Positions 1-64,000 of a DNA stretch of 64,000 nucleotides are shown in pieces. A model generated the notes under the pieces. It made no database searches and had not been told where the DNA came from. It was given only the letters and a program-made list of their open reading frames with translations. This DNA is from Rhodoblastus acidophilus. GTDB taxonomy: Bacteria; Pseudomonadota; Alphaproteobacteria; Rhizobiales; Beijerinckiaceae. Both the position numbers and the translations under genes were made by a program. The stretch is taken from contig NZ_JAOQNX010000017.1 in the NCBI RefSeq assembly GCF_025961575.1, positions 45,928 to 109,927 on the forward strand, given 5' to 3'. Every line of letters begins with the position of its first letter. The stretch's first letter is position 1.

Positions 1-899
1 GGCATTACGGCGCCGGAGTCGAGCAGAGGCCAGACTTTTTCACGCAAGGCGGAGGCGATCGCGGCTTTTGCGGCGAGCGGACGCGAGCGCAGGGTGGCGC
101 CGGTGATGGTCAGCCGCTTCAACATCACGCTCATGAAGTCAAAATCCTTGACCTTCGACCCCTGCAGGAAGGCGATCTGCACCAGCCGCCCGTCGGGCGC
201 CAAGGCCTGGACATTGCGCTGCAAATAGGGGCCGCCGACCATGTCGAGGATGACGTTGGCCCCCTTCTTGCCGGTCTTTTCTTTCACCACCGCGACAAAA
301 TCCTCGTCGCGGTAATTGATGGCGACATCCGCGCCAAGCTCCAGGCAGAACGCGCATTTTTCCGCCGAGCCCGCAGTGGCGAAAACCTTGGCGCCGAACT
401 TTTTGGCCAGCTGGATGGCGGTGGAGCCAATGCCGCTGGAGCCGCCATGGACGAGAAAAACCTCGCCGGGCTGAAGTGCGCCGCGGGTAAAAACATTGTC
501 ATAGACGGTGAAAAAGGTTTCAGGGACGCCCGCCGCCTCGACCAGCGACAGCGGCGCCGGCTTTTTCAGGCACAGCGCGGCCTCGGCCACGCAAAATTCC
601 GCATAGCCGCCGGACCCGACCAAAGCGCAGATCTCGTCGCCGATCTTCAGCCCCGCGCCGTCGCCAAGCGCCACCACCCGGCCGGCGATTTCCAGGCCGG
701 GAATCTGCGTCTCGCCGGGCGGCGGCGGATAGAGCCCGGCGCGCTGGATGCAATCCGGACGATTGACCCCCGCCGCGACCACTTCCACCAGCACCTGTCC
801 GGGGCCGGGCGCGGGAACCGGGGCCTCGCGCCCTTTGATGACCTCCGGTCCGCCGGCGCCGTCAAAAAAGATTTCACGCATCTGAGCGGGCAGGGACAT
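1..899 (-). CDS. NAD(P)H:quinone oxidoreductase, PIG3 type (3' end outside window)
   Basis: Zinc-free medium-chain dehydrogenase/reductase that would reduce quinones with NAD(P)H in the cytoplasm. The reading frame runs from ATG at 899 off the left edge without a stop, about 299 codons. It opens with MSLPAQMREIFF, then a GroES-like half with GVNRPDCIQR and a Rossmann half with HGGSSGIGSTAIQLAK, the family's NADPH-binding glycine motif; a later segment reads GADVAINYRDEDF. The ATG at 881 (MREIFF) is an alternative start. It lies 7 bp downstream of the TauE-type permease stop and is probably co-transcribed with it. The family is clear; the exact substrate is not. Confidence 0.9.
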   Translation of the reverse strand, partial: MSLPAQMREIFFDGAGGPEVIKGREAPVPAPGPGQVLVEVVAAGVNRPDCIQRAGLYPPPPGETQIPGLEIAGRVVALGDGAGLKIGDEICALVGSGGYAEFCVAEAALCLKKPAPLSLVEAAGVPETFFTVYDNVFTRGALQPGEVFLVHGGSSGIGSTAIQLAKKFGAKVFATAGSAEKCAFCLELGADVAINYRDEDFVAVVKEKTGKKGANVILDMVGGPYLQRNVQALAPDGRLVQIAFLQGSKVKDFDFMSVMLKRLTITGATLRSRPLAAKAAIASALREKVWPLLDSGAVM

Positions 900-906
900 C
901 ACGACC

Positions 907-1653
907 TCACAGGGTTTGGTAAAAATGCAGGCTGAGCAGCAGCCCGATGCAGATGACGAAAATCTTGACGTAGAGCGGTTTGATGCGCGAGCCCGCATGG
1001 GCGCCGATAAAACCGCCGGCGATCGAGCCGACCGCCATGACAAGCGCCTCCAGCCAATAGATTTTTCCCGAAAACAGGAAGACGACCGTCGCCGTGAGGT
1101 TCATCAGCGTGGCCAGCGCGATCTTCAGGCTGTTCATCAGCACGATGTCGCGCAGGCCGTAGAGGGTCAGCGCCGCCAGCATCAAAATGCCGATGCCGCC
1201 GCCGAAATAGCCGCCATAGATCGCCACGAACACTTGGGCGGTGAGCACGCCGGTCGGGCCAAGCCAATGCTTGTCGGTCTGCTTGGGCATGACCATGCCG
1301 AAGGCGAACACGGCGGTTGCGCCGAGCAGCAGGAACGGCACCAGTTTGGCGAAAACCTGCTCCGACGTCGACAGCAGCAGCACCGCGCCGAACAACCCGC
1401 CGACCAGCGAGATCAGCGCGAGCTTGTGGCCGTCGATGCGGGGATCGTCGAGCGATTTTCGCAGCCCGTCGCGGTAGGCGAAGGTCGTGGCGACCTGGGC
1501 CGGAAACAAAGCGATGGTGCTGGTGGCGTTGGCGGCGATCGGCGACAGGCCGGCGGCGATCAGCGAGGGGAAGGTGAGGAACGACCCGCCGCCCGCGAGC
1601 GCATTGATGAAACCGGCGGCAAGGCCGGCGAGAAAGATCAGCAGCAGAGACAT
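907..1653 (-). CDS. TauE/SafE family sulfite exporter-like permease
   Basis: Polytopic inner-membrane protein of 248 residues, the normal size for TauE/SafE (DUF81) transporters. These move sulfite, sulfoacetate or other small organic anions. The sequence shows about eight hydrophobic segments and the family's N-terminal glycine-rich repeat (FLAGLAAGFINALAGGGSF), echoed near the middle by the segment AIYGGYFGGGIGI. Start is ATG 1653. It sits directly upstream of the quinone oxidoreductase on the same strand with a 7-bp gap, so the two probably form an operon. Substrate cannot be assigned from sequence. Confidence 0.88.
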   Translation of the reverse strand: MSLLLIFLAGLAAGFINALAGGGSFLTFPSLIAAGLSPIAANATSTIALFPAQVATTFAYRDGLRKSLDDPRIDGHKLALISLVGGLFGAVLLLSTSEQVFAKLVPFLLLGATAVFAFGMVMPKQTDKHWLGPTGVLTAQVFVAIYGGYFGGGIGILMLAALTLYGLRDIVLMNSLKIALATLMNLTATVVFLFSGKIYWLEALVMAVGSIAGGFIGAHAGSRIKPLYVKIFVICIGLLLSLHFYQTL

Positions 1654-1780
1654 TTACGCACAGGCTCAGTCAGGCACAGCGCGGCTTGTAGGCCGCGCAA
1701 GCTTGTCCGCGCAAGTGCGGTTTCCGATTTAGGCGACGCGACGAAACAGGGGGGCGCGACAGGGCGCGACGGATCGGCTC

Positions 1781-1818
1781 CTTCTCCCCGTTTACGGGGA
1801 GAAGGCGGGGGATGAGGG
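1781..1818. repeat. short interspersed palindromic repeat
   Basis: A perfect 10-bp inverted repeat (CTTCTCCCCG / CGGGGAGAAG, 1781-1790 and 1795-1804) with a 4-nt loop, followed by GCGGGGGATGAGGGG. The same arrangement recurs at 9054-9115. I read it as one of the dispersed intergenic palindromes common in Rhizobiales genomes. It lies between the convergent ends of neighbouring minus-strand genes and may also act as an RNA hairpin. Confidence 0.6.
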
Positions 1819-1904
1819 GCTGGGGCGTTGGCTTCAATGTCATCGTGACGAAAAAGCTTTCATGGCGCCGAGGCCAGTCGCGTCGCCTTGGAGCGGCCGC
1901 CCCG

Positions 1905-2513
1905 TCACGCCTCCGCCTCGGCCTCCGCGCGCCACGCCAATAATTCCGCGTTCTTTCGGCTGCCCTTGCCGGCGCCGGGTTCAAAACCCATGCGCCGCAG
2001 CAGACGCCAGGAGGCGTAGTTTTCCGGCGGGCATTCGACCACGATGCGGGCGCGCGGAAACGCCCGGTGCGTCCGTTCCAACATGGCTTGCGCCGCCTCG
2101 GCGCCGTAATGGCGGCCGTGATGGGGCGCGCCCAGCCAGAACCCGAGTTCGAGATCGCCGAGATCGCCCCGTTCCGGCTCGCGGACGAGAATGCCGGCGC
2201 AGCCGATCATCTCGCCGGCGCCCCGACCCATTTCTCTGGCGCCGCCGGTTTGGCGCACCCGCAGAGCGGCAAAACAGCCGCCGCCGCTGCGGGGCAGGGC
2301 GATCAGGGCGCGGGCGTCATCCATGGTGAAAGGCTGCGGCAGCGTCGAGGCGCCGTGGGCGACCAGCGGATCGTTGGTCAGAATGACGAGGCCGAACGCG
2401 TCGGCCGGCTGCAAGGGCTCCAGCAGCAGACGCTCGGTCTGGCCGAAACCGTCGGGAAAGAGTTTTTTCCGGACATCCGCGCGAGCGGTTCCGGCATCCT
2501 TGGGCGCGCTCAT
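1905..2513 (-). CDS. GNAT family N-acetyltransferase (RimJ/RimL-like)
   Basis: A 202-residue acetyltransferase of the GNAT_3 (RimJ/RimL) type, which uses acetyl-CoA to modify a protein N-terminus or small amine. Visible features are TERLLLEPLQPADA near the N-terminus, the acetyl-CoA segment around GRHYGAEAAQAML, and NYASWRLLRRMGFEP, the typical last motif. I chose ATG 2513 because a good ribosome site (AGGAGAGGT) precedes it. A longer frame reaching 2702 would overlap the end of hemB. It follows hemB on the same strand by 67 bp. The substrate is unknown. Confidence 0.85.
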   Translation of the reverse strand: MSAPKDAGTARADVRKKLFPDGFGQTERLLLEPLQPADAFGLVILTNDPLVAHGASTLPQPFTMDDARALIALPRSGGGCFAALRVRQTGGAREMGRGAGEMIGCAGILVREPERGDLGDLELGFWLGAPHHGRHYGAEAAQAMLERTHRAFPRARIVVECPPENYASWRLLRRMGFEPGAGKGSRKNAELLAWRAEAEAEA

Positions 2514-2580
2514 ACCTCTCCTCCTCCGAGGGCGGAAAGGCTGGGGCGCGCCCGCGTCGCGTATCGAGCCCCGAGGGTTT

Positions 2581-4326
<1,746 letters not shown>

Positions 4327-4486
4327 ACGGACCCTGGATTCAAAAAGGATTCACTTCAATTCATCCAAACCGCGTTCATTTTCGATTCAGACTGTTGTTT
4401 AAACTCGTTTTCATCCCCGCCCCCTATGTTGCATCCATCAAGGGGCGCCGAACACAAGGCGCGCGACGAACCGAGGGGCCGACACC

Positions 4487-4999
4487 ATGAACAACGCTAT
4501 GAAGACGGACATCTCCGCCCTCCGCGCCGAGCGCGGCGCCGAAGTCCGCCCGGTCTATCTGGAGGCGCTGACGCTGATCGAGCGTCTGCATCGCCGCCTG
4601 CTCGACGTCATCAAGGACGAGTTCGACCGCCGCGGCCGTTCCGACATCAACGCCGTCCAGGCGCTGCTGCTGCACAATATCGGCGATTCCGAACTGACCG
4701 CCGGCGAATTGCGCACCCGCGGCTATTATCTCGGCTCGAACGTCTCCTATAATGTCAAGAAGCTGGTCGAGATGGGCTATCTGCATCACGCCCGCTCGCG
4801 CGTCGACCGCCGCTCGGTGCGCATCAGCCTGACCAAGGAAGGCAAGGACATCCGCGACATCGTCGCCGGCCTCTACGAAAAGCATGTGGTCACGGTCGAG
4901 CAGATCGGCGGCGTCTCGGTCGACGAATTCCGCACCGTCAATAACGCGCTCATTCGCCTGGAGCGTTTCTGGACCGACCAGATCAAGTATCGCCTGTGA
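4487..4999 (+). CDS. ldtR: MarR family transcriptional regulator LdtR
   Basis: A 170-residue winged-helix MarR regulator. The recognition-helix region reads TAGELRTRGYYLGSNVSYNVKKL, followed by the wing HHARSRVDRRSVRISLT. It resembles LdtR of Liberibacter and Sinorhizobium, where it controls an L,D-transpeptidase gene and osmotic tolerance. The next gene here is exactly such a transpeptidase (230 bp downstream), which supports the name. A clear terminator at 5048-5072 separates the two, so they are probably separate transcription units. Confidence 0.88.
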   Translation: MNNAMKTDISALRAERGAEVRPVYLEALTLIERLHRRLLDVIKDEFDRRGRSDINAVQALLLHNIGDSELTAGELRTRGYYLGSNVSYNVKKLVEMGYLHHARSRVDRRSVRISLTKEGKDIRDIVAGLYEKHVVTVEQIGGVSVDEFRTVNNALIRLERFWTDQIKYRL

Positions 5000-5047
5000 T
5001 GCGCGAAAGCCGCGCCTGCGGGTTCCGTCACGAAAATCCCTGACTGC

Positions 5048-5072
5048 GCCGGGCGTCACAGCCCGGCTTTTT
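5048..5072 (+). terminator. rho-independent terminator after ldtR
   Basis: GCCGGGC and GCCCGGC form a 7-bp GC stem around a 6-nt loop, followed directly by TTTTT. It ends the ldtR transcript. Confidence 0.85.
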
Positions 5073-5229
5073 CGTTGCTTGAGCCCGGCTTTTTTCGCCG
5101 CCTTCCCCCGCGTCGCCTTAAAATCGCCGCGCTATTTGCGCTCTGTTAACGGCAATCGAAGACTGTTTTCGCAAATTCAGCAGCGGCGGCCAACCGTTCC
5201 GGGGGGCGCCCGCCCAAGGAGTTCAGAAC

Positions 5230-6537
5230 TTGTTCGCGATTCCAAACCTTTCCGCATGCTTTGGGAGCAAGCTTGGCCGTGCGGGAGCGCTTATGTCCGT
5301 CCTGCTCGCGGGCCCGGCCGTCGCCATGGACTCCGGCCAGGCCGAATGGGCGCAGACCTATGATTCGGTTGCGCGCCTGAGCGTCACGCGCTCCACCACC
5401 CCGCTTCTGTCGCCGCGCACTTTGTCCGCCACCGAACAGGCCATCGAGCAATATCGCCGCATCGTCGCCAATGGCGGCTGGGGCCGGGTGCCCGGCGCCG
5501 CCGGCAGCCTGAAGCTCGGCGCGAGCGGACCGGCGGTCGCGGCGCTGCGCAAGCGCCTGATCGTCACCGGCGACCTCGACCCCGCGGCCACCACCTCGGG
5601 CGTCTATGATTCCTATGTCGAGGCGGCGGTGCGCCGCTTCCAGGCGCGCCACGGCCTGATCGAAACCGGCGTGGTCAACCAGTCGACGCTCGACGCCATG
5701 AACGTCCCGGCCGACTACCGCCTGAAGCAGCTCGAAACCAATATCGTCCGCCTGCGCAGCTTTTCCGCGAATCTGGGCGACCGCTTCGTCACCGCCAACA
5801 TTCCCGCCGCTCTGGTGGAAACGGTCGAAAACGACACTGTGGCGACGCGCCATATCGCCGGGGTGGGAAAAATCGACCGCCAGTCGCCGGTCATGCAGAC
5901 CCGCGCGCTCGACGTCGACTTCAATCCCTATTGGACGGTGCCCGCCTCGATCATCCGCAAGGATCTGATTCCGAAGATGCAGCAGGACCCCAATTACCTG
6001 CGCGACAACCACATCCACATCTTCGACAAGAACAACCAGGAAGTTCAGCCGGAGCAGATCAACTGGCATTCGCTGGAGGCGACCAATTACCGCTTCCGCG
6101 AGGACCCGAGCACGGAAAACTCGCTCGGCGTGGTGCGCATCAACATCAACAATCCCTATGGCGTCTACATGCACGACACCCCGGCCAAGGGCGTGTTCGG
6201 CGACGATTTCCGCTTCGTCTCCTCGGGCTGCATGCGCTTGCAGAACGTCCGCGACTATGTCGCGTGGCTTTTGAAGAACCAGCCGGGCTGGGACCGCGAC
6301 CGCATCGACGCCACCATCGCCTCGGGCGAGCGCCTGGATGTGAAGATCGAGCCGCCGGTCAATGTCTACTGGGTCTACATCACCGCCTGGGGCACGCCGG
6401 AAGGCGTGGTGCAGTTCCGCGAGGACATTTATCAGCGCGACGGCTTTTCGCCGACGGCGGCCCGCGCCGCGCCGGCCCCGACCTCGGCGGTCCGGGCGCA
6501 GGCCGAACGCTTCGACGCCGCGCCCGACGACCAATAG
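5230..6537 (+). CDS. ldtP: L,D-transpeptidase with peptidoglycan-binding domain (LdtP-like)
   Basis: A 435-residue exported enzyme that would form 3-3 peptidoglycan cross-links or anchor proteins to the wall. A signal peptide is followed by a PG_binding_1 domain (about 95-165, with LKLGASGPAVAALRKRL and AVRRFQARHGL) and a YkuD domain (about 190-380). The catalytic region reads YMHDTPAKG and then SSGCMRL with the nucleophilic cysteine near residue 333. The start is a TTG at 5230, supported by AAGGAG nine bases upstream; ATG 5293 would give a shorter leader. It is the likely target of LdtR. Confidence 0.9.
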   Translation: MFAIPNLSACFGSKLGRAGALMSVLLAGPAVAMDSGQAEWAQTYDSVARLSVTRSTTPLLSPRTLSATEQAIEQYRRIVANGGWGRVPGAAGSLKLGASGPAVAALRKRLIVTGDLDPAATTSGVYDSYVEAAVRRFQARHGLIETGVVNQSTLDAMNVPADYRLKQLETNIVRLRSFSANLGDRFVTANIPAALVETVENDTVATRHIAGVGKIDRQSPVMQTRALDVDFNPYWTVPASIIRKDLIPKMQQDPNYLRDNHIHIFDKNNQEVQPEQINWHSLEATNYRFREDPSTENSLGVVRININNPYGVYMHDTPAKGVFGDDFRFVSSGCMRLQNVRDYVAWLLKNQPGWDRDRIDATIASGERLDVKIEPPVNVYWVYITAWGTPEGVVQFREDIYQRDGFSPTAARAAPAPTSAVRAQAERFDAAPDDQ

Positions 6538-6559
6538 GGCGATTTCTGCTCGCATGATG

Positions 6560-6597
6560 CGGCTCCGGACCTCGCGGTCCGGGGCCGTTTTGTTTTT
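6560..6597 (+). terminator. rho-independent terminator after ldtP
   Basis: A 12-bp stem (CGGCTCCGGACC with GGTCCGGGGCCG, one G-T pair) around TCGC, followed by TTTTGTTTTT. Confidence 0.85.
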
Positions 6598-6777
6598 CAG
6601 GCCAGCGCCTGGTTCCGAACAGTCTGATCTATCGCCAAAAAAAGCGAAACAGCGTGGCGACGGCGCCGTGGCTGCGCCAAAGTCCTCCCTAAAAACAATT
6701 GCGCAAAATGACGCAAGGCGATAAGCGATTGATTCAAATCAAGTCTTGAGACTTCTTGCATCAAAAGTGGAGTGTTC

Positions 6778-7524
6778 ATGTCGCATGCGCCGGGAATGAG
6801 CGGGGCAAGCCTCGGCATCGGGGAAATCGAAGCGGGTGACCTCGACGGCTTGAGAACTTTGTCCGCGCATGTCGCGGTGGTCGACGGGGCGGGAACCGTC
6901 AAGCTGGTCAATCCCGCCTGGGAAGCCTTCGCCAGGGACAATGGCGGCCGGGCCGGCGCCTATATCGGCGAAAACTATCTCGACGTCTGCAGAAAGTGGG
7001 CGGAACAAGACGCCGACGGCGAAGCCGCGCTGGAGGGCGTCCGCGCCGTTCTCAACGGCGACAGGTCGGAATTTGCGCTGGACTATCCGTGCCACAGCCC
7101 CTCGGAGCGACGCTGGTTCCGCATGGAGATCACCCCGTTCGATCCTCGGCAAGGCTCCGGCTTCATCGTCTCTCACATTGATATCACCCAGGTCACGCTG
7201 CAGCGCCTGGCGCTGCGAAAGATTGCGGAGCGCGTGCGCTCGTCGCTGGCCAGCCTCGGCTTCAATGTGACCGAACCGCGCGCGCCCGAACCCGCGCCGA
7301 CGAAAGCGGCGGCGCAATCCGACGAGAGGGCGGCGCTGCTCGGCGAGGCGGTGGCGGAGGCGCATTATCTCGCCGCGAAGCTTTCGATGCTGGCCCGGCG
7401 CGCCGACTTCCGCGCCAAGGAGGAGACGCGATTCGCCGCGCTCATGCTCAACCAATGGGCGACGGTGACCGGCACGGAGATGTTCGAGGGAAAGATTTTC
7501 TTCGAGGATGAGAGCGGCGCATGA
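6778..7524 (+). CDS. PAS domain protein of unknown output
   Basis: A 248-residue protein with an N-terminal PAS fold: residues about 28-65 read HVAVVDGAGTVKLVNPAWEAF, and RWFRMEITPF...GSGFIVSHIDITQ at about 110-140 is the typical PAS/PAC end. The C-terminal part is helical and has no histidine kinase, GGDEF or HTH motif that I can recognise. It may be a sensor adaptor acting through a partner. ATG 6778 follows GGAG by five bases; a GTG two codons upstream is less likely. It stands alone between two transcription units. Confidence 0.7.
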   Translation: MSHAPGMSGASLGIGEIEAGDLDGLRTLSAHVAVVDGAGTVKLVNPAWEAFARDNGGRAGAYIGENYLDVCRKWAEQDADGEAALEGVRAVLNGDRSEFALDYPCHSPSERRWFRMEITPFDPRQGSGFIVSHIDITQVTLQRLALRKIAERVRSSLASLGFNVTEPRAPEPAPTKAAAQSDERAALLGEAVAEAHYLAAKLSMLARRADFRAKEETRFAALMLNQWATVTGTEMFEGKIFFEDESGA

Positions 7525-7689
7525 CGCCACGGGCGCCGCATTCTTATGCAGTCTGCCCAGCGGACTAGAATTTAATCACCAAAATCAAGCCTTCAGCGGC
7601 GTCATGCCGCCTGCATGCCTGACATAGGTCAAGGACGGGTCAAACCGCTTGCTCTTGACTGCCGGCCTGAGGAAACCACGGGGTACGTC

Positions 7690-9054
7690 ATGTCCGCGCA
7701 AGTGAAATATACGCTCGAGGAAAGCCAGATTCCGAAGTTCTGGTACAATATCGCCGCCGACCTGCCGACCCCGCCGGCGGTGCTGCACCCCGGCACCAAG
7801 CAGCCGGTCGGCCCCGCCGACCTCGAGCCGCTGTTTCCGATGGAGCTGATTCTCCAGGAAGTCTCGACCGAGCGCGAAATCGAAATCCCCGAACCCGTCC
7901 GTGACATTCTTCGTCTGTGGCGTCCGTCGCCGCTGATCCGCGCCCGCCGGCTCGAGCAGAAGCTGGGAACGCCGGCAAAAATCTATTTCAAATATGAGGG
8001 CGTCTCGCCCGCCGGCTCCCACAAGCCCAACAGCGCCGTGCCGCAGGCCTGGTTCAACAAGCAGGCGGGCATCAAAAAGCTGACGACCGAGACCGGCGCG
8101 GGTCAATGGGGCTCCTCGCTCGCCTTCGCCGGTTCGCTGTTCGACATCGACGTCACCGTCTATCAGGTGCGCTGCTCCTACGACCAAAAACCGTATCGTC
8201 GCGCGCTGATGGAGACCTATGGCGCGAAATGCATTTCTTCACCCTCGATGGAGACCGAATCGGGCCGCGCCGCGCTCGCGGAAAACCCGGACACCCCCGG
8301 CTCGCTCGGCATCGCCATTTCGGAAGCCGTGGAAGTCGCGGTCAAGAATCCCGACGTGAAATATGCCTTGGGTTCGGTGCTGAACCACGTGCTGCTGCAC
8401 CAGACCGTCATCGGCCAGGAGGCGATCAAGCAATTTGAACTGGCGGGCGACGATCCCGACGTGGTGATCGCCTGCGCCGGCGGCGGCTCGAATTTCGCCG
8501 GCCTCGCCTTCCCGTTCCTCGGTCTGCAGCTGCGCGGCGGCCGCCAGCGCCGCATCATCGCGGTCGAGCCGGCGGCCTGCCCGTCGCTGACCCGCGGCAA
8601 ATACGCCTATGATTACGGCGACACCGCGCATCTCACCCCGCTGGTCAAGATGCACACGCTGGGCTCGACCTTCATTCCCCCGGGCTTCCATGCCGGCGGT
8701 CTGCGCTATCACGGCATGGCCGCGCAAGTGTCGCAGGCTTACGAACTCGGCCTGATCGAGGCGCGGGCCATCGAGCAGACCGCCTGCTTCGAAGCCGGCG
8801 TGCTGTTTGCTCGTGCGGAAGGCATTGTTCCCGCGCCGGAATCCACCCATGCGGTGCGCTGCGCCATCGAAGAGGCGCTGCGCTGCAAGGCGGAAGGCAA
8901 GGCGGAAACTATCGTCTTCGGCCTCTCGGGCCACGGCCATTTCGACATGGGCGCCTACATCAACTATTTCGCCGGCAATCTCGTCGACGTTCATTACGAC
9001 GAGGGCGAACTCGCCATGGCGCTCTCCGGCCTGCCCCTAGTGGCCGCGCAGTAA
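7690..9054 (+). CDS. TrpB-like PLP-dependent enzyme (TrpB2 type)
   Basis: A 454-residue homologue of tryptophan synthase beta of the TrpB2 class, which makes tryptophan from serine and indole, often without a TrpA partner. The PLP lysine lies in [13 protein letters not shown] (about residue 111), the glycine-rich phosphate cup in [11 protein letters not shown], and the C-terminal segment reads [13 protein letters not shown] chose ATG 7690 ([11 protein letters not shown]), where similarity begins; an upstream extension to 7615 looks non-homologous. No trpA or other trp gene is nearby, so it is probably a stand-alone salvage enzyme. Confidence 0.92.
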
Positions 9055-9115
9055 CCCCTTCTCCCCTTGCGGGAGAAGGTGGATCGCGCTGAAGGCGCGA
9101 GACGGATGAGGGGTT
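9054..9115. repeat. dispersed intergenic palindromic element
   Basis: AACCCC...GGGGTT flanks an inner CTTCTCCC/GGGAGAAG hairpin and a GCGC-TGAAG-GCGC hairpin. It shares the CTTCTCCC core and the GGATGAGGGG tail with the element at 1781-1818. It overlaps the stop codon of the TrpB2 gene. Confidence 0.6.
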
Positions 9116-9117
9116 CC

Positions 9118-9148
9118 GGCCGGCGCTTGAATTTTTCAAGCGCCGGCC
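9118..9148. terminator. long perfect hairpin between TrpB2 and the PsiF-like gene
   Basis: A perfect 13-bp inverted repeat (GGCCGGCGCTTGA / TCAAGCGCCGGCC) around ATTTT. No U-tract follows, so it may be a transcript-end stabiliser or attenuator rather than a classic terminator. Confidence 0.5.
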
Positions 9149-9183
9149 CTTATCATTTGGAAATTTTTTCGGGGAGGCCGCCA

Positions 9184-9447
9184 ATGAAGAAGATCATGGT
9201 CGCGACGACGGTTTTGCTGCTCGCAATGGGCGGCGCCTTATCCACAATGGGTGGCGCCTTTGCGCAGGAGGCGTGCGAAGCCAAGGCCGTGAGCAAGGAC
9301 GGCAAGCCGCTGGCCGGCGCCGCCAAGACGTCGTTCCTGAAAAAGTGCAAGACCGACGCCTGCGAGGAAAAAGCGGTCGGCAGCGACGGCCGGAAATTGT
9401 CGGGCGCCGCCAAAACCAGCTTCATGAAGAAGTGTCAGGCCAGCTGA
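9184..9447 (+). CDS. PsiF-repeat-like secreted small protein
   Basis: An 87-residue exported protein. A signal peptide (MKKIMVATTVLLLAMGG..., cleavage after AFA) is followed by two tandem repeats of the form CEAKAV-x-DGKPLAGAAKTSF-xKKC. Each repeat has two cysteines that could form a disulfide loop. This resembles the PsiF repeat of phosphate-starvation-inducible proteins; function is unknown. ATG 9184 follows GGGGAGG. The last 24 bases are duplicated in tandem immediately downstream, so a second copy of the last codons and stop lies outside the frame. Confidence 0.75.
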   Translation: MKKIMVATTVLLLAMGGALSTMGGAFAQEACEAKAVSKDGKPLAGAAKTSFLKKCKTDACEEKAVGSDGRKLSGAAKTSFMKKCQAS

Positions 9448-9471
9448 ATGAAGAAGTGTCAGGCCAGCTGA
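9424..9471 (+). repeat. 24-bp perfect tandem duplication spanning the stop codon
   Basis: Bases 9424-9447 and 9448-9471 are identical (each starts ATGAAGAAGTG and ends CCAGCTGA). The second copy duplicates the last seven codons and stop of the PsiF-like gene. Confidence 0.95.
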
Positions 9472-9477
9472 TCTTTT

Positions 9478-9864
9478 TCAGGGCCTGACGTCGAAACGCA
9501 GCGAAAATTCTTTGACAGGCGCCGGCTCCCAGTCGCGCGCCAGCTTCAGGCTGACCACGGCCGCGCCTTCGGCCTGGGCGCGATAGCGAAAAATCGCCGC
9601 GCCCGGCGCGCCAGGCATGGCGGCGGCGGAATAATCCGAACTCTTGCCCAACGCCTGGAGCGCCGGCGCGCCATTGGACTGTTCCGTCCAGACATAGCCG
9701 GTCGAGGCGGTCTCGCTCAGCCGCAGCTCCACCTGATCGCCGACGCGCAGCTGAAAATTTTTTCCCGCATCGGCCTCGGTCAGGTTTAAAGCCGCCGCGT
9801 GGGCGGGCGCGACCAGCGCGAGCGTCAGCGTCACGGCGGCGAGGGCTTGGACAACACTGGGCAT
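9478..9864 (-). CDS. chagasin-type (I42) protease inhibitor
   Basis: A 128-residue exported protein with a signal peptide (cleavage after AHA) and the inhibitor_I42 fold, which blocks papain-like cysteine peptidases. The three binding loops can be traced: STGYVW (usually NPTTGYxW), a middle loop around GAPGAAIFRYRA, and LARDWEP near the end (usually RPW). ATG 9864 (MPSVVQALAA) begins the signal peptide; an extension to 9921 is arginine-rich and unlikely. It is convergent with the PsiF-like gene and divergent from glyA. Confidence 0.8.
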   Translation of the reverse strand: MPSVVQALAAVTLTLALVAPAHAAALNLTEADAGKNFQLRVGDQVELRLSETASTGYVWTEQSNGAPALQALGKSSDYSAAAMPGAPGAAIFRYRAQAEGAAVVSLKLARDWEPAPVKEFSLRFDVRP

Positions 9865-10005
9865 GGCGGACCCCTTTGAACGGCGCCGCTTCACAATGCA
9901 TGACCTCGCGGCCAAGTCCAACGCCTTTGCGCCCGCGCGTTTCGCGTGCTATTGGCCCGCTCAATCCCCCCGGCCTTGCCCGCCTGCCGCCCGAAAGGAG
10001 CCTCC

Positions 10006-11283
<1,278 letters not shown>

Positions 11284-11296
11284 CAAAAAATTAAGC

Positions 11297-11336
11297 GGGG
11301 ACAGGATCGCATTGCGCGCAATGCGTTCCTGTTCCC
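11297..11336 (+). terminator. hairpin downstream of glyA
   Basis: GGGACAGGA and CGCATTGCG pair with CGCAATGCG and TCCTGTTCCC, giving a near-perfect 18-bp stem 13 bases after the glyA stop. The U-tract is weak (TGCTTCTTCC), so I call it a probable terminator or 3' stabiliser. Confidence 0.6.
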
Positions 11337-11357
11337 TGCTTCTTCCCGGAGCGCGCC

Positions 11358-11795
11358 ATGTCCACAGAGTCGCAATTGCGCGAAAAGCTCCGCAAGATCG
11401 AGGCGCTGTTCGCCGGCGCGGGGACGCCGGGAGAACGGCTCGCCGCGGAAGCCGCGCTTGAGCGGGTCAGGGCGCGCCTGGCCGAGTTTGGCCGACAGGA
11501 TCCGCCGATCGAGATGCAATTCTCGATTCCCGACCAATGGTCGCGCCATCTGTTCGTCGCCCTGGCGCGGCGCTACGGGCTCAAACCCTACCGGCTGAAG
11601 CGACAGCGGCGCACGACGCTGATGATCCGGGTCCCCAAGAATTTCGTCAATCAGGTGTTGTGGCCGGAGTTCAACGAACTCAACCGGGCGCTGCAGAGCT
11701 ATCTGCACGAGGTGACCTTGCGCGTCATCCGCGACGAAATCCATGCCGACGCCAGCGAGGCGCAAGAGGTCGCCGACGCCCTGCCGGCGAGTTGA
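11358..11795 (+). CDS. conserved hypothetical protein
   Basis: A 145-residue protein. The first 45 residues are charged and helical (LREKLRKIEALFAGAGTPGERLAAEAALERVRARL), which recalls the N-terminus of DUF2786 proteins. The central part (LFVALARRYGLKPYRLKRQRRTTLMIRVPK) is basic, with alternating hydrophobic residues, and might bind nucleic acid. No enzyme motif is visible. ATG 11358 lies 74 bp after glyA. It is convergent with the sirtuin gene (9-bp gap). Confidence 0.65.
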   Translation: MSTESQLREKLRKIEALFAGAGTPGERLAAEAALERVRARLAEFGRQDPPIEMQFSIPDQWSRHLFVALARRYGLKPYRLKRQRRTTLMIRVPKNFVNQVLWPEFNELNRALQSYLHEVTLRVIRDEIHADASEAQEVADALPAS

Positions 11796-11804
11796 CGGTA
11801 GCCA

Positions 11805-12608
11805 TCACAGCAGCAACGACAGAGCCGCCGCGCAATCCGCCTCGACTTTCAAGGTCAGCAGCGCGTCGGCCCGGGTGCGGCCGAGATTGACCGCCGCGCA
11901 GGGTTTTCCCAGGCGCGCCGCCTCCTCGACAAACCGAAACCCGGAATAGACCATCAGCGACGAACCGACCACCAGCACGGCGTCGGCGGCGCGCACGGCG
12001 GCATAGGCCGCCTCCACCCGCTCGCGCGGAACGCTTTCGCCGAAAAACACCACATCCGGCTTTTGCACGCCGCCGCAGGCGGGGCAGGGCGGGACGATGA
12101 AGCTGGAAAAATCGGCGTTCAGATCGGCGTCGCCGTCGGGCGCGCCCGCCGCCTCCAGCGCCGCGAAATCCGGGTTGAGCCGCGCCAGCTCGCCTTGAAA
12201 TTTCTCGCGAGAGTCCCGGGCGCCGCAGCCCATGCAACGCAAAGCGTCGATCCGCCCATGCAAGTCCAGCACGTTGGCGCTGCCCGCGGCCTGGTGCAGC
12301 CCGTCGACATTCTGCGTCACCAGCAAAGCGATTTTTCCCCGCGCCTCCAGCGCCGCCAGCGCGCGGTGCGAAACATTCGGCGCGGCGCCGGCGATTTTGG
12401 GCCAGCCGACCATGCTGCGCGCCCAATAGCGCTGCCGCACCGCCTCCGACCCCATGAAAGCCGAAAAATTGACCGGCGGATCGCGCTTCCACGCGCCAAA
12501 ACCGTCGCGATAATCGGGAATGCCCGAGCCCGTGCTGCATCCCGCGCCGGTCAGCACGAACAGGCGGTCGTGCGCGTCAAAAAAATCCCGCAGCCCTGGA
12601 ATGATCAT
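11805..12608 (-). CDS. Sir2 family NAD-dependent protein deacylase
   Basis: A 267-residue sirtuin that removes acyl groups from lysines using NAD+. The NAD-binding motifs are [14 protein letters not shown] (residues 21-34), TQNVDGLH (about 98-105, catalytic His) and [11 protein letters not shown]. The zinc knuckle is formed by CMGC (about 125) and CPAC (about 177). Length and motifs fit the class II (SIRT4-like) bacterial group. Start ATG 12608; the promoter region is shared with the divergent nrdR. Confidence 0.92.
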
Positions 12609-12719
12609 ACGCGCACTCTACATGTTGTGGGCGTTCTTGTCCTGTACTCGCAAAAATGCACAATGGCGCCGCTTTCGAATTGCGCCAGCGATTCGCGTCG
12701 AGTTTGTTCGGGAGGTGAA

Positions 12720-13193
12720 ATGCGCTGTCCCTTTTGCGGTGGTCTGGACACGCAGGTCAAGGATTCGCGCCCGACCGACGATTCCGGCGCCATCCGCCGC
12801 CGCCGCGTCTGCCCCGATTGCGCCGGCCGTTTCACCACTTTTGAACGCGTGCAGCTGCGCGAACTTACGGTGGTGAAGAAAACCGGGCGCCGCGCCCCGT
12901 TCGACCGCGAAAAACTCGCGCGCTCGGTGCAGATCGCGCTGCGCAAGCGTCCCGTGGATTCCGAGCGGGTCGATCGCATGATCAATGGCCTCGTGCGGCA
13001 GCTGGAAAGTTCGGGCGAAGCGGAAGTCGCCTCCGACACGATCGGCGAACTGGTGATGCAGGGCCTGAAAAACCTCGACGAGGTCGCTTATGTGCGCTTC
13101 GCCTCGGTCTATCGCAATTTCCGCGAGGCGCGCGATTTCGGGCCATTGCTCGACGAGTTCGCCGAGGACGGCAAGAAGGCGGAGCAGGGATGA
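12720..13193 (+). CDS. nrdR: transcriptional repressor NrdR
   Basis: A 157-residue zinc-ribbon/ATP-cone repressor of ribonucleotide reductase genes that senses ATP and dATP. CPFCGG at the N-terminus and CPDCAGRF around residue 31 make the zinc ribbon; the ATP-cone begins at [19 protein letters not shown] 12720 follows a strong GGGAGGTGA site. Its stop overlaps the ribD start as ATGA, so the two are translationally coupled. Confidence 0.97.
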
Positions 13194-14293
13194 GCGTTTC
13201 GCCGGACGATCTCCGTTTTATGCGCGCAGCCTTGGCGATTGGCGCGCGCGAGCTTGGCGCGACCTCGCCCAACCCGGCCGTGGGCGCGCTGGTGGTCAGG
13301 GATGGCGTGGTGCTCGGCCGCGGCTGGACCCAAGCCGGCGGTCGGCCGCACGCCGAGCCCATGGCTTTGGCCCAGGCGGGAGAAGCCGCGCGCGGCGCCA
13401 CGCTCTATGTCACGCTGGAGCCCTGCGCCCATCACGGCAAGACTCCGCCCTGCGCCGAGGCTGTGATCGCCGCCGGCATTGCCCGCGTCGTCGGCGGGCT
13501 CACCGATCCCGACCCGCGCACGGCGGGGCAGGGGTTTTCGAAACTGCGCGCCGCCGGGATCGAAGTCGAGACCGAGGTGCTGGCGCGGGAGTGCCGTCGC
13601 GCCCATCGCGGCCACATCCTGCGCGTCACCGAACATCGCCCCATGGTGACCCTGAAAATCGCGCACACGCCCGACGGTTTCGCCGCCGGCGCCGAGCACG
13701 ACCGCCGCCTCGCCATCACCGGCCTCGCCGCCAATCTGCGCACCCATGTTTTGCGCGCCCAGCACGATGCGATCATGGTCGGGGTCGGCACCATTTTGGG
13801 TGACGATCCCTTGATGACCGTGCGCCTGCCGGGCGTGATCAGGCCATTGCTGCGCATCGTCCTCGACGCCCGCTGCGAGCTGCCGCCGCGCTCGCGTTTC
13901 GCCGCCACCGCCGTCGAGGCGCCAACGCTGGTCTTCTGTGGGGCGCAGGCCGATCCGGAGCGCCGCGGCGCGCTGGAAAAACTCGGGATCGAGACGGTCG
14001 AGCGCCCGCTGGTCGACGGCCGGATCGACCTGCGCGCCGCCCTCGAATTTTTGGCTGGGCGCGGCCTGACCCGGGTGTTTTCCGAGGGGGGCCCACGCGT
14101 CGGCGCCAACCTGATCGCGCAGGGCCTGGCCGACGAGGTTCTCCTCTTCACCGGAGAGCGGCCGCTCGGCCGACACGGGGTCGAGGCGCTCGACGAAAAC
14201 GCGCGACACAAGCTCGCGGACCCCGCCTGTTACCAACTTTTGGCCCAGGGCTTGCTGGGCGCCGACAGCTACACCCATTATGAGAGAGTCTAA
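13190..14293 (+). CDS. ribD: bifunctional riboflavin deaminase/reductase RibD
   Basis: A 367-residue enzyme carrying out the second and third steps of riboflavin synthesis. The N-terminal cytidine-deaminase-like domain has the zinc ligands in PHAEPMAL and [11 protein letters not shown] (about residues 50-85). The C-terminal reductase domain (about 145 onward) opens with [14 protein letters not shown] and contains [12 protein letters not shown]. It overlaps nrdR by 4 bp and abuts ribE with no gap. No FMN riboswitch is visible upstream. Confidence 0.96.
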
Positions 14294-14911
14294 ATGTTCA
14301 CGGGCCTGATCACCGACGTCGGAACGCTTCTGAATGTGGAGGAGCGCGGCGGCCTGAAGCGCCTGAAGCTGGCGTCGTCCTATCCGGCGGACAGCCTGGT
14401 CCTCGGCGCCTCGGTCGCCCATAATGGCGTGTGCATGACCCTGGTCGGCTTCGGCCCGCAGGGCGAGGGCGGCGAAGGTTCTTGGCACGAGGTCGACGCC
14501 GCCGCCGAAACCCTGGCCGTGACCACGGCGGGCGAATGGAAGGTCGGCGACCGCATCAATCTGGAGCGGGCGCTGCGCATCGGCGACGAGCTCGGCGGCC
14601 ACATGGTCTCGGGCCACGTCGATGGCGTGGCGACCATTGTCTCGCGAAAAGATTTCGACGGCATGGCCCATTTCGAGATCGAGGCGCCCAAAACCTTGGC
14701 CAAGTTCATCGCGGAAAAAGGCTCGGTCGCGCTCGACGGAACCTCGCTGACGGTGAACAAGGTCTCGGGAACGGTTTTTACGATCCTGCTGATCCCGCAC
14801 ACGCTGGAAAAGACCAATTTTGGCACGCGCAAGGCGGGCGACCGCATCAATATCGAGGTCGACACCATGGCCCGTTACGCCGCGCGGCTCGCCGAGGCGG
14901 CGGCGGAATAG
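14294..14911 (+). CDS. ribE: riboflavin synthase alpha chain
   Basis: A 205-residue enzyme that dismutates two lumazines to riboflavin. It shows the two tandem lumazine-binding repeats: the first opens with MFTGLITDVG, the second contains GHMVSGHVDGVATI followed by SLTVNKV. The ATG at 14294 directly follows the ribD stop. In most relatives ribH-nusB would follow; here four unrelated genes lie between. Confidence 0.96.
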   Translation: MFTGLITDVGTLLNVEERGGLKRLKLASSYPADSLVLGASVAHNGVCMTLVGFGPQGEGGEGSWHEVDAAAETLAVTTAGEWKVGDRINLERALRIGDELGGHMVSGHVDGVATIVSRKDFDGMAHFEIEAPKTLAKFIAEKGSVALDGTSLTVNKVSGTVFTILLIPHTLEKTNFGTRKAGDRINIEVDTMARYAARLAEAAAE

Positions 14912-14916
14912 TCGTG

Positions 14917-15531
14917 TTATGGCGACGGGGGCGCGTCCCCCGCGCCGAACGCCAGCGCCATGATGTGCGCGCGAATATCCTCGGGCCAATCGGCGATGTC
15001 TTGCGCCAGTTTTAGCCGATCCCCGGCGAACAGCGCTCGCGTCGCCTCCTCATAGCCGGGCCGGTCCCCGGCGATCGCCAGCATGAAACGGTAAGCGGCT
15101 TCCTGGGCGGCGCGCCTGCGCTGCCCCGCTTCGCCTTTGCGCCGCGCGTCATCCACCAGTCGCCGCAGCACGGCGGAGGCGCCGCCCGGTTGCGTAGACA
15201 GCCACTCCCATTGCCGCGGCAGCAGCGTCACTTCGCGCGCGACCACGCCCAGTTTCGGCCGCCCCCGGCCTCTCGCGCCATCCTGCGGCTCCGACTCAGC
15301 CGCCTCGGCTTCCTCCTCCGGCGGGGACAAACGCCCGAGAACCTCGGCCTCGGAGCCGCGCAGGTCCAGATCGATCACCCGCCCCGTCGCGTCGTCGAAG
15401 ACCAGGATCGTGTGCGACGACTCCACTTCGCTCGCCGCCTTGACGGCCAGGGCGACCTCGCCCAACGGGCCGGAAAACAGCCGTTTTTCGCCGGCGAAGG
15501 CCGTGCTCGGATTGGTGGAAGATATTGACAT
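14917..15531 (-). CDS. DUF2239 family protein
   Basis: A 204-residue protein of DUF2239, a family of unknown role. The N-terminus (STAFAGEKRLFSGPLGEVAL) and the segment TILVFDDATGRVIDLDLRG are characteristic. The middle has VTLLPRQWEWLSTQPGGASAVLRRLVDDAR, where an HTH-like fold is possible. Start ATG 15531 lies just outside a pair of direct repeats shared with the divergent GIY-YIG gene, which suggests joint control. An extension to 15591 would run through those repeats. Confidence 0.85.
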   Translation of the reverse strand: MSISSTNPSTAFAGEKRLFSGPLGEVALAVKAASEVESSHTILVFDDATGRVIDLDLRGSEAEVLGRLSPPEEEAEAAESEPQDGARGRGRPKLGVVAREVTLLPRQWEWLSTQPGGASAVLRRLVDDARRKGEAGQRRRAAQEAAYRFMLAIAGDRPGYEEATRALFAGDRLKLAQDIADWPEDIRAHIMALAFGAGDAPPSP

Positions 15532-15556
15532 GCTGCGAAGCCCAGGTTGAGGCAAA

Positions 15557-15599
15557 ATATTACCCGGATAAAAATATTGCGTCAATATCACCCGTATAA
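15557..15599. promoter_or_regulatory. paired operator-like direct repeats between divergent genes
   Basis: ATATTACCCGGATAA (15557-15571) and ATATCACCCGTATAA (15585-15599) match at 13 of 15 positions and are 28 bp apart, close to three helical turns. The core TTACCCGGATAA is itself nearly palindromic (10 of 12). The site lies in the AT-rich gap between the DUF2239 and GIY-YIG genes. I do not know the regulator. Confidence 0.6.
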
Positions 15600-15647
15600 T
15601 AATAAGCGTCGGGATGCGGATGGGCCGCAGCGCAACGGAGATTGGCG

Positions 15648-15983
15648 ATGAAGGGAGAGGCGCGCAAAGCGGCGACGGCGGCCTATAAGGAACGCAAGGT
15701 CGCGAGCGGGGTGTTCGCCGTGCGCTGCGCGGCGTCGGGCGAGGTCTGGGTCGGCCAATGGGTCGATCTCGCGACGATCCAGAACCGGCTCTGGTTCGCG
15801 CTGCGCCGCGACTCCCATCCGAGACGGGATTTGCTCGAGGCCTGGCGCAGCCATGGCGAAGCGCAGTTCTCCTTCGAGGTGCTGGAGACGCTCGATGAGG
15901 ACGAGTCGCCCTATATCGGCGCCGCGAAGCTCAAGGAGCGCGCGACGCATTGGCGGGAGACGCTGAAGGCGAAACCGATCTGA
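15648..15983 (+). CDS. GIY-YIG nuclease family protein
   Basis: A 111-residue protein I match to a small GIY-YIG-annotated family of Alphaproteobacteria. SGVFAVRCAASGEVWVGQ occupies the place of the GIY-(x)n-YIG strand pair, and TIQNRLWFALRRDSH carries the conserved arginine region. The exact GIY and YIG triplets are degenerate (GVF and WVG), so nuclease activity is uncertain. ATG 15648 follows GGAG by 7 bases. It is divergent from DUF2239 across the repeated operator. Confidence 0.7.
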   Translation: MKGEARKAATAAYKERKVASGVFAVRCAASGEVWVGQWVDLATIQNRLWFALRRDSHPRRDLLEAWRSHGEAQFSFEVLETLDEDESPYIGAAKLKERATHWRETLKAKPI

Positions 15984-16028
15984 ACTTTTCGCGCATGCCC
16001 GGATTTGCGGCCGGGCATGCGATGCGCG

Positions 16029-16730
16029 TCAGCCCTGCGGCAGCCGGCCGCCGGGGGTCAGCTTGTCGACCAGCGTCGGCAGCGCCTGCGCCAGCAATTG
16101 CGACATTTGCTCCGGGCTGATGCCCGCCTGCGCCGCGATTTCGGCGATCTTGCCCTGTCCCAGCACGCTGTTGATCTGGTCGGGCGAAATCGGCTGGTTC
16201 TGGCCCGTGCCGACCCAGCTGTTGACCTGATCCGCATGGCCGGCGCCGCGGAACTGGTTGAGCAGCATGTCGAGGCCGCCGGAGACGGCGGTGCCCGCCG
16301 CCGCGCCGGCGATCACGCCGCCGAGCGGGCTGTTGGACAGGCTGTTGATGATGCCGCCGACAATACCGCCGCCGCCGAGGAACCCGCCGCCGCCCTGCTG
16401 CGGCGCCGGCTGTTGCCCAGGGTACTGCTGCGAGCCCGGGTATTGCGAGCCCGGATATGGCTGCGCGCCGGGATATTGCTGTTGCCCGCCCGGATATTGC
16501 GTCGGCTGCTGCCCGCCGCCCAGAGCGTTGCTGATTGCGGAGCCGATATTGTCGAGAAAGCCGCCGCCGCCCTGCGCGGGAGGAAGCGTGGGATTGGCCG
16601 GGTCGACCGGCGCGTCCTTCTTGCCGCCGAACAGGTGGCCGAGCAGCAGCGCGCCCGCCGCGATCATCAGCGGCTTGACGTAATTGTTGTCCGGAACCGC
16701 TTCGTTGACGGCGTCTTCGAGATTGCTCAT
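16029..16730 (-). CDS. YidB/DUF937 family protein with a PGxQ-rich linker
   Basis: A 233-residue protein. The C-terminal half (GAGHADQVNSWVGTGQNQPISPDQINSVLG and onward) is the DUF937/YidB fold of unknown function. The N-terminus has a short hydrophobic segment (YVKPLMIAAGALLLGHLFG). Between them, about residues 60-120, is a low-complexity linker of repeated YPG(x)Q units. Related proteins are small and soluble; this one could be anchored in the inner membrane. Confidence 0.8.
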   Translation of the reverse strand: MSNLEDAVNEAVPDNNYVKPLMIAAGALLLGHLFGGKKDAPVDPANPTLPPAQGGGGFLDNIGSAISNALGGGQQPTQYPGGQQQYPGAQPYPGSQYPGSQQYPGQQPAPQQGGGGFLGGGGIVGGIINSLSNSPLGGVIAGAAAGTAVSGGLDMLLNQFRGAGHADQVNSWVGTGQNQPISPDQINSVLGQGKIAEIAAQAGISPEQMSQLLAQALPTLVDKLTPGGRLPQG

Positions 16731-16886
16731 CGCATCCTCCGGGAGGGTCAGCCGCCGAGGCGACGGCTCACATTATTTTGCCCCGCCCCCGGCGGCGCGC
16801 AAGTGACAATCCGCTTTTCTTGAGGGGGCGGCGGGTATCTAATCCTCGAGTTTCGCGTTTAGGTGATTTCTAAGGGAGGCGTGACC

Positions 16887-17147
16887 ATGGGAATTATCAG
16901 CTGGATCGTCCTTGGCCTGATCGCCGGCTTCATCGCCAGCAAGCTGGTCAACCACACGGGTTCGGGCATGTTGATGGACATCGTCCTCGGCATCGTCGGC
17001 GCGGTGGTCGGCGGCTACATCGCCACGGCGCTGGGCATGGGCGGGGTGAGCGGGTTCAACTTGTACTCCATCATCATCGCGGCGCTCGGCGCCGTCGTGG
17101 TGCTGCTCGTCTATCAGGCGGTGACCGGCTCGCGCCGGACATACTAG
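16887..17147 (+). CDS. GlsB/YeaQ/YmgE family small membrane protein
   Basis: An 86-residue protein with three hydrophobic segments rich in glycine (MGIISWIVLGLIAGFIASKL, MDIVLGIVGAVVGGYIA, LYSIIIAALGAVVVLLVYQ), the transglycosylase-associated/YeaQ pattern linked to envelope stress. ATG 16887 follows GGGAGGCG. It lies 69 bp before ribH and might be co-transcribed. Confidence 0.85.
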   Translation: MGIISWIVLGLIAGFIASKLVNHTGSGMLMDIVLGIVGAVVGGYIATALGMGGVSGFNLYSIIIAALGAVVVLLVYQAVTGSRRTY

Positions 17148-17216
17148 CCGCGTTAAACGGTTGCGCGCCGGCGCGGCCCGCTCTATTCACTCGGACCCGA
17201 ACAAAAGGAAGGTCCG

Positions 17217-17699
17217 ATGGCGGAGCCGAGCCGCGCCCCGGAAACGGCGAAACCCGTTGACGGCGCGCATTTTCTCATCATTGAAGCCCGTTTCTACGAC
17301 GCCATCGGCGAATTGCTGCTCGCCGGCGCGACCCAGGCTTTGGAAGCGTCGGACGCGCGCCATACGGTGTTCCGCGCGCCCGGCGCTCTGGAAATCCCGG
17401 CGGCCGCCGCCATCCTGCTCGACGCGGCGGAAAAGTCCGGCGCGCCCTATGCCGGCGTGATCGCGCTCGGCTGCGTCATTCGCGGCGAGACCTATCATTT
17501 CGAGATCGTCGCCGGCGAGAGCGCCCGCGCGCTGATGGACCTTTCGGTCGCCCGCAAAATCCCGCTCGGCAACGGCATTTTGACCACGGAAAACGAGGCG
17601 CAGGCGTTTGAGCGCGCCGATCCGGCGCGACTGGACAAGGGCGGCGACGCCGCGCGCGCGGCCCTCGCCATGTATCGCTTGAAGAGAGAGGCGCGCTAA
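17217..17699 (+). CDS. ribH: 6,7-dimethyl-8-ribityllumazine synthase
   Basis: A 160-residue enzyme that condenses the ribityl-pyrimidine with dihydroxybutanone phosphate, the penultimate step of riboflavin synthesis. The sequence shows [29 protein letters not shown] and the helix [15 protein letters not shown], all typical. ATG 17217 follows AAGGAAGG. nusB follows by 4 bp, the usual coupling. Confidence 0.96.
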
Positions 17700-17703
17700 G
17701 AAA

Positions 17704-18159
17704 ATGGCCGCAGAAAATCGCTCCGCCGCCCGCCTCAACGCCTGCCAGGCCCTCTATCAGATGGAAGTGGCCGGCAAGGGTTTGAAGGAAATTCTGGCCG
17801 AGTTCGAGGTCTACTGGATCGGCGCCGAAGTCGAGGGCGACCAGTACAAGCCGGCGGAAATCGCCTTCTTCCGCTCGATCGTCTCGGGCGTGCTGGAAAA
17901 CCAGGTGGCCATCGACCGCGCCGTCGACAAGATTTTGGCCGACGGCTGGCCGCTGCGCCGCATCGAGGCGCTGTTGCGCGCGATTCTCCGGGCGGGCGCG
18001 TTCGAATTGATGAAGCGCGGCGACGTGCCCGCGCGCGTGGCGATCAAGGAATATGTCGATGTCGCCGGCGCCTTTTTCGAGCGCGAGGAGGCCGGCATGG
18101 TCAACGCGGTCCTCGACGCGCTGGCGCGCAAGGCGCGCGCCGACGAATTTTCGGCGTAA
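17704..18159 (+). CDS. nusB: transcription antitermination factor NusB
   Basis: A 151-residue all-helical RNA-binding protein that works with NusE/S10 at rRNA boxA sites. N-terminal RSAARLNACQALYQMEV and C-terminal VAIKEYVDVAGAFFEREEAGMVNAVLDAL are diagnostic. It follows ribH by 4 bp. Confidence 0.95.
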   Translation: MAAENRSAARLNACQALYQMEVAGKGLKEILAEFEVYWIGAEVEGDQYKPAEIAFFRSIVSGVLENQVAIDRAVDKILADGWPLRRIEALLRAILRAGAFELMKRGDVPARVAIKEYVDVAGAFFEREEAGMVNAVLDALARKARADEFSA

Positions 18160-18175
18160 GCTGCTCTTTCCCTAG

Positions 18176-18222
18176 CCCTCATCCTGAGGAGCCGCTGAAG
18201 GCGGCGTCTCGAAGGACGAGGG
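18176..18222. repeat. Rhizobiales-type intergenic palindrome
   Basis: CCCTCATCCTGAGGAGC...GGCGTCTCGAAGGACGAGGG forms an imperfect 10-bp terminal inverted repeat with an inner GCCGC/GGCGGC arm. This sequence type is scattered between genes in many Rhizobiales. A diverged relative is at 21703-21759. Confidence 0.75.
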
Positions 18223-18246
18223 CGGTCCACGGGCCTTCGTCGCGCC

Positions 18247-19209
18247 ATGAACGAGTCCGACCTCATCGCCCGCTATTTCGCCTCGCTTGCGGGGCCGGCG
18301 GGCCTCGGCCTGACCGATGACGCCGCCTGCCTGACGCCGCCGCCCGGCTGCGACCTCGTCCTCACCGCCGACGCCCTGGTCGCGGACACGCATTTCTTCG
18401 CCGACGACCCGCCGGACGCCATCGCCGCCAAGGCGCTGGGGGTCAATCTCTCCGACCTCGCCGCCAAGGGTGCGGACCCGCTCGGCTACCTGCTGTCGCT
18501 GGCCCTGCCGCCTGGCTGGACCGAGTCGTTTCTGGACGAATTTTCGCGGGGCTTAAGCGAGTCGGCCAAGGCCGCCGGCATCGCCCTGCTGGGCGGCGAC
18601 ACCGTCAAAACCTCGGGGCCGCTCACTTTGTCGATCACGGCGCTGGGCGCCGTCCCCCATGGAAAAATGATCCGCCGCTCCGGCGCGCAAAAAGGCGATC
18701 TGCTCTATGTCACCGGAACCATCGGCGACGCCGCGCTGGGCCTAACATTGCGCCGCGCCGAACGGGAGGGCGCGCCGCTTCCGCCCTGGGCGAACGCGCT
18801 GATCGACCGCTACCTGCGCCCGCGTCCGCGACTCGCTTTGACGCCAGCCCTGCGGGCCTGCGCAAGCGCCGCCATGGACGTTTCCGATGGCCTGATCGGC
18901 GATCTGCGCGCCATGATGCGGGCGAGCGGCGCCGCCGCCCAGGTCGATCTCGCCAAAATCCCGCTCTCCGCTTCGGCGCAGGCCGCGCGCGCCGCGGACG
19001 CGCGCGTCTTCGACACGATCCTCACCGGCGGCGACGATTACGAAATCCTCTGCTCCGTCCCGCCCGGGCTTGCGCAAAAATTCGAGTCGCTCGCAGAGAC
19101 TGCGCAGCTCACCGTCACAAGCATCGGCGCGGTCGCGGATCGCGAAATTTTGGCCGGCCCCGACGGCCTTCCCCAAACCTTCGAACGCGACCGTTTCAGC
19201 CACGTCTGA
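18247..19209 (+). CDS. thiL: thiamine-monophosphate kinase
   Basis: A 320-residue ATP-dependent kinase making thiamine diphosphate. Signature parts are LTDDAACLTPPPG near the N-terminus (metal-binding aspartates), NLSDLAAKGADPLGYL, GGDTVKTSGPLTLSITALG, AMDVSDGLIGDL and GGDDYEILC. It follows nusB by 87 bp, which contain a dispersed palindrome. Confidence 0.95.
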   Translation: MNESDLIARYFASLAGPAGLGLTDDAACLTPPPGCDLVLTADALVADTHFFADDPPDAIAAKALGVNLSDLAAKGADPLGYLLSLALPPGWTESFLDEFSRGLSESAKAAGIALLGGDTVKTSGPLTLSITALGAVPHGKMIRRSGAQKGDLLYVTGTIGDAALGLTLRRAEREGAPLPPWANALIDRYLRPRPRLALTPALRACASAAMDVSDGLIGDLRAMMRASGAAAQVDLAKIPLSASAQAARAADARVFDTILTGGDDYEILCSVPPGLAQKFESLAETAQLTVTSIGAVADREILAGPDGLPQTFERDRFSHV

Positions 19210-19483
19210 AGCCTGAGCCCGCTGCGTCCAATCGCCGCATTTTCCCGGAAACCCGCACTAAAACTGCGCCGCGGCGGGCGTTTCAAGGCTTTGGCGCGAA
19301 AAGATTGATCTCGGTCAATCGATCCCAACTTTATACCAATGAGGCGGCTCCACAGCCCCGATTGCTCCCCCCGCGCCTTTGTGGAACATTCTGCGCCGAA
19401 CCGTGAGCACTAAACGGAATCCGATCCGCGAGGACCGGAGCGATCCGGTTTTTTCATAAGCGGTCGAGCGAGGGGTAGGGAGT

Positions 19484-21613
19484 ATGACAATCTGGCTGGT
19501 TATAGCGTGTGGCCTGATGTCGGTGGTCTACGGGGCCGTCACCATCAAGAGCCTGATGGCGGCCAACGCCGGCAACGCGCGCATGCAGGAAATTTCCGGC
19601 GCCGTGGCTGAAGGCGCGCAGGCTTATCTCAAGCGGCAATACATCACCATCGGCATCGTCGGCGTCGCCATCTTCATCGCCCTGTTCTTCCTGCTCGGCG
19701 CCAAGACGGCCGTCGGCTTCCTGATCGGCGCCATCCTGTCCGGCGCGGCCGGCTTTATCGGCATGAACGTGTCGGTCCGCGCCAATGTGCGCACCGCGCA
19801 GGCCGCGACGATCTCGCTGGCGGGCGGCCTCGACATCGCCTTCAAGGCGGGCGCGGTCACCGGCCTGCTGGTCGCGGGTCTCGCTTTGCTCGGCGTCGCC
19901 AGCTATTTCTATGTCCTCACCAGCCAGCTCGGCCTGGGTTTCGCCGATCGTGAAACCATCGACTCGCTCGTCGCCCTGGGCTTCGGCGCCTCGCTGATCT
20001 CGATCTTCGCCCGTCTCGGCGGCGGCATCTTCACCAAGGGCGCCGACGTCGGCGCGGACCTCGTCGGCAAGGTCGAGGCCGGCATTCCGGAAGACGACCC
20101 ACGCAACCCCGCCACGATCGCGGACAATGTCGGCGACAATGTCGGCGACTGCGCCGGCATGGCGGCCGACCTGTTCGAGACCTATGCGGTGACGGTGGTC
20201 GCCACAATGGTGCTCGGCGCCATTTTCTTCGCCGGCAAGGCGACGCTTGAAGCCTCGATGCTCTATCCGCTGGCGATTTGCGGAACCTGCATCATCACCT
20301 CGATCGCCGGCGCTTATTTCGTCAAGCTCGGCTCCGACAATTCGATCATGGGCGCGCTCTACAAGGGCCTGATCGCCACTGGCGCGCTGTCCGTGGTCGG
20401 CCTGGGCCTGGCGACGCAGATCACCACCGGCTGGGGCTCGATCGGCCAGGTCGCCGGCCAGGACATCACCGGCCTCAACCTGTTCCTGTGCGGCCTGATC
20501 GGCCTCGCGGTGACCGGCGCCATCGTCTACATCACCGAATATTACACCGGCACGGGCAAGCGCCCGGTGGTGTCGATCGCGCAAGCCTCGGTCACCGGCC
20601 ACGGCACCAACGTCATCCAGGGCCTCGCGGTCTCGCTGGAATCGACGGCTCTGCCGGCCCTGGTGATCGTGTTCGGCATCATCGCCACCTACCAGCTCGC
20701 CGGCCTGTTCGGCACGGCGATCGCGGTCACCACCATGCTCGGCCTCGCCGGCATGATCGTGGCGCTCGACGCTTTCGGTCCGGTGACCGACAATGCCGGC
20801 GGCATCGCGGAAATGGCGGGCCTGCCCAAGGAAGTGCGCCAGTCCACCGACGCGCTCGACGCGGTCGGCAACACCACCAAGGCGGTGACCAAGGGCTACG
20901 CCATCGGCTCCGCGGGTCTCGGCGCGCTGGTCCTGTTCGCCGCCTACACCAACGACTTGAACGCGTTCACCGCGCAGGGCCTGCCCTATTTCAAGGGCAT
21001 GGGCCAGGTGTCCTTCGATCTGTCCAACCCCTATGTGGTGGCGGGCCTGATCTTCGGCGGCCTGATTCCCTACCTGTTCGGCGGCATCGCCATGACGGCC
21101 GTCGGCCGCGCGGCGGGCTCGGTGGTCGAGGAAGTGCGTCGCCAGTTCAAGGAAAAGCCCGGCATCATGGACGGCACGGAGCGCCCGGATTACGGCCGCG
21201 CCGTGGACATGCTGACCAAGGCGGCGATCAAGGAAATGATCATTCCCTCGCTGCTCCCGGTGCTGTCGCCGCTGGTCGTGTATTTCGGCGTGCTCGCGAT
21301 CTCCGGCTCCAAGGCTTCCGCCTTCGCGGCTTTGGGCGCCTCGCTGCTGGGCGTGATCGTCAACGGCCTGTTCGTCGCGATCTCGATGACCTCGGGCGGC
21401 GGCGCCTGGGACAACGCCAAGAAGAGCTTTGAAGACGGATTCGTCGACAAGGACGGCGTGCGTCACCTCAAGGGTTCGGAAGCCCACAAGGCGTCCGTCA
21501 CCGGCGACACCGTCGGCGACCCCTACAAGGACACCGCCGGCCCGGCGGTGAATCCCGCGATCAAGATCACCAACATCGTGGCCCTGCTGCTGCTGGCGAT
21601 TCTGGCGCACTGA
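19484..21613 (+). CDS. hppA: membrane-bound H+-translocating pyrophosphatase (K+-independent)
   Basis: A 709-residue, about 16-helix inner-membrane pump that couples PPi hydrolysis to proton export. The catalytic loop near residues 180-235 contains [20 protein letters not shown] and [19 protein letters not shown]. The ion-dependence segment reads [16 protein letters not shown]; lysine in place of alanine marks the K+-independent class. The gene is monocistronic, with its own terminator at 21640. Confidence 0.97.
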
Positions 21614-21639
21614 GCCTGATCGACAGGTCTGAAGATAGA

Positions 21640-21667
21640 AGGCCGGGCGAAAAGCCCGGCCTTTTTC
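21640..21667 (+). terminator. rho-independent terminator after hppA
   Basis: AGGCCGGGC / GCCCGGCCT stem (9 bp) around GAAAA, followed by TTTTCG. Confidence 0.9.
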
Positions 21668-21702
21668 GTTGCAAGGGTTCGCGGACGGAAAGAAAGTAGC
21701 CC

Positions 21703-21759
21703 ACACCCTGAGGAGCCTGCGAAGCAGCGCTGAGCTTGCCGAAGCGTCGAAGGGCGGGG
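21703..21759. repeat. dispersed palindrome, diverged
   Basis: ACCCTGAGGAGCCTGCGAAGCAG...GAAGCGTCGAAGGGCGGG has the CTGAGGAGC and CGAAGG hallmarks of the repeat at 18176, with an extra inner TGAGCTTGCCGAAGC segment. Confidence 0.5.
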
Positions 21760-21805
21760 GGGCACGGGTTTTTCAGCAGCCCGCCAAAGGAAGAAAACGC
21801 TGCAA

Positions 21806-21846
21806 AATAAAAAACCCGCTCGGTGAAAAGGTTTCACCGAACGGGC
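21806..21846 (-). terminator. rho-independent terminator after bamE
   Basis: On the minus strand, CCCGTTCGGTGAAA pairs with TTTCACCGAGCGGG and is followed by TTTTTTATTTT. Confidence 0.88.
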
Positions 21847-21885
21847 TGCAAAAATCGGGCGCGGCCGCAGCCGCGCGGGGCTTTC

Positions 21886-22368
21886 TCAGAACATCTGGTA
21901 CTTCAGGCCCGAGATCTGCTTGAGCATGCCCTGCAGCAGGCGGTTCTCGCCGCCGCCGGCGACCGTCTGGCGCGAGGTCATGTCGATGACGCGGCCGTCT
22001 TCCAGGCCGTAATTGGCGATTCGGGTGACGCGCTTGTTCTTGTCGAAATAAACGGCGTAGACGCGCTGGTTGGTGACCTTGGCGGGCATGGCCGGGATCG
22101 GCTGTTCGACTCTCTGGCTGATGTAATACCAGGCGTCGCCGCCGACCGTCGACGTCGTCGTCGGCGTGCCGAGCAGGGCGAGCACCTGTTCGGCGGGCGC
22201 GCCGACCTTGACTTGCGCCAGGGTCTGGTCGTCGAAGACGTAGCCGCGGGTGATCGTGCCCTGGTCCAGCGTCGAGCAGCCGGACAGAAGGCTCAGCGCC
22301 AACAGGGCGGGAGCAAGCCCCTTCAGGGCGCGGCTCCGTCCAACACGTCCATTGGCGATCGACTTCAT
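21886..22368 (-). CDS. bamE: outer membrane assembly lipoprotein BamE
   Basis: A 160-residue lipoprotein of the BAM complex, which inserts beta-barrels into the outer membrane. A signal peptide ends in the lipobox LLSGC. The SmpA/OmlA domain follows, with TRGYVFDDQTLAQVKVGAPAEQVLALLGTP, AWYYISQ and a strand around RVYAVYFDKNKRVTRI. ATG 22368 follows GGAGATTCAGGA. It is divergent from the bc1 chaperone gene, as in many relatives. Confidence 0.92.
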   Translation of the reverse strand: MKSIANGRVGRSRALKGLAPALLALSLLSGCSTLDQGTITRGYVFDDQTLAQVKVGAPAEQVLALLGTPTTTSTVGGDAWYYISQRVEQPIPAMPAKVTNQRVYAVYFDKNKRVTRIANYGLEDGRVIDMTSRQTVAGGGENRLLQGMLKQISGLKYQMF

Positions 22369-22483
22369 TCCTGAATCTCCGGAAAATCCGCGAAAGGCTC
22401 TTGCGCTCAAGCGTTCACACGCCTAACCCCCACGCGGGGCAAAAGCAAGGCGTGGCCGCGCGCCAATTCAAGGATAGCGCCGA

Positions 22484-23002
22484 ATGATTTTCGGATTCTT
22501 TCGCAAGAAACCCTTCAGGGACGAAGCGGCTGCGCTGGCCGGCGCCATTACGGCGCAATCGCGGCGGCCCGCGTTTTTTCTGCCGCCCTATGGCGCCCCG
22601 GACACATTCGAGGGCCGGTTCGAGGTGATGGTCCTCAACGCCGGCCTGGTGCTGCGCCGCCTGTCTCTGGCGGAAGCGCCGGGGCCGGAGCTCGCCCAGG
22701 CGACCTCCGACGCGGTTTTTTCGCTGTTTGACGACGCGTTGCGGGAAAAAGGCATTTCGGACACCGGCGTCCCCAAGCGGATGAAAAAGCTCGCCGGCGC
22801 CTTTTCCGGGCGCGGCGCCGCCTATGTACAGGCGGCGGAGCAGGGCGATGCGCCGCTGGCCGAGGCGCTGGCGCGCAACATTCTGTCGGGGCAGGGGGAG
22901 GGGACGGCCTTCGCCGCCTATTTCCGCCGCGCCGAAGCCGCGCTCGCCGAGGTCCCGGTCGAAACTTTTCTGCGCGGCGAGGCGCCTTTTTCCGCGCCCT
23001 GA
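22484..23002 (+). CDS. ubiquinol-cytochrome c chaperone family protein
   Basis: A 172-residue homologue of the mitochondrial assembly factor Cbp3/UQCC1, needed to assemble cytochrome bc1. Typical parts are FFLPPYGAPDTFEGRFEVMVLN, LFDDALREKGISDTGVPKRMKKLAGAF and GRGAAYVQA. ATG 22484. It is followed 51 bp later by the DUF177 gene, a conserved pairing in alphaproteobacteria. Confidence 0.9.
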   Translation: MIFGFFRKKPFRDEAAALAGAITAQSRRPAFFLPPYGAPDTFEGRFEVMVLNAGLVLRRLSLAEAPGPELAQATSDAVFSLFDDALREKGISDTGVPKRMKKLAGAFSGRGAAYVQAAEQGDAPLAEALARNILSGQGEGTAFAAYFRRAEAALAEVPVETFLRGEAPFSAP

Positions 23003-23053
23003 GTTCAAACGCCGCGGACACGCGAACATCCGCAACGCGAGATTGGAGCCGTC

Positions 23054-23611
23054 ATGGAAGAATATGCGTCGCCGTTTTCCCGCACCGTCGCCGTCGACAG
23101 CGTCGGCGAGGGCGGATCGAACGTGCGTTTCTCCGCGACTCCGGAGGAGTGCCAAAAGCTCGCTGAGCTCGACGAGCTCGTCGGCCTGCGCGACCTGACC
23201 GTCGAGGCGCAACTGATCCGCCGGGGCCGCGAGGGCCTTTTCGCGCGAGGGCGCGTCACGGCCGTCGTCACACAAACCTGCGTGGTCACGCTGGACCCGT
23301 TCGAGACGCAGGTCGACGAACCCTTTGAAATCGCCTTCGCGCCGGAGGCCGAGGCCAAGGCGGCTTACGAGCGCGCCATGGCCGAACTGGAGGCCGCGAC
23401 CGACAAGGCGCGCCTGCTCGCGGAGCAGGCGGATCCGCCGGACCCGATCATCGACGGCAAGGTCGATCTGGGCGCGCTGGCCTGCGAATTCCTCGCGCTA
23501 GGCCTCGATCCCTATCCGCGCAAGCCGGGCGTCGCTTTCGACGGCCATGTCGAGGACGACGAACCCGCGCCTTCGCCCTTCGCCGCGCTGTCGAAAATCA
23601 AGAAGGACTGA
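23054..23611 (+). CDS. DUF177 (YceD) family protein
   Basis: A 185-residue DUF177 protein, the family linked to 23S rRNA accumulation. The conserved core reads RGREGLFARGRVTAVVTQTCVVTLDPF, then an acidic IIDGKVDLGALACEFLALGLDPYPRKPG. It precedes plsX; rpmF, which often lies between, is absent from this window. Confidence 0.88.
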   Translation: MEEYASPFSRTVAVDSVGEGGSNVRFSATPEECQKLAELDELVGLRDLTVEAQLIRRGREGLFARGRVTAVVTQTCVVTLDPFETQVDEPFEIAFAPEAEAKAAYERAMAELEAATDKARLLAEQADPPDPIIDGKVDLGALACEFLALGLDPYPRKPGVAFDGHVEDDEPAPSPFAALSKIKKD

Positions 23612-23761
23612 GGCGGCGACGCCCCTGCGGCAATCTGGAGCGTGTTGGGGCTTGCCAAGAGCGCCGCAAAAGCTATTGTCGCGCGCTTCCAAAGGCCAAG
23701 CGTGGCGTGAAAACAAGGGCCAGGGCCGACGGCCGGTTGAAAAGGTTGGGATTCTTTTGCG

Positions 23762-24847
23762 ATGGTTGAGCCTGTTCGGATCGCGCTCGACGCCATGGGC
23801 GGCGATTTCGGCCCCTCGGTAGTGATTCCCGGCGCGGCGCAGTTCCTCGACCGCAAGCCGGATTCTGTTTTCATCATCTATGGCGACACCGAGAAGATCG
23901 CCGAACACCTGAACGCCTTCCCGAAACTGCGCGCGGCGAGCAAGGTGATCCACTCCAGCGTCTCCGTGGGCATGGCCGACAAGCCGAGCCAGGCGCTGCG
24001 CGCGGGCCGCCGGGTCTCCTCCATGTGGATGGCGATCGAGGCGGTCAAATCAGGCGCGGCCCATTGCGCCGTCTCCGCCGGCAATACCGGCGCGCTGATG
24101 GCCATGTCGAAAGTCTGCCTGCGCACCATGGCGCAGATCGAGCGCCCGGCGCTGGCGGCGATCTGGCCGACCCTGCGCGGCCGCTCCATCGTTCTCGATG
24201 TCGGCGCCACCATTGGCGCGGACGCCCAGCATTATGTCGATCTCTCCATGATGGGCGCGGCCATGGCCCGCGCCTTGTTCGACATCGAGCGCCCGACCGT
24301 CGGTCTGCTCAATGTCGGCGTCGAGGAGGTCAAGGGCATCGAGGAGGTCAAGACCGCCTCGCGCCTGCTGCAACAGATCGATTCGCCGCTGTTCAGCTAC
24401 CACGGTTTTGTTGAGGGCGACGACATCGGCCGGGGAACCTCGGATGTCGTGGTCACCGAGGGTTTTACGGGCAATATCGCGCTGAAGACGGCGGAAGGCA
24501 CGGCCCGGCAGATCACCGCCTATCTGCGCGAGAGCCTGACGCGCTCGCTGATCAACAAGATCGGCGCCTTCATCGCGCGCGGCGCCTTTCGCGAGTTGAA
24601 GACGCGGCTGACGCCGCGCGAGACCAGCGGCGCCGTGCTGCTCGGCCTCGACGGCGTGGTCATCAAGGGCCATGGCGGCATCGACGCCAACGGTTTTTCC
24701 GGCGCGATCGAAATCGCCCACGGCATGGTGCGCCGCGCTTTGCTGCAAAAAATTCGGGACATGATGGCGCTGGCGGAAGAGCAGGTCGACGGCCAGACCG
24801 TCGCGGCCGCGGCCCCGTCGGAGCGCCCGCTAGCAACAGGACAATAA
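23762..24847 (+). CDS. plsX: phosphate acyltransferase PlsX
   Basis: A 361-residue enzyme converting acyl-ACP to acyl-phosphate for phospholipid synthesis. Family hallmarks are [54 protein letters not shown] and [11 protein letters not shown]. It ends one base before the fabH start, forming the usual plsX-fabH operon. Confidence 0.97.
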
Positions 24848-24848
24848 A

Positions 24849-25862
24849 GTGAGCGGAGTTTCTCGCCTGCGCGCGGTGGTCAAGGGTGTGGGTTCGGCGC
24901 TGCCGAAACGCTGCGTGACCAACAAGGAGCTGGAATCCACCGTCGACACCAGCGACGAATGGATCGTCCAGCGCACCGGCATCAGGCAGCGCTATATCGC
25001 GGGGGATGACGAAACCACCTCCACCCTGGGAATCGCGGCAGCCCGGGTCGCGCTCGACCGCGCCGGCCTGACGCCGGACGACATCGACCTCGTCGTCTGC
25101 GCCACCTCGACGCCCGACTACACCTTTCCCTCCACCGCGACCATGATCCAGGCGGGTCTGGGAATCACAAAAGGCGTCGCCTTCGACCTCCAGGCGGTCT
25201 GCGCCGGTTTTGTTTTCGCCGTGACCACGGCCGAAAAGTTTTTGGCCTCCGGTTCGCACAAGCGGGCTTTGGTGATCGGCGCCGAAACCTTTTCGCGCAT
25301 TCTCGACTGGGAGGACCGCACCACCTGCGTGCTGTTCGGCGACGGCGCCGGCGCGATCGTGCTTGAGGCGCAAGATCAGTCGGAGCTGGCGCAGCCCGAG
25401 CAGGGGCAAGGCGACAATCTTCCGCGCGGACTTCTGGCGTCCTGCCTGCGCTCCGACGGCAAGCACCGGGCCAAGCTTTTTGTGGACGGAGGCCCCTCCA
25501 CCACCAAGACGGTCGGCTTCCTGCGCATGGAAGGCAAGGAAGTGTTCAAATTCGCCGTCGGGCAGGTCACGGACGTGATGGCCGAGACGTTTGCGGCCTG
25601 CGGAATCACCGCCAAGGATCTCGACTGGTTCGTTCCGCACCAGGCCAACCGGCGCATTATCGACGCCTCGGCCCAAAAGTTCGGGATACCTCCGGAAAAG
25701 GTGGTGACCACCGTGCAGGATCACGGCAACACCTCCGCAGCGTCCATCCCGCTCGCCCTCGCCGTGGCCTGTGAGGACGGCCGGATCAAGCCCGGCGATC
25801 TCGTGATGATCGAGGCGATTGGCGGCGGCTTTACTTGGGGCGCCGCGATCCTGCGTTGGTAG
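24849..25862 (+). CDS. fabH: 3-oxoacyl-ACP synthase III
   Basis: A 337-residue initiating condensing enzyme of fatty acid synthesis. The active-site cysteine is in [13 protein letters not shown] (about residue 117), the histidine in [10 protein letters not shown] (about 264) and the asparagine in [12 protein letters not shown] (about 294). It starts with GTG one base after the plsX stop, so translation is probably coupled. Confidence 0.97.
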
Positions 25863-26082
25863 AGCCCGATTTTTGGGCGCAAGAGCATTGAAAAACCGTC
25901 ATTTTACGGCTTTTGCGGATACGCGGTCGCCTTGACAAGCCGCGTATCCGGCCTAGACTTACCGCTAAGTCGCAACCAATAAAGTTTTGTTTCTTCCTCA
26001 GGTTGCGAATGTGTGGCTCGCTCGGCTCCTGCCGAGGTTGAGCCAAGTTAAATAATCGTCATTTGTTTTATGGGGTGAGGCG

Positions 26083-26442
26083 ATGTCCTCAAATGCTCTT
26101 TCAGTTGAAACGCGGCCCGCCACTTCTTCTACGGTAACTCTGCCGGAGAAGCACACGGTTACGCGTTCTGACCTCGCCGAGGCGCTGTTTCGCCGCATCG
26201 GTCTTTCGCGGATGGAATCCGCGCAACTCGTTGAAATGGTCATCTCGGAGATCAGCGACGCCATCGCCCGGGGTGAAAACGTCAAGCTTTCGAGTTTCGG
26301 CACTTTCCTGCAACGCGACAAGCGCGAACGGATCGGCCGCAACCCCAAGACCGGCGTGGAGGCGCGCATCACGCCGCGGCGCGTGCTGGTGTTCCGCGCC
26401 TCGCACATTATGCGCGCCCGGATGAACGGCGAAACCGACTGA
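26083..26442 (+). CDS. ihfA: integration host factor subunit alpha
   Basis: A 119-residue nucleoid protein that bends DNA as a heterodimer with Ihf[32 protein letters not shown] and RIGRNPKTG (DNA-minor-groove arm) are typical. ATG 26083. IHF also assists integrase-family recombination, which may matter for the element integrated 1 kb away. Confidence 0.96.
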
Positions 26443-26591
26443 GTCGCGCCGCGCCAGCCGGCGGCGCCTCGTCGTCGGCTGAATTTTGTGTAAAGTCTCC
26501 TCGACAGGTCATCTCCTCTGTCTCTGGGAAGAGGCGCGGCCCGAGGGCGGCGCTCTCGCCCGAGAGCTGATGCGCGTTCGAGGGAAAGCAG

Positions 26592-27089
26592 ATGGACAAG
26601 ACCACCGAAGCCTTTCGCACCATTGGCGAAGTGGCCGAAGAGCTTGATCTCCCCCAGCATGTCCTGCGGTTCTGGGAAACCAAGTTCACCGCGATTCGCC
26701 CGGTCAAGCGGGCGGGCGGGCGGCGCTATTACCGTCCCGACGACATTGCGCTGGTGGCTGCGATTCGCGTCCTGCTCTACAGCGAGGGCTATACGATCAA
26801 GGGGGTGCAGCGCATCCTCAAGGAGCAGGGGATTCGCGCGGTGCTCGCGGCCTCGGCCGCGCCGCGCGGGGCGACGCCGCTGGCGACGGGGCTCGCCCTG
26901 CGGGCGTCGACAGATGCTGCGCTTGCAGGGACCGATACGCCTGCGCCGGCGTCAGACGCAGGGCTCGTCGCGCGTTTGTCCAAGCCGGCCGCGCTTGCGA
27001 GCGGCGTGACGAGCCTGTCGATGCAGGATCGCCACCGGCTGGAGGCGATCCTGGCGGAACTGACGGAATGCGCGCGTCTTCTGGCGTGA
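26592..27089 (+). CDS. MerR family transcriptional regulator
   Basis: A 165-residue protein with an N-terminal MerR winged helix ([60 protein letters not shown]). The C-terminal part is alanine-rich with no metal-binding cysteines, and ends in a short helix ([18 protein letters not shown]). This is the gene usually found next to ihfA in alphaproteobacteria; its effector is unknown. Confidence 0.9.
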
Positions 27090-27148
27090 TGTTTTTTTCA
27101 ACAGCCGCGTTGCCAGGACGAAAAGGCTTCTCTATAAGGCGACACAGT

Positions 27149-27226
27149 CGGAGTGTAGCGCAGTCCGGTTAGCGCACTAGTCTGGGGGACTAGGGGTCGT
27201 GGGTTCGAATCCCGCCACTCCGACCA
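27149..27226 (+). tRNA. tRNA-Pro (anticodon GGG)
   Basis: A 78-nt cloverleaf with encoded CCA. The acceptor stem is CGGAGTG/CACTCCG, the anticodon stem CTAGT/ACTAG, and the loop CTGGGGG places GGG at 27184-27186. The T arm carries GGTTCGAATCC. The 3' half from 27182 is identical to the repeat at 48793-48839, so the gene is the integration target and is restored by the element's copy. Confidence 0.97.
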
Positions 27227-27228
27227 TT
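27182..27228 (+). other. attL, left attachment core (47 bp)
   Basis: Perfectly identical over 47 bp to 48793-48839. It runs from the anticodon loop of tRNA-Pro through CCA to two bases beyond the gene. Confidence 0.95.
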
Positions 27229-27257
27229 AAAACCCAAGGAAACCAAGGGTTTAGCAA

Positions 27258-27288
27258 AGAGCGGCGGATAGTTCCCGCCGCTCTTTTC
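27258..27288 (+). terminator. element-borne terminator downstream of tRNA-Pro
   Basis: AGAGCGGCGG / CCGCCGCTCT perfect 10-bp stem followed by TTTCG. It ends the tRNA transcript in the integrated state and prevents read-through into the element. Confidence 0.88.
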
Positions 27289-27665
27289 GTTTCTGGGTTC
27301 GGAAATGGGACACAGGTAGCCGGGCCGCCCCTGCGAATCCTCACGAATCGTCGTTGGTCCCAAAGCACCATCAGGCGCTCTTGACCACCGATTCCCCGCT
27401 CTGTTACGTTCACGCCCGATCGATGCCACTGAAAACTGGCAGCCGACCAATCCCGCATAGGCCACCGCGCGCCCATGGGGACGGCGAGGAAGTAGGGGAC
27501 AGGTTGCTGGTCGGGATTTGAAGGACCGACTGGACGCGCTGGACGAATTGGACGGTCAGCGCTGCAAACCGGCGACAGCCAGCGGGTTCAGGGCAGCGCA
27601 GAGAAAGCCCCCGCAATCACCTTCGCAACTGACGGGCGCATTGCGCCTGCTTGCGAGGTGAGGCA
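27289..27665. other. left-end non-coding region with a possible integrase arm site
   Basis: No supported gene. AAATGGGACACA at 27303-27314 recurs in the same orientation at 48666-48677 near the right end, where a second TGGGACACA follows. It is therefore a candidate arm-type site. Hypothetical frames here are antisense readings of the tRNA. Confidence 0.45.
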
Positions 27666-27923
27666 ATGGCCGCTGAAAATCGAAATCCCCAATCTGAGCT
27701 TGTTCATGGTCGCCGCCCTATGGTGCGCCGTAGGGACCTTGCCGCGTTCTTGAAGGCAAGTCTGCCTACCGTCGATCGATGGCTTGCAGAAGGCTACCTA
27801 CCGCCGCCCACCGTGAGGTTTGGCAACACGCCGCTATGGTCGCCGAGCATCTTGGACGACATCGCGGAAGGACGTCTGGGGCAAAGGCGCAGGCGTTCAC
27901 CGGACGACGTGGCGTTGTCGTGA
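27666..27923 (+). CDS. HTH excisionase/AlpA-like protein
   Basis: An 85-residue MerR/HTH_17-type DNA-binding protein. The core (VRRRDLAAFLKASLPTVDRW, then LPPPTVRFGNTPLWSPSILDD) is the usual helix-turn-helix plus wing of excisionases and AlpA regulators. ATG 27666 follows GAGGTGAGG; an upstream TTG at 27651 is less likely. Its place at the left end facing inward suggests a role in excision or early activation. A terminator follows. Confidence 0.8.
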   Translation: MAAENRNPQSELVHGRRPMVRRRDLAAFLKASLPTVDRWLAEGYLPPPTVRFGNTPLWSPSILDDIAEGRLGQRRRRSPDDVALS

Positions 27924-27943
27924 CACGCAGCAAATCCATGGAC

Positions 27944-27975
27944 AGCCCTCGGCGAAAGCCGGGGGCTTTCTTTTT
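27944..27975 (+). terminator. terminator after the HTH gene
   Basis: AGCCCTCGGC / GCCGGGGGCT stem around GAAA, followed by TTCTTTTT. Confidence 0.9.
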
Positions 27976-27990
27976 GTCCAGGACGTCACA

Positions 27991-28024
27991 CGTTGCAACG
28001 TTCAATGGTCTAAGTAACGCAACG
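27991..28024. promoter_or_regulatory. CGTTGCAACG palindrome, single-copy relative of the origin repeats
   Basis: The 10-bp palindrome CGTTGCAACG (27991-28000) and CGCAACG (28018-28024) match the repeat family clustered at 32265-32457. The site is just after the HTH gene terminator. Confidence 0.55.
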
Positions 28025-28496
28025 TCGTTATGTCGTATTTGTGAAAATAGTACATACGAACATACGTCGTTTTGGCGCTTATAGTCGCATTATGACATTA
28101 TAGGCCATGCATACAACTCAGGATGCACTTGACTTATATTTTAAAATATGCGCTGATGCCCCTATCGGGCGATTTGCCCCGAAATTTAGCCAAGCACGGC
28201 CACACCTGCCGCAGAACCCCATTTCTGCGAACGGCGAAGCTTTGCCCGAATGCGCTGCAATCATCGTGAATAGGGCGACCCGCTAGGCAAAACCTAGCTT
28301 GAGGGGAAGGGGCGGGGAGCGGTCCGCTTATAGCAAAAAGAACCGCCTAGCTGAGTGTTAGCGCACAGCTAGACTTGCGCGAGGACTGCCGACGACGGCT
28401 ATGCGCGCTTCAGTATGAACAGAGAATTGGCGCGAAGTTTCATCGCGACGCGCCGTTTGGCAATTTTCAACGCCATAATTTTTGAGGAATAGACGA
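28025..28496. other. long early regulatory region
   Basis: No gene supported in about 470 bp. The first 120 bp are AT-rich with short repeats (CATACG, GTCGTTATG) and may hold the early promoter. The remainder is structured; see the CTAG inverted repeats at 28282-28372. A ribosome site (GAGGAATAG) before ATG 28497 closes the region. Confidence 0.5.
28282..28372. other. cluster of CTAG inverted repeats
   Basis: GCTAGG-CAAAA-CCTAGC (28282-28298) is a perfect hairpin. CTAGCTG (28347-28353) and CAGCTAG (28366-28372) form a second one. CTAG is rare in proteobacterial DNA, and four copies lie in 90 bp. A similar cluster precedes terS at 33371-33457. Possible protein-binding or packaging site. Confidence 0.5.
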
Positions 28497-29020
28497 ATGA
28501 ACCGCTACGCGTCAGCGGCAGAAGCCGCTTCAATCACCTACCCCGACACAACCGGCGACGCTAAGACCGTCGCTTTTTCGTTGCCGCCAACGGACGTCTG
28601 CCGCCCGGCTTTGCACATTGGCGAGCCGTCTTTGCTCAGGCGCGCAGTTCAGTCCCCCGCGCCGTCTTAAGAACGTACCACTTAGCATACGGCGACTGGC
28701 TGGACGTCGCGGAGGCCGTGGAACGCAAGCTGAACCCGGCGACGCAGAGCGGTTACATCCCGTTCGGCTGGACGCCTACCGCGAACGCCGAGCCCACGCA
28801 GCCAAAGCGCTTGCCCGTCGATCCGATCACCCGAAAGATCGCCACCCTTGAAGCCGCTGCCGAAGCTGAGCGCCGCCAGCAGGCCGCCGAAATGCACGCC
28901 GCATTGACCGGGGCACCGCGCGACACGCCGCAAGCAAATTCTGTCGACGCGAAGCCTGCTGTGAACGTCACTGAGACGCCCGCCGAAACTGCCGACCCCA
29001 AGCCGCCAAAGAAAAAGTGA
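28497..29020 (+). pseudogene. early-region hypothetical protein split by a T-tract frameshift
   Basis: ATG 28497 (after GAGGAATAG) opens a frame beginning MNRYASAAEAASITYPD that stops at about 28670. From the five-T run at 28574-28578 the -1 frame continues as FVAANGRLPPGFAHWRAVF..., then ...AYGDWLDVAEAVERKLNPAT, and ends at 29020 with a lysine-rich tail. Adding one T restores a single frame of about 174 codons. It may be a broken gene, a homopolymer sequencing error, or slippage at TTTTTC. I do not recognise the family. Three small genes follow in the same direction. Confidence 0.6.
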
Positions 29021-29029
29021 AGCCGCCAC

Positions 29030-29512
29030 ATGTCGAATCTACTGATAGCCTCTGACGGCGACCTGCTACCGCTTGCCAGCGTGCGCCGCATCGCTGAACG
29101 CCCGACGCGGCAAGGATATGAGACACGCGCCACGCTCGCCGATGGCCGCGAAAAGCTCCTGAGCTACGAAACAACGGACGAAGCGCTTTTGGCGACCGCG
29201 CCGGTTGTGCCCGCGCAGGACGACCATGTCGTGATCGTCGCGAGCGACCGCAGCGAAGGGCCTCGGGCCTGCGTCGGCGTGTCGATTCATCCCGTCGTCG
29301 GTTGGCGTGTCTATCGCGGCGGCGCGGTTCCAATCTGTGCGGGCTTCGATCCGACTGAGGAGCCCCACGCGCTGTTGGTGTCCGCATTTGGAGTTTGCCA
29401 AGCGGTCCGCCTGGATAACTCCAAATTTTACGAGAGCACGTGGGCTTGGCTTGACCAAGTGCTTGACGATTTCCAGCGCGACATTGACGCCGATCGAAAG
29501 GCGATCGCATGA
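29030..29512 (+). CDS. hypothetical protein, early region
   Basis: A 160-residue soluble protein with no recognised domain. The N-terminal half looks like short strands (LLIASDGDLLPLASVRRIAERP, then YETRATLADGREKLLSYETTDEAL). A VIVASDRS segment and a C-terminal helix with aromatic residues (STWAWLDQVLDDFQRDI) follow. ATG 29030. Its last codons overlap the next start as ATGA, so the pair is co-translated. Confidence 0.65.
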   Translation: MSNLLIASDGDLLPLASVRRIAERPTRQGYETRATLADGREKLLSYETTDEALLATAPVVPAQDDHVVIVASDRSEGPRACVGVSIHPVVGWRVYRGGAVPICAGFDPTEEPHALLVSAFGVCQAVRLDNSKFYESTWAWLDQVLDDFQRDIDADRKAIA

Positions 29513-29754
29513 GCGCGGTGCAACCCGATTGGGAAAATATGAGCGAGGCCCAAGCGCTAAAGGTAATTGCCGACTGTCAGCGAGAGGCAGCGGAAATTTT
29601 CCGGCAAATGCCGACATGCGAGCTGCTTCCATGGATCGATGACGAATCGTTCGGCCATCTCGTTGAGCAGGAGATAGAGCGCCGCCGAGCGCTTCGCCTC
29701 GCCGGCTGCAAGATCGATCCGCGATGCGCGGGTCCTGATGACGTTTTGAATTGA
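29509..29754 (+). CDS. small hypothetical protein
   Basis: An 81-residue charged, mostly helical protein (SEAQALKVIADCQREAAEIF, then HLVEQEIERRRALRLAG). ATG 29509 overlaps the preceding stop by 4 bp. A terminator hairpin follows the stop directly. Function unknown. Confidence 0.65.
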   Translation: MSAVQPDWENMSEAQALKVIADCQREAAEIFRQMPTCELLPWIDDESFGHLVEQEIERRRALRLAGCKIDPRCAGPDDVLN

Positions 29755-29777
29755 GCCGGCACCTGCCGGCTTTTTCT
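29755..29777 (+). terminator. terminator after the early operon
   Basis: GCCGG / CCGGC stem (extendable by two pairs) followed by TTTTTCTTTC, immediately after the stop at 29754. Confidence 0.7.
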
Positions 29778-29796
29778 TTCCCGAGGACAAACATAC

Positions 29797-30003
29797 ATGA
29801 GCGAATTTATCGACAACGCGTCCGCGTTGACGGCCGAGCATTTCCGGGATGCTCTGGCCGAGATCGAACGGCAATTCGGGCGCGGCTACGCGCTGAAAAA
29901 CCCCGCATTGGTTGGGCAATACCTCGGCGTACTGTCCGCGAACATCGCCGCCGAGACGCGACGCAGGCGGCAGGATGAACAGGCCCGCATGGGGCAGCGA
30001 TAA
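29797..30003 (+). CDS. small hypothetical protein before the primase
   Basis: A 68-residue charged helical protein (LTAEHFRDALAEIERQFGRGYALKNPALVGQ...). ATG 29797 follows GAGGACAAACATAC. It precedes the primase-helicase gene by 23 bp and is probably co-transcribed with it. Function unknown. Confidence 0.65.
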   Translation: MSEFIDNASALTAEHFRDALAEIERQFGRGYALKNPALVGQYLGVLSANIAAETRRRRQDEQARMGQR

Positions 30004-30026
30004 ACATACACACGCGAGTTTTTTGA

Positions 30027-32240
30027 ATGGCCCCGAACCCGAAGCCCGTAATGGCTGAAACCTCTGGCGAGACGAAAGCTCGCCAGTCCCATAATCGCAA
30101 GCTGGCCCTGCGCCTTGTAAGCGCTGGCCTCGCGATCTTTCCGGCTGTGAACAAAAACCCGATCGCGAAACGCTTCCAGCACCTCGACACGGCTATGACA
30201 GCGTCAGAGATCGCCGAGGCCGCCGCCGAGTTCCGCGACAACTATGGGCGTGAACCCGCATATGTTGGCTCAACCAAAAACCCCGCCATTGTCCGCAAGC
30301 TCTGGAGCGAATACCCGGACGCCGTGCCCGCCATTTGCGGCGGCCCGAATGGCTTGCTTATTCTCGATGTCGATTTCGGCAATGGCAAAGACGGGCCGCG
30401 CAAACTGGCGGCTTGGCTGAACGACCAAGGGCAAGAGTTGCCGAAAGGCTCGCCGGTCACGGCGACCCAATCGGGCGGACTGCATGTCTTCTTTCGCGAC
30501 CCTGACGGCATGGGCAACCACGAAGGCGTTTTCGCCGACCTCGACACGAACGTTCGCGGCAGGGGCGGCTATGTCATTGCGCCGGGGGCTTGGCGTGAGG
30601 ACGGCAAGCGGTACTCCGCCGCGCCCAAAGCGCCCGATCTGGCAAGCGCCTTCGCATCCGGTTCAATTCCGGCTTTGCCTGCGTTCATTCGCGAGGCGAT
30701 CCAGACGCGGACGCGCCCCATTGAGGTGAGCGACGCCGACGCCGCGCGCCTCACCCTCGACAACATGCCGGAATGGGATGCCGTCCGCGCGAAGTTTGAC
30801 CTCGACGGGCTGGCCGATCGAAACGCGAAAATGCGTGCGATCCTCAGGTTTGACGATGCGCTGGACGATGCGCCGGATTTCTCGGCGAACCGCATCAAGC
30901 TCGCGACGCGACTTGCGGGCGATCATGGCGACGCCTTCACATTTGAGGATTGGGCCGCGATCGCTGAGAATTGCGAGGGGACCGGCCATTACGTCGAAAA
31001 ACTCTCATCTGAAAAAGTGCCCGGCGAGTTCGATCTTCGGGCGTTGCGCCGCGAGTTCATGAAAGCAAAGGCCGCAACGAAGCAACCGGACGGGCTAGCG
31101 TTCGGCGTTGTGGAATTATCAGCCGAGGAAATGGGCGAACGCCCCCATGTCGCGAACGACAACGCGAAGGAACCGGAGAAGGCAGAGAAGCCGAAAATAA
31201 AGAGCTTTTCGCAGTTCCGGGCTGAATATGTCCCGCAATCCTTCGTTGCCGAGCCGGCGATCGTCGCCGCCTATCTCTACACACTGACTGCGCGCACCGG
31301 GCACGGCAAGACGCTGTTCTTGTCGTCTCTCGCAATCGCAGTCGCCACGGGGCGGCGGGATATCCTGGGGATGGAAGTCAGGCAAGGAAAGGTGCTCTAT
31401 TTCAGCTTTGAAAATCCCGAAGACTTTCGTGTGAAGCTCTGCGCCGCCGCCGTCGCCCACAACGCGGACGTTGCCGCGCTGGACGCCAACTTGCACATTG
31501 TCTCAGTCAAGACCGCACCGGAGTTGATGCGCAAGCTCGCGAAGGCGGCGGCGAAGCCCTGGCGACTCGTCATCGTCGACACTTTGCAGGCCGGTTTCGA
31601 CGGCAAGGACGCCAACGACAATATGGAGGCTCTGGCTTATTTGCGACGCCTTCGCCCGCTTTGTGCGACCGAAGGCCGCCCCGCTGTTGTCGTGGCGGCG
31701 CATCCGGTCAAGAACGCCTCGAAAGACAATCTACTGCCCTACGGGGCGGGCTCAGTCGCGAACGAGGCGGACGGCAACTTGACGCTTTGGAAGGACGACA
31801 GCGCGCGGATCACTACGCTTCACTGGCAGGGAAAGCTGAGGGGGTTCGACTTCGACCCCATGGCCTTTGCAATCGCGCCCGTGACGATCAGCGACATGCT
31901 GGACGACAAGGGCCGCCCGTTGGTCATGCCTGCCGCCAAGCCTGTTTCGTCGGATGATGCTGCAACAGCCCTGGAGAAAGCCGAGGCGCAGACTACCAGC
32001 CGGCGCGAGCGCATCTTGCGCGCCGCGCTTTCCGATCCTAGCGGATCAATCCAGAAATGGAGCGAGGCCACGGGGATAAACAAGGGCTCCATCCATCGCG
32101 ATCTTGAGCGGATGGCGCAGGAAAAATTGGTCGAAAAGATCGGTTCGCGCTGGACGGTCACGGCAAGGGGAAAGCGCATCGCGGTCGCTTCTGAAGCGAC
32201 CGAGCCGAGCGCCGGTTTCACCGCAGTTGATGACGACTGA
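30027..32240 (+). CDS. bifunctional primase-polymerase / RepA-like helicase
   Basis: A 737-residue replication protein. The N-terminal Prim-Pol domain (about 25-230) shows LLILDVDFGNG with the catalytic aspartates near residues 113-115, SGGLHVFF near 150 and RGGYVIAPG. The central AAA_25/RepA ATPase has Walker A TARTGHGKT (about 419-427), Walker B LVIVDT (about 515) and AHPVKNASKDNLLPYGAGS. The C-terminus (about 660-730) is a winged helix, with INKGSIHRDLERM as the recognition helix. This architecture is common in phages and phage satellites. The repeat cluster just downstream is its likely origin. Confidence 0.9.
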   Translation: MAPNPKPVMAETSGETKARQSHNRKLALRLVSAGLAIFPAVNKNPIAKRFQHLDTAMTASEIAEAAAEFRDNYGREPAYVGSTKNPAIVRKLWSEYPDAVPAICGGPNGLLILDVDFGNGKDGPRKLAAWLNDQGQELPKGSPVTATQSGGLHVFFRDPDGMGNHEGVFADLDTNVRGRGGYVIAPGAWREDGKRYSAAPKAPDLASAFASGSIPALPAFIREAIQTRTRPIEVSDADAARLTLDNMPEWDAVRAKFDLDGLADRNAKMRAILRFDDALDDAPDFSANRIKLATRLAGDHGDAFTFEDWAAIAENCEGTGHYVEKLSSEKVPGEFDLRALRREFMKAKAATKQPDGLAFGVVELSAEEMGERPHVANDNAKEPEKAEKPKIKSFSQFRAEYVPQSFVAEPAIVAAYLYTLTARTGHGKTLFLSSLAIAVATGRRDILGMEVRQGKVLYFSFENPEDFRVKLCAAAVAHNADVAALDANLHIVSVKTAPELMRKLAKAAAKPWRLVIVDTLQAGFDGKDANDNMEALAYLRRLRPLCATEGRPAVVVAAHPVKNASKDNLLPYGAGSVANEADGNLTLWKDDSARITTLHWQGKLRGFDFDPMAFAIAPVTISDMLDDKGRPLVMPAAKPVSSDDAATALEKAEAQTTSRRERILRAALSDPSGSIQKWSEATGINKGSIHRDLERMAQEKLVEKIGSRWTVTARGKRIAVASEATEPSAGFTAVDDD

Positions 32241-32264
32241 CGACCTTTTGACCCCAATTTCTGC

Positions 32265-32457
32265 CGTTGCACCCTTGCTGAGAAAAGGGGGGGTGCAACG
32301 GGTGGGTGCAACGGCCCGTTGCAGGTGCAACGCCGATGTGGCGCAACGCCTAGAAAACAGCCCCGTTGCACTGCAACGTTGCGCCTGCAACGGGACTGCT
32401 TGGAGGGGGTGCCGTTGCACCCTCTCCAAGTCCTTGGACTATGAGCGCAACGCAACG
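32265..32457. other. iteron-like TGCAACG repeat cluster, putative replication origin
   Basis: TGCAACG or its complement CGTTGCA occurs exactly at 32265, 32294, 32307, 32317, 32326, 32364, 32372, 32386 and 32413, with CGCAACG variants at 32342, 32446 and 32451. That is nine exact copies in 155 bp on both strands, where chance predicts far below one. It begins 24 bp after the primase-helicase stop and holds no gene. Such repeats beside a primase-helicase are typical of replication origins. Confidence 0.7.
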
Positions 32458-32563
32458 GCGCTTTTTGTTCAGCCGTCCAGCGCAGCCAAAAGCCCAAATG
32501 GGCAGAGCAGATCAAAACCACGCCCCGCCGCCAGAGCGGGCGCTATCCTATGGAGCGAACGCC

Positions 32564-32755
32564 ATGAGCCCGACGAACCGTCTCGCCGCCGCGCAGGCGA
32601 TCAATCCCGATGTCGCGCAAGCCCTCGCCGATCGCGCCGAACACTTGCGACAGCTCGGCGGGCGCGAACAGGAGATCAACGCCGAGTTCGAACAGCGGTC
32701 ATTGGTCGCCGAGTTGCACCGCCGCCAGATGGGAGGCGCGAGCGATGGCCGTTGA
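32564..32755 (+). CDS. small hypothetical protein before the gpZ-like gene
   Basis: A 63-residue helical, charged protein (NRLAAAQAINPDVAQALADR, then EQEINAEFEQRSLVAELHRR). ATG 32564 follows GGAG by eight bases. Upstream in-frame ATGs (32441, 32366) would run through the origin repeats. It overlaps the next gene by 11 bp. Function unknown. Confidence 0.6.
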   Translation: MSPTNRLAAAQAINPDVAQALADRAEHLRQLGGREQEINAEFEQRSLVAELHRRQMGGASDGR

Positions 32756-33356
32756 GATAAGTGTTACACTCGACGCCAAAGAGTTCATCGAGCGAATGGA
32801 GCTTGCCGCGCGCGAGACGGTAAACGGCCTTCGTCGCGCAGTCGACAAGACAGCCCGGCAGGCGCGCAAGCAGGCAATCGCGAAAATGGCAATCGACATC
32901 GGCGTCGCGCCCTCGAAATTCAGAGACGCGACGCCGCTTGTTAAGCCGTCGACGCAAGGAAACATAAGTGCGAGCTGGACGGTCAACAAAGCGAAGATCG
33001 GCGCGCTCAATATCGGCACGTTCTCCCCCGGCCCGTCGTGGAATCGAGGAAGCTTCGCGGGTTCGACCTATCGCCTCACGGGCGGCGGTTCGGCAAGCCT
33101 AGCGATCGGAAAGGCTTTCATCCTCGAAGCCAACGGCGGACGTGCGTTGATGATACGCACCGGCAGCGGGCGAAAGGCTGTGAAGGCCATTTATGGCGAG
33201 ACCCCAGCGACCGCGATGGGGCAAGATGGGGCAGCGCCGCGCCGCTCTTGGAAGTTCGCGGCGGAGATGATGCTTCGCCCGCAAGTCGAAATAGAGCTGC
33301 AACGGGCGCTCGACGGACAGCGGGGCGCAAACCCAGACAATCTCCCGCGCGACTAG
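32745..33356 (+). CDS. phage tail completion protein, lambda gpZ-like
   Basis: A 203-residue protein resembling the Minor_tail_Z family, which finishes the tail top before head joining. Features are an N-terminal helical part (VDKTARQARKQAIAKMAIDIGVAPSKFRD), then a strand-rich middle (ASWTVNKAKIGALNIGTF) and a C-terminal ..RPQVEIELQRAL helix, the gpZ/gp10-like end. ATG 32745 follows GGGAGGCGCG. It sits before terS, unlike in lambda, where Z follows the head genes. Assignment is by pattern recognition. Confidence 0.6.
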   Translation: MAVEISVTLDAKEFIERMELAARETVNGLRRAVDKTARQARKQAIAKMAIDIGVAPSKFRDATPLVKPSTQGNISASWTVNKAKIGALNIGTFSPGPSWNRGSFAGSTYRLTGGGSASLAIGKAFILEANGGRALMIRTGSGRKAVKAIYGETPATAMGQDGAAPRRSWKFAAEMMLRPQVEIELQRALDGQRGANPDNLPRD

Positions 33357-33370
33357 CCAAGCAGAAAGCC

Positions 33371-33457
33371 TTGCTAGGCCGGCGCGACAGATGGGGCGGC
33401 TAGGGCTGTAGCGCGGCTGTCCTGAGCGCCGCCTAGGGCCAAACTATCAGCCCTAGC
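33371..33457. other. structured CTAG-rich region upstream of terS (packaging-site candidate)
   Basis: GCTAGGGCTG (33399-33408) and CAGCCCTAGC (33448-33457) are perfect 10-bp inverted repeats. GCTAGG at 33373 and CCTAGG at 33432 add two further CTAGs. It lies between the gpZ-like gene and terS, where cos/pac-type sites are often found. No cleavage site can be identified. Confidence 0.45.
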
Positions 33458-33604
33458 GCCTGTGCGCCTGGGCACGCGCCGCACCCCGCCCGCCGCCTGC
33501 CTGGAGGGTGCGCGGGTCCTTCCGGCAATGCTGAAAAACGCAGTGCGGCGCGCTGCCGCGTTTTCTTTACTGAAAACGTTGGTTTTTTGGTTGGTGCCAA
33601 AGGG

Positions 33605-33946
33605 TCATTTTTGATCGCAGCGGACTTTCGTCTCTCCGTAGACCTCGATTGCGCCATAACCCTGAGTCGCAGTGCAGAAATCGAACGACACGCCATTTCC
33701 TTCAGCGTGCCAGCCGAACCTTGCGCAGTCAGACTGTTCAGTCAGTTTGTATTTCTTTCCTCGCCATTCGAGGACGTTTTTGCTGTCATCTATGAGGAGA
33801 GGATAAGTCTTTCCGGGTACAACATTGCATCCGTCACCCGCACCTGTGCTTGGAAATGAGCAGGACTTGCACGCGTAGTTGAACGTGTCCGCATGCGAGC
33901 ATGTGGAAATAAATGAAAACATAAGCACGATTGCAGGCTTCAGCAT
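33605..33946 (-). CDS. small secreted cysteine-rich protein (moron-like)
   Basis: A 113-residue exported protein: a signal peptide (MLKPAIVLMFSFISTCSHA) followed by a mature part with six cysteines, including YACKSC and DFCTATQGYG. The segment WRGKKYKLTEQ followed by a glycine-rich strand loosely recalls MliC/PliC lysozyme inhibitors, but this is weak. It is AT-richer than its neighbours and opposite in direction to the late genes, typical of a lysogenic-conversion gene. Starts at 33970 or 33979 are also possible. Confidence 0.55.
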   Translation of the reverse strand: MLKPAIVLMFSFISTCSHADTFNYACKSCSFPSTGAGDGCNVVPGKTYPLLIDDSKNVLEWRGKKYKLTEQSDCARFGWHAEGNGVSFDFCTATQGYGAIEVYGETKVRCDQK

Positions 33947-33992
33947 ATTTGCGACATCCCGTTTGCGCATCAAGAACAAGGAACTTCACGCG

Positions 33993-34514
33993 GTGACACG
34001 CGCAACAATCTCGGCGCTCGCCGCCGAAAACCATATCGCGCGCTCTGTCGCGCTCCGTCACCTGAACGACGCTGGCATTTTTCGCGATCCGAACGACAAG
34101 ACGTTTGACCACGACGAAGCAAGCGCCGCGATCAAGCTACGCCTCGACGAAGACCGGATCAACGGTAACCGCGTCGCAGGCCGCGCCTCGAACGGCAACA
34201 GCCTGGACGATGAAGCCCGCCGAGCGCTTAACCGCTCGAAGGCCGAAGCCGAGCAAATGCGCGCGCGGAAGATGCGCCTTCAGCTCGAACAGGCCGAAGG
34301 TCGCTTGGTTGAGCGCGAGGCCGTCGAAGCCGTATGCCGCGACATCGCCACTCGCGCCCGATCGGCCTTTCTTTCGATCGGCTCGAAGCTCGCGCCTCGC
34401 CTCGCTGGCATGACCGATGAACGGCAAATCCGCGCGTTGATCGATCAAGAGGCCGTCGCTGCGCTCGGCGTGCTCGCCGACCCGGAAACTTTCGATAAGG
34501 AGGCGCTGAGTTGA
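33993..34514 (+). CDS. phage terminase small subunit
   Basis: A 173-residue DNA-recognition subunit (gpNu1-like). The N-terminal winged HTH spans about 1-50 (VTRATISALAAENHIARSVALRHL). A basic linker and a long helix (RKMRLQLEQAEGRLVEREAVEAVCRDIATRARSAF) follow, typical of small terminases that bind the large subunit through the C-terminus. I chose GTG 33993, preceded by AAGGA; a frame open from 33879 overlaps the divergent secreted gene. Its stop directly precedes the TerL ATG. Confidence 0.82.
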   Translation: MTRATISALAAENHIARSVALRHLNDAGIFRDPNDKTFDHDEASAAIKLRLDEDRINGNRVAGRASNGNSLDDEARRALNRSKAEAEQMRARKMRLQLEQAEGRLVEREAVEAVCRDIATRARSAFLSIGSKLAPRLAGMTDERQIRALIDQEAVAALGVLADPETFDKEALS

Positions 34515-36326
34515 ATGTATGATTTTGACCTTGCGTCAAAAATCCTCGCCGCCTTCAAACCGCCAAAACGTCTGACGCCCGCCGAATGGGCCGAACAGAA
34601 CATCGTCCTTCCATCCGAGAGCAACGCCGAGCCGGGGCCGCTGCGCCTCACGCGTTATCAGCGCGGCATGGTCGACGCCGTCGCTGACGAATGCGCCGAC
34701 ACGCTCGTTTTCATGCTCGCATCGCAAACGGGAAAATCGATTTCGATCGATTGCGCGCTCGGCTTCGCGATGGCGCAGGACCCTGGGCCGGTCCTTCACG
34801 TGTCGCCGACAGAGGGCAAGGCCGTTGACTTCGTGCGCAACCGCCTGGACCCGGTCATTAAGGCGTCGCCGGGCCTGCGCAAGATCGTCGGCGGCGGAAG
34901 GAAGGGCGGCGGCGACAGCCTGACGCACAAACTCTTTCCGGGCGGCTCGCTGAACGTCGCATCGTCCTTCAAACCTGACGATTTGGCCGCCCGCGCGATC
35001 CGCTGGCTTTTCCTCGACGAAATTGACCGCTTCGCCGCTTCGGCAGGTTCGGAGGGTGACCCGGTCACGTTGGCGACGAAGCGCACGCGCACCTTCAGGA
35101 ACCGAAAGCGGATCATCGCCAGCACGCCGACCGCCAAAGGCGCGTCACGCGTCAAGGAATGGTTCGATCGCGGAACGCAGGAACGGTTTTTCTGCCCGTG
35201 CCCCGAATGCGGCGCGTTTGATTATTTCCGCTTCGAGCAATTGAAATGGGAAAAAGGCAAGCCGCATACCGCGCGCCTCGTTTGCGACGATTGCGGGCAC
35301 CACCTGACCGAAGCCGAACGCCTGCGGGCAATCGACCTCGGCGACTGGCAACCGACGAACGAAAACCCTGAACCGGGAATTCGCTCGTTTCACGCTACCG
35401 AGCTTGTTTCGGTTTTCAGCTCGCTTGCATCCGTCGCGCAACAGCGCGAGGAAGCCGACACGCCGGAAAAGCTGCGCGTCTTCCACAACACGACGTTGGC
35501 CGAAGTCTTTGACGATGGCGGCGAATTGAAGGTCGACGCGACGGAACTTCAGCAACGCGCCGAGCCGGTCCGCGCGCCGTATCCCGCCGAAATTGACATG
35601 GTAGTTGCAGGCGCGGACGTTCAGGCCGAACGCCTGGAGGTTTCCTTCGTCGGTGTCAACGTCACCGATAAGCGCGCTTGGGTTTTGAATCATATCGTGC
35701 TGCACGGCGACACGTCAGGCGCGCAAGTATGGCGGGACTTCGACGCCTTGCTCGGCGGCGCTGTCTTTGTCCTGCGCGACGGGCGGCGGCTCATGCTCTC
35801 GGCGTGCGCTATCGACAGCGGTTACAATACCTCGAACGTCGCCGAGTTCTGCGCGGCGCAGCGCAAGAAATCGCGCAACGTGCTCGCAGTTAAAGGCGTG
35901 GGCGGATTCGACAAGCCGACGATCCGCAAGGGCTCAAAACTTCGCAACATGACGACTTTGTATCTTGTCGGCGTTGATGGCGTGAAAGCGTCCATTCACC
36001 GCCGCTTGAACATGCAGGAAGTCGGGCCGAACTTCATTCACCTGCCCGACCATCTGGACGCATCCTATTTTGAGGGACTGACTGTCGAAACCCTCAAAAC
36101 TCGTTTCGTGCGGGGATACGCGCGGCAAGAGTTTCACATGTCGTCGCGTTCTGGCGGCGGCAATGAACCTCTGGACGCGCTCGCTTACGCCTTGGCCGTC
36201 GCGACCATGACGAAGCCCCCGCCGAAATCGGCAACGCCGAAACCGAGCATAGCGGACGCCGCCGCGCGGCTGGCCGCACTTCACGACTCCAATCAGGAGA
36301 ACATCACCCATGAACGTTACCAGTAA
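34515..36326 (+). CDS. phage terminase large subunit (GpA family)
   Basis: A 603-residue packaging ATPase/nuclease of the lambda gpA type. Walker A-like LASQTGKS is near residue 70 and Walker B RWLFLDEID near 165. A zinc ribbon (CPCPECG and CDDCGHH) lies at about 233-275. The nuclease domain begins near GADVQAERLEVSFVG (about 373), with AIDSGYNT and EPLDALAYAL supplying acidic residues. It abuts terS and overlaps the next gene by 17 bp. All motifs look intact, so it should be functional. Confidence 0.93.
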   Translation: MYDFDLASKILAAFKPPKRLTPAEWAEQNIVLPSESNAEPGPLRLTRYQRGMVDAVADECADTLVFMLASQTGKSISIDCALGFAMAQDPGPVLHVSPTEGKAVDFVRNRLDPVIKASPGLRKIVGGGRKGGGDSLTHKLFPGGSLNVASSFKPDDLAARAIRWLFLDEIDRFAASAGSEGDPVTLATKRTRTFRNRKRIIASTPTAKGASRVKEWFDRGTQERFFCPCPECGAFDYFRFEQLKWEKGKPHTARLVCDDCGHHLTEAERLRAIDLGDWQPTNENPEPGIRSFHATELVSVFSSLASVAQQREEADTPEKLRVFHNTTLAEVFDDGGELKVDATELQQRAEPVRAPYPAEIDMVVAGADVQAERLEVSFVGVNVTDKRAWVLNHIVLHGDTSGAQVWRDFDALLGGAVFVLRDGRRLMLSACAIDSGYNTSNVAEFCAAQRKKSRNVLAVKGVGGFDKPTIRKGSKLRNMTTLYLVGVDGVKASIHRRLNMQEVGPNFIHLPDHLDASYFEGLTVETLKTRFVRGYARQEFHMSSRSGGGNEPLDALAYALAVATMTKPPPKSATPKPSIADAAARLAALHDSNQENITHERYQ

Positions 36327-36729
36327 GACGAAACGTCCGACCGTCGCCGCGCGCAGCGAAGCGGAAATCAGAAGCGAAGCGATCCTGGCCGAACGCGTCC
36401 GCATTAACGCCATCTTGAACGGCCCCGAAGGCAAGAAACGCCCGAACGTCGCCAAAGAACTTGCGCTGACAACCAACATGACGTCGGCGCAGGTCGCGAA
36501 CATTCTCCAGAAAATGCCCGTTGAAAGTCCGTTTCTCGAAGCCATGTCAATCGAAGGACCCGTGGGCGTTGCATCCGCCTTCGCCGACGCGCGGAACCTC
36601 TCGCCGGGCGGCGACGCCAAGGCGTCGCGTGCGGAGGAAATCGCGAAAACCGCCGCCGGATATGCGGTGGCGCGGGGCTATATTTCACCCGAACAGGCCG
36701 CCGCCAAGGGCGTCAACGTAAGGGCCTGA
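36310..36729 (+). CDS. scaffold-like protein between TerL and portal
   Basis: A 139-residue helical protein. Residues about 29-70 (RINAIL, then PNVAKELALTTNMTSAQVAN, then ILQKMP) resemble, in my reading, the C-terminal scaffold extension of S49/gpC capsid proteases, but no protease domain precedes it. A related pattern occurs in the protein at 38759. The C-terminal part is alanine- and glycine-rich. ATG 36310 follows AGGAGA. In lambda this position holds gpW. It could be a capsid-assembly helper; this is inference. Confidence 0.5.
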   Translation: MNVTSKTKRPTVAARSEAEIRSEAILAERVRINAILNGPEGKKRPNVAKELALTTNMTSAQVANILQKMPVESPFLEAMSIEGPVGVASAFADARNLSPGGDAKASRAEEIAKTAAGYAVARGYISPEQAAAKGVNVRA

Positions 36730-36733
36730 AGTC

Positions 36734-38395
36734 ATGACCGCACCTAACATCACGCAAACGGCGGGCCTGCCCGCCGTCGCGCCGCCTGCGGCGCTCGCCG
36801 AGGCGCTGAAGGCGCAAGCCGGCTTCATGGACGGCACTGATGGCAAGGGACCGCGCCTTGCCTGGGCGCGCTATTCTGTGCCCTTCGGCGGGTATGGCTG
36901 GAGCACGGGCGCGAACGTTCCATATGCGATAACAATGGGCGGGCAGCACGCGCGGGAAGCGCCTTTGGCTTCGGCGGTTGCGAATGACCTTGCAACCTCC
37001 AATCCAGCGCTGGCGACGATCCTTGACAACTTGGAAGTGGACGGCGTTGGAACCGGCTTGACGCTCTCCAGCAAACCGGACGCGCAAGCGCTCGGCATTT
37101 CCGATGAAGCCGCGCGGGCGCTGTCGCACGCGATCGAAACCAAATGGGCCGCTTGGATCAACAGCCCGATCGAATGCGATTACGTCGGACGCTTCGACGG
37201 CCACCAAATCGCCGCCGCCGCGTATCGCGCGTATTTGCTGAACGGCGAGACGTTGGCAACACTCGAATGGGCGCGCGTGCCCGGCGCGACGACGCGGACG
37301 AAGGTCAACCTGTTGGACAATCGCCAACTCGACACGACGATTACGCGCATCGAAGATGGCCGCAAGGTTCTGAGCGGCGTTGCGTTCAACGATCGCGGGC
37401 AAATCGCAGGTTTCTACCTGCGAAGCCTGCCGCTCGGAAATACCGTCGTTGCGCCCATGGCGCAATTCGTTCCCGCGCGGACGTCATGGGGCCGCGTGAG
37501 AGTGGCGCACATTTTCGAGCTGCGCGACCCTCGGCAGGTTCGCGGCCTGTCGCCGCTGATCGCCGCGTTGACGCCAGCGCAGGAGAAGGAAAGCCTCGGC
37601 GAGTTCACCCTTGCGAACGCGATGCTGCAAACCCAATTCGCGTTGACCGTCGAATCAGACCTGCCGCCGCAACACGCTTTCGGCTCGCTCGAAGTGAACG
37701 ACGCCATGTCCATCATAGACGGCTTCGTCAAACTTCGTGAAGAACGTTACAGTCAAGCGAAAATTCAGCCGCAACCGGGTGTGGTCAATCATCTGGCGCC
37801 CGGCGACAAGTTGAAGTTCAACAAGGTCGAAAATCCGCACCAGACGTTTGACGCCTTCGACAAGTCGTTGACGCGCAAGGCAGCGAGAGCGGCGGGCCTC
37901 GCGTACGAACAGGTTTCCGGCGACTTCGCGTCAACATCGTTCAGCGCGTCGCGCATGGCGATGGAAGCGCCGCATCGCATTAACATGAAGCGGCGGCGGA
38001 ACATCCTCGAACGGTTCTATCGGATCATGTTCGAGGCATGGGCTGAAGAAATGTTCGAGACGGGGCAAATTGAGACGCCGGAAGGTGCGCCGCCGTTCTG
38101 GCAAGCGCGTGAGGCTTATTGCGCCGGCAAGTTCCTTGGGATTGGCAGGTTTGAGCCCGACCCGAAGAAGGCCGTTGAAGCGGACGTTCTGGCCCTGGAA
38201 AACAACATTGAAACATTGGAGGACGTGCTTGCGCGGCGAGGCCGCGATTTGGAGACGCACCTTGCGCAAGTCGCCGCTGAGCGCGCGCTAATGGCGCAAT
38301 ATGGCCTGACGTTCAAAGGCGTCGTCACGACGCAGGATCGCAACGAAACGATCGAAGAAGACGACGAAGCGCCGAAGGCGGCTCGTCACAACTAA
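36734..38395 (+). CDS. phage portal protein (lambda gpB family)
   Basis: A 553-residue protein forming the dodecameric DNA channel of the head. Conserved portal features include ISDEAARALSHAIETKWAAW, RAYLLNGETLATLEW, HIFELRDPRQVRGLSPLIAAL, YEQVSGDFASTSFSASRMA and a C-terminal helical crown with FEPDPKKAVEADVLALENNI. Length matches lambda-type portals. It follows the scaffold-like gene by 4 bp in one operon with the terminase. Confidence 0.92.
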   Translation: MTAPNITQTAGLPAVAPPAALAEALKAQAGFMDGTDGKGPRLAWARYSVPFGGYGWSTGANVPYAITMGGQHAREAPLASAVANDLATSNPALATILDNLEVDGVGTGLTLSSKPDAQALGISDEAARALSHAIETKWAAWINSPIECDYVGRFDGHQIAAAAYRAYLLNGETLATLEWARVPGATTRTKVNLLDNRQLDTTITRIEDGRKVLSGVAFNDRGQIAGFYLRSLPLGNTVVAPMAQFVPARTSWGRVRVAHIFELRDPRQVRGLSPLIAALTPAQEKESLGEFTLANAMLQTQFALTVESDLPPQHAFGSLEVNDAMSIIDGFVKLREERYSQAKIQPQPGVVNHLAPGDKLKFNKVENPHQTFDAFDKSLTRKAARAAGLAYEQVSGDFASTSFSASRMAMEAPHRINMKRRRNILERFYRIMFEAWAEEMFETGQIETPEGAPPFWQAREAYCAGKFLGIGRFEPDPKKAVEADVLALENNIETLEDVLARRGRDLETHLAQVAAERALMAQYGLTFKGVVTTQDRNETIEEDDEAPKAARHN

Positions 38396-38410
38396 CCCAC
38401 AGGTGACAAC

Positions 38411-38746
38411 ATGACAGCGTTCAATAGGCCGCCTCTGCGGTCTAGCGGCCTTCCTGCGCCCTCGGCACCGCCGCAGGCGATTGACAACCCTTGCGCGTAC
38501 CTGCCGCAGCTTCGCGCGGCTTTGTACGCCCTCCTTAGCGGAGCGCAGAGCCAACAAATCCGCGACGGCGACAGGTGGCGGTCGACGCAGAACGGCAACG
38601 CCAAGGAGCTGCGTGCCGAGATTCGCAAACTCGAAATCATGTGCGATCCGCGCTTGCAACGCCGCGCGGTTCGGGCGGGGCCTTATGTGCCAGCCGACGC
38701 CGTACCCGGCTATGGCTACCCGTTCGGCTTCGCCTGGCCTTACTGA
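38411..38746 (+). CDS. gpW-like head-tail connector protein
   Basis: A 111-residue protein. The central part (LRAALYALLSGAQSQQIRDG, then NAKELRAEIRKLEIMC) matches the gpW pattern: helix, short hairpin, helix. In lambda gpW stabilises packaged DNA below the portal. The C-terminal tail is rich in proline, glycine and tyrosine. ATG 38411 is 15 bp after the portal stop; lambda has W before the portal. Confidence 0.65.
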   Translation: MTAFNRPPLRSSGLPAPSAPPQAIDNPCAYLPQLRAALYALLSGAQSQQIRDGDRWRSTQNGNAKELRAEIRKLEIMCDPRLQRRAVRAGPYVPADAVPGYGYPFGFAWPY

Positions 38747-38758
38747 TAGGGGCGCATC

Positions 38759-39376
38759 ATGACCGACTTAACCGCAGAAGACCGGGCGGCGCTCGGCTTG
38801 CCCGAACCGCCTTCTCCCTATGCTGGAGTTTTCGCAGCGGTTCACGCCGGGCACCATGCTGACGGCGCAAGGCAACTCGAAGCGCAGCACCAAGAGCAAC
38901 AGCGACGCATTGCGGCTCGAAATGCCGCCAAAGCGGCAGCCGATCGCCAAGCGTTCTTGGCTTCGCCTGCCGGCAAGGCCGAACAGCAGCGGCGCGAATA
39001 CCGCCACGCGATCATGGGGCTTCCTGAAGCGCAGGAGCACGCCGACGCCGCAATTCTGTTGGCGCTCACCCATGACGCGAACAGCCTGCCGCCCGAACGG
39101 GCGGCGCTGATCCTCGGCGGCTTGCCCGCCGAAAACCTTGAACCATCCGAACCGCAAACCATCTCTCAGGAAACCGCCGACATGTCCGAACCGACCCTCA
39201 AGCGTCGCGCCGAAATCCGCCTCGCTGCGCTCAGTCACCGCGCCGACCTGGGCGACCACGCCGCCCGCTCCGAGGCCAACAAAATCAGCTACGCGCTGAA
39301 ACTCGCCGCCGAGGGAATGAACCTGGCCGCCGCCTGCCAACAGCTCGGCGTTGACCTCTCGAAAATTCAGAACTGA
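38759..39376 (+). CDS. scaffold-like coiled-coil protein with possible nested start
   Basis: A 205-residue protein. Residues 35-75 are a charged coiled coil rich in Q, A and R. Residues about 80-122 (YRHAIMGLPEAQEH, then ALTHDANSLPPERAALILGG) repeat the scaffold-like motif seen in the 36310 protein. An in-frame ATG at 39181 preceded by AGGAAA could start a nested 64-residue product (MSEPTLKRRAEIRLAALSHR...), as Nu3 is nested in lambda C. No capsid or protease gene follows. Confidence 0.5.
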   Translation: MTDLTAEDRAALGLPEPPSPYAGVFAAVHAGHHADGARQLEAQHQEQQRRIAARNAAKAAADRQAFLASPAGKAEQQRREYRHAIMGLPEAQEHADAAILLALTHDANSLPPERAALILGGLPAENLEPSEPQTISQETADMSEPTLKRRAEIRLAALSHRADLGDHAARSEANKISYALKLAAEGMNLAAACQQLGVDLSKIQN

Positions 39377-39389
39377 AGGACGCCGACCA

Positions 39390-39749
39390 ATGATCCCGAA
39401 CAACCCGAATAATTCGACCGTGATTCCTGCGCCGCTGCCTGTCGCGACCGTCAACCTGTCGCGTCCGCTTATGACGCATAAGGGGCAAGTGACCTCGCTC
39501 GAACTGCGCGAACCGCTCGCCGGCTCGTTTTTCGACCATGCCGAGCCCTTCAAGATTCGCGTCAAGGATGGCCGCGTTGATTTCGACTACGACAACGCCG
39601 CGATGATGCGCTTTCTCGCCGACATGTGCGGGCATGATGTCACCGTCCTGCGCGGGCTTGCGGCGCGCGATTACATGACCGTTCGTACCGCCGTGACTGA
39701 CATCATTCTCGGCCTCACGGGAACCGAGGAAAACCCTACAAATTCGTAA
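39390..39749 (+). CDS. phage tail assembly chaperone (TAC)
   Basis: A 119-residue protein resembling the P2 gpE / Mu gp41 chaperone family: VNLSRPLMTHKGQVTSLELREPLAGSFFD at the start, then a helical MMRFLADMCGHDVTVLRGL. Such proteins coat the tape measure during tail assembly. ATG 39390 follows GAAGGA. Its 3' end carries GGAAAAC (39728-39734), after which the -1 frame stays open to 39877, as in other phages that make a frameshifted long form. No tail-tube gene is found before it. Confidence 0.68.
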   Translation: MIPNNPNNSTVIPAPLPVATVNLSRPLMTHKGQVTSLELREPLAGSFFDHAEPFKIRVKDGRVDFDYDNAAMMRFLADMCGHDVTVLRGLAARDYMTVRTAVTDIILGLTGTEENPTNS

Positions 39750-39877
39750 GGCGCTGGATCGCGCTTTTGCTCGCCGACTATCGGCAGGACATCGCCACGT
39801 TGCACGCGATGCCGCTTCGGCGGCTTTTTTCATATCTCGCCGCAATCGCTGACCTGAAGAAAGAGCGCGAGCGTTGA
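39732..39877 (+). CDS. -1 frameshift extension of the tail assembly chaperone
   Basis: Frame -1 relative to the chaperone reads KPYKFVRRWIALLLADYRQD, then IATLHAMPLRRLFSYLAAI and a charged end, stopping at 39875-39877. The AMPLRRLFSYLA part resembles the GpE/E' extension (helix with a central leucine-rich MxLxxL). It has no start codon or ribosome site of its own before the overlap. The probable slip site is G GAA AAC at 39728-39734, with an internal Shine-Dalgarno-like GAGGA next to it. Confidence 0.6.
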
Positions 39878-39937
39878 CGCCTTACGACGAACAGAGCGGC
39901 CCCGACCGGGCCGCTTTTTTCATTTGGAGACAGAAGG

Positions 39938-42268
39938 ATGTCTAACCCCCAAGTCACCGCGACCATTAGCGCGGAAGACAAGGCCAGCGCCGTCTTGAAG
40001 GCCGTTGCGCAGCTCGCCGACAAGGTCGCCAAGGACCTGGAGAAGACCGGCAAGACGAACGCGCTCGGAAACTTGCCGGGCCAGTTTAACGCGGCAACTT
40101 TGGCCGCAGAAAAACACCTTTCGGTTCTTCACCGACTAAACGCCGCCTTCAAAACTCTCGCCGCCAGCGCGGCGAGCTATGCGGCCTATAAATTCCCCCA
40201 TGTCGCCGCCGACGCTGTGAAGGAATATCTGCCGATCGAACGCGAGCAAATCGCGATGAAGGCGGCGGGGCATTATTCCGACGCCGACATGGATATTTTG
40301 CGCAAGCAGCAAACGACCCTGGCGCAGAAATACGGCGAGACGCCCGAGGCGGTTGTTCACGCGCAATCGGAATTCGTCAAACGCCACATGGACGCCGGCA
40401 CCGCCGCCGCCATGACCGAAGAGGGCGTAAAGCTCGCCAAGGCGATCGGCACCACTGCCGCCAACGGCGCGCGTATCCTTGAGGGTATGATTTTCGGCAC
40501 CGGGCACCATGTCACGACGCCTGAAGAGGCGCACCGCCTGGGCAAGCGCTTCGCGGACATCGCCGCTGTTCAGAACAAGATGGGTGCGATGTCGCCTGCG
40601 GACATCGAAGGCGGGTGGAAATACGCCGCCGCCGCGACCACCGCCGCCCATATTTCGCCGGAGCAAGTCGCGGCCACGCAAATGGTGCTCAAGCGCGAAC
40701 AGTTCGGCGGCGATGAAAGCGGCGTGTTCTGGCGGCAGCTCGGCGCGCGTGTGATGATGCCAACCAACGAAGGACGCATCGCGCTTCAGGCCGCAGGAAT
40801 CAAGTATGACGACTATGTCGGACCCGGCAAGCTCAACGCGAAAAACTTAAATCTCACGTTCGCTGAAGCCGGCTTGAAGGAACTTCCGACGCACGAAATC
40901 GCGGGCTTGCAAAAGAAGGCCGAAGCCGGCGCGTTCAAAACGAAAGCTGTTTTCGGCGCGGCTGTTCGCGACGCATACGACCGTGCGTTCGGCGATACCA
41001 GCGCCAAGGACCTAAATGTGATCGGCAAGAAAGCCGGCGCGTTCTTCGAGTCGTCAAAAGGTCAGGTCGACGGCGCGAAGCTTTGGGAAGCTATGCTGCA
41101 AAAAATGTCGGCGCAGCAAATCCTTGAATTCCTGGGCACCAAGCAGGGCGCGAAAGGCGTCTCCGCGATTCAGCAGCTTCAGACGAACAAGGAATACGAA
41201 GACCTTCTGAAAAACGCGGGAGGCACAGCCGACCGGATCGCGCGCGAGCGCATGGATGGGCTCGCCGCCGCCGTCGACCGCCTGACCGCGTCCTATGACG
41301 ACGCCAAGAACCAATTCGTTGAGGCGAACAAGCCCGTGTTGACCGGGCTTGCCAATCTCGGAACGAAGCTCACCGGCTGGCTTTCCAGTCTCGACGGCGC
41401 GCAGAAGCAGACAACCACTTATGCCGCCGCGCTGGCTTCGGTTATCGGCGGGGCTTGGGGGCTCAAGTCGGCGCTGGACCTGTCGAAGAAAGTGCTGGAA
41501 AGCATCACGGGCAAGCCCGCAACGCCGGGCGTGCCTCTTGCTCCTGCCGCCGTGCCTGGAGCGCCTGCCGGCGCAGCGCCTACCGCTGGCGGTTCAGCCC
41601 TCGGCGCAGTCTTGCCCGCCTCGCTCGGCGTCGCAGCCGGGGCGGTAGCGGCGGGCGCGATTCACGAAGCCATGTGGGGCTTGAAGTCCCTCGGTTTGAT
41701 CGACTCGACTGTAAGGCCGCACGGGCCTGGACATTGGGAGGAAGCGCGCCAGGGCCGATCTACTTACCGCAAGTGGGTTCCTGATAGCCTGTTCGAACGG
41801 TACGACAATCAGAACCCGAAAAACGAATCCTTCCTGAAGGCGGCTTATGAGCGCCTGACCTACACCGACCCGTTCGCGCATCGCAGGGCAAGCGAAATGC
41901 TCGGAGCGCCTACGTTGGCAGGTGACAGGGCCGCCGCTGCGCTTGAACGTATGCAAAAACCCGAGCCCTCGCTTTATGGCGGCTTCGGCGCGAACAACGG
42001 TCAATTCCGCTTGCCTGCCGCTGAACCTTCTTCCGGGGCGGCGAGCGATAAGGGCAACCTGTCCGCGCTGCTTTCCGCCGTCAACGCGATCAACAGCAAA
42101 CCCGTTGACGTCAACGTGGCCGGACAGGTGAGCGGACAGGCCGAAGTTCACAGCTCGATTCAAATTGAGTTGACCGGCGCAGACAAGGTCGCACGGCAGG
42201 CGGCGAGCATGGTCAAGATTCCACTCGACGGAAACCTGAACAAGAACGGACAGCAACAGCAAAGGTAA
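39938..42268 (+). CDS. phage tail tape measure protein
   Basis: A 776-residue protein that would set tail length. The N-terminus (ISAEDKASAVLKAVAQLADKV) and the region of residues about 90-350 fit the PhageMin_Tail core (ERE.. helix, then AIGTTAANGARILEGMIFG). A hydrophobic segment (SLGVAAGAVAAGAIHEAMWG) lies near residue 570. The C-terminus is repetitive and basic. A 20-codon stretch near 42055-42115 (NLSALLSAVNAINSK) recurs in inverted orientation at 57959-58018. Confidence 0.85.
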   Translation: MSNPQVTATISAEDKASAVLKAVAQLADKVAKDLEKTGKTNALGNLPGQFNAATLAAEKHLSVLHRLNAAFKTLAASAASYAAYKFPHVAADAVKEYLPIEREQIAMKAAGHYSDADMDILRKQQTTLAQKYGETPEAVVHAQSEFVKRHMDAGTAAAMTEEGVKLAKAIGTTAANGARILEGMIFGTGHHVTTPEEAHRLGKRFADIAAVQNKMGAMSPADIEGGWKYAAAATTAAHISPEQVAATQMVLKREQFGGDESGVFWRQLGARVMMPTNEGRIALQAAGIKYDDYVGPGKLNAKNLNLTFAEAGLKELPTHEIAGLQKKAEAGAFKTKAVFGAAVRDAYDRAFGDTSAKDLNVIGKKAGAFFESSKGQVDGAKLWEAMLQKMSAQQILEFLGTKQGAKGVSAIQQLQTNKEYEDLLKNAGGTADRIARERMDGLAAAVDRLTASYDDAKNQFVEANKPVLTGLANLGTKLTGWLSSLDGAQKQTTTYAAALASVIGGAWGLKSALDLSKKVLESITGKPATPGVPLAPAAVPGAPAGAAPTAGGSALGAVLPASLGVAAGAVAAGAIHEAMWGLKSLGLIDSTVRPHGPGHWEEARQGRSTYRKWVPDSLFERYDNQNPKNESFLKAAYERLTYTDPFAHRRASEMLGAPTLAGDRAAAALERMQKPEPSLYGGFGANNGQFRLPAAEPSSGAASDKGNLSALLSAVNAINSKPVDVNVAGQVSGQAEVHSSIQIELTGADKVARQAASMVKIPLDGNLNKNGQQQQR

Positions 42269-42271
42269 CCC

Positions 42272-42676
42272 ATGAGCTACGTGCAAACCAATTGGCTCGC
42301 CGGGATGCAAGACGTTTCGGCGTCGATAGATCAGGAGTTCGGCGAAGTCGTCACGATCATTCCTTGCAAAATGCGCCCCAACTTCAGGCCGCAACCACTT
42401 GAGGATCACGCCGTCACGTTGATGGCGGTTTTCTCGTGGCGATCTTTAATGGTCCTCAAGATCAATTCCGGCACCACGACGCGCGCCGACCCGATGGCGG
42501 AAAGCCGCAAGCCTGTTTTCAGCTTCAGCCGCGAGGCGTTGCCGTGGGCGCTCAATAGCGGCGACCTGATCCGACGCGAATGCAGCGGCGACGTTTTCGA
42601 GATCACGGGCGTTGAGCCGGACGGCGTGTCGCGGATCGTCGCGCGTACGACGCAGATGGGGCGGCAATCGCAATGA
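42272..42676 (+). CDS. possible FII-like head-tail stopper
   Basis: A 134-residue strand-rich protein. FGEVVTIIPCKMRPN, KPVFSFSREALPWALNSGDL and DVFEITGVEPDGVSRIVART follow the order seen in lambda FII-type joining proteins: a barrel of strands with a turn at the end. ATG 42272 follows AAAGGTAACCC, four bases after the tape measure stop. The assignment is weak; it could be another small tail protein. Confidence 0.4.
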   Translation: MSYVQTNWLAGMQDVSASIDQEFGEVVTIIPCKMRPNFRPQPLEDHAVTLMAVFSWRSLMVLKINSGTTTRADPMAESRKPVFSFSREALPWALNSGDLIRRECSGDVFEITGVEPDGVSRIVARTTQMGRQSQ

Positions 42677-42984
42677 CCGTCGCGCCCGTTTCGATCAGGC
42701 GCAAGCCGACAGGGCCGCCGACGTCGACAGACACGCCGATGTTGTTGCGTCCGGCGATCCGAGAGCTTCGGCAAGCACAGAACGGCGTCGCGGCTATGGC
42801 TGTTTTCGATGGCTTGCCCAAACGCGTTTGCCTGGAGGCCGCCGCCTTCATGGTTCAACGCCCGGCGCTGTTCGCGCCTGACGTCATTTCAACGGCGCTC
42901 AAGCTGACCGGCTTCAAGTGTCTGGCTCACAAGATCGGCGCGACCCGAGCACACGCGGCCTTTGCACGCTTCATCGTTCACTGA
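42673..42984 (+). CDS. hypothetical protein at the end of the structural operon
   Basis: A 103-residue protein overlapping the previous stop by 4 bp (ATGA), so translationally coupled. The N-terminus is proline-rich and basic; the rest is helical (LRPAIRELRQAQNGVAAMAV, VCLEAAAFMVQRPALFAPDV). No family recognised. It is the last gene of the late operon; no tail-tip or lysis gene follows. Confidence 0.6.
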   Translation: MTVAPVSIRRKPTGPPTSTDTPMLLRPAIRELRQAQNGVAAMAVFDGLPKRVCLEAAAFMVQRPALFAPDVISTALKLTGFKCLAHKIGATRAHAAFARFIVH

Positions 42985-43204
42985 TTCCGCTGGGGGGGTT
43001 CTCCGAACTTCGCGCCCGCTTCGGCCTCGGCGGCTCATTCGTGCACCGGAGCGGGCGCACTTCTCTTGAAAAGATTGGGGCAGGTCGAACGCTCCCGCAC
43101 GCGCTCAAGACCTGCCCCTTTGGCCTGCCGGGGGCGAACCCGGTAACTCACCCGCTCGAACAGTTCATCCGTGCTCAAGGGCGGGCAAATCAGGACGGAA
43201 AATC

Positions 43205-43321
43205 ATGTGCAAGAATGCGCAAAATTGCAAGAATGTTTTGCAAATATGCAACGAAATCCTGGCGTCGTGCGACCGCATGACAAGCCTTGCCGATCAACTC
43301 GCGAACAATAAAATAAAATAA
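43205..43321 (+). CDS. possible 38-residue protein with regularly spaced cysteines
   Basis: ATG 43205, preceded by AGGACGGAAAATC, opens MCKNAQNCKNVLQICNEILA and continues SCDRMTSLADQLANNKIK. Cysteines fall at 2, 8, 15 and 22, spaced close to seven, so a helix would carry them on one face. It is the only frame with a good ribosome site in 500 bp of otherwise non-coding sequence. No homologue known to me. Confidence 0.35.
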   Translation: MCKNAQNCKNVLQICNEILASCDRMTSLADQLANNKIK

Positions 43322-43480
43322 TGAGGGAATGCTATTTGTCATGAGTTAATATTCACGCAAGTCATGACAACTATGATGCAGGCTGATAACGTTGACAAAG
43401 CAATAATAAGGCGCGACCATATGCGCGCCCTCAAACAACACTGAAGGCGTTTCATTCATAAGATATCCATAGGAACCAAA

Positions 43481-43753
43481 ATGACCCACAAAACAACCAA
43501 GCTTAATGCTGAGCACGAGGAACTGTCGCGCCGCTGCATCAACCGCGTTCGCGCTTGCATCGCCGACATGGCTGTTTTCGATGACGTCGAAACCAGCGAC
43601 GACAGCAACCCTTCCGACCTCGCGGCAGTGGTCAACTCCGACCACGCCGTGAGCGCCCTTCGGGTTGCGCTTCATCTGCTGGAGACGGTCGCCTTTGAGG
43701 TGGACGACGCTTTGAGCGATCCTGACAATAACGCCGCCGCCGAAGCGGCATGA
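43481..43753 (+). CDS. hypothetical acidic helical protein
   Basis: A 90-residue acidic protein (KLNAEHEELSRRCINRVRAC, HAVSALRVALHLLETVAFEV, DDALSDPDNNAAAEAA) with two long helices, reminiscent in style of small phage-encoded regulators. ATG 43481 follows AGGAACC. No family recognised. A longer frame on the opposite strand has atypical composition and is rejected. Confidence 0.55.
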   Translation: MTHKTTKLNAEHEELSRRCINRVRACIADMAVFDDVETSDDSNPSDLAAVVNSDHAVSALRVALHLLETVAFEVDDALSDPDNNAAAEAA

Positions 43754-43773
43754 GACGCGCAAACGTGAACACA

Positions 43774-43807
43774 TTGTAGTTGACTGACTACAAATGCGCA
43801 CTATGCT
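43774..43807 (+). promoter_or_regulatory. promoter with embedded operator for the RHH gene
   Basis: TTGACT (43780-43785) and TATGCT (43802-43807) with 16-bp spacing form a sigma70-type promoter. The -35 box is inside the perfect inverted repeat TTGTAGT-TGACTG-ACTACAA (43774-43793), so a protein bound there would block the promoter. The RHH product of the gene it drives is the obvious candidate. Confidence 0.65.
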
Positions 43808-43833
43808 GAACACGCCGCAAACGGAGTCCTGCA

Positions 43834-44160
43834 ATGAAAGAGAGCGGGACCGTAACCGCATCGATCCGGCTACCCGCTGAGCTAATGGCGCTCATAAGGG
43901 CAGAAGCCGAAAGGCAAAACAGGTCAATCAACTTCCTAATGGTCGACGCGCTGAAGCGCGCGTTCCTGGCGGACAGCCAACCGACCAAGCCGAAGAAATC
44001 GACCTGGAATCAGGAGGCGATGCGCCGCGTGCTCCAGATCGTTGAAGACGCGCTGGAGAGCGCAAAGGCCGAAGTGGAGGCGGCGCAGAAAGCGCAGTCG
44101 ACCAAGCCGAAGCCGACGAAGGCCAGCGCAACAAAGGCCAGAGCCAAGCCGGTAAAATAA
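43834..44160 (+). CDS. ribbon-helix-helix (Arc-type) DNA-binding protein
   Basis: A 108-residue protein. Residues 5-50 (TVTASIRLPAELMALIRAEA, then NRSINFLMVDALKRAF) are a ribbon-helix-helix domain. The C-terminal half is a basic, lysine-, alanine- and proline-rich tail that could bind DNA non-specifically. ATG 43834. The palindrome over its promoter suggests autorepression. It has no toxin partner next to it. Confidence 0.8.
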   Translation: MKESGTVTASIRLPAELMALIRAEAERQNRSINFLMVDALKRAFLADSQPTKPKKSTWNQEAMRRVLQIVEDALESAKAEVEAAQKAQSTKPKPTKASATKARAKPVK

Positions 44161-44252
44161 GAAGCGGGCCGACTTAACGCCGACCCGCCCGCGATCACGT
44201 CACGCCGGAAGCCTTGGAAAGCAAGCGCGACACAACCGAAAGGCACACTATC

Positions 44253-44606
44253 ATGAAAGCAAATAGAAAAGAACGCGGGGGCGATGCGCCCGCCGCGCCT
44301 GAACGCAGGCCGTCGACCCGCCGCAAGGCCATTGCAAAACGCGCGGCACCTGTCGCGGTCGTCTCGGAAGTTGCGCCCATCATGCCCGAGGCGGTCACAA
44401 TCGAAGCGCCCGCCGCCGAGGTGCGGAACCTGCCTGCGGTGATTCCGTGCGAACCGCTGGACGTGTCCGTTGCTGTCGCCTCAATGGCCGCCACGTCTGC
44501 GCGGATCAATCGCCACCGCCCGTTTGTGGATTGGGACCTGTTGGCCGTCGCCGCCGCCGTGCTCGCCGCTGGCTTTCTGAAGCTCGCGGTGCTCGCGATC
44601 ATCTGA
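44253..44606 (+). CDS. hypothetical protein with a C-terminal membrane helix
   Basis: A 117-residue protein: a basic, proline-rich N-terminal part (RKERGGDAPAAPERRPSTRR), a variable middle, then MAATSARINRHRPFVDWDLL and a hydrophobic helix (AVAAAVLAAGFLKLAVLAII) that would anchor it in the inner membrane, N-terminus inside. The last 45 residues are conserved in the relic copy at 57813-57955. Function unknown. Confidence 0.6.
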   Translation: MKANRKERGGDAPAAPERRPSTRRKAIAKRAAPVAVVSEVAPIMPEAVTIEAPAAEVRNLPAVIPCEPLDVSVAVASMAATSARINRHRPFVDWDLLAVAAAVLAAGFLKLAVLAII

Positions 44607-44619
44607 CGAGTGCGGACCT

Positions 44620-44633
44620 TGCAACGTTGCGCC
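44620..44633. promoter_or_regulatory. isolated copy of the origin-type repeat
   Basis: TGCAACGTTGCGCC is identical over 14 bp to 32372-32385 in the origin candidate. It is followed by an imperfect hairpin (GCCCTGGCTT / AAGCTAGGGC). Confidence 0.5.
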
Positions 44634-44798
44634 CTGGCTTCAAGCTAGGGCGATTTCATCTCCGCAGGTTGAACCTCGCGAGCATCCGCCTAATCCGTAC
44701 GTAGCCTTCCGAGACATCACGTGCGTCACGATGCTTAAAAAACCGTTGTTTTTATATACGCAATTAGTGTATGCATGCTTATTGCATGAGGCTTTGCC

Positions 44799-44999
44799 AT
44801 GAAAATGGTCCATCATGAAGAAATCGTCTTCAGTAATAGCCGCACGGCGTATACGCTGTACCGTTACGGAACGTCATACCTGTTGAAGACGGCCACATGT
44901 GAAGGTTCACGCGAACAAGAAGTTCTCGAAATCCTTAGTCAAGTCGACGCCCAAGCGTGGCTCAACGGGACCGAAGACAGCGAACGTCAGTGCAGTTGA
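44799..44999 (+). CDS. small conserved protein, paralogue of 57454-57654
   Basis: A 66-residue protein (MKMVHHEEIVFSNSRTAYTL, then YRYGTSYLLKTATCEG, ending GTEDSERQCS). The copy at 57454-57654 is about three-quarters identical over the whole length with the same start and stop, which shows that the frame is real and selected. The strand-rich look could suit a small DNA-mimic or inhibitor, but no function is known. Confidence 0.72.
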   Translation: MKMVHHEEIVFSNSRTAYTLYRYGTSYLLKTATCEGSREQEVLEILSQVDAQAWLNGTEDSERQCS

Positions 45000-45026
45000 T
45001 GGCTCGGACAAGTTGTAAGGTGACCC

Positions 45027-45233
45027 TCAATCAGCCGCGTTTCTAGCCCGCTGCGCGCGGATTATTTCTAACGCTTGCTCGACGTGCTGAAGGGCACGAA
45101 TTTGCGACGAAGCGTCGTCTTTCGCAGCCCGCAACTCCGCCGCCGCATACAGGAGTTCGATCTCAATTAATTCTAAGAGCGTGTCGCAGCTCTTGCGGTC
45201 AAGATCGCGGTCGCGAATGTTATCGTTCGTCAA
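45027..45233 (-). CDS. small helical protein, paralogue of 57229-57435
   Basis: A 68-residue protein with two predicted helices (CDTLLELIEIELLYAAAEL, IRALQHVEQALEIIRAQR). It starts with TTG at 45233 (MTNDNIRDRD) after GAGGTGGC. The relic copy also uses TTG at the same place, which supports this start. The pattern resembles the protein at 56208 (LVQINLLYAQGEL), so the two may share a fold. Confidence 0.7.
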   Translation of the reverse strand: MTNDNIRDRDLDRKSCDTLLELIEIELLYAAAELRAAKDDASSQIRALQHVEQALEIIRAQRARNAAD

Positions 45234-45461
45234 ATTGCCACCTCGGCGTTTGCCGCTTTACCGCGCTCACTGCGCAACGAGCCAGAACGTCGCGCCCTTT
45301 GGTGTGGCTTTCGTACAATGACGTTTTGTCAAAATCACCTAGAAACATTGCATTTCAAACACATAACCCAACCAATTTGGGTCAAGCCCGCTATTCGCAA
45401 TCGTTATAGCTAGGCCACCAGACACTTCACCCGAGGCGAGCGCGAATAGGGAAGCGCACGG

Positions 45462-45755
45462 CTACTGTCCGCCATGCGCCCGTCGCACTTCACCCTCAGT
45501 AATTTCCGGCTGTGGAGCTTTCGTTTGAACGTCTTCGGACCAAGCGAAGAACTCAGATGCACGGACGTTCAACTCTTTGCACAGCGCCACCATCAAACGG
45601 GCATGTATCCGTTGTTGGCCATTTTCGAAGGCTAACAGTGCTTCTGTTCCTGTGCCGACAGCCGCAGCCAAATCAGCCAAAGTTCGATTGCGTGCAAAGC
45701 GAAAGCGGCGCAAACACTTGCCAACCTTAACGTCAACCTGATTTGTGATAGCCAT
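45462..45755 (-). CDS. XRE family HTH regulator, paralogue of 56713-56979
   Basis: A 97-residue Cro/C1-type protein. KCLRRFRFARNRTLADLAAA, then GTEALLAFENGQQRIHARLM, forms the five-helix HTH (about residues 12-66); a short tail follows (SEFFAWSEDVQTKAPQ). It is the best candidate for the element's lysogeny or immunity regulator. It is divergent from the 46063 gene across a 300-bp structured region conserved in both copies. Confidence 0.82.
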   Translation of the reverse strand: MAITNQVDVKVGKCLRRFRFARNRTLADLAAAVGTGTEALLAFENGQQRIHARLMVALCKELNVRASEFFAWSEDVQTKAPQPEITEGEVRRAHGGQ

Positions 45756-45859
45756 TGCAACCTCGAAATCTTGAATGCCCCTTCGTCAGGGACCTAACAC
45801 GCGTCATTGTTAATACAGTCTTAACAGATGCAACTCTAACGCGACCGCGACAGGCTGTC

Positions 45860-46030
45860 ACTCCGGGGCGATGCGGCATCCCTGTAGGTAAAAAGACTGA
45901 CAGAATAGGCATTTAGAGCATTTCGGCTCAAGCTCTTGCATTTTCAATTGGATAACGTAGAGTTGCGAGATTGAGCCGGACGCCAAGATCCGCGCAACCG
46001 ACGTTGGTAAAGATGATTGCGTTCCGCCAG
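45860..46030. other. conserved structured intergenic region, copy 1
   Basis: Compared with the inverted copy at 56400-56620, three hairpins persist: GGGCGAT-GCGGC-ATCCC (copy 2 GGGCGAC-GCCGC-GTCCC, a compensatory T-A to C-G change), GAGC-ATTTCG-GCTC, and an outer GTTGCG...CGCAAC arm. It may be a small RNA or a complex operator. Strand of transcription cannot be decided. Confidence 0.5.
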
Positions 46031-46062
46031 CCGGATTGGCTGCCCCGGGGGAGAAACCGATT

Positions 46063-46254
46063 ATGAAGACAAACAGCAGCGACAAGCTGAGTGAACTTGT
46101 GCAGATTAATTTGCTTTATGCTCAGGGGGAATTGGAGCTGCGTTTTTCGACCAGTCGGCGCTGCTTCGCGCTCGCCAACACCTCGACCTTGCGTTGAAAG
46201 CGGTCCGCGCCGAGAAGCGCGCCAAGCTGAAGATCGCGAAGAGCGACGCCGCCT
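46063..46254 (+). pseudogene. frameshifted copy of the small helical protein intact at 56208-56402
   Basis: ATG 46063 gives MKTNSSDKLSELVQINLLYA, identical to the intact 64-residue paralogue. The T-run at about 46143-46147 has five Ts, whereas the paralogue has six. After it the frame is lost and stops at about 46197. Adding one T restores FFDQSALLRARQHLDLALKA and the normal end at 46254. Confidence 0.75.
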
Positions 46255-46277
46255 GAAGATAAGGCAGCCAATCGGAC

Positions 46278-46300
46278 GCCCGGCGATCTGCCGGGCTTTT
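46278..46300 (+). terminator. terminator after the 46063 gene
   Basis: GCCCGGC-GATCT-GCCGGGC followed by TTTT. The same hairpin occurs in the inverted copy at 56163-56185. Confidence 0.85.
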
Positions 46301-46510
46301 CATTTCAACCCAATCCGAACCTGCGGACGTCCGCCCGCGCCTGGAGCGCCTGCGGCTGGATCATCTACCAGGGTGACTTCCGAAGGCCGCTCGCCGCACG
46401 CCCGACACTTCAGCCGGGCAGCGCCTCGCCGAGTTGCACGTCACGCCCGGCACGCTCCGAGAGCATGGATATGGGCATGTAGGACAGTTTGCAGCGGCAC
46501 CGCGTTTCGA

Positions 46511-47314
46511 TCAGTGTCCAGGTGCCCGCATTCTGTCTTCCAATTCAAAGAGGCGGACCAAATCGTTGCGGGAAACGATGCTCGTTACGGGTATGTGGTG
46601 AGATTCTTGCAGCGCCGGCGTAACTAGTTCGGGTTTGATTCCAACTTCGTTTCGCATCTCTTTCAGTGTGCTCGCGACGCGCTCTTTGAAAAATAGATAT
46701 TCATTATTGATTGGCAGAAAAATGAATGTATGTAGAGATTTGATACGAAAATCTGAAACTAAAACATTCTGATCAATAAACTCGACGCTTCTGTAATGGA
46801 AAAATGAAACATTTTTCATGTCATCAATGTTCCAATTACGTGCGTCTGTTTCAAGGCCTTCTAGCCCTAGGGCGTATAAATCGCTATTAACCCGCTCCCG
46901 ATTTAAGATTGATCTGTAAATTTCTTCGGAAAAATGGTATCTGTCACCTGTTCTGATTGATTTAGTTATTTGTAAACAATTGAGGTGGGTTTTCATTAGC
47001 CAGTTCATGCGATTCAAATTAAAGGAGACGCTTCTGCCAATGAGATTATGATGGGCGCAAATTTCGCCAACGAATATTGCTGCTTCCGTGTCATAAGGGC
47101 TTAAGCTCGAATTGCAATCTTTGCATACGTGTTTTGATGTTGGTTCATTGTCTATTAAATTCCGCCCGCCAAACAATTCGCCGCCGACGATATTTTTTAC
47201 CGGCGTCCCAAAAACTCTGCGAAGAACTGAGGCGGAAATGATATGTTCTTTGCTAAATTTTACTTTCGTTTCTCCGCAATATGGGCAGCGCTTTTTTGTG
47301 TTTAATTCTAGCAT
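46511..47314 (-). CDS. HNH-like zinc-finger nuclease candidate (cargo gene)
   Basis: A 267-residue protein much AT-richer than the rest of the window. The N-terminus has CPYC (C10, C13), SKEHIIS (H24) and CKDCN (C64, C67, N68), the arrangement of treble-clef HNH endonucleases with two zinc knuckles. The remaining 200 residues are unlike any family I know. It lies next to the integrase, where mobile elements often carry accessory or anti-phage genes. A defence role is inference only. ATG 47314. Confidence 0.55.
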   Translation of the reverse strand: MLELNTKKRCPYCGETKVKFSKEHIISASVLRRVFGTPVKNIVGGELFGGRNLIDNEPTSKHVCKDCNSSLSPYDTEAAIFVGEICAHHNLIGRSVSFNLNRMNWLMKTHLNCLQITKSIRTGDRYHFSEEIYRSILNRERVNSDLYALGLEGLETDARNWNIDDMKNVSFFHYRSVEFIDQNVLVSDFRIKSLHTFIFLPINNEYLFFKERVASTLKEMRNEVGIKPELVTPALQESHHIPVTSIVSRNDLVRLFELEDRMRAPGH

Positions 47315-47397
47315 TTTTCTTGCCTTTCATGCCCCATCAATCCTGCAACGCTGTTCAATCGCGCTTTAGAAAATCATTTTCGTATCCGTTTGCGAGC

Positions 47398-48624
47398 CTA
47401 TGCAACAATCATCTTGATCCTATCCGCCAGCCTTTCGACCGCTTCACGTTTCTCCGCAAGCATGTCGTAAAGGTCGTAAACGCCTGTGATTGATCCGTCG
47501 ACATGGTTCAGCAATGCTCGGACCGTGTCGCGGCTGACGCCGGGTTCCTCGCCTACCTTTTTCCTGCATAGCGTCGCGCCTGTTCGACGCAGGTCGTGCG
47601 GCGTGAATGGCTTCAGGCCCTTTTCTATATGGTCCGCGTCCGAGCAAATCCGCCGCGTCGCCTGCGAAAGGCTGTGCCGAGCAATGCCGTCCGTTGAAGC
47701 CCATTTGCTCGCGAACACGTAGGGGCTTTCGCCGTCTATGCCACGGCGCTTATCGGCGAGCGCTTCCTTAATCGTCTCAACGGCGAGGGGTGATAGCGGC
47801 ACAATATGGGCGCGTCTGTTCTTTACCCGTTCTTTGGGGATCGTCCATTGCGGGGCAGGGGTGTCTAGTTCCAGCTCTTCAACCTTCATCCCGGCGACCT
47901 CGCCGGGGCGGGCGCACGTCAATAGAATCGTACGAAGCGCAAGCTCAATGCTCCGCGACGTCGGCGACAAGGGATCATCAAGCGCCCACCAAAGAACCTT
48001 CAGCTCGGCGTCGCACAGTACCCGGTCTTTGGCCCTCTCCTTTTTGCCGCTGAACTTTTTCGCGCCGGCCAGGACGTTTTCTTTGATTAGATCGCGGTCA
48101 ACGGCATAGCCGAGCATCGTACGTAGGACGGATTGCGTACGGTTCGCGGACACGGGGGCGGTTGCCGCAATGTCGGACAGCAGTTCCGCGAAGTCGCTGC
48201 GCGTGAGGCTGGAGGCTACCCGATCGCGCCACTTGTTCAGCGGGCGCTGCAAATAGCCCTTGTCATTCTTCCATGACGCCTTCGTGCGCTCGACATGCGC
48301 AAGATAACGTTCAACCAAGTCGCCAAACGTCATGCCTTCGCGCTTTGCGGCGATTGCCTCGGCTCGGATGTCTTGGCCGCCCTCAAGCTTCGCGCTCTCG
48401 GCGCTGGCTCTTGCTCGGGCTTGCGCAAGCGACATTGCGGGGTAGCGACCTAGCGTCAACCTGACGGTCGTGGCCTGACCTTTGCCGCGCGCCAAGAATC
48501 CCCAAACCTTGCCCGTGCTCGTGACGCGCAGACGAAGGCCTTTGCAGCCTTCGTCTGTGAATTCGAGGCGCTGCTTCGTTGATGCCGTTACGTGCTCGAC
48601 GAACTCTTTCGTCAGCTTGGTCAT
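47398..48624 (-). CDS. tyrosine integrase (P4 type)
   Basis: A 408-residue site-specific recombinase. The N-terminal DUF4102-like arm-binding part (LRLRVTSTGKVWGFLARGKG, LGRYPAMSLAQARARA) precedes a SAM-like core-binding domain (about 95-185) and the catalytic domain. Catalytic residues are R239 (TCARPGEV), H343 and R346 (PHDLRRTGAT), H374 (LLNHVDG) and the tyrosine at 383 or 386 (GVYDLYDM). Its start lies about 170 bp from attR. It should integrate and excise the element at tRNA-Pro. Confidence 0.95.
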   Translation of the reverse strand: MTKLTKEFVEHVTASTKQRLEFTDEGCKGLRLRVTSTGKVWGFLARGKGQATTVRLTLGRYPAMSLAQARARASAESAKLEGGQDIRAEAIAAKREGMTFGDLVERYLAHVERTKASWKNDKGYLQRPLNKWRDRVASSLTRSDFAELLSDIAATAPVSANRTQSVLRTMLGYAVDRDLIKENVLAGAKKFSGKKERAKDRVLCDAELKVLWWALDDPLSPTSRSIELALRTILLTCARPGEVAGMKVEELELDTPAPQWTIPKERVKNRRAHIVPLSPLAVETIKEALADKRRGIDGESPYVFASKWASTDGIARHSLSQATRRICSDADHIEKGLKPFTPHDLRRTGATLCRKKVGEEPGVSRDTVRALLNHVDGSITGVYDLYDMLAEKREAVERLADRIKMIVA

Positions 48625-48665
48625 TTTGCGCCCCTTCAGGTCAGACCCCTAGTCTCATACCACGA

Positions 48666-48686
48666 AAATGGGACACATGGGACACA
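48666..48686 (+). other. candidate integrase arm sites, right end
   Basis: AAATGGGACACA (48666-48677) followed by TGGGACACA (48678-48686) in tandem, between the integrase start and attR. The first matches 27303-27314 exactly and in the same orientation. Confidence 0.45.
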
Positions 48687-48792
48687 AAATAGCGCGGGCT
48701 CCTGACTAGTGCTGATGGGTTCTGATGATAAAAGTCAACAGAAACAACGGTTATAAGAGCTTCTGAATGTGTCTGAAAACCACTTTGGCTGC

Positions 48793-48839
48793 CTGGGGGA
48801 CTAGGGGTCGTGGGTTCGAATCCCGCCACTCCGACCATT
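48793..48839 (+). other. attR, right attachment core (47 bp)
   Basis: Identical to 27182-27228. It is the displaced 3' half of tRNA-Pro, marking the right end of the element; the 5' half of the tRNA is absent here. Confidence 0.95.
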
Positions 48840-48865
48840 CAACCGCTTGAAACGGTTGCAAAAAA

Positions 48866-48895
48866 AAGCCGCATCCCAAGGGGGTGCGGCTTTTT
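48866..48895 (+). terminator. original chromosomal terminator of tRNA-Pro
   Basis: AAGCCGCATCCC / GGGTGCGGCTT stem followed by TTTTGC, preceded by an A-run, so it may work in both directions. It would have ended the tRNA transcript before the element integrated. Confidence 0.85.
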
Positions 48896-49338
48896 GCTGA
48901 AATGGCGCGGAAGTCTCCGATTTTTTCCGAACTCTGTTCGCGAGTTGTTCAATAGAGCAAGGCGCGAAAAAGCCGCCCGGGGAGCGGCTCGTTGCGCTGG
49001 CGGTCGTTTCGGCGCCTCTCTTGACCTTGGCTTTCTTGCGCCGCAGCGCCCGCGGCGACATCCGTTCCACGACATATGAGGGGGTCGGACAGTGGGCGAT
49101 TGGCGGAAGGGGTGGGATTCGTTTCTCGCTCCCGCTCAAGTTCGGGATGGGCGCCTGTCGTTCCATTTGTGTCTGACCCAAAAACGCGACCATCACCGTA
49201 GCCATTTTCTGTGAAGCCCATGGTGTGCGGTCGTGATCGGCGGATTCTGGTCTTTGCCCGAACGGATGCTTCTCTTTCGACACCGGACGAAGACGAAATA
49301 GAAAAAGAAACATCGCCAAGCTGCCAGCGTCAACGACA
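48896..49338. other. intergenic region, no gene recognised
   Basis: About 440 bp between attR and the RND pump stop. Frames crossing it have arginine/proline-rich, non-protein-like composition. No tRNA, terminator or repeat stands out beyond the one at 48866. Confidence 0.5.
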
Positions 49339-52300
49339 TCATACGGTTTGAGACGTGTCGGCGAGATCGACGTGGGACGCCAATGTCTGCTTGCTCTTTC
49401 CCTGAGAAACACGGACGATCAGCACATAGAGCAGCGGAGTGACGAACACCGCCAGCACGGTCGCTGCGATCATGCCGCCGAGCACGCCTGTGCCGATGGC
49501 GCGCTGGCTGTTCATGCCGGCGCCGGTCGCCATCGCCAATGGCGTCACGCCGAGAATGAAGGCGAACGAGGTCATGACGATCGGCCGGAAGCGCAGTTCG
49601 CAAGCCGCCAGCGCCGCCTCGCGCAACGAGCGCCCCTGCGCCAGAAACTCCCTGGCGACTTCGACGATCAGGATGGCGTTCTTGGCCGTCAAGCCGACCA
49701 CGGTGACGAGGCCGACCTTGAAATAGATGTCGTCGGGCAAGTCGCGCAGCAACATGGCGACAACCGCGCCGAGGCCGCCGGTCGGGACCGCCAGCAGCAC
49801 CACCAGCGGGATCGACCAGCTTTCATAGAGCGCGGCGAGGCACAGGAAGACGCTCAGCAGCGACAGGGCGAACAGGTAAACGGCCTGGCTGCCCGAAAGC
49901 TTTTCCTGAAGCGATTGCCCGGTCCAGGCGAAGTCGAAACCTTGCGGCAATTGCGCGGCGAGCCGCTCCATCTCCGCCATGGCGTCGCCGCTGGCGTAGC
50001 CCGGCGCCGCGCTGCCGGAAAATTTGATGCTCGGATAGCCATTGTAGCCGACCACCTGCGCGGGGCCCATAGTCCAGCCGATCCGGGCGAAGGATTGCAG
50101 CGGAGTCATCTGTCCCTGCGCATTGCGCACATGAATGCTCAGGAGGTCGTCGGGCTTCATGCGCCGGGCGGCGTCCGCCTGCACGATCACCTGCTGCATC
50201 CGGCCTTGGCTGGGAAAATCGTTGACATAGACCGAGCCGAGGCTGGTCGACAGCGCCTCGTTGATGCTGGCGAAGGCGACGCCGAGCGCATTCGCCTTCT
50301 GTCGGTCGATCATGAGTTCGATCTGCGGCGCCGTCGGCAATCCCTCGACATAGACGCCCTGAAGGATCGGGCTTTGGCTCGCCGCTTTCAACAGCTGGTC
50401 GCGCGCCGAGGCGAGCGCGGCATGGCCTTGCTGGGCCTTGTCCTGCAAACGGAAGTTGAACCCGCTGGAATTGCCCAGCGAGTCGATCGCCGGAGGCGCG
50501 AGCGCCATGGCGACCGCGTCGGGGAGCGCGCCGAGCGCGGCATTGGCGCGGGCGCTGATGGCGTCGGCGCCGTCCTCCGGGCCGCGCTCCTTCCAGTCCT
50601 TCAGGTTGACGAAGGCCAGCGTGGTGTTCTGGCCCTGGCCGGAAAAGCCGAAGCCGAGAATTTGCACATGCCCCGCGACCGCCTTTTCCGCGGAAAAATG
50701 GTCCTCGATCCGCTTCGCCACATCGAGCGTCCGCTCGGCGGAGGATTCCGGCGGGGTCTGGGCGTCGACGATCACATAGCCCTGATCTTCCGTGGGCAGG
50801 AAACTCGACGGCAAACGCGAAAAACCCCAGCCGAGCGCGGCCAGCAGCGCCGCGTAAACGGCGAGCGAACGCAAGGGACGACGAAGAATGCGCGCGACGC
50901 CCGACAGATAGGTCCGCTTGCTGGTTGCGAACGCATGGTTGAAGATCTTGAAAAAGCCGCGCGGCTCGTGGCCCTCCGCGACGGGCTTGAGCAAGGTCGC
51001 GCACAAAGCCGGCGTCAGCGACAAGGCGAGGAAGGCGGACAGCGCGATGGAGGTCGCCATGCTGACCGCGAACTGGCGATAGATCACCCCGACCGAGCCG
51101 GGAAACGCCGCCATGGGAACGAAGACCGCGACCAGAACCGAAGTGATGCCGATAATGGCGGCCCTGATCTGCCCCATCGCCTTGCGGGTGGCCTCGCGCG
51201 GCGAAAGTTTTTCTTCGGCCATGGTGCGCTCGACATTTTCGACGACGACAATGGCGTCGTCGACCAGAATGCCGATGGCCAGCACCATGCCGAACATGGT
51301 CAGCACATTCAGCGAAAAGCCGCCGATCAGCAGCGCGCCGCAGGCGCCCAGCAGCGCGATCGGCACGACAATGGCCGGAATCAGCGTGTAGCGCAGGTTT
51401 TGCAGAAACAGGAACATCACCGCGAAGACGAGGATCATCGCCTCGACCAGCGTCTTGAGCACCTGATGGATCGAAACCTCGACAAAGGGCGTGGTGTCAT
51501 AGGGGGTGGCGACGCTGACATTGGCGGGCAGCGTCTTTTGCAGTTGCGCCAGTTTCGCCTTGAGGGCGGCCGCGGTCGCAAGCGCATTGCCGCCGGGGGC
51601 GAGCTGGATGCCGATGCCGGCGGCGGGGCGCCCGTCGAGGCGGGTCTGATTGGAATAGGACTGGCCGGCGCGCTCGACGGTCGCGACATCGCGCAGGCGC
51701 GCCAGCGATCCATCGGGATTGGCGCGCAGGACGATGTCCTCGAATTCGCCGACCGTGGTGAGCTGGCCCTTCACCAGGACGTTGGCGACGATGCGCTGGC
51801 CGGGGCTCGCCGGCAGCGCGCCGATCGTTCCCGAGGCGACCAAGGCGTTTTGGGCGGAAATCGCCGCGGTGACATCGCCGGGCGAAAGATTCAGGCCCAC
51901 CAGCTTGGCCGGGTCGATCCAGACGCGCATCGCCTTTTCGGTCGAGAACAGGATGGCGCGGCCGACGCCGGGCACGCGCCGCAACTCGCCGAGGACGCGC
52001 CGCGCCGCGAGATCGCCGAGATCGGCTTCGCTCAGGGCGCCGTCGCGCGACGACAGCGTCACCACCTGGAGGAAGCTGGTGCTGGCCTCCTCGACGGTGA
52101 CGCCCTGCTGGATCACGACGCGCGGCAGGCGGGCCTCGATGCGCTTGATCCGGTTCTGCACGGCGACGGTGGCGTCCGAAGCGTTGGAGCCCGGCGCGAA
52201 CGAGATCATGATCTGGGTCTGACCGGAAGTGTCGCTGGTCGACTCAAAATACATCAGGCCGGGAACGCCGTTCAGCTCCTCCTCGATGATGCGGGTGACG

Positions 52301-52479
52301 CCATCGTAGAGCCGTTCCGGCGGCGCGCCGGGATAGGTCGCCGTCACCTGAACGGTCACCGGGGCGACGTCGGGATATTGCGACACCGGCAGAAAGACGA
52401 GCGCGATCAGGCCGCCGAGCGCGATGAAGATCGAGATGACCCAGGCGAAAATCGGCCGGTCGATGAAGAAATTGGTCAT
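49339..52479 (-). CDS. RND efflux pump inner-membrane subunit (HAE-1 type)
   Basis: A 1046-residue AcrB/MexF-type proton-driven drug exporter that works with a periplasmic adaptor and outer-membrane channel. The start NFFIDRPIFAWVISIFIALGG, the proton-relay DD in GILVDDAIVVVENV (TM4) and the TM10 lysine in VVGLTAKNAILIVEVAREF are all present, along with two large periplasmic loops. ATG 52479 is 22 bp after the adaptor stop, so they are one operon. No outer-membrane channel gene lies in the window. Control is probably by the divergent TetR protein. Confidence 0.96.
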   Translation of the reverse strand: MTNFFIDRPIFAWVISIFIALGGLIALVFLPVSQYPDVAPVTVQVTATYPGAPPERLYDGVTRIIEEELNGVPGLMYFESTSDTSGQTQIMISFAPGSNASDATVAVQNRIKRIEARLPRVVIQQGVTVEEASTSFLQVVTLSSRDGALSEADLGDLAARRVLGELRRVPGVGRAILFSTEKAMRVWIDPAKLVGLNLSPGDVTAAISAQNALVASGTIGALPASPGQRIVANVLVKGQLTTVGEFEDIVLRANPDGSLARLRDVATVERAGQSYSNQTRLDGRPAAGIGIQLAPGGNALATAAALKAKLAQLQKTLPANVSVATPYDTTPFVEVSIHQVLKTLVEAMILVFAVMFLFLQNLRYTLIPAIVVPIALLGACGALLIGGFSLNVLTMFGMVLAIGILVDDAIVVVENVERTMAEEKLSPREATRKAMGQIRAAIIGITSVLVAVFVPMAAFPGSVGVIYRQFAVSMATSIALSAFLALSLTPALCATLLKPVAEGHEPRGFFKIFNHAFATSKRTYLSGVARILRRPLRSLAVYAALLAALGWGFSRLPSSFLPTEDQGYVIVDAQTPPESSAERTLDVAKRIEDHFSAEKAVAGHVQILGFGFSGQGQNTTLAFVNLKDWKERGPEDGADAISARANAALGALPDAVAMALAPPAIDSLGNSSGFNFRLQDKAQQGHAALASARDQLLKAASQSPILQGVYVEGLPTAPQIELMIDRQKANALGVAFASINEALSTSLGSVYVNDFPSQGRMQQVIVQADAARRMKPDDLLSIHVRNAQGQMTPLQSFARIGWTMGPAQVVGYNGYPSIKFSGSAAPGYASGDAMAEMERLAAQLPQGFDFAWTGQSLQEKLSGSQAVYLFALSLLSVFLCLAALYESWSIPLVVLLAVPTGGLGAVVAMLLRDLPDDIYFKVGLVTVVGLTAKNAILIVEVAREFLAQGRSLREAALAACELRFRPIVMTSFAFILGVTPLAMATGAGMNSQRAIGTGVLGGMIAATVLAVFVTPLLYVLIVRVSQGKSKQTLASHVDLADTSQTV

Positions 52480-52501
52480 GTCCGCGCTTTCGAAAAACGG
52501 C

Positions 52502-53686
52502 TCAGGGTTTTGCGGCCGCAGCCGCGCCGGCGTCGCGCCACGGTTTTGGCGTGACCGGCATGCCCGGCTGGATTTTCTGAAAACCTTCGACGACGATCGT
52601 CTCGCCGGGTTTCAGGCCGTCTTCCACGATCCAGCCGGCCTCCGTCAGCGCGCCCGTGCGCAGCGGGCGCAAAACAAGGGTTTTGTCGCCGGTGACGACA
52701 TAGGCCTGCGCCTCGCCGGCGCTGCTGCGCTGAATGGCCTGCGGCGGCACGATCACCGCGCCCGCCGTCACGCCGAAGGGAACGCGGACGCGGACATAGG
52801 CCCCCGGCAGCAGCGCGCCGTTGGGGTTGGCGAAGGCGGCGCGCAAACTCACCTGTCCGGTGCCGGCGTCCACGCTGACATCGGAAAACAGCAGTTTTCC
52901 GGCGCCGGGGCGCGGTGCGCCGTCGGCGCTGACCAGCCGGACTTCGGTCGCCGCGGCGTCGGCGGCGCGGTCCATGAGCCGTCCGACCTCGGAGGCGTCG
53001 GCGCTGAAGTCCGCGTAGATCGGGTCGATCTGCTGGATCACGGCCAGCCGGGTCGCGTCGCCTTGCGCCAGCGAACCCTCGGTGACCAGCGCGCGGCCGA
53101 TGCGTCCGGCGATCGGGGCGCGAACCGTGGCGTGATCGAGGTCGATTTTGGCGCGGACGAGTTGCGCCTTGGCGCTGGCGACGTCGGCCTCGGCCTGCTG
53201 GAGAGCGGCGGTGGCGATGTCGTGCTGGGCGGTGCTGGCGGCCCGCTTTTCCAGCAGCGCGTCGGCGCGTTCGGCCTGTTTGAGCGCCTGAATCCGGTTG
53301 GCCTCGGCGCGCGCGACCGCCGCCGTCTTGGCGTCGACCTCGGCCTGATAGATCGAGGGGTCGATGCGGAACAGCACGTCGCCCTCCGCGACGCTGGCGC
53401 CTTCCTTGAAGGCGCGTTCCTGAATGATGCCTGCGACTTGCGCCCGCACTTCGGCGACGCGGGTCGAGGACAGGCGGCCCGGGAGATCGACAGTCCGCGG
53501 CGCTTCGACTGCTGCGGCGATGGCGGTGGACACCTCCATTGCGGCCTCGGCGGCGGGCGCCGGATCGTTGGCGGGCTTGCAGCCGGCGAGCGCCAGAACA
53601 AGACAGGCGGCGACGCCCGGGAGGGTCAGGACGCCCGGCAAGCGCCGGCATTCTCTTTGTCTCATGGCGGTGTCGATCCTGTTCAT
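52502..53686 (-). CDS. RND efflux periplasmic adaptor (MFP)
   Basis: A 394-residue lipoprotein adaptor. A signal peptide ends in the lipobox LALAGC. Then come the first lipoyl half (VAEVRAQVAGIIQERAFKEGASVAEGDVLFRID), a helical hairpin rich in alanine, the second lipoyl half (DLDHATVRAPIAGRIGRALVTEGSL) and a beta-barrel and membrane-proximal domain. ATG 53686 (MNRIDTAM) or 53665 (MRQREC) could be the start; ribosome sites are weak. The frame is open further to 53773. It is divergent from the TetR gene across a palindromic operator. Confidence 0.93.
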   Translation of the reverse strand: MNRIDTAMRQRECRRLPGVLTLPGVAACLVLALAGCKPANDPAPAAEAAMEVSTAIAAAVEAPRTVDLPGRLSSTRVAEVRAQVAGIIQERAFKEGASVAEGDVLFRIDPSIYQAEVDAKTAAVARAEANRIQALKQAERADALLEKRAASTAQHDIATAALQQAEADVASAKAQLVRAKIDLDHATVRAPIAGRIGRALVTEGSLAQGDATRLAVIQQIDPIYADFSADASEVGRLMDRAADAAATEVRLVSADGAPRPGAGKLLFSDVSVDAGTGQVSLRAAFANPNGALLPGAYVRVRVPFGVTAGAVIVPPQAIQRSSAGEAQAYVVTGDKTLVLRPLRTGALTEAGWIVEDGLKPGETIVVEGFQKIQPGMPVTPKPWRDAGAAAAAKP

Positions 53687-53795
53687 CTCGTCTTGCGGCG
53701 GGCCTTTGCTGCGGCGCTGGTCTGCGTCATGCGATAGGTGGAGCGGCGTGCGTCGTTCGGGGGGTCTTGCCAAAGCCTCGGCGAGTTTTTAAATC

Positions 53796-53805
53796 CATAC
53801 GTATG
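53796..53805. promoter_or_regulatory. putative TetR operator
   Basis: CATACGTATG is a perfect 10-bp palindrome within AT-rich sequence between the divergent adaptor and TetR genes, 17 bp before the TetR ATG. Typical of AcrR-type operators. Confidence 0.6.
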
Positions 53806-53822
53806 TATTGAAAAGAGGAAAA

Positions 53823-54356
53823 ATGGGCCGGACGCGAACCATCGACCGCGACAAGGTGCTGGATGTCGCCGAACAGATCGTTCTGCGCGAAGGCGCGGCC
53901 GCGCTCACCTTCGACGCCGTCGCAAAGGGCGCCGGCATCACCAAGGGCGGCGTGCAATATTGTTTCGGTGGCAAGGACGACCTGATCTCAGCGATCGTCG
54001 AACGCGGCGTCAAACTTTTCGAGGCGGAGCTCGCGCGAAACACCCCGCCGGACGCCGACAGCCTGGAGCGCGCGCGGGGGTATATTCTGGCGTCTGGCCG
54101 CATTGATGAGGCGACCCAGACGAAACTGGTCGGCCTGCTGCTCGCGCTGCTTCAGCTGCCCGGCCAAGTGCAGAATGTCCGCGCCTGGTACGCCCAGTGG
54201 ATAGCCCAGCTTGATCCGTCCTGCGAGGCGGAGCGTCGGATCAGAACGGCGCTGATCGCCGCAGAAGGCGCCTTCTTCCTTCGCAGTCTCGGCCTCGTCG
54301 AAATGGACCAGGCCAACTGGGACGACGTCTTTGCGGACATACTCAAACTGCTCTGA
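53823..54356 (+). CDS. TetR/AcrR family repressor of the RND pump
   Basis: A 177-residue regulator. The N-terminal HTH reads DKVLDVAEQIVLREGAAALTFDAVAKGAGITKGGVQYCFGGKDDL; here F replaces the usual Y and G follows where H/S/N often stands, but the fold is clear. The C-terminal ligand domain is short. ATG 53823 follows AAGAGGAAAA. By position it should repress the divergent pump operon and itself. Confidence 0.9.
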   Translation: MGRTRTIDRDKVLDVAEQIVLREGAAALTFDAVAKGAGITKGGVQYCFGGKDDLISAIVERGVKLFEAELARNTPPDADSLERARGYILASGRIDEATQTKLVGLLLALLQLPGQVQNVRAWYAQWIAQLDPSCEAERRIRTALIAAEGAFFLRSLGLVEMDQANWDDVFADILKLL

Positions 54357-54858
54357 AGCGAGCCGACCACCAAATCTGATCAGCGCCGGCCGGTCGCACG
54401 TGGTGACGCCGGAGCCCAGGGCGCGAACGGCAGCTTCACCCACCGAAGAAGGCCTCCTTTAACGGAGGTAGGCGCGCTTCGCGCCTGTTCGTCCGCGCAT
54501 TTCGAATGGCGATGGCCAAGGACCGCTTCTGCCCGACGATCAACCGGGTCGAACTTGCGCGCGAGCCGCCGGATCGGCTCCGGCGGTGGCGCGGTGGCCG
54601 CCGTCAACAGAGTCGCAACTCTGACGGTCGGATCACGGTTGTCCACGTCGAGCATTTCGTCGTTCAAGGCGCCTTGCTTGACTGGTGGCTGGGCGTGAAG
54701 CCCAACAAGCGTTAGGCTTGGCCTCCTTGGCAGAAGAGGTGGTCGCGAGCGCCATGAGTTCTCGATTACGTTGATTTCTCGCAATGCTTTGTTCAAACAA
54801 CGTTGGCGCGAAGTCCTCGCGACTGCGGATCGAGCTTGAAACGTCCCGCTCCCTCGCG
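54357..54858. other. intergenic region, no gene recognised
   Basis: About 500 bp with scattered short frames whose residues are mostly R, P and G. No known transposase or repeat pattern seen. The ArsR promoter begins at its right end. Confidence 0.5.
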
Positions 54859-54887
54859 TTGACGTTTGCTGTTTCTGCAATTATAGA
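54859..54887 (+). promoter_or_regulatory. sigma70 promoter of the arsR-arsM operon
   Basis: TTGACG (54859-54864) and TATAGA (54882-54887) with 17-bp spacing. The AT-rich ATTATAGAAATATAGAAT around the -10 box repeats ATAGAA twice and is a likely ArsR operator. Confidence 0.75.
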
Positions 54888-54908
54888 AATATAGAATAGG
54901 GGGCTTCG

Positions 54909-55235
54909 GTGGACGATCAGGTCGCACGCTACGCCGACATGCTGGCGGCGCTGGGGACGGAGGCCAGACTCCGGATCATCCGGCTTCTGCTTGCCGCGCA
55001 TCCGAATGGGCTTGTGGTCGGCGAGATCGGCGCGGAACTCGGCATTCCTCCCTCGACCCTGTCGCATCATCTCGACAAGCTGAAGAACGAAGGGCTGGTC
55101 GCGGTCCGGCGCGAAAGCACGTTCTTGCGCTATTCCGCCCGCACCGAAGCGCTGGAGGAAATCCTGAGCTTTCTGTTCGCGGAGTGCTGCACCCGCAACA
55201 AGGCGATCAATCCCAAGGCCGTCATCAAAGCATAG
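54909..55235 (+). CDS. arsR: ArsR family transcriptional regulator
   Basis: A 108-residue winged-helix repressor. The recognition helix is in GIPPSTLSHHLDKLKNEGLV. The CC pair at residues 93-94 (FAECCTRN) near the C-terminus is the expected As(III)-binding position of ArsR proteins that regulate arsM. The start is GTG 54909, close to the predicted transcription start. arsM follows by 9 bp. Confidence 0.92.
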   Translation: MDDQVARYADMLAALGTEARLRIIRLLLAAHPNGLVVGEIGAELGIPPSTLSHHLDKLKNEGLVAVRRESTFLRYSARTEALEEILSFLFAECCTRNKAINPKAVIKA

Positions 55236-55244
55236 GAGGTTGCA

Positions 55245-56084
55245 ATGACTGACTCCGCGATCAAGGACGTCGTCCGCGAAAAATATGCCGAGGCGGCGCG
55301 CCGCGTTTCGTCCTCAGGATCATGCTGCGGCGGAGGGGGCGCCGTGCTGGACGGTTGCGATCCCATCACCTCCAACCTCTACGCCGAGCATGAAAAGGGC
55401 GAACTCCCCGACGCCGCTGTCCTGGCGTCGCTCGGGTGCGGCAACCCTACGGCGCTCGCCGAATTGAAGCTCGGCGAAACCGTTCTCGACCTAGGCTCTG
55501 GCGGCGGCATCGACGTGCTGCTCTCGGCCAGACGCGTGGGCCCGACGGGAAAGGCCTACGGCCTCGACATGACCGACGAAATGCTCGCGCTCGCCCGCGC
55601 CAATCAGGAGAAAGCCGGCGCGACCAACGTCGAGTTCCTCAAGGGCGAAATCGAGGCCATTCCGCTTCCGGACAATTCCGTGGACGTGATCATCTCGAAC
55701 TGCGTGATCAACCTGTCCGGCGACAAGGACAAGGTGCTGCGCGAAGCCTTCCGCGTTCTGAAGCCGGGCGGCCGGTTCGCGGTGTCCGACGTGGTCACGC
55801 GCGGCGACATTCCGGCTGAAATCCGCAGGGACATGCTCGCCTGGGTCGGCTGCATCGCCGGCGCGCTCGACGAGAACGATTTCCGCGCCAAGTTATGCGA
55901 GGCCGGCTTCGAGGAGATCGGCATTGAGCCGACTCGCGTCTACAAGGTCGAGGACGCGCGTGAATTCCTGGTCGGCCAGGGCTTGGATGTGGACGCCCTG
56001 GCGAAACAGGTGGACGGCAAATTCATGAGCGCGTTCGTGCGCGCGACCAAGCCGCCGCGACATGGCAATAAATGCTGCGGGTGA
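55245..56084 (+). CDS. arsM: arsenite S-adenosylmethionine methyltransferase
   Basis: A 279-residue enzyme that methylates As(III), giving volatile or excreted products. The SAM site is [20 protein letters not shown]. The three catalytic cysteines appear as C65 (SLGCGNP), C153 (ISNCVINLS) and C203 (WVGCIAG). Extra cysteine pairs occur at 27-28 (SCCGGG) and at the very end (KCCG). It follows arsR in one operon. No arsB/acr3 or arsC is in the window. Confidence 0.95.
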
Positions 56085-56162
56085 TCGTCAGCCGACGCGG
56101 TTTCCCGCCGCGTCCGACGGTCAGCATCACCATAAATCGATTGCCGAGGTTGGGTTGAAATG

Positions 56163-56185
56163 AAAAGCCCGGCAGATCGCCGGGC
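56163..56185 (-). terminator. terminator after the 56208 gene
   Basis: GCCCGGC / GCCGGGC stem followed on the minus strand by TTTT. Counterpart of 46278-46300. Confidence 0.82.
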
Positions 56186-56207
56186 GTCCGATTGGCTGCC
56201 TTAACTT

Positions 56208-56402
56208 TCAGGCGGCGTCGTTCTTCGCGATTTTCAGCTTGGCGCGCTTCTCGGCGCGGATCGCCTTCAAAGCATGGTCGAGGTGTTGGCGAGCGCGAAG
56301 CAGCGCCGATCGGTCGAAAAAAGCTAGGTCCAACTCGCCCTGAGCATAAAGCAAATTAATCTGCACAAGTTCACTCAGCTTGTCGCTGCTGTTTGTCTTC
56401 AT
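56208..56402 (-). CDS. small helical protein, intact paralogue of the 46063 pseudogene
   Basis: A 64-residue protein (MKTNSSDKLSELVQINLLYA, then FDRSALLRARQHLDHALKAI, ending in a lysine-rich tail). Two helices resemble the 68-residue proteins at 45027 and 57229. ATG 56402 follows AGGGGAGAA. It is transcribed away from the XRE gene. Confidence 0.7.
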   Translation of the reverse strand: MKTNSSDKLSELVQINLLYAQGELDLAFFDRSALLRARQHLDHALKAIRAEKRAKLKIAKNDAA

Positions 56403-56620
56403 AATCGAATTCTCCCCTGCGCAGCCAGGCCGGCTGACGAAACGCAATCACCTTTACAAACGTAGGTTGCGCGAATCCTGTCGTCGCGCTCAATCTCGCA
56501 ACCCTACGTCACATGATTGCAAATGCAAGAGCTTGAGCTTAAATGCTCTAAACGCCTATTCTATCGGTCTTTTTCCATACGGGGACGCGGCGTCGCCCCG
56601 CCGGAGTGACAGCATGTCGC
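56400..56620. other. conserved structured intergenic region, copy 2
   Basis: Inverted counterpart of 45860-46030. GGGGACGCGGCGTCGCCCC (56581-56599) is a hairpin whose stem differs from copy 1 by a paired change. An ACGTAG...GTTGCG / CGCAACCTACGT arm is longer here than in copy 1. Confidence 0.5.
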
Positions 56621-56712
56621 GGTCACGTTAGAGTTGCATATGTTAAGGCCGTGTTAATGTTGACGCGTGTTAGTTGTGTGACGCAGAGCAATTAAAGATT
56701 TCGAGGGTTGGA

Positions 56713-56979
56713 ATGGCTATCACGAATCAAATCGACGTAAAGGTAGGTGCGTGTTTGCGTCGTATCCGCTTCGAGCGCACTCGGGCGTTAGCTGACTTGG
56801 CCGCAGCTATCGGAGTGGGAGTTGAAGTGATGTTAGCCGTCGAGAATGGCGAAAAGCGCATTAGCGCTCATTTGATGGTGGCGCTCTGCCAAGAATTGAA
56901 TGTTCGTCCGTCAGAATTCTTCGCTTGGTCTGACGACCTTGAAACAAAAACGCCGCAATCAGAAGTGAGCGCGGCCTGA
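56713..56979 (+). CDS. XRE family HTH regulator, paralogue of 45462-45755
   Basis: An 88-residue Cro/C1-type regulator (VGACLRRIRFERTRALADLA, then VMLAVENGEKRISAHLMVAL). It is about 70% identical to the element's regulator, with differences in the recognition helix region (GVGVEVMLAVE versus GTGTEALLAFE). It is still intact although the rest of the relic is eroded, so it may give cross-immunity. ATG 56713. Confidence 0.8.
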   Translation: MAITNQIDVKVGACLRRIRFERTRALADLAAAIGVGVEVMLAVENGEKRISAHLMVALCQELNVRPSEFFAWSDDLETKTPQSEVSAA

Positions 56980-57228
56980 CGCCGGGGCGCATGGCGACCG
57001 TGGTTGTGCGCTCCCCCATTCGCGGGAACATGGTTGCATCCGGCCAGCGAGCCATAACTATTAAGAATAGCACACTTGCGCTAAATGCGTGGGTTAAATG
57101 TTATAAATGTTATGTTTCTAACTAATTTTAACGATACGGCATTGTACGTTGGTCGCCTTGAACGGTGCGACGTTTTGTCTCGTTGTGCCGTTTCGACTTT
57201 GGAACGTGGCAATATGCCGAGGTAGCAA

Positions 57229-57435
57229 TTGACGAACGACAACACCCTTGACCGCGACGAAAACGGCAAGAGCTGCGGCGGTTTTTTGGCATTGGTTGAA
57301 ATCGATCTACGTTATGCAGCTGCGGAGTTGAGGACCGCACAGGGTAACTCTTCGGCGCAAAGCCGCGCCCTTCAGCATATCGAGAGCGCGCTGGAAAGTC
57401 TCCGCACGCATAGGGCCGGTGACGAGGCGGCCTGA
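57229..57435 (+). CDS. small helical protein, paralogue of 45027-45233
   Basis: A 68-residue protein starting with TTG (MTNDNTLDRDENGKSCGG) after GAGGTAGC, with two helices (ALVEIDLRYAAAELRTAQ, RALQHIESALESLRTH). The conserved TTG start in both copies suggests low expression is selected. Confidence 0.68.
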   Translation: MTNDNTLDRDENGKSCGGFLALVEIDLRYAAAELRTAQGNSSAQSRALQHIESALESLRTHRAGDEAA

Positions 57436-57453
57436 GATTTTGCGGCTAGGCGC

Positions 57454-57654
57454 TCAGCTACACTGTCGTTCGTCGTCTTCGGTTCCATTGAGCCACGCTT
57501 GGGCGTTCGCTTGACTGAGGACTTCAAGAACCTCTTGCTCGTACTGCCCCTCGCACGTCACCGTTTTCAAGAGATATGACGTACCGTAACAGTAAAGGGT
57601 GTAGTCGGTGCGGCTTTCATTGAAAATAATTTGCTCGCGATGAACGATTCGCAT
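57454..57654 (-). CDS. small conserved protein, paralogue of 44799-44999
   Basis: A 66-residue protein (MRIVHREQIIFNESRTDYTL, then YCYGTSYLLKTVTCEG, ending GTEDDERQCS). Intact, with the same length and ends as the element copy. Function unknown. Confidence 0.7.
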   Translation of the reverse strand: MRIVHREQIIFNESRTDYTLYCYGTSYLLKTVTCEGQYEQEVLEVLSQANAQAWLNGTEDDERQCS

Positions 57655-57812
57655 TTCGCAACCTCGTTAGGTTGACGCGCTTTACGCTTATTCGTCAATT
57701 TCTGCAAGCTTGCGCATGTATTGACGTGCATCGATTCACACACACAGACGAAAAGCGACAAAAACCGAGCTGAAACGCGGCTTTAATTTCGTAGCGGTTC
57801 GAATAAAAGCGA

Positions 57813-57955
57813 TCAGGCGATCGCTAGCGCCGCGAGTTTCAGCACGCCAGCGGCAAGCACCAAGGCGACGACATCCCACTGGTCCCAGCCTATGAACCGG
57901 CCAGGGCGATTGATCCGCGCCGACGTGGCGGCCATCGCCTCAACAGCAATCGCGG
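57813..57955 (-). pseudogene. fragment of the membrane-anchored protein gene
   Basis: The last 45 or so codons (AIAVEAMAATSARINRPGRF, then the hydrophobic helix ALVLAAGVLKLAALAIA and stop at 57813) match the protein at 44253-44606. The N-terminal part is missing and the sequence joins directly to a tape-measure fragment. Confidence 0.75.
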
Positions 57956-57958
57956 CTT

Positions 57959-58018
57959 CGAGTTGATCGCGTTGACGGCGGACAGCAACGTGGACAGGTT
58001 GACCTTGACAGGCTCGTG
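57959..58018 (-). pseudogene. tape-measure gene fragment
   Basis: Twenty codons (EPVKVNLSTLLSAVNAINSK) match the tape measure's KGNLSALLSAVNAINSKP at both protein and DNA level. It marks the deletion junction of the relic element. Confidence 0.8.
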
Positions 58019-58040
58019 AAACACTAAAAAATGTGGTGAA

Positions 58041-58096
58041 GCGAGGCAACGTCCTCCTCCTGCAACCGTGCGGGACAGAAGTCCGGGACGGCCCGG
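58041..58096 (+). promoter_or_regulatory. possible guanidine-II (mini-ykkC) riboswitch before the Gdx gene
   Basis: CCGGG-ACGG-CCCGG (58083-58096) is a perfect hairpin with the ACGR tetraloop diagnostic of this class, 20 bp before the exporter ATG. The expected first hairpin is weak: GAGG-CAACGT-CCTC (58043-58056) has AACG but not a clean ACGR loop. The gene context (Gdx exporter, urea/guanidine carboxylase) supports the call. Confidence 0.5.
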
Positions 58097-58115
58097 TCCT
58101 GAAAAGGGGCCGGTC

Positions 58116-58436
58116 ATGGCTTGGGTCTATCTCTTTCTCGCCGGTGTGATGGAAATTGCGTGGGCCTACGCGATGAAGCAGTCGGACGGGTTCACGCGTC
58201 TTTGGCCGACTGCGACCGTGATCGTGGCCCTGATCGGGAGCCTCGGACTTCTGGCGCTTTCGATGCGCACTTTGCCCCTCGGAACCGCCTACACGATTTG
58301 GACCGGCATCGGCGCGATTGGGGCCTTCGTGCTTGGCATTGTCGCGCTGGGCGAACAAGCAACCTTTGGTCGTCTGATCGCCGCGGCGCTGATCATATCT
58401 GGGCTGATTGCAATGAAGCTGAGCAGCAATCCGTAG
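58116..58436 (+). CDS. gdx: small multidrug resistance guanidinium exporter (Gdx/SugE)
   Basis: A 106-residue, four-helix SMR protein working as an antiparallel dimer, exchanging guanidinium for protons. All residues known to line the Gdx-Clo site are present at the same positions: E13, W16, S42, Y59 and W62. The segments MKQSDGFTRLWP and LPLGTAYTIWTGIGAIG are typical of the Gdx subgroup rather than of EmrE-like drug pumps. ATG 58116 follows AAAAGGGG; the upstream hairpin may regulate it. It is convergent with the allophanate hydrolase gene. Confidence 0.9.
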   Translation: MAWVYLFLAGVMEIAWAYAMKQSDGFTRLWPTATVIVALIGSLGLLALSMRTLPLGTAYTIWTGIGAIGAFVLGIVALGEQATFGRLIAAALIISGLIAMKLSSNP

Positions 58437-58477
58437 CCGCAACACGAGCGGCTACTGGTCCTCAGCAGCGCGCGATG

Positions 58478-60263
58478 TCAGCGCTGCGACGCAAGAAAAT
58501 CACGCCAGCCGCCGTGGTTGGTGATTTCACGCGCGCCAGTCAGGGCATGCGCCTCGCAAAGGAATCCCGTGACCCGCCGGCCGCTGGCGAGCGTGATCTT
58601 GCCGACGCCGAGCGGCGCCGGGATGGCGTCGACGAAACGGCCGAAGGCTTCGGCGGGCAGCGACCAGACTTCAACCTCGAGACCCGGTCCGGCAAAACCC
58701 GGCTCATGGATCAGACCCGGCTTGGGCGGCGTGGTGTTGGCGAGCGCATAGAGCCGATAGTCGGGCGCGGTGCGCGTCGCTTCGACCAGCCATCCGCCGG
58801 CTTGGGTGAGTTGCCAGTTCAAGGGCTGGCCGGCGAGATGGGCGCCGACGACGACGATCTCGAGGCTGCCGGTCAGAGGCGCCGGCGCCTGCGCCGGAAC
58901 GGATTCTCGCGCAACACCGGCGCCGCAGCCCGACGCCGCGTGGAAGGCGGCGGCGAAGGGCGCCAGCGCCTCGTCGCTCTGCGGCGGGCCGATCAGGGTG
59001 ACGCCAAAGGGCAAGCCGTCGGCGCGGAAGCCGGCGGGAACGGCGATGGCCGCCATGCCGCGGAAATTGACGAAATTGGTGTAGCGGCCGAATTGCGCAT
59101 TGAGCCGCACCGGGTCGGCCTTCATGGCCTCGACCGTGTGAATGGTGGGCGACGTCGGCAGCAGCAGGACATCGAATTTTTCGGCTTCCTTGTCAGCGGC
59201 GCGGAAAAGCTCTTGCAGCCGGTATTGACCCCGGAAGGCGTCGGCGGCCGAGAATTTTTTCGCGCTTTCGATCAGGCCGCGCACGGTCGGATCGAGGGCT
59301 TCGGGTTTTTGGGCGAGGAAAGGCTCGATGGCTGCGAGCCGCTCCGCCAGCCACGGCCCTTCATAGAGCAGCGCGGCGATTTCGGCGAAGGGCGCATAGT
59401 CGAATTCGACCACGCGCCACCCCAGCGTCTCCGCTTGGGCGACCGCCTGCGCATAAAGCTTTGCATTCTCCGCGTCGCCGTAGAATTCGCGATCGCCCGT
59501 CGTCAGCACGCCAACGCGCGGCTGCGGCGGCAAGCCGATGGGCGCGGGCGCCGCGGAATAAGGGTCTTGCGCATCGAACCCTTCGATGATCCGGCGCACG
59601 GCAACGCCATCGGCGACATCGGCCGCAAAGACATTGACGCAATCGAGGCTGCGGCAGGCGGGGACCACGCCCGTCGCGGGGACGAGGCCGGGCGTGGGTT
59701 TGACGCCGACGATATTGTTGAAGGCGGCGGGCACGCGCCCCGATCCCGCCGTATCCGTGCCGAGAGAAAAGGCGACGAGGCCGCGCGCCACCGCCACCGC
59801 CGAGCCCGAAGACGAACCGCCGGACACGTAATCGCGATTGAACACGCAACGCGGCGCGCCATAGGGCGAGCGCGTGCCGTTCAGGCCGGTGGCGAACTGG
59901 TCGAGATTGGTCTTGCCGACCAGCAGCGCGCCCGCCGCGCGTAGCCGGGCGACCACGGTGGCAATCATGCTGCGCCTGATAGGCGTAATCGGGACAGGCG
60001 GCGGTGGTCGCCATGCCGGCGACGTCGATATTGTCTTTCACCACATAGGGGACGCCCCAAAGCGGCAGTTTTTTGGAATCGGGTTCGCGCGCGAAAAGGT
60101 CGCGGGCGGCGGCGCGCAGGTTTTGCGGCGCGACGCGGCTGATGAAAACCGCGGGATCGTCGCAGGCGTCGATCCGCGCCAAAACCTCCTCGACGACGTC
60201 GAACAGGTTTTGCGGATTTTCGGCATAGCGGGCGCGCAGGGAGCTCAGGGTGAACAGGGCCAT
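58478..60263 (-). pseudogene. atzF: allophanate hydrolase, frameshifted
   Basis: Hydrolyses allophanate to ammonia and CO2 after urea (or carboxyguanidine) carboxylation. The amidase domain shows WGVPYVVKDNIDVAGM (catalytic Lys) and YVSGGSSSGSAVAVA (serines); the C-terminal AtzF-type domain follows from about residue 450. ATG 60263 overlaps the carboxylase stop (TGATG). After ACPDYAYQAQHD an extra A/T at 59963-59964 shifts the frame; removing it restores ATVVARLRAAGALLVGKTNL and one frame of about 594 codons. Either a disabled gene or a sequencing error. Confidence 0.85.
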
Positions 60264-63200
60264 CACACTTCCTCCAGAGCACAGACCAGGTCGCCGGCGC
60301 GAAGCGTCTGGCCGGGCTTGACCAATTGGCTGCGGACAATGCCGCGCGCCGTCGCGGCGATGGAAATTTCCATTTTCATCGACTCAATCACCAGGAGGGG
60401 CTGTCCGATCTCGACGTGATCGCCTTCGCCGACCCGCCATTGCCAGACATTTCCGGGCGCCTCGGCGAACTGGCCGATGCAGCCGTCCGGGACTTCGCCG
60501 CCGGAGCCGAGCGCGGCGGCGGCTTCATCCAGCGGCGCGTCGTCAATCTTCGCGTCGCGCCAGCGCTGCCGCTCGGCCTCGAAAGCCGCTTGCTGCTTTG
60601 TCTTGAACGCGGCGATCCCGTCCGCTTCGCGCGCGAGAAATTTTTTGTAGTCGGCGTAAGAAAATTCGGTCTGCTCGATTTTGACGGGATAGCCGCCATG
60701 CGGAAAAGCCGCGCGCGCCTCCAAAAGCTCTTCCGCGCTCACCGGGAAAAACTTGATCTGGTCGAAGAAGCGCAACAGCCATGGCGACCCCGGCGCGAAT
60801 TCCGGCGTCGTGCGAAAACTGTTCCACATCTGGATGGTGCGGCCGAACAATTGGTAGCCGCCCGGTCCCTCCATGCCATAGACGCACATATAGGCGCCGC
60901 CGATGCCCACGGCGTTTTCGGGCGTCCAGGTGCGCGCCGGATTGTATTTTGTTGTGACCAGGCGGTGACGCGGATCGACCGGCGTCGCCACGGGCGCGCC
61001 GAGATAGACGTCGCCGAGGCCGAGCACGAGATAATTGGCGTCGAAAATGATGTTTTGCACCGCCGCCACATCGTCGAGCCCGTTGATGCGGCGGATGAAC
61101 TCGATGTTGTCAGGACACCAGGGCGCATTGGGGCGCACGAGATCCTGATATTTGCGCATGGCGAGCTGCGCCTGCGGATCGTTCCACGACAGCGGCAGAT
61201 GCACGATGCGGCTGGGGACGTTCATCGCATCGGTCGACGGCATGTCGGCCTCGATCTCGCGCAAAACATCGAGCAGTCTTGTGCGCGACAAGACCGAACT
61301 GTCGTAATGCACCTGCAGCGAGCGAATGCCCGGCGTCATGTCGATCAGGCCGGTCAGACTGGCCTCGCGCACCTTTTGCGCCAGCAGATGCACGCGCATG
61401 CGCAGGCCGATGTCGAGCGCCATCGGGCCATATTCGACAAGCAAGTTGTCGTCGCCGGCGCGGCGGTAGACGGCCGGGATTTCGCCCTCGACCTTGCCGA
61501 GAATGCCGGAGCCGGGCGCGCTTTTCACCGTGGGTCCGGCGACGGGATCGTTTTCCCGCGCGACGGGAACGAATTTCAGCTTGTCGCCCGGCTTGAGCTG
61601 TCCAAGCTTCCACAAATCCTCCCGCGCGGTGACGGCGGGGCAAACGAAACCGCCGAGGCTCGGGCCATCGGGGCCGAGCAGGATCGGCATGTCGCCGGTA
61701 AAGTCCACGGCGCCGATCGCATAGGCGTTGTCGTGGATGTTGGAGGGATGCAGACCGGCTTCGCCGCCATCGGCGCGCGCCCAGTTTGGCTTCGGGCCGA
61801 TCAGACGCACGCCCGTGCGCGCCGAGTTGAAATGCACCTCATATTCGGCGGAAAACAGCTCTTCCACATCCGCGTCGAGGAAAAAGTCGGGCGCGCCGTG
61901 GGGGCCGTAGATCACCGCCAGCCGCCAGTCATGGGTGAGCGGCGGCCGTTCGTCCTCGCGGGCTGGTCGGGGCTCGCTCAGGGCAGGGGCGTCGCCGAAA
62001 TGCAGGACGTCCCCGGCTTTGAGCGCGCCCACGGCGTGGCCGCCAAAACCGCTCAGCGTGAAGGTTGCGCGCGAGCCCAAAAACTCGGGCGCGTCAAAAC
62101 CGCCGCGCAGCGCCAGATAGGTGCGCAGGCCCGGTCCCTCGACGGCGCCGACCGCCAGGACCTGTCCGGCTTTGGCGGCATGAGGAACATTGTTGGCGAT
62201 CTCGGCGCCGTCGAGCGTCGCCTTCATCCGCGCGCCGGCCAGCGCGAACATTGCGTCGGAATTGAAGCGCAGCGTCGCGCCGCGCGCGGTCATCTCCAGG
62301 GCGGTCGTGGTTTCCGGATTGCCAACGATGCGGTTGGCCAGCCGAAAACTGTTTTCGTCCATCGGGCCGCTCGGCGGCACGCCGACATCCCAAAGGCCGA
62401 GGCGCCCGGGCAATTCCTGGATGGTCGATTGCGCGCCCGGGCTCAGCACGTCGAGCGAGCGCGGCTGGAAGGCGAAGTGGGGCAGCACATTGGTGGCGAC
62501 CTCGCCCCGCGCGAAAACCTCCGATGCGGCGACGGCGCGCAAATAGGCCAGATTTGTTTCGATGCCGCAGACGCGAGTGGCGTCGAGCGCCGCACGCAAT
62601 TTTGCCAGCGCCGCGTCGCGGGTGTCGCCATGGACGATGATCTTCGCCAGCATGGGATCGTAATTGGCGGTGACCTCCGCGCCGGTCTCGATCCAGCCGT
62701 CGATGCGCGCGTCCGCAGGGAACGAAACCTCCGTCAGCAGGCCGGCGCTGGGGCGGAATTTTTGCGCGGGGTTTTCGGCGTAAAGACGCGCCTCCATCGC
62801 CGCGCCGCGCTGGGTGAGATCGACGCCGGTGAGCACGTCTTCGCCCGCCGCCTGACGGATCATCCATTCCACCAGATCGACGCCGAACACCGTTTCCGTA
62901 ACGGGATGCTCGACCTGCAAGCGCGTGTTGACTTCCAGGAAGTAAAAATCGTCGCGGGCGACATCGTAGATGAATTCCACCGTGCCCGCCGACTCGTATT
63001 TTACGGCGCGGCCCAGAGCGCAAGCCGCGTCCCGCAGGCGGGACTTGAGCGCGTCGGAAAGCCCCGGCGCCGGGGTTTCCTCGATGACCTTCTGGTTGCG
63101 CCGTTGCAGCGAACAATCGCGCTCACCGAGCGCGACGACGCGGCCCTTGCCGTCGCCGAAAATCTGCACTTCGACATGGCGCGCGCGCGCCACAAAACGT

Positions 63201-63796
63201 TCCAAAAACAGCCGCGCGTCGCCAAAACCGGCCTGAGCGGTCCGCTGCACGCTCTCGAATTTTTCGCGGAGAGATTCGGGCCCCTCGCAGAGCTGCATGC
63301 CAATGCCGCCGCCGCCCGCCGTGCTCTTCAGCATGACGGGATAGCCGATGGTTTCCGCCGCAGCCAGGGCGTCTTCGACCGTCTCCAAAATGCTCGTGCC
63401 CGGCAGTAGCGGCGCTCCCGCCTTTTGCGCAATGTCGCGCGCCGTGTGTTTGAGGCCGAAGGCGCGCAAATGCTCGGGGCGCGGCCCGATGAAGGCGATG
63501 TTTTCCGCCGCCAGCTTTTCGGCAAAACCGACGTTTTCGGACAGAAAGCCATAGCCGGGATGCACCGCCTGCGCGCCGGTCCGCTTGCAGGCTTCGATGA
63601 TTTTATCCGCCTGCAAATAACTCTCGGCGGCGGGCGCCGGGCCGAGGCGCACCGCTTCATCCGCATCAAGCACGGGCCGTGCAAAACGGTCGGCGTCGGA
63701 ATAGACGGCGACGCTTTTGACGCCCATTTTTCGACAGGTTTTTCCGATCCGGCCGACGATTTCGCCCCGGTTGGCAATCAGGATTTTCGTGAACAT
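60263..63796 (-). CDS. urea carboxylase / guanidine carboxylase-type biotin enzyme
   Basis: A 1177-residue ATP- and biotin-dependent carboxylase. Domains in order: biotin carboxylase (about 1-450; ANRGEIVGRI, KSTAGGGGIGM, FLEVNTRLQVEHPVTE), KipA-like carboxyltransferase (about 470-790; RLGLWDVGVPPSGPMD), KipI-like part (about 810-1010; YDSSVLSRTRLLDVLREIEA), and a C-terminal biotinyl domain (VIESMKMEISI, biotin on K). Sequence alone does not separate urea from guanidine as substrate; the neighbouring Gdx exporter favours guanidine metabolism. It is coupled to atzF by a 1-bp overlap. Confidence 0.92.
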   Translation of the reverse strand: MFTKILIANRGEIVGRIGKTCRKMGVKSVAVYSDADRFARPVLDADEAVRLGPAPAAESYLQADKIIEACKRTGAQAVHPGYGFLSENVGFAEKLAAENIAFIGPRPEHLRAFGLKHTARDIAQKAGAPLLPGTSILETVEDALAAAETIGYPVMLKSTAGGGGIGMQLCEGPESLREKFESVQRTAQAGFGDARLFLERFVARARHVEVQIFGDGKGRVVALGERDCSLQRRNQKVIEETPAPGLSDALKSRLRDAACALGRAVKYESAGTVEFIYDVARDDFYFLEVNTRLQVEHPVTETVFGVDLVEWMIRQAAGEDVLTGVDLTQRGAAMEARLYAENPAQKFRPSAGLLTEVSFPADARIDGWIETGAEVTANYDPMLAKIIVHGDTRDAALAKLRAALDATRVCGIETNLAYLRAVAASEVFARGEVATNVLPHFAFQPRSLDVLSPGAQSTIQELPGRLGLWDVGVPPSGPMDENSFRLANRIVGNPETTTALEMTARGATLRFNSDAMFALAGARMKATLDGAEIANNVPHAAKAGQVLAVGAVEGPGLRTYLALRGGFDAPEFLGSRATFTLSGFGGHAVGALKAGDVLHFGDAPALSEPRPAREDERPPLTHDWRLAVIYGPHGAPDFFLDADVEELFSAEYEVHFNSARTGVRLIGPKPNWARADGGEAGLHPSNIHDNAYAIGAVDFTGDMPILLGPDGPSLGGFVCPAVTAREDLWKLGQLKPGDKLKFVPVARENDPVAGPTVKSAPGSGILGKVEGEIPAVYRRAGDDNLLVEYGPMALDIGLRMRVHLLAQKVREASLTGLIDMTPGIRSLQVHYDSSVLSRTRLLDVLREIEADMPSTDAMNVPSRIVHLPLSWNDPQAQLAMRKYQDLVRPNAPWCPDNIEFIRRINGLDDVAAVQNIIFDANYLVLGLGDVYLGAPVATPVDPRHRLVTTKYNPARTWTPENAVGIGGAYMCVYGMEGPGGYQLFGRTIQMWNSFRTTPEFAPGSPWLLRFFDQIKFFPVSAEELLEARAAFPHGGYPVKIEQTEFSYADYKKFLAREADGIAAFKTKQQAAFEAERQRWRDAKIDDAPLDEAAAALGSGGEVPDGCIGQFAEAPGNVWQWRVGEGDHVEIGQPLLVIESMKMEISIAATARGIVRSQLVKPGQTLRAGDLVCALEEV

Positions 63797-63900
63797 TTAC
63801 GCCTCCGGAGCGTCCCAAATCAAAGCCTGGACCGGCGTGGGGATGAAACCGTTGCAGGGGTTGTTGATCTGCGGGCAGTTGGAGATCACGCACAAAATGT
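63797..63900 (-). pseudogene. C-terminal remnant of urea amidolyase-associated protein 2 (UAAP2)
   Basis: The last 31 or so codons ([20 protein letters not shown], then [10 protein letters not shown]) are the characteristic end of UAAP2, whose gene normally precedes the carboxylase. Upstream, similarity ends abruptly and the frame soon meets a stop at about 63990. The stop codon at 63797 abuts the carboxylase ATG. Confidence 0.75.
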
Positions 63901-64000
63901 CCATCAGAGCTGGCCCGGAGAATCTGGACAGGACGATAAGTGGCTTTTGTGCCTGACAGCGGCGATGATCGCCGCGCATCAGGAGAGATCATGACCAAGC
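63901..64000 (+). other. possible left end of an insertion sequence (continues outside window)
   Basis: Similarity to UAAP2 ends near 63900. Sequence such as AGCTGGCCCGGAGAATCTGG looks like an IS3-family terminal repeat, and AGGAGAGATC precedes an ATG at 63990 that opens MTK..., a common start of IS3-family OrfA. Only 11 bases of that frame are visible, so this is tentative. Confidence 0.35.

What the first reader, a model, noticed from the sequence alone, without database searches (positions are those of the whole stretch)
27182..48839. Phage-like element with packaging, neck and tape-measure genes but no shell or tube: candidate new satellite type
The element keeps TerS, TerL, portal, gpW-like, gpZ-like, chaperone and tape-measure genes, plus integrase, HTH and primase-helicase. 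No frame long enough for a major capsid, capsid protease, tail tube, tail tip or lysis protein remains. What is kept are low-copy parts that set which DNA is packaged and tail length; what is missing are bulk parts a helper could lend. Known capsid-forming satellites keep the capsid and lack tails, so this looks like the reverse. A deletion-derived prophage is the main alternative.
Basis: partly seen in the sequence, partly recalled or inferred. Interest (0 to 1): 0.85.

Follow-up and report, generated by a model that had tools for sequence, protein, structure and literature searches.

The report
Satellite that borrows shell and tube
A 21.6-kb element inserted at a tRNA gene carries genes for its own DNA-packaging motor, portal, head-tail connector and tail ruler but no recognisable shell or tail-tube gene; the same kind of gene set recurs in 14 related elements, so it likely spreads by using shells and tubes lent by a still unknown helper phage.

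Summary
The element (27182-48839; 47-bp direct repeats at tRNA-Pro) encodes integrase, Prim-Pol helicase, TerS, TerL, portal, adaptor, stopper, neck protein, tail chaperone and tape measure; no capsid, tube, tip or lysis gene was recognised. It is not a local deletion: the cassette recurs, in the same order and without a capsid gene, in 14 relatives as far as their contigs reach. Portal and TerL trees place all 17 elements in one clade (100/99), and most cassette genes compared show strong purifying selection. Six elements with measurable size span 21.6-24.0 kb; one contig looks like a closed circle. New here: two scaffold-like proteins related to the scaffold tail of phage head proteases, a gpFII-like stopper, and a lambda-type cos-like site before terS, present in 14 of 16 elements and not found in the ordinary relatives held. 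Best reading: a satellite class that makes the virion's axis and is predicted to borrow the bulk polymers, the reverse of capsid-forming PICIs. Against it: no helper was identified, nothing shows packaging, three or four relatives keep a head protease, and several cargo proteins remain unidentified.

The parts
27182..27228 (+). attL: 47-bp direct repeat, 3' part of tRNA-Pro(ggg) 27149-27226
   Evidence: exact repeat; ARAGORN and Rfam tRNA
27666..27923 (+). small HTH protein, possible excisionase/regulator
   Evidence: PF12728 E 0.0098, weak
30027..32240 (+). Prim-Pol plus AAA helicase, replication protein
   Evidence: PF09250 E 2.6e-19, PF13481 E 2e-21
32610..33356 (+). gpZ/neck1-like tail-completion protein (start uncertain)
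   Evidence: phrog_27 E 9.8e-12
33514..33559 (+). lambda-type cos-like site: GGGTCCT, 24 bases, GCGG-N7-CCGC
   Evidence: only match in 64 kb, 0.05 expected; 14 of 16 elements, 9 of 3600 shuffles
33963..34514 (+). TerS (start uncertain: TTG 33963 or GTG 33993)
   Evidence: phrog_57 E 3.9e-18; start codons
34515..36326 (+). TerL, lambda gpA type
   Evidence: PF05876 and PF20454
36310..36729 (+). o139, scaffold-like protein
   Evidence: phrog_53 scaffold part E 3.3e-7; hhalign to C-terminal region of ordinary S49 proteases E 1.4e-11
36734..38395 (+). portal protein, lambda family
   Evidence: PF05136 E 4.8e-63
38411..38746 (+). head-tail adaptor Ad1, gpW-like
   Evidence: phrog_75 E 4e-4
38759..39376 (+). 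o205, helical scaffold-like protein
   Evidence: AF2 all helix, pLDDT 83; hhalign to o139 E 1.2e-7 and to the S49 protease C-terminal region E 2.4e-6
39390..39749 (+). tail assembly chaperone
   Evidence: homologue L053:309-638, PF10109 E 1.1e-4, under cut-off
39938..42268 (+). tape measure protein, 776 aa
   Evidence: phrog_28 E 1.1e-14, PF10145 E 4.4e-8
42272..42676 (+). o134, gpFII-like stopper
   Evidence: Foldseek lambda neck 8k37_M E 4.5e-5; homologue in G718 matches phrog_82 head closure, E 5e-4
42673..42984 (+). o103, conserved, function unknown, not modelled
   Evidence: profile hits in relatives
43834..44160 (+). Arc-like ribbon-helix-helix protein
   Evidence: PF03869 E 2.9e-4
45462..45755 (-). 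Cro/CI-type HTH regulator
   Evidence: PF01381 E 1.8e-6
46511..47314 (-). HNH-like protein, cargo
   Evidence: PF14279 E 8.8e-6, under cut-off
47398..48624 (-). tyrosine integrase
   Evidence: PF00589 E 2.1e-15, PF13356 E 9.4e-13
48793..48839 (+). attR: 47-bp direct repeat
   Evidence: exact repeat of 27182-27228

Best explanation
This is likely an integrated phage satellite, one of a conserved family that encodes the axial parts of a virion (terminase, portal, connector, scaffold-like proteins, tail chaperone, tape measure and a cos-like packaging site) and likely depends on a helper phage for the bulk polymers, the capsid shell and the tail tube. Shown by sequence: gene set, att repeats, cos-like site, one clade, purifying selection, a contig that closes into a circle. 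Inferred steps: (1) a helper infection or induction triggers excision, and Prim-Pol replicates the element; (2) satellite portal plus scaffold-like o139/o205 nucleate assembly of helper capsid protein, possibly into a smaller shell that fits about 22 kb; (3) satellite terminase cuts its own cos and docks on its own portal, so satellite DNA is packaged in preference to the helper's; (4) adaptor, stopper and neck protein close the head; (5) satellite chaperone and tape measure take up helper tube subunits and tip to make the tail; (6) helper lysis genes release the particles.
For: The cassette is in the same order on one strand in the window and 14 relatives as far as contigs reach. 17 elements are one side of a branch in portal and TerL trees, support 100/99, 100% of 200 bootstrap trees. 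dN/dS 0.04-0.13 for eight cassette genes between G455 and G456. Exact att repeats of 46-49 bp at tRNA genes in the window, G639, G461, G706, and 15 bp in G125; sizes 21.6-24.0 kb, n=6 with circle G459. G459 reads as a circle against near-copy G454. Cos-like site in 14 of 16 elements. No capsid or tube recognised; o205 helical, o134 a stopper. Host genome has no Phage_cap_E or Phage_capsid gene. Cargo such as a type ISP restriction enzyme in G639 is usual for satellites (recalled).
Against: No helper identified; phage-record searches gave weak or no tape-measure and chaperone matches. No evidence of packaging or transfer. The window's host has no resident capsid gene of two families, so a helper would have to come from outside. 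S49 protease in G453, G454/G459 and L073 blurs the parts split. Perfect cosN half absent in G125 and G639. o103 and several cargo proteins are unidentified; 11 of 14 PHROG families hit by unassigned ORFs have no described function. Ad1 and o205 are less constrained in the G100 group, 0.22-0.45, and o139 0.22 in one pair.
Confidence: 0.72

Rival explanations
1. An ordinary prophage that lost its shell and tube genes by deletion and is decaying in this host.
For: Cassette genes are homologous to those of ordinary lambda-head prophages that have protease, decoration and capsid genes in that place.
Against: Same capsid-less order in 14 relatives, one clade, purifying selection, intact frames, att and cos-like sites.
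Confidence: 0.07
2. A complete small phage whose shell and tube proteins are too divergent to be recognised.
For: o103 is unmodelled; cargo proteins of 369-424 aa in G459 match no family; 11 of 14 PHROG families hit have no described function.
Against: No conserved unassigned protein is of capsid size except o205, which models as helical with scaffold-region homology; in the window the largest unassigned ORF outside the cassette is the 267-aa HNH-like one; cargo differs among members.
Confidence: 0.1
3. An interference island: the phage-like parts poison assembly of invading phages and are not used to package the island.
For: Phage parts can act as assembly interference (PMC11364771, listing only); some members carry defence cargo.
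Against: Own terminase, own cos-like site, integrase, att sites, narrow size range and a circular relative fit transfer better.
Confidence: 0.08
4. A domesticated gene-transfer or particle-making locus of the host.
For: Structural genes under purifying selection.
Against: tRNA att repeats, integrase, empty sites in same-genus genomes, patchy distribution: 2 of 397 genomes of the order and 3 of 265 of the Bradyrhizobium genus.
Confidence: 0.03

Closest known systems
Capsid-forming PICIs (cf-PICIs)
   Same: Integrated satellites with own TerS, TerL, portal and connectors (definition from PMC10690885 passages)
   Different: They encode major capsid protein and protease and depend on the helper for tails only; here no capsid gene was recognised, the window has no protease, and chaperone and tape measure are present
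Streptomyces satellites MulchRoom and MiniFlayer (PMC10690885)
   Same: Own terminase, portal, scaffold and head-tail adaptor
   Different: They encode the major capsid protein; no tape measure is mentioned in the passages seen
E. coli cos-type PICIs (PMC9026076)
   Same: Carry cosQ and cosN in the lambda layout
   Different: Use the helper terminase through Rpp; this family has its own TerS, TerL and portal
P4 and SaPIs
   Same: Satellites that use scaffold-type proteins to redirect helper shells (PMC10690885 passages)
   Different: P4 lacks capsid, tail and lysis genes (PMC4936722 passage) and is packaged by the P2 terminase; here motor, portal, connector and tape measure are own
Ordinary lambda-head prophages (G718, G571, L031-L037, G639 contig C16)
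   Same: Homologous TerL and portal, and in several Ad1, stopper and protease-scaffold region
   Different: G718 has decoration, major head and baseplate genes; portal and TerL of the nine tested lie outside the satellite clade (G639 C16 not in the trees)

Membership tests
Phage satellite (general) | Mobile integrated element with integrase and att sites | tested here: met
Phage satellite (general) | Lacks some genes needed for its own particles | tested here: met
   No capsid, tube, tip or lysis family recognised; an unrecognisable gene cannot be excluded
Phage satellite (general) | Packaged and moved by a helper phage | not testable with these tools
   needs induction or infection
cf-PICI | Encodes major capsid protein | tested here: not met
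   none recognised
cf-PICI | Encodes head maturation protease | tested here: not met
   absent in the window; present in G453, G454/G459, L073
cf-PICI | Own terminase, portal and connectors | tested here: met
Canonical PICI or P4-like | Relies on the helper large terminase and portal | tested here: not met
   own TerL and portal
Complete lambda-like temperate phage | Major capsid and tail tube genes | tested here: not met
   none recognised in the window
Lambda-type cos | GGGTCCT then a GC-rich dyad about 30 bp on, next to terS | tested here: met
   against the NC_001416 junction
Lambda-type cos | cosB (TerS binding repeats) and actual cleavage | not tested
   not searched; needs end mapping
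Scaffold proteins (Nu3 / protease tail type) | Homology of o139 and o205 to the C-terminal region of S49 head proteases | tested here: met
   hhalign E 1.4e-11 over 49 columns (o139) and 2.4e-6 over 50 columns (o205)
Scaffold proteins (Nu3 / protease tail type) | Acts as scaffold in shell assembly | not testable with these tools
   Foldseek and VIA-align of o205 gave no significant or informative match
Decayed prophage | Genes broken or without purifying selection | tested here: not met
   intact frames; low dN/dS in relatives for most cassette genes

The most novel reading that the evidence does not exclude
A new satellite class, the mirror image of capsid-forming PICIs: it builds the virion's axis (cos, motor, portal, scaffold, connector, chaperone, tape measure) and takes the symmetric bulk polymers, shell and tube, from a helper. 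Because portal and terminase are its own, every shell nucleated on a satellite portal is locked to satellite DNA, giving hybrid virions whose genome choice, connector and ruler are the satellite's.
Probability: 0.58. Interest if true: 0.95.

Novelty: new variant of a known kind. Interest (0 to 1): 0.85.

Why it matters
The satellites described in the papers seen here borrow tails, capsids or whole particles. A conserved family that keeps only low-copy axial parts would show that virion assembly can be divided between two genomes along another seam, axis against polymer, with the portal as the likely point of control over which genome is packaged. It makes testable whether the tape measure and chaperone of one genome can recruit tube subunits of another. 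Searches that key on capsid genes would likely file such elements as defective prophages.

Tried and rejected

Helper search led nowhere. Tape-measure, tape-measure C-terminus and chaperone queries against 50,697 phage records gave 17 weak records, none, and one weak record. A C-terminal region search of the protein collection returned 27 proteins, the query among them; their genomic contexts were not examined apart from those already held. Of five carrier genomes, Phage_cap_E was found in one (G639) and Phage_capsid in two (G125, G461); of the three regions fetched, only the G639 one showed related TerL and portal.

The first genome-contig scan found nothing; the second gave one locus, Bradyrhizobium neotropicale. 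A class survey found only the own genome among 385. In genome surveys only the few best first-look candidates per genome were scored. Script flags 'out of order' for G450 and L073 come from contigs that end near portal; both are left out of the count of 14. L074 (4.6 kb, related TerL and portal) was dropped from all counts as a fragment. dN/dS rows for o139 in G455/G456 and G454/G459 are unusable (profile picked another gene), o205 in G455/G456 has almost no changes, and Prim-Pol and integrase rows at 28-38% identity were not used. The TerL tree carries long-branch warnings among the ordinary phages.
Full report
OBSERVATION. The element is bounded by an exact 47-bp repeat at 27182-27228 and 48793-48839; the left copy is the 3' part of a whole tRNA-Pro(ggg) gene. 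A join of the flanks matches past the junction by roughly 60 bases in 3 of 10 other genomes of the same genus (G005, G003, G006), which are therefore empty sites; G008 and G009 cross it only by about 15. No capsid, tube, tip or lysis family was recognised.

RECURRENCE. Portal and tape-measure queries brought in viral contigs and genomes with the same cassette. Distinct elements besides the window: G449, G450, G101, G100, G451, G452, G453, G454 (near-copy G459), G455, G456, G457, G706 (same scores as IMG/VR G458), G125 (identical to IMG/VR G460), G461, G639 and L073, 16 in all. G450 and L073 end at or soon after portal. The window and the other 14 keep the order gpZ, TerS, TerL, o139, portal, Ad1, o205, chaperone, tape measure, o134, o103 on one strand, so far as each contig reaches. 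G449 starts within TerL and ends before the tape measure; G453 starts at TerS and ends in o134. o134 was not found in G101, G100, G451 and G461; o103 not in G101, G100, G451 and G125. Extra genes: an S49 protease between portal and Ad1 in G453 and G454/G459, also after portal in L073; a GIY-YIG gene there in G449.

NO HIDDEN SHELL OR TUBE RECOGNISED. In four elements with long att repeats (window, G639, G461, G706), 53 unassigned ORFs of at least 115 aa with under 30% overlap to assigned genes were scanned against PHROGs; 14 families matched, three with a description (sigma factor, restriction endonuclease, endonuclease) and 11 without one; none is named capsid or tube. In G459, 10 ORFs were scanned, among them every unassigned one over 128 aa of the gene list; six unassigned ones had no PHROG match, so proteins of 369, 387 and 424 aa there stay unidentified apart from a weak repressor HTH in the 387-aa one. 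Whole-element scans were not done for the other relatives. o205 models as all-helical, pLDDT 83. o134 models as a small beta protein; the six Foldseek matches at E below 0.001 are all from neck or portal-neck structures, lambda first. o103 was not modelled.

ONE CLADE UNDER SELECTION. In trees of 26 portals and of 26 TerLs, the 17 satellites are one side of a branch against nine ordinary phages (100/99; 100% of 200 bootstrap trees). A protein search gave 108 portals: 105 at 308 bits or more, the window's own included, then a drop to 110, 90 and 45 bits (7,992 candidates scored). Between G455 and G456, dN/dS is 0.04-0.13 for gpZ, TerS, TerL, portal, Ad1, tape measure, o134 and o103, and the chaperone has no amino-acid change; in the G100 group Ad1 and o205 are looser (0.22-0.45) and o139 is 0.22 in one of two pairs. 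A decaying prophage would not look like this.

MOBILITY. Five integrated elements with definable ends lie at tRNA genes (Pro twice, Arg, Lys, Cys; the Cys case, G125, rests on 15 bp). With the circle, six sizes span 21.6-24.0 kb, mean 22.7, s.d. 0.9. Contig G459 reads as a circular permutation: near-copy G454 crosses G459's two ends inside o205 with four bases unaligned. The IMG/VR end class was not shown, and a concatemer would look the same. Distribution is patchy: 2 of 397 genomes of the host's order, 3 of 265 of the Bradyrhizobium genus, and only the own genome among 385 of the class.

PACKAGING SITE. Before terS lies GGGTCCT, 24 bases, GCGG-N7-CCGC (33514-33559), the only match in 64 kb (0.05 expected). 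The pattern occurs in 14 of 16 elements whose region is held, 574 to 2,025 bases before TerL, once in each contig held; in some members it overlaps the end of the gpZ frame or the upstream part of the TerS frame. G125 and G639 have GGGTCCT with a degenerate second half. Block-shuffled regions: 9 of 3,600. No locus of an ordinary relative holds it. The lambda end junction, read from NC_001416, has the same layout. That GGGTCCT is lambda cosQ is recalled; PMC4669245 (passages) says cosQ is 7 bp, highly conserved and needed to end packaging.

SCAFFOLD-LIKE PARTS. Ordinary relatives have an S49 protease whose C-terminal region matches scaffold families. o139 aligns to that region (E 1.4e-11, 49 columns), o205 more weakly (E 2.4e-6, 50 columns), and the two to each other (E 1.2e-7). 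They look like scaffold pieces freed from the protease. That they steer a helper shell is inference, by analogy with P4 Sid and SaPI scaffolds (PMC10690885 passages).

ORDINARY RELATIVES AND HELPER. G718, a prophage in the Bradyrhizobium genus and the nearest ordinary portal found, has protease, decoration, major head and head-closure genes in the expected place and a baseplate gene. L037 has, by my reading of sequence starts only, capsid, sheath and tube genes before its chaperone and tape measure. The window's host genome has no Phage_cap_E or Phage_capsid gene; other capsid families were not tried. G639 also holds a lambda-head prophage with Phage_cap_E and S49 protease genes, a candidate helper type and no more.

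MECHANISM. Shown: parts list, sites, kinship, selection. Inferred: helper-triggered excision, shells of helper protein nucleated by satellite portal and scaffold, own cos cut by own terminase, own connector, helper tube laid on own ruler, helper lysis.

NOVELTY. Ten searches of the open library (one search was on cos) and passages of PMC11389934, PMC10690885, PMC4936722, PMC4669245 and PMC9026076 showed no satellite that encodes portal, connector and tape measure without a capsid gene. Papers outside that library, including the original cf-PICI paper, were not read. I file it as a new variant of a known kind, phage satellites.

Noticed in passing
G639 element (L085:9725-12883 -, L085:13622-14332 -); G706 element (L083:11446-11997): Cargo between the cassette and an element end differs by member: type ISP restriction enzyme and a Panacea/SocA antitoxin in G639, a PIN-domain protein in G706.
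   Followed up: partly
L086:9429-10016 (-); L084:8713-9330 (-): Sigma-70 family (ECF-like) factor encoded upstream of Prim-Pol in G639 and G706; a possible satellite-specific late regulator. None was seen in the window.
   Followed up: partly
L014:2975-3949: GIY-YIG endonuclease-like gene between portal and Ad1, where other members have nothing or an S49 protease.
   Followed up: partly
L017; G454 against G459: Mosaicism: L017 has a TerL close to the window's but a portal only 48% identical; G454 and G459 share the cassette at about 98% DNA identity but their integrases are 28% identical.
   Followed up: partly
G001:C17:54973-55023, G001:C13:64983-65030, G008:C38:2070-2121, G003:C10:9950-9996, G009:C177:31154-31200: Lone 47-52 bp copies of the tRNA-Pro end in same-genus genomes: likely att ends of other islands at the same site.
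   Followed up: no
G452 contig 10922-13965 (L055): A second, short Prim-Pol-like frame and a second weak integrase match lie beside the element: possible remnant of a tandem element.
   Followed up: no
P0035; P0150: Odd labels: a tape-measure fragment is named ribosomal protein L32E, and a family portal is named Klebsiella pneumoniae, probably mislabelled or contaminated.
   Followed up: no
window 56001-58000: GC drops to 0.53-0.55 outside the element, against 0.63-0.68 around it: another possible foreign patch.
   Followed up: no
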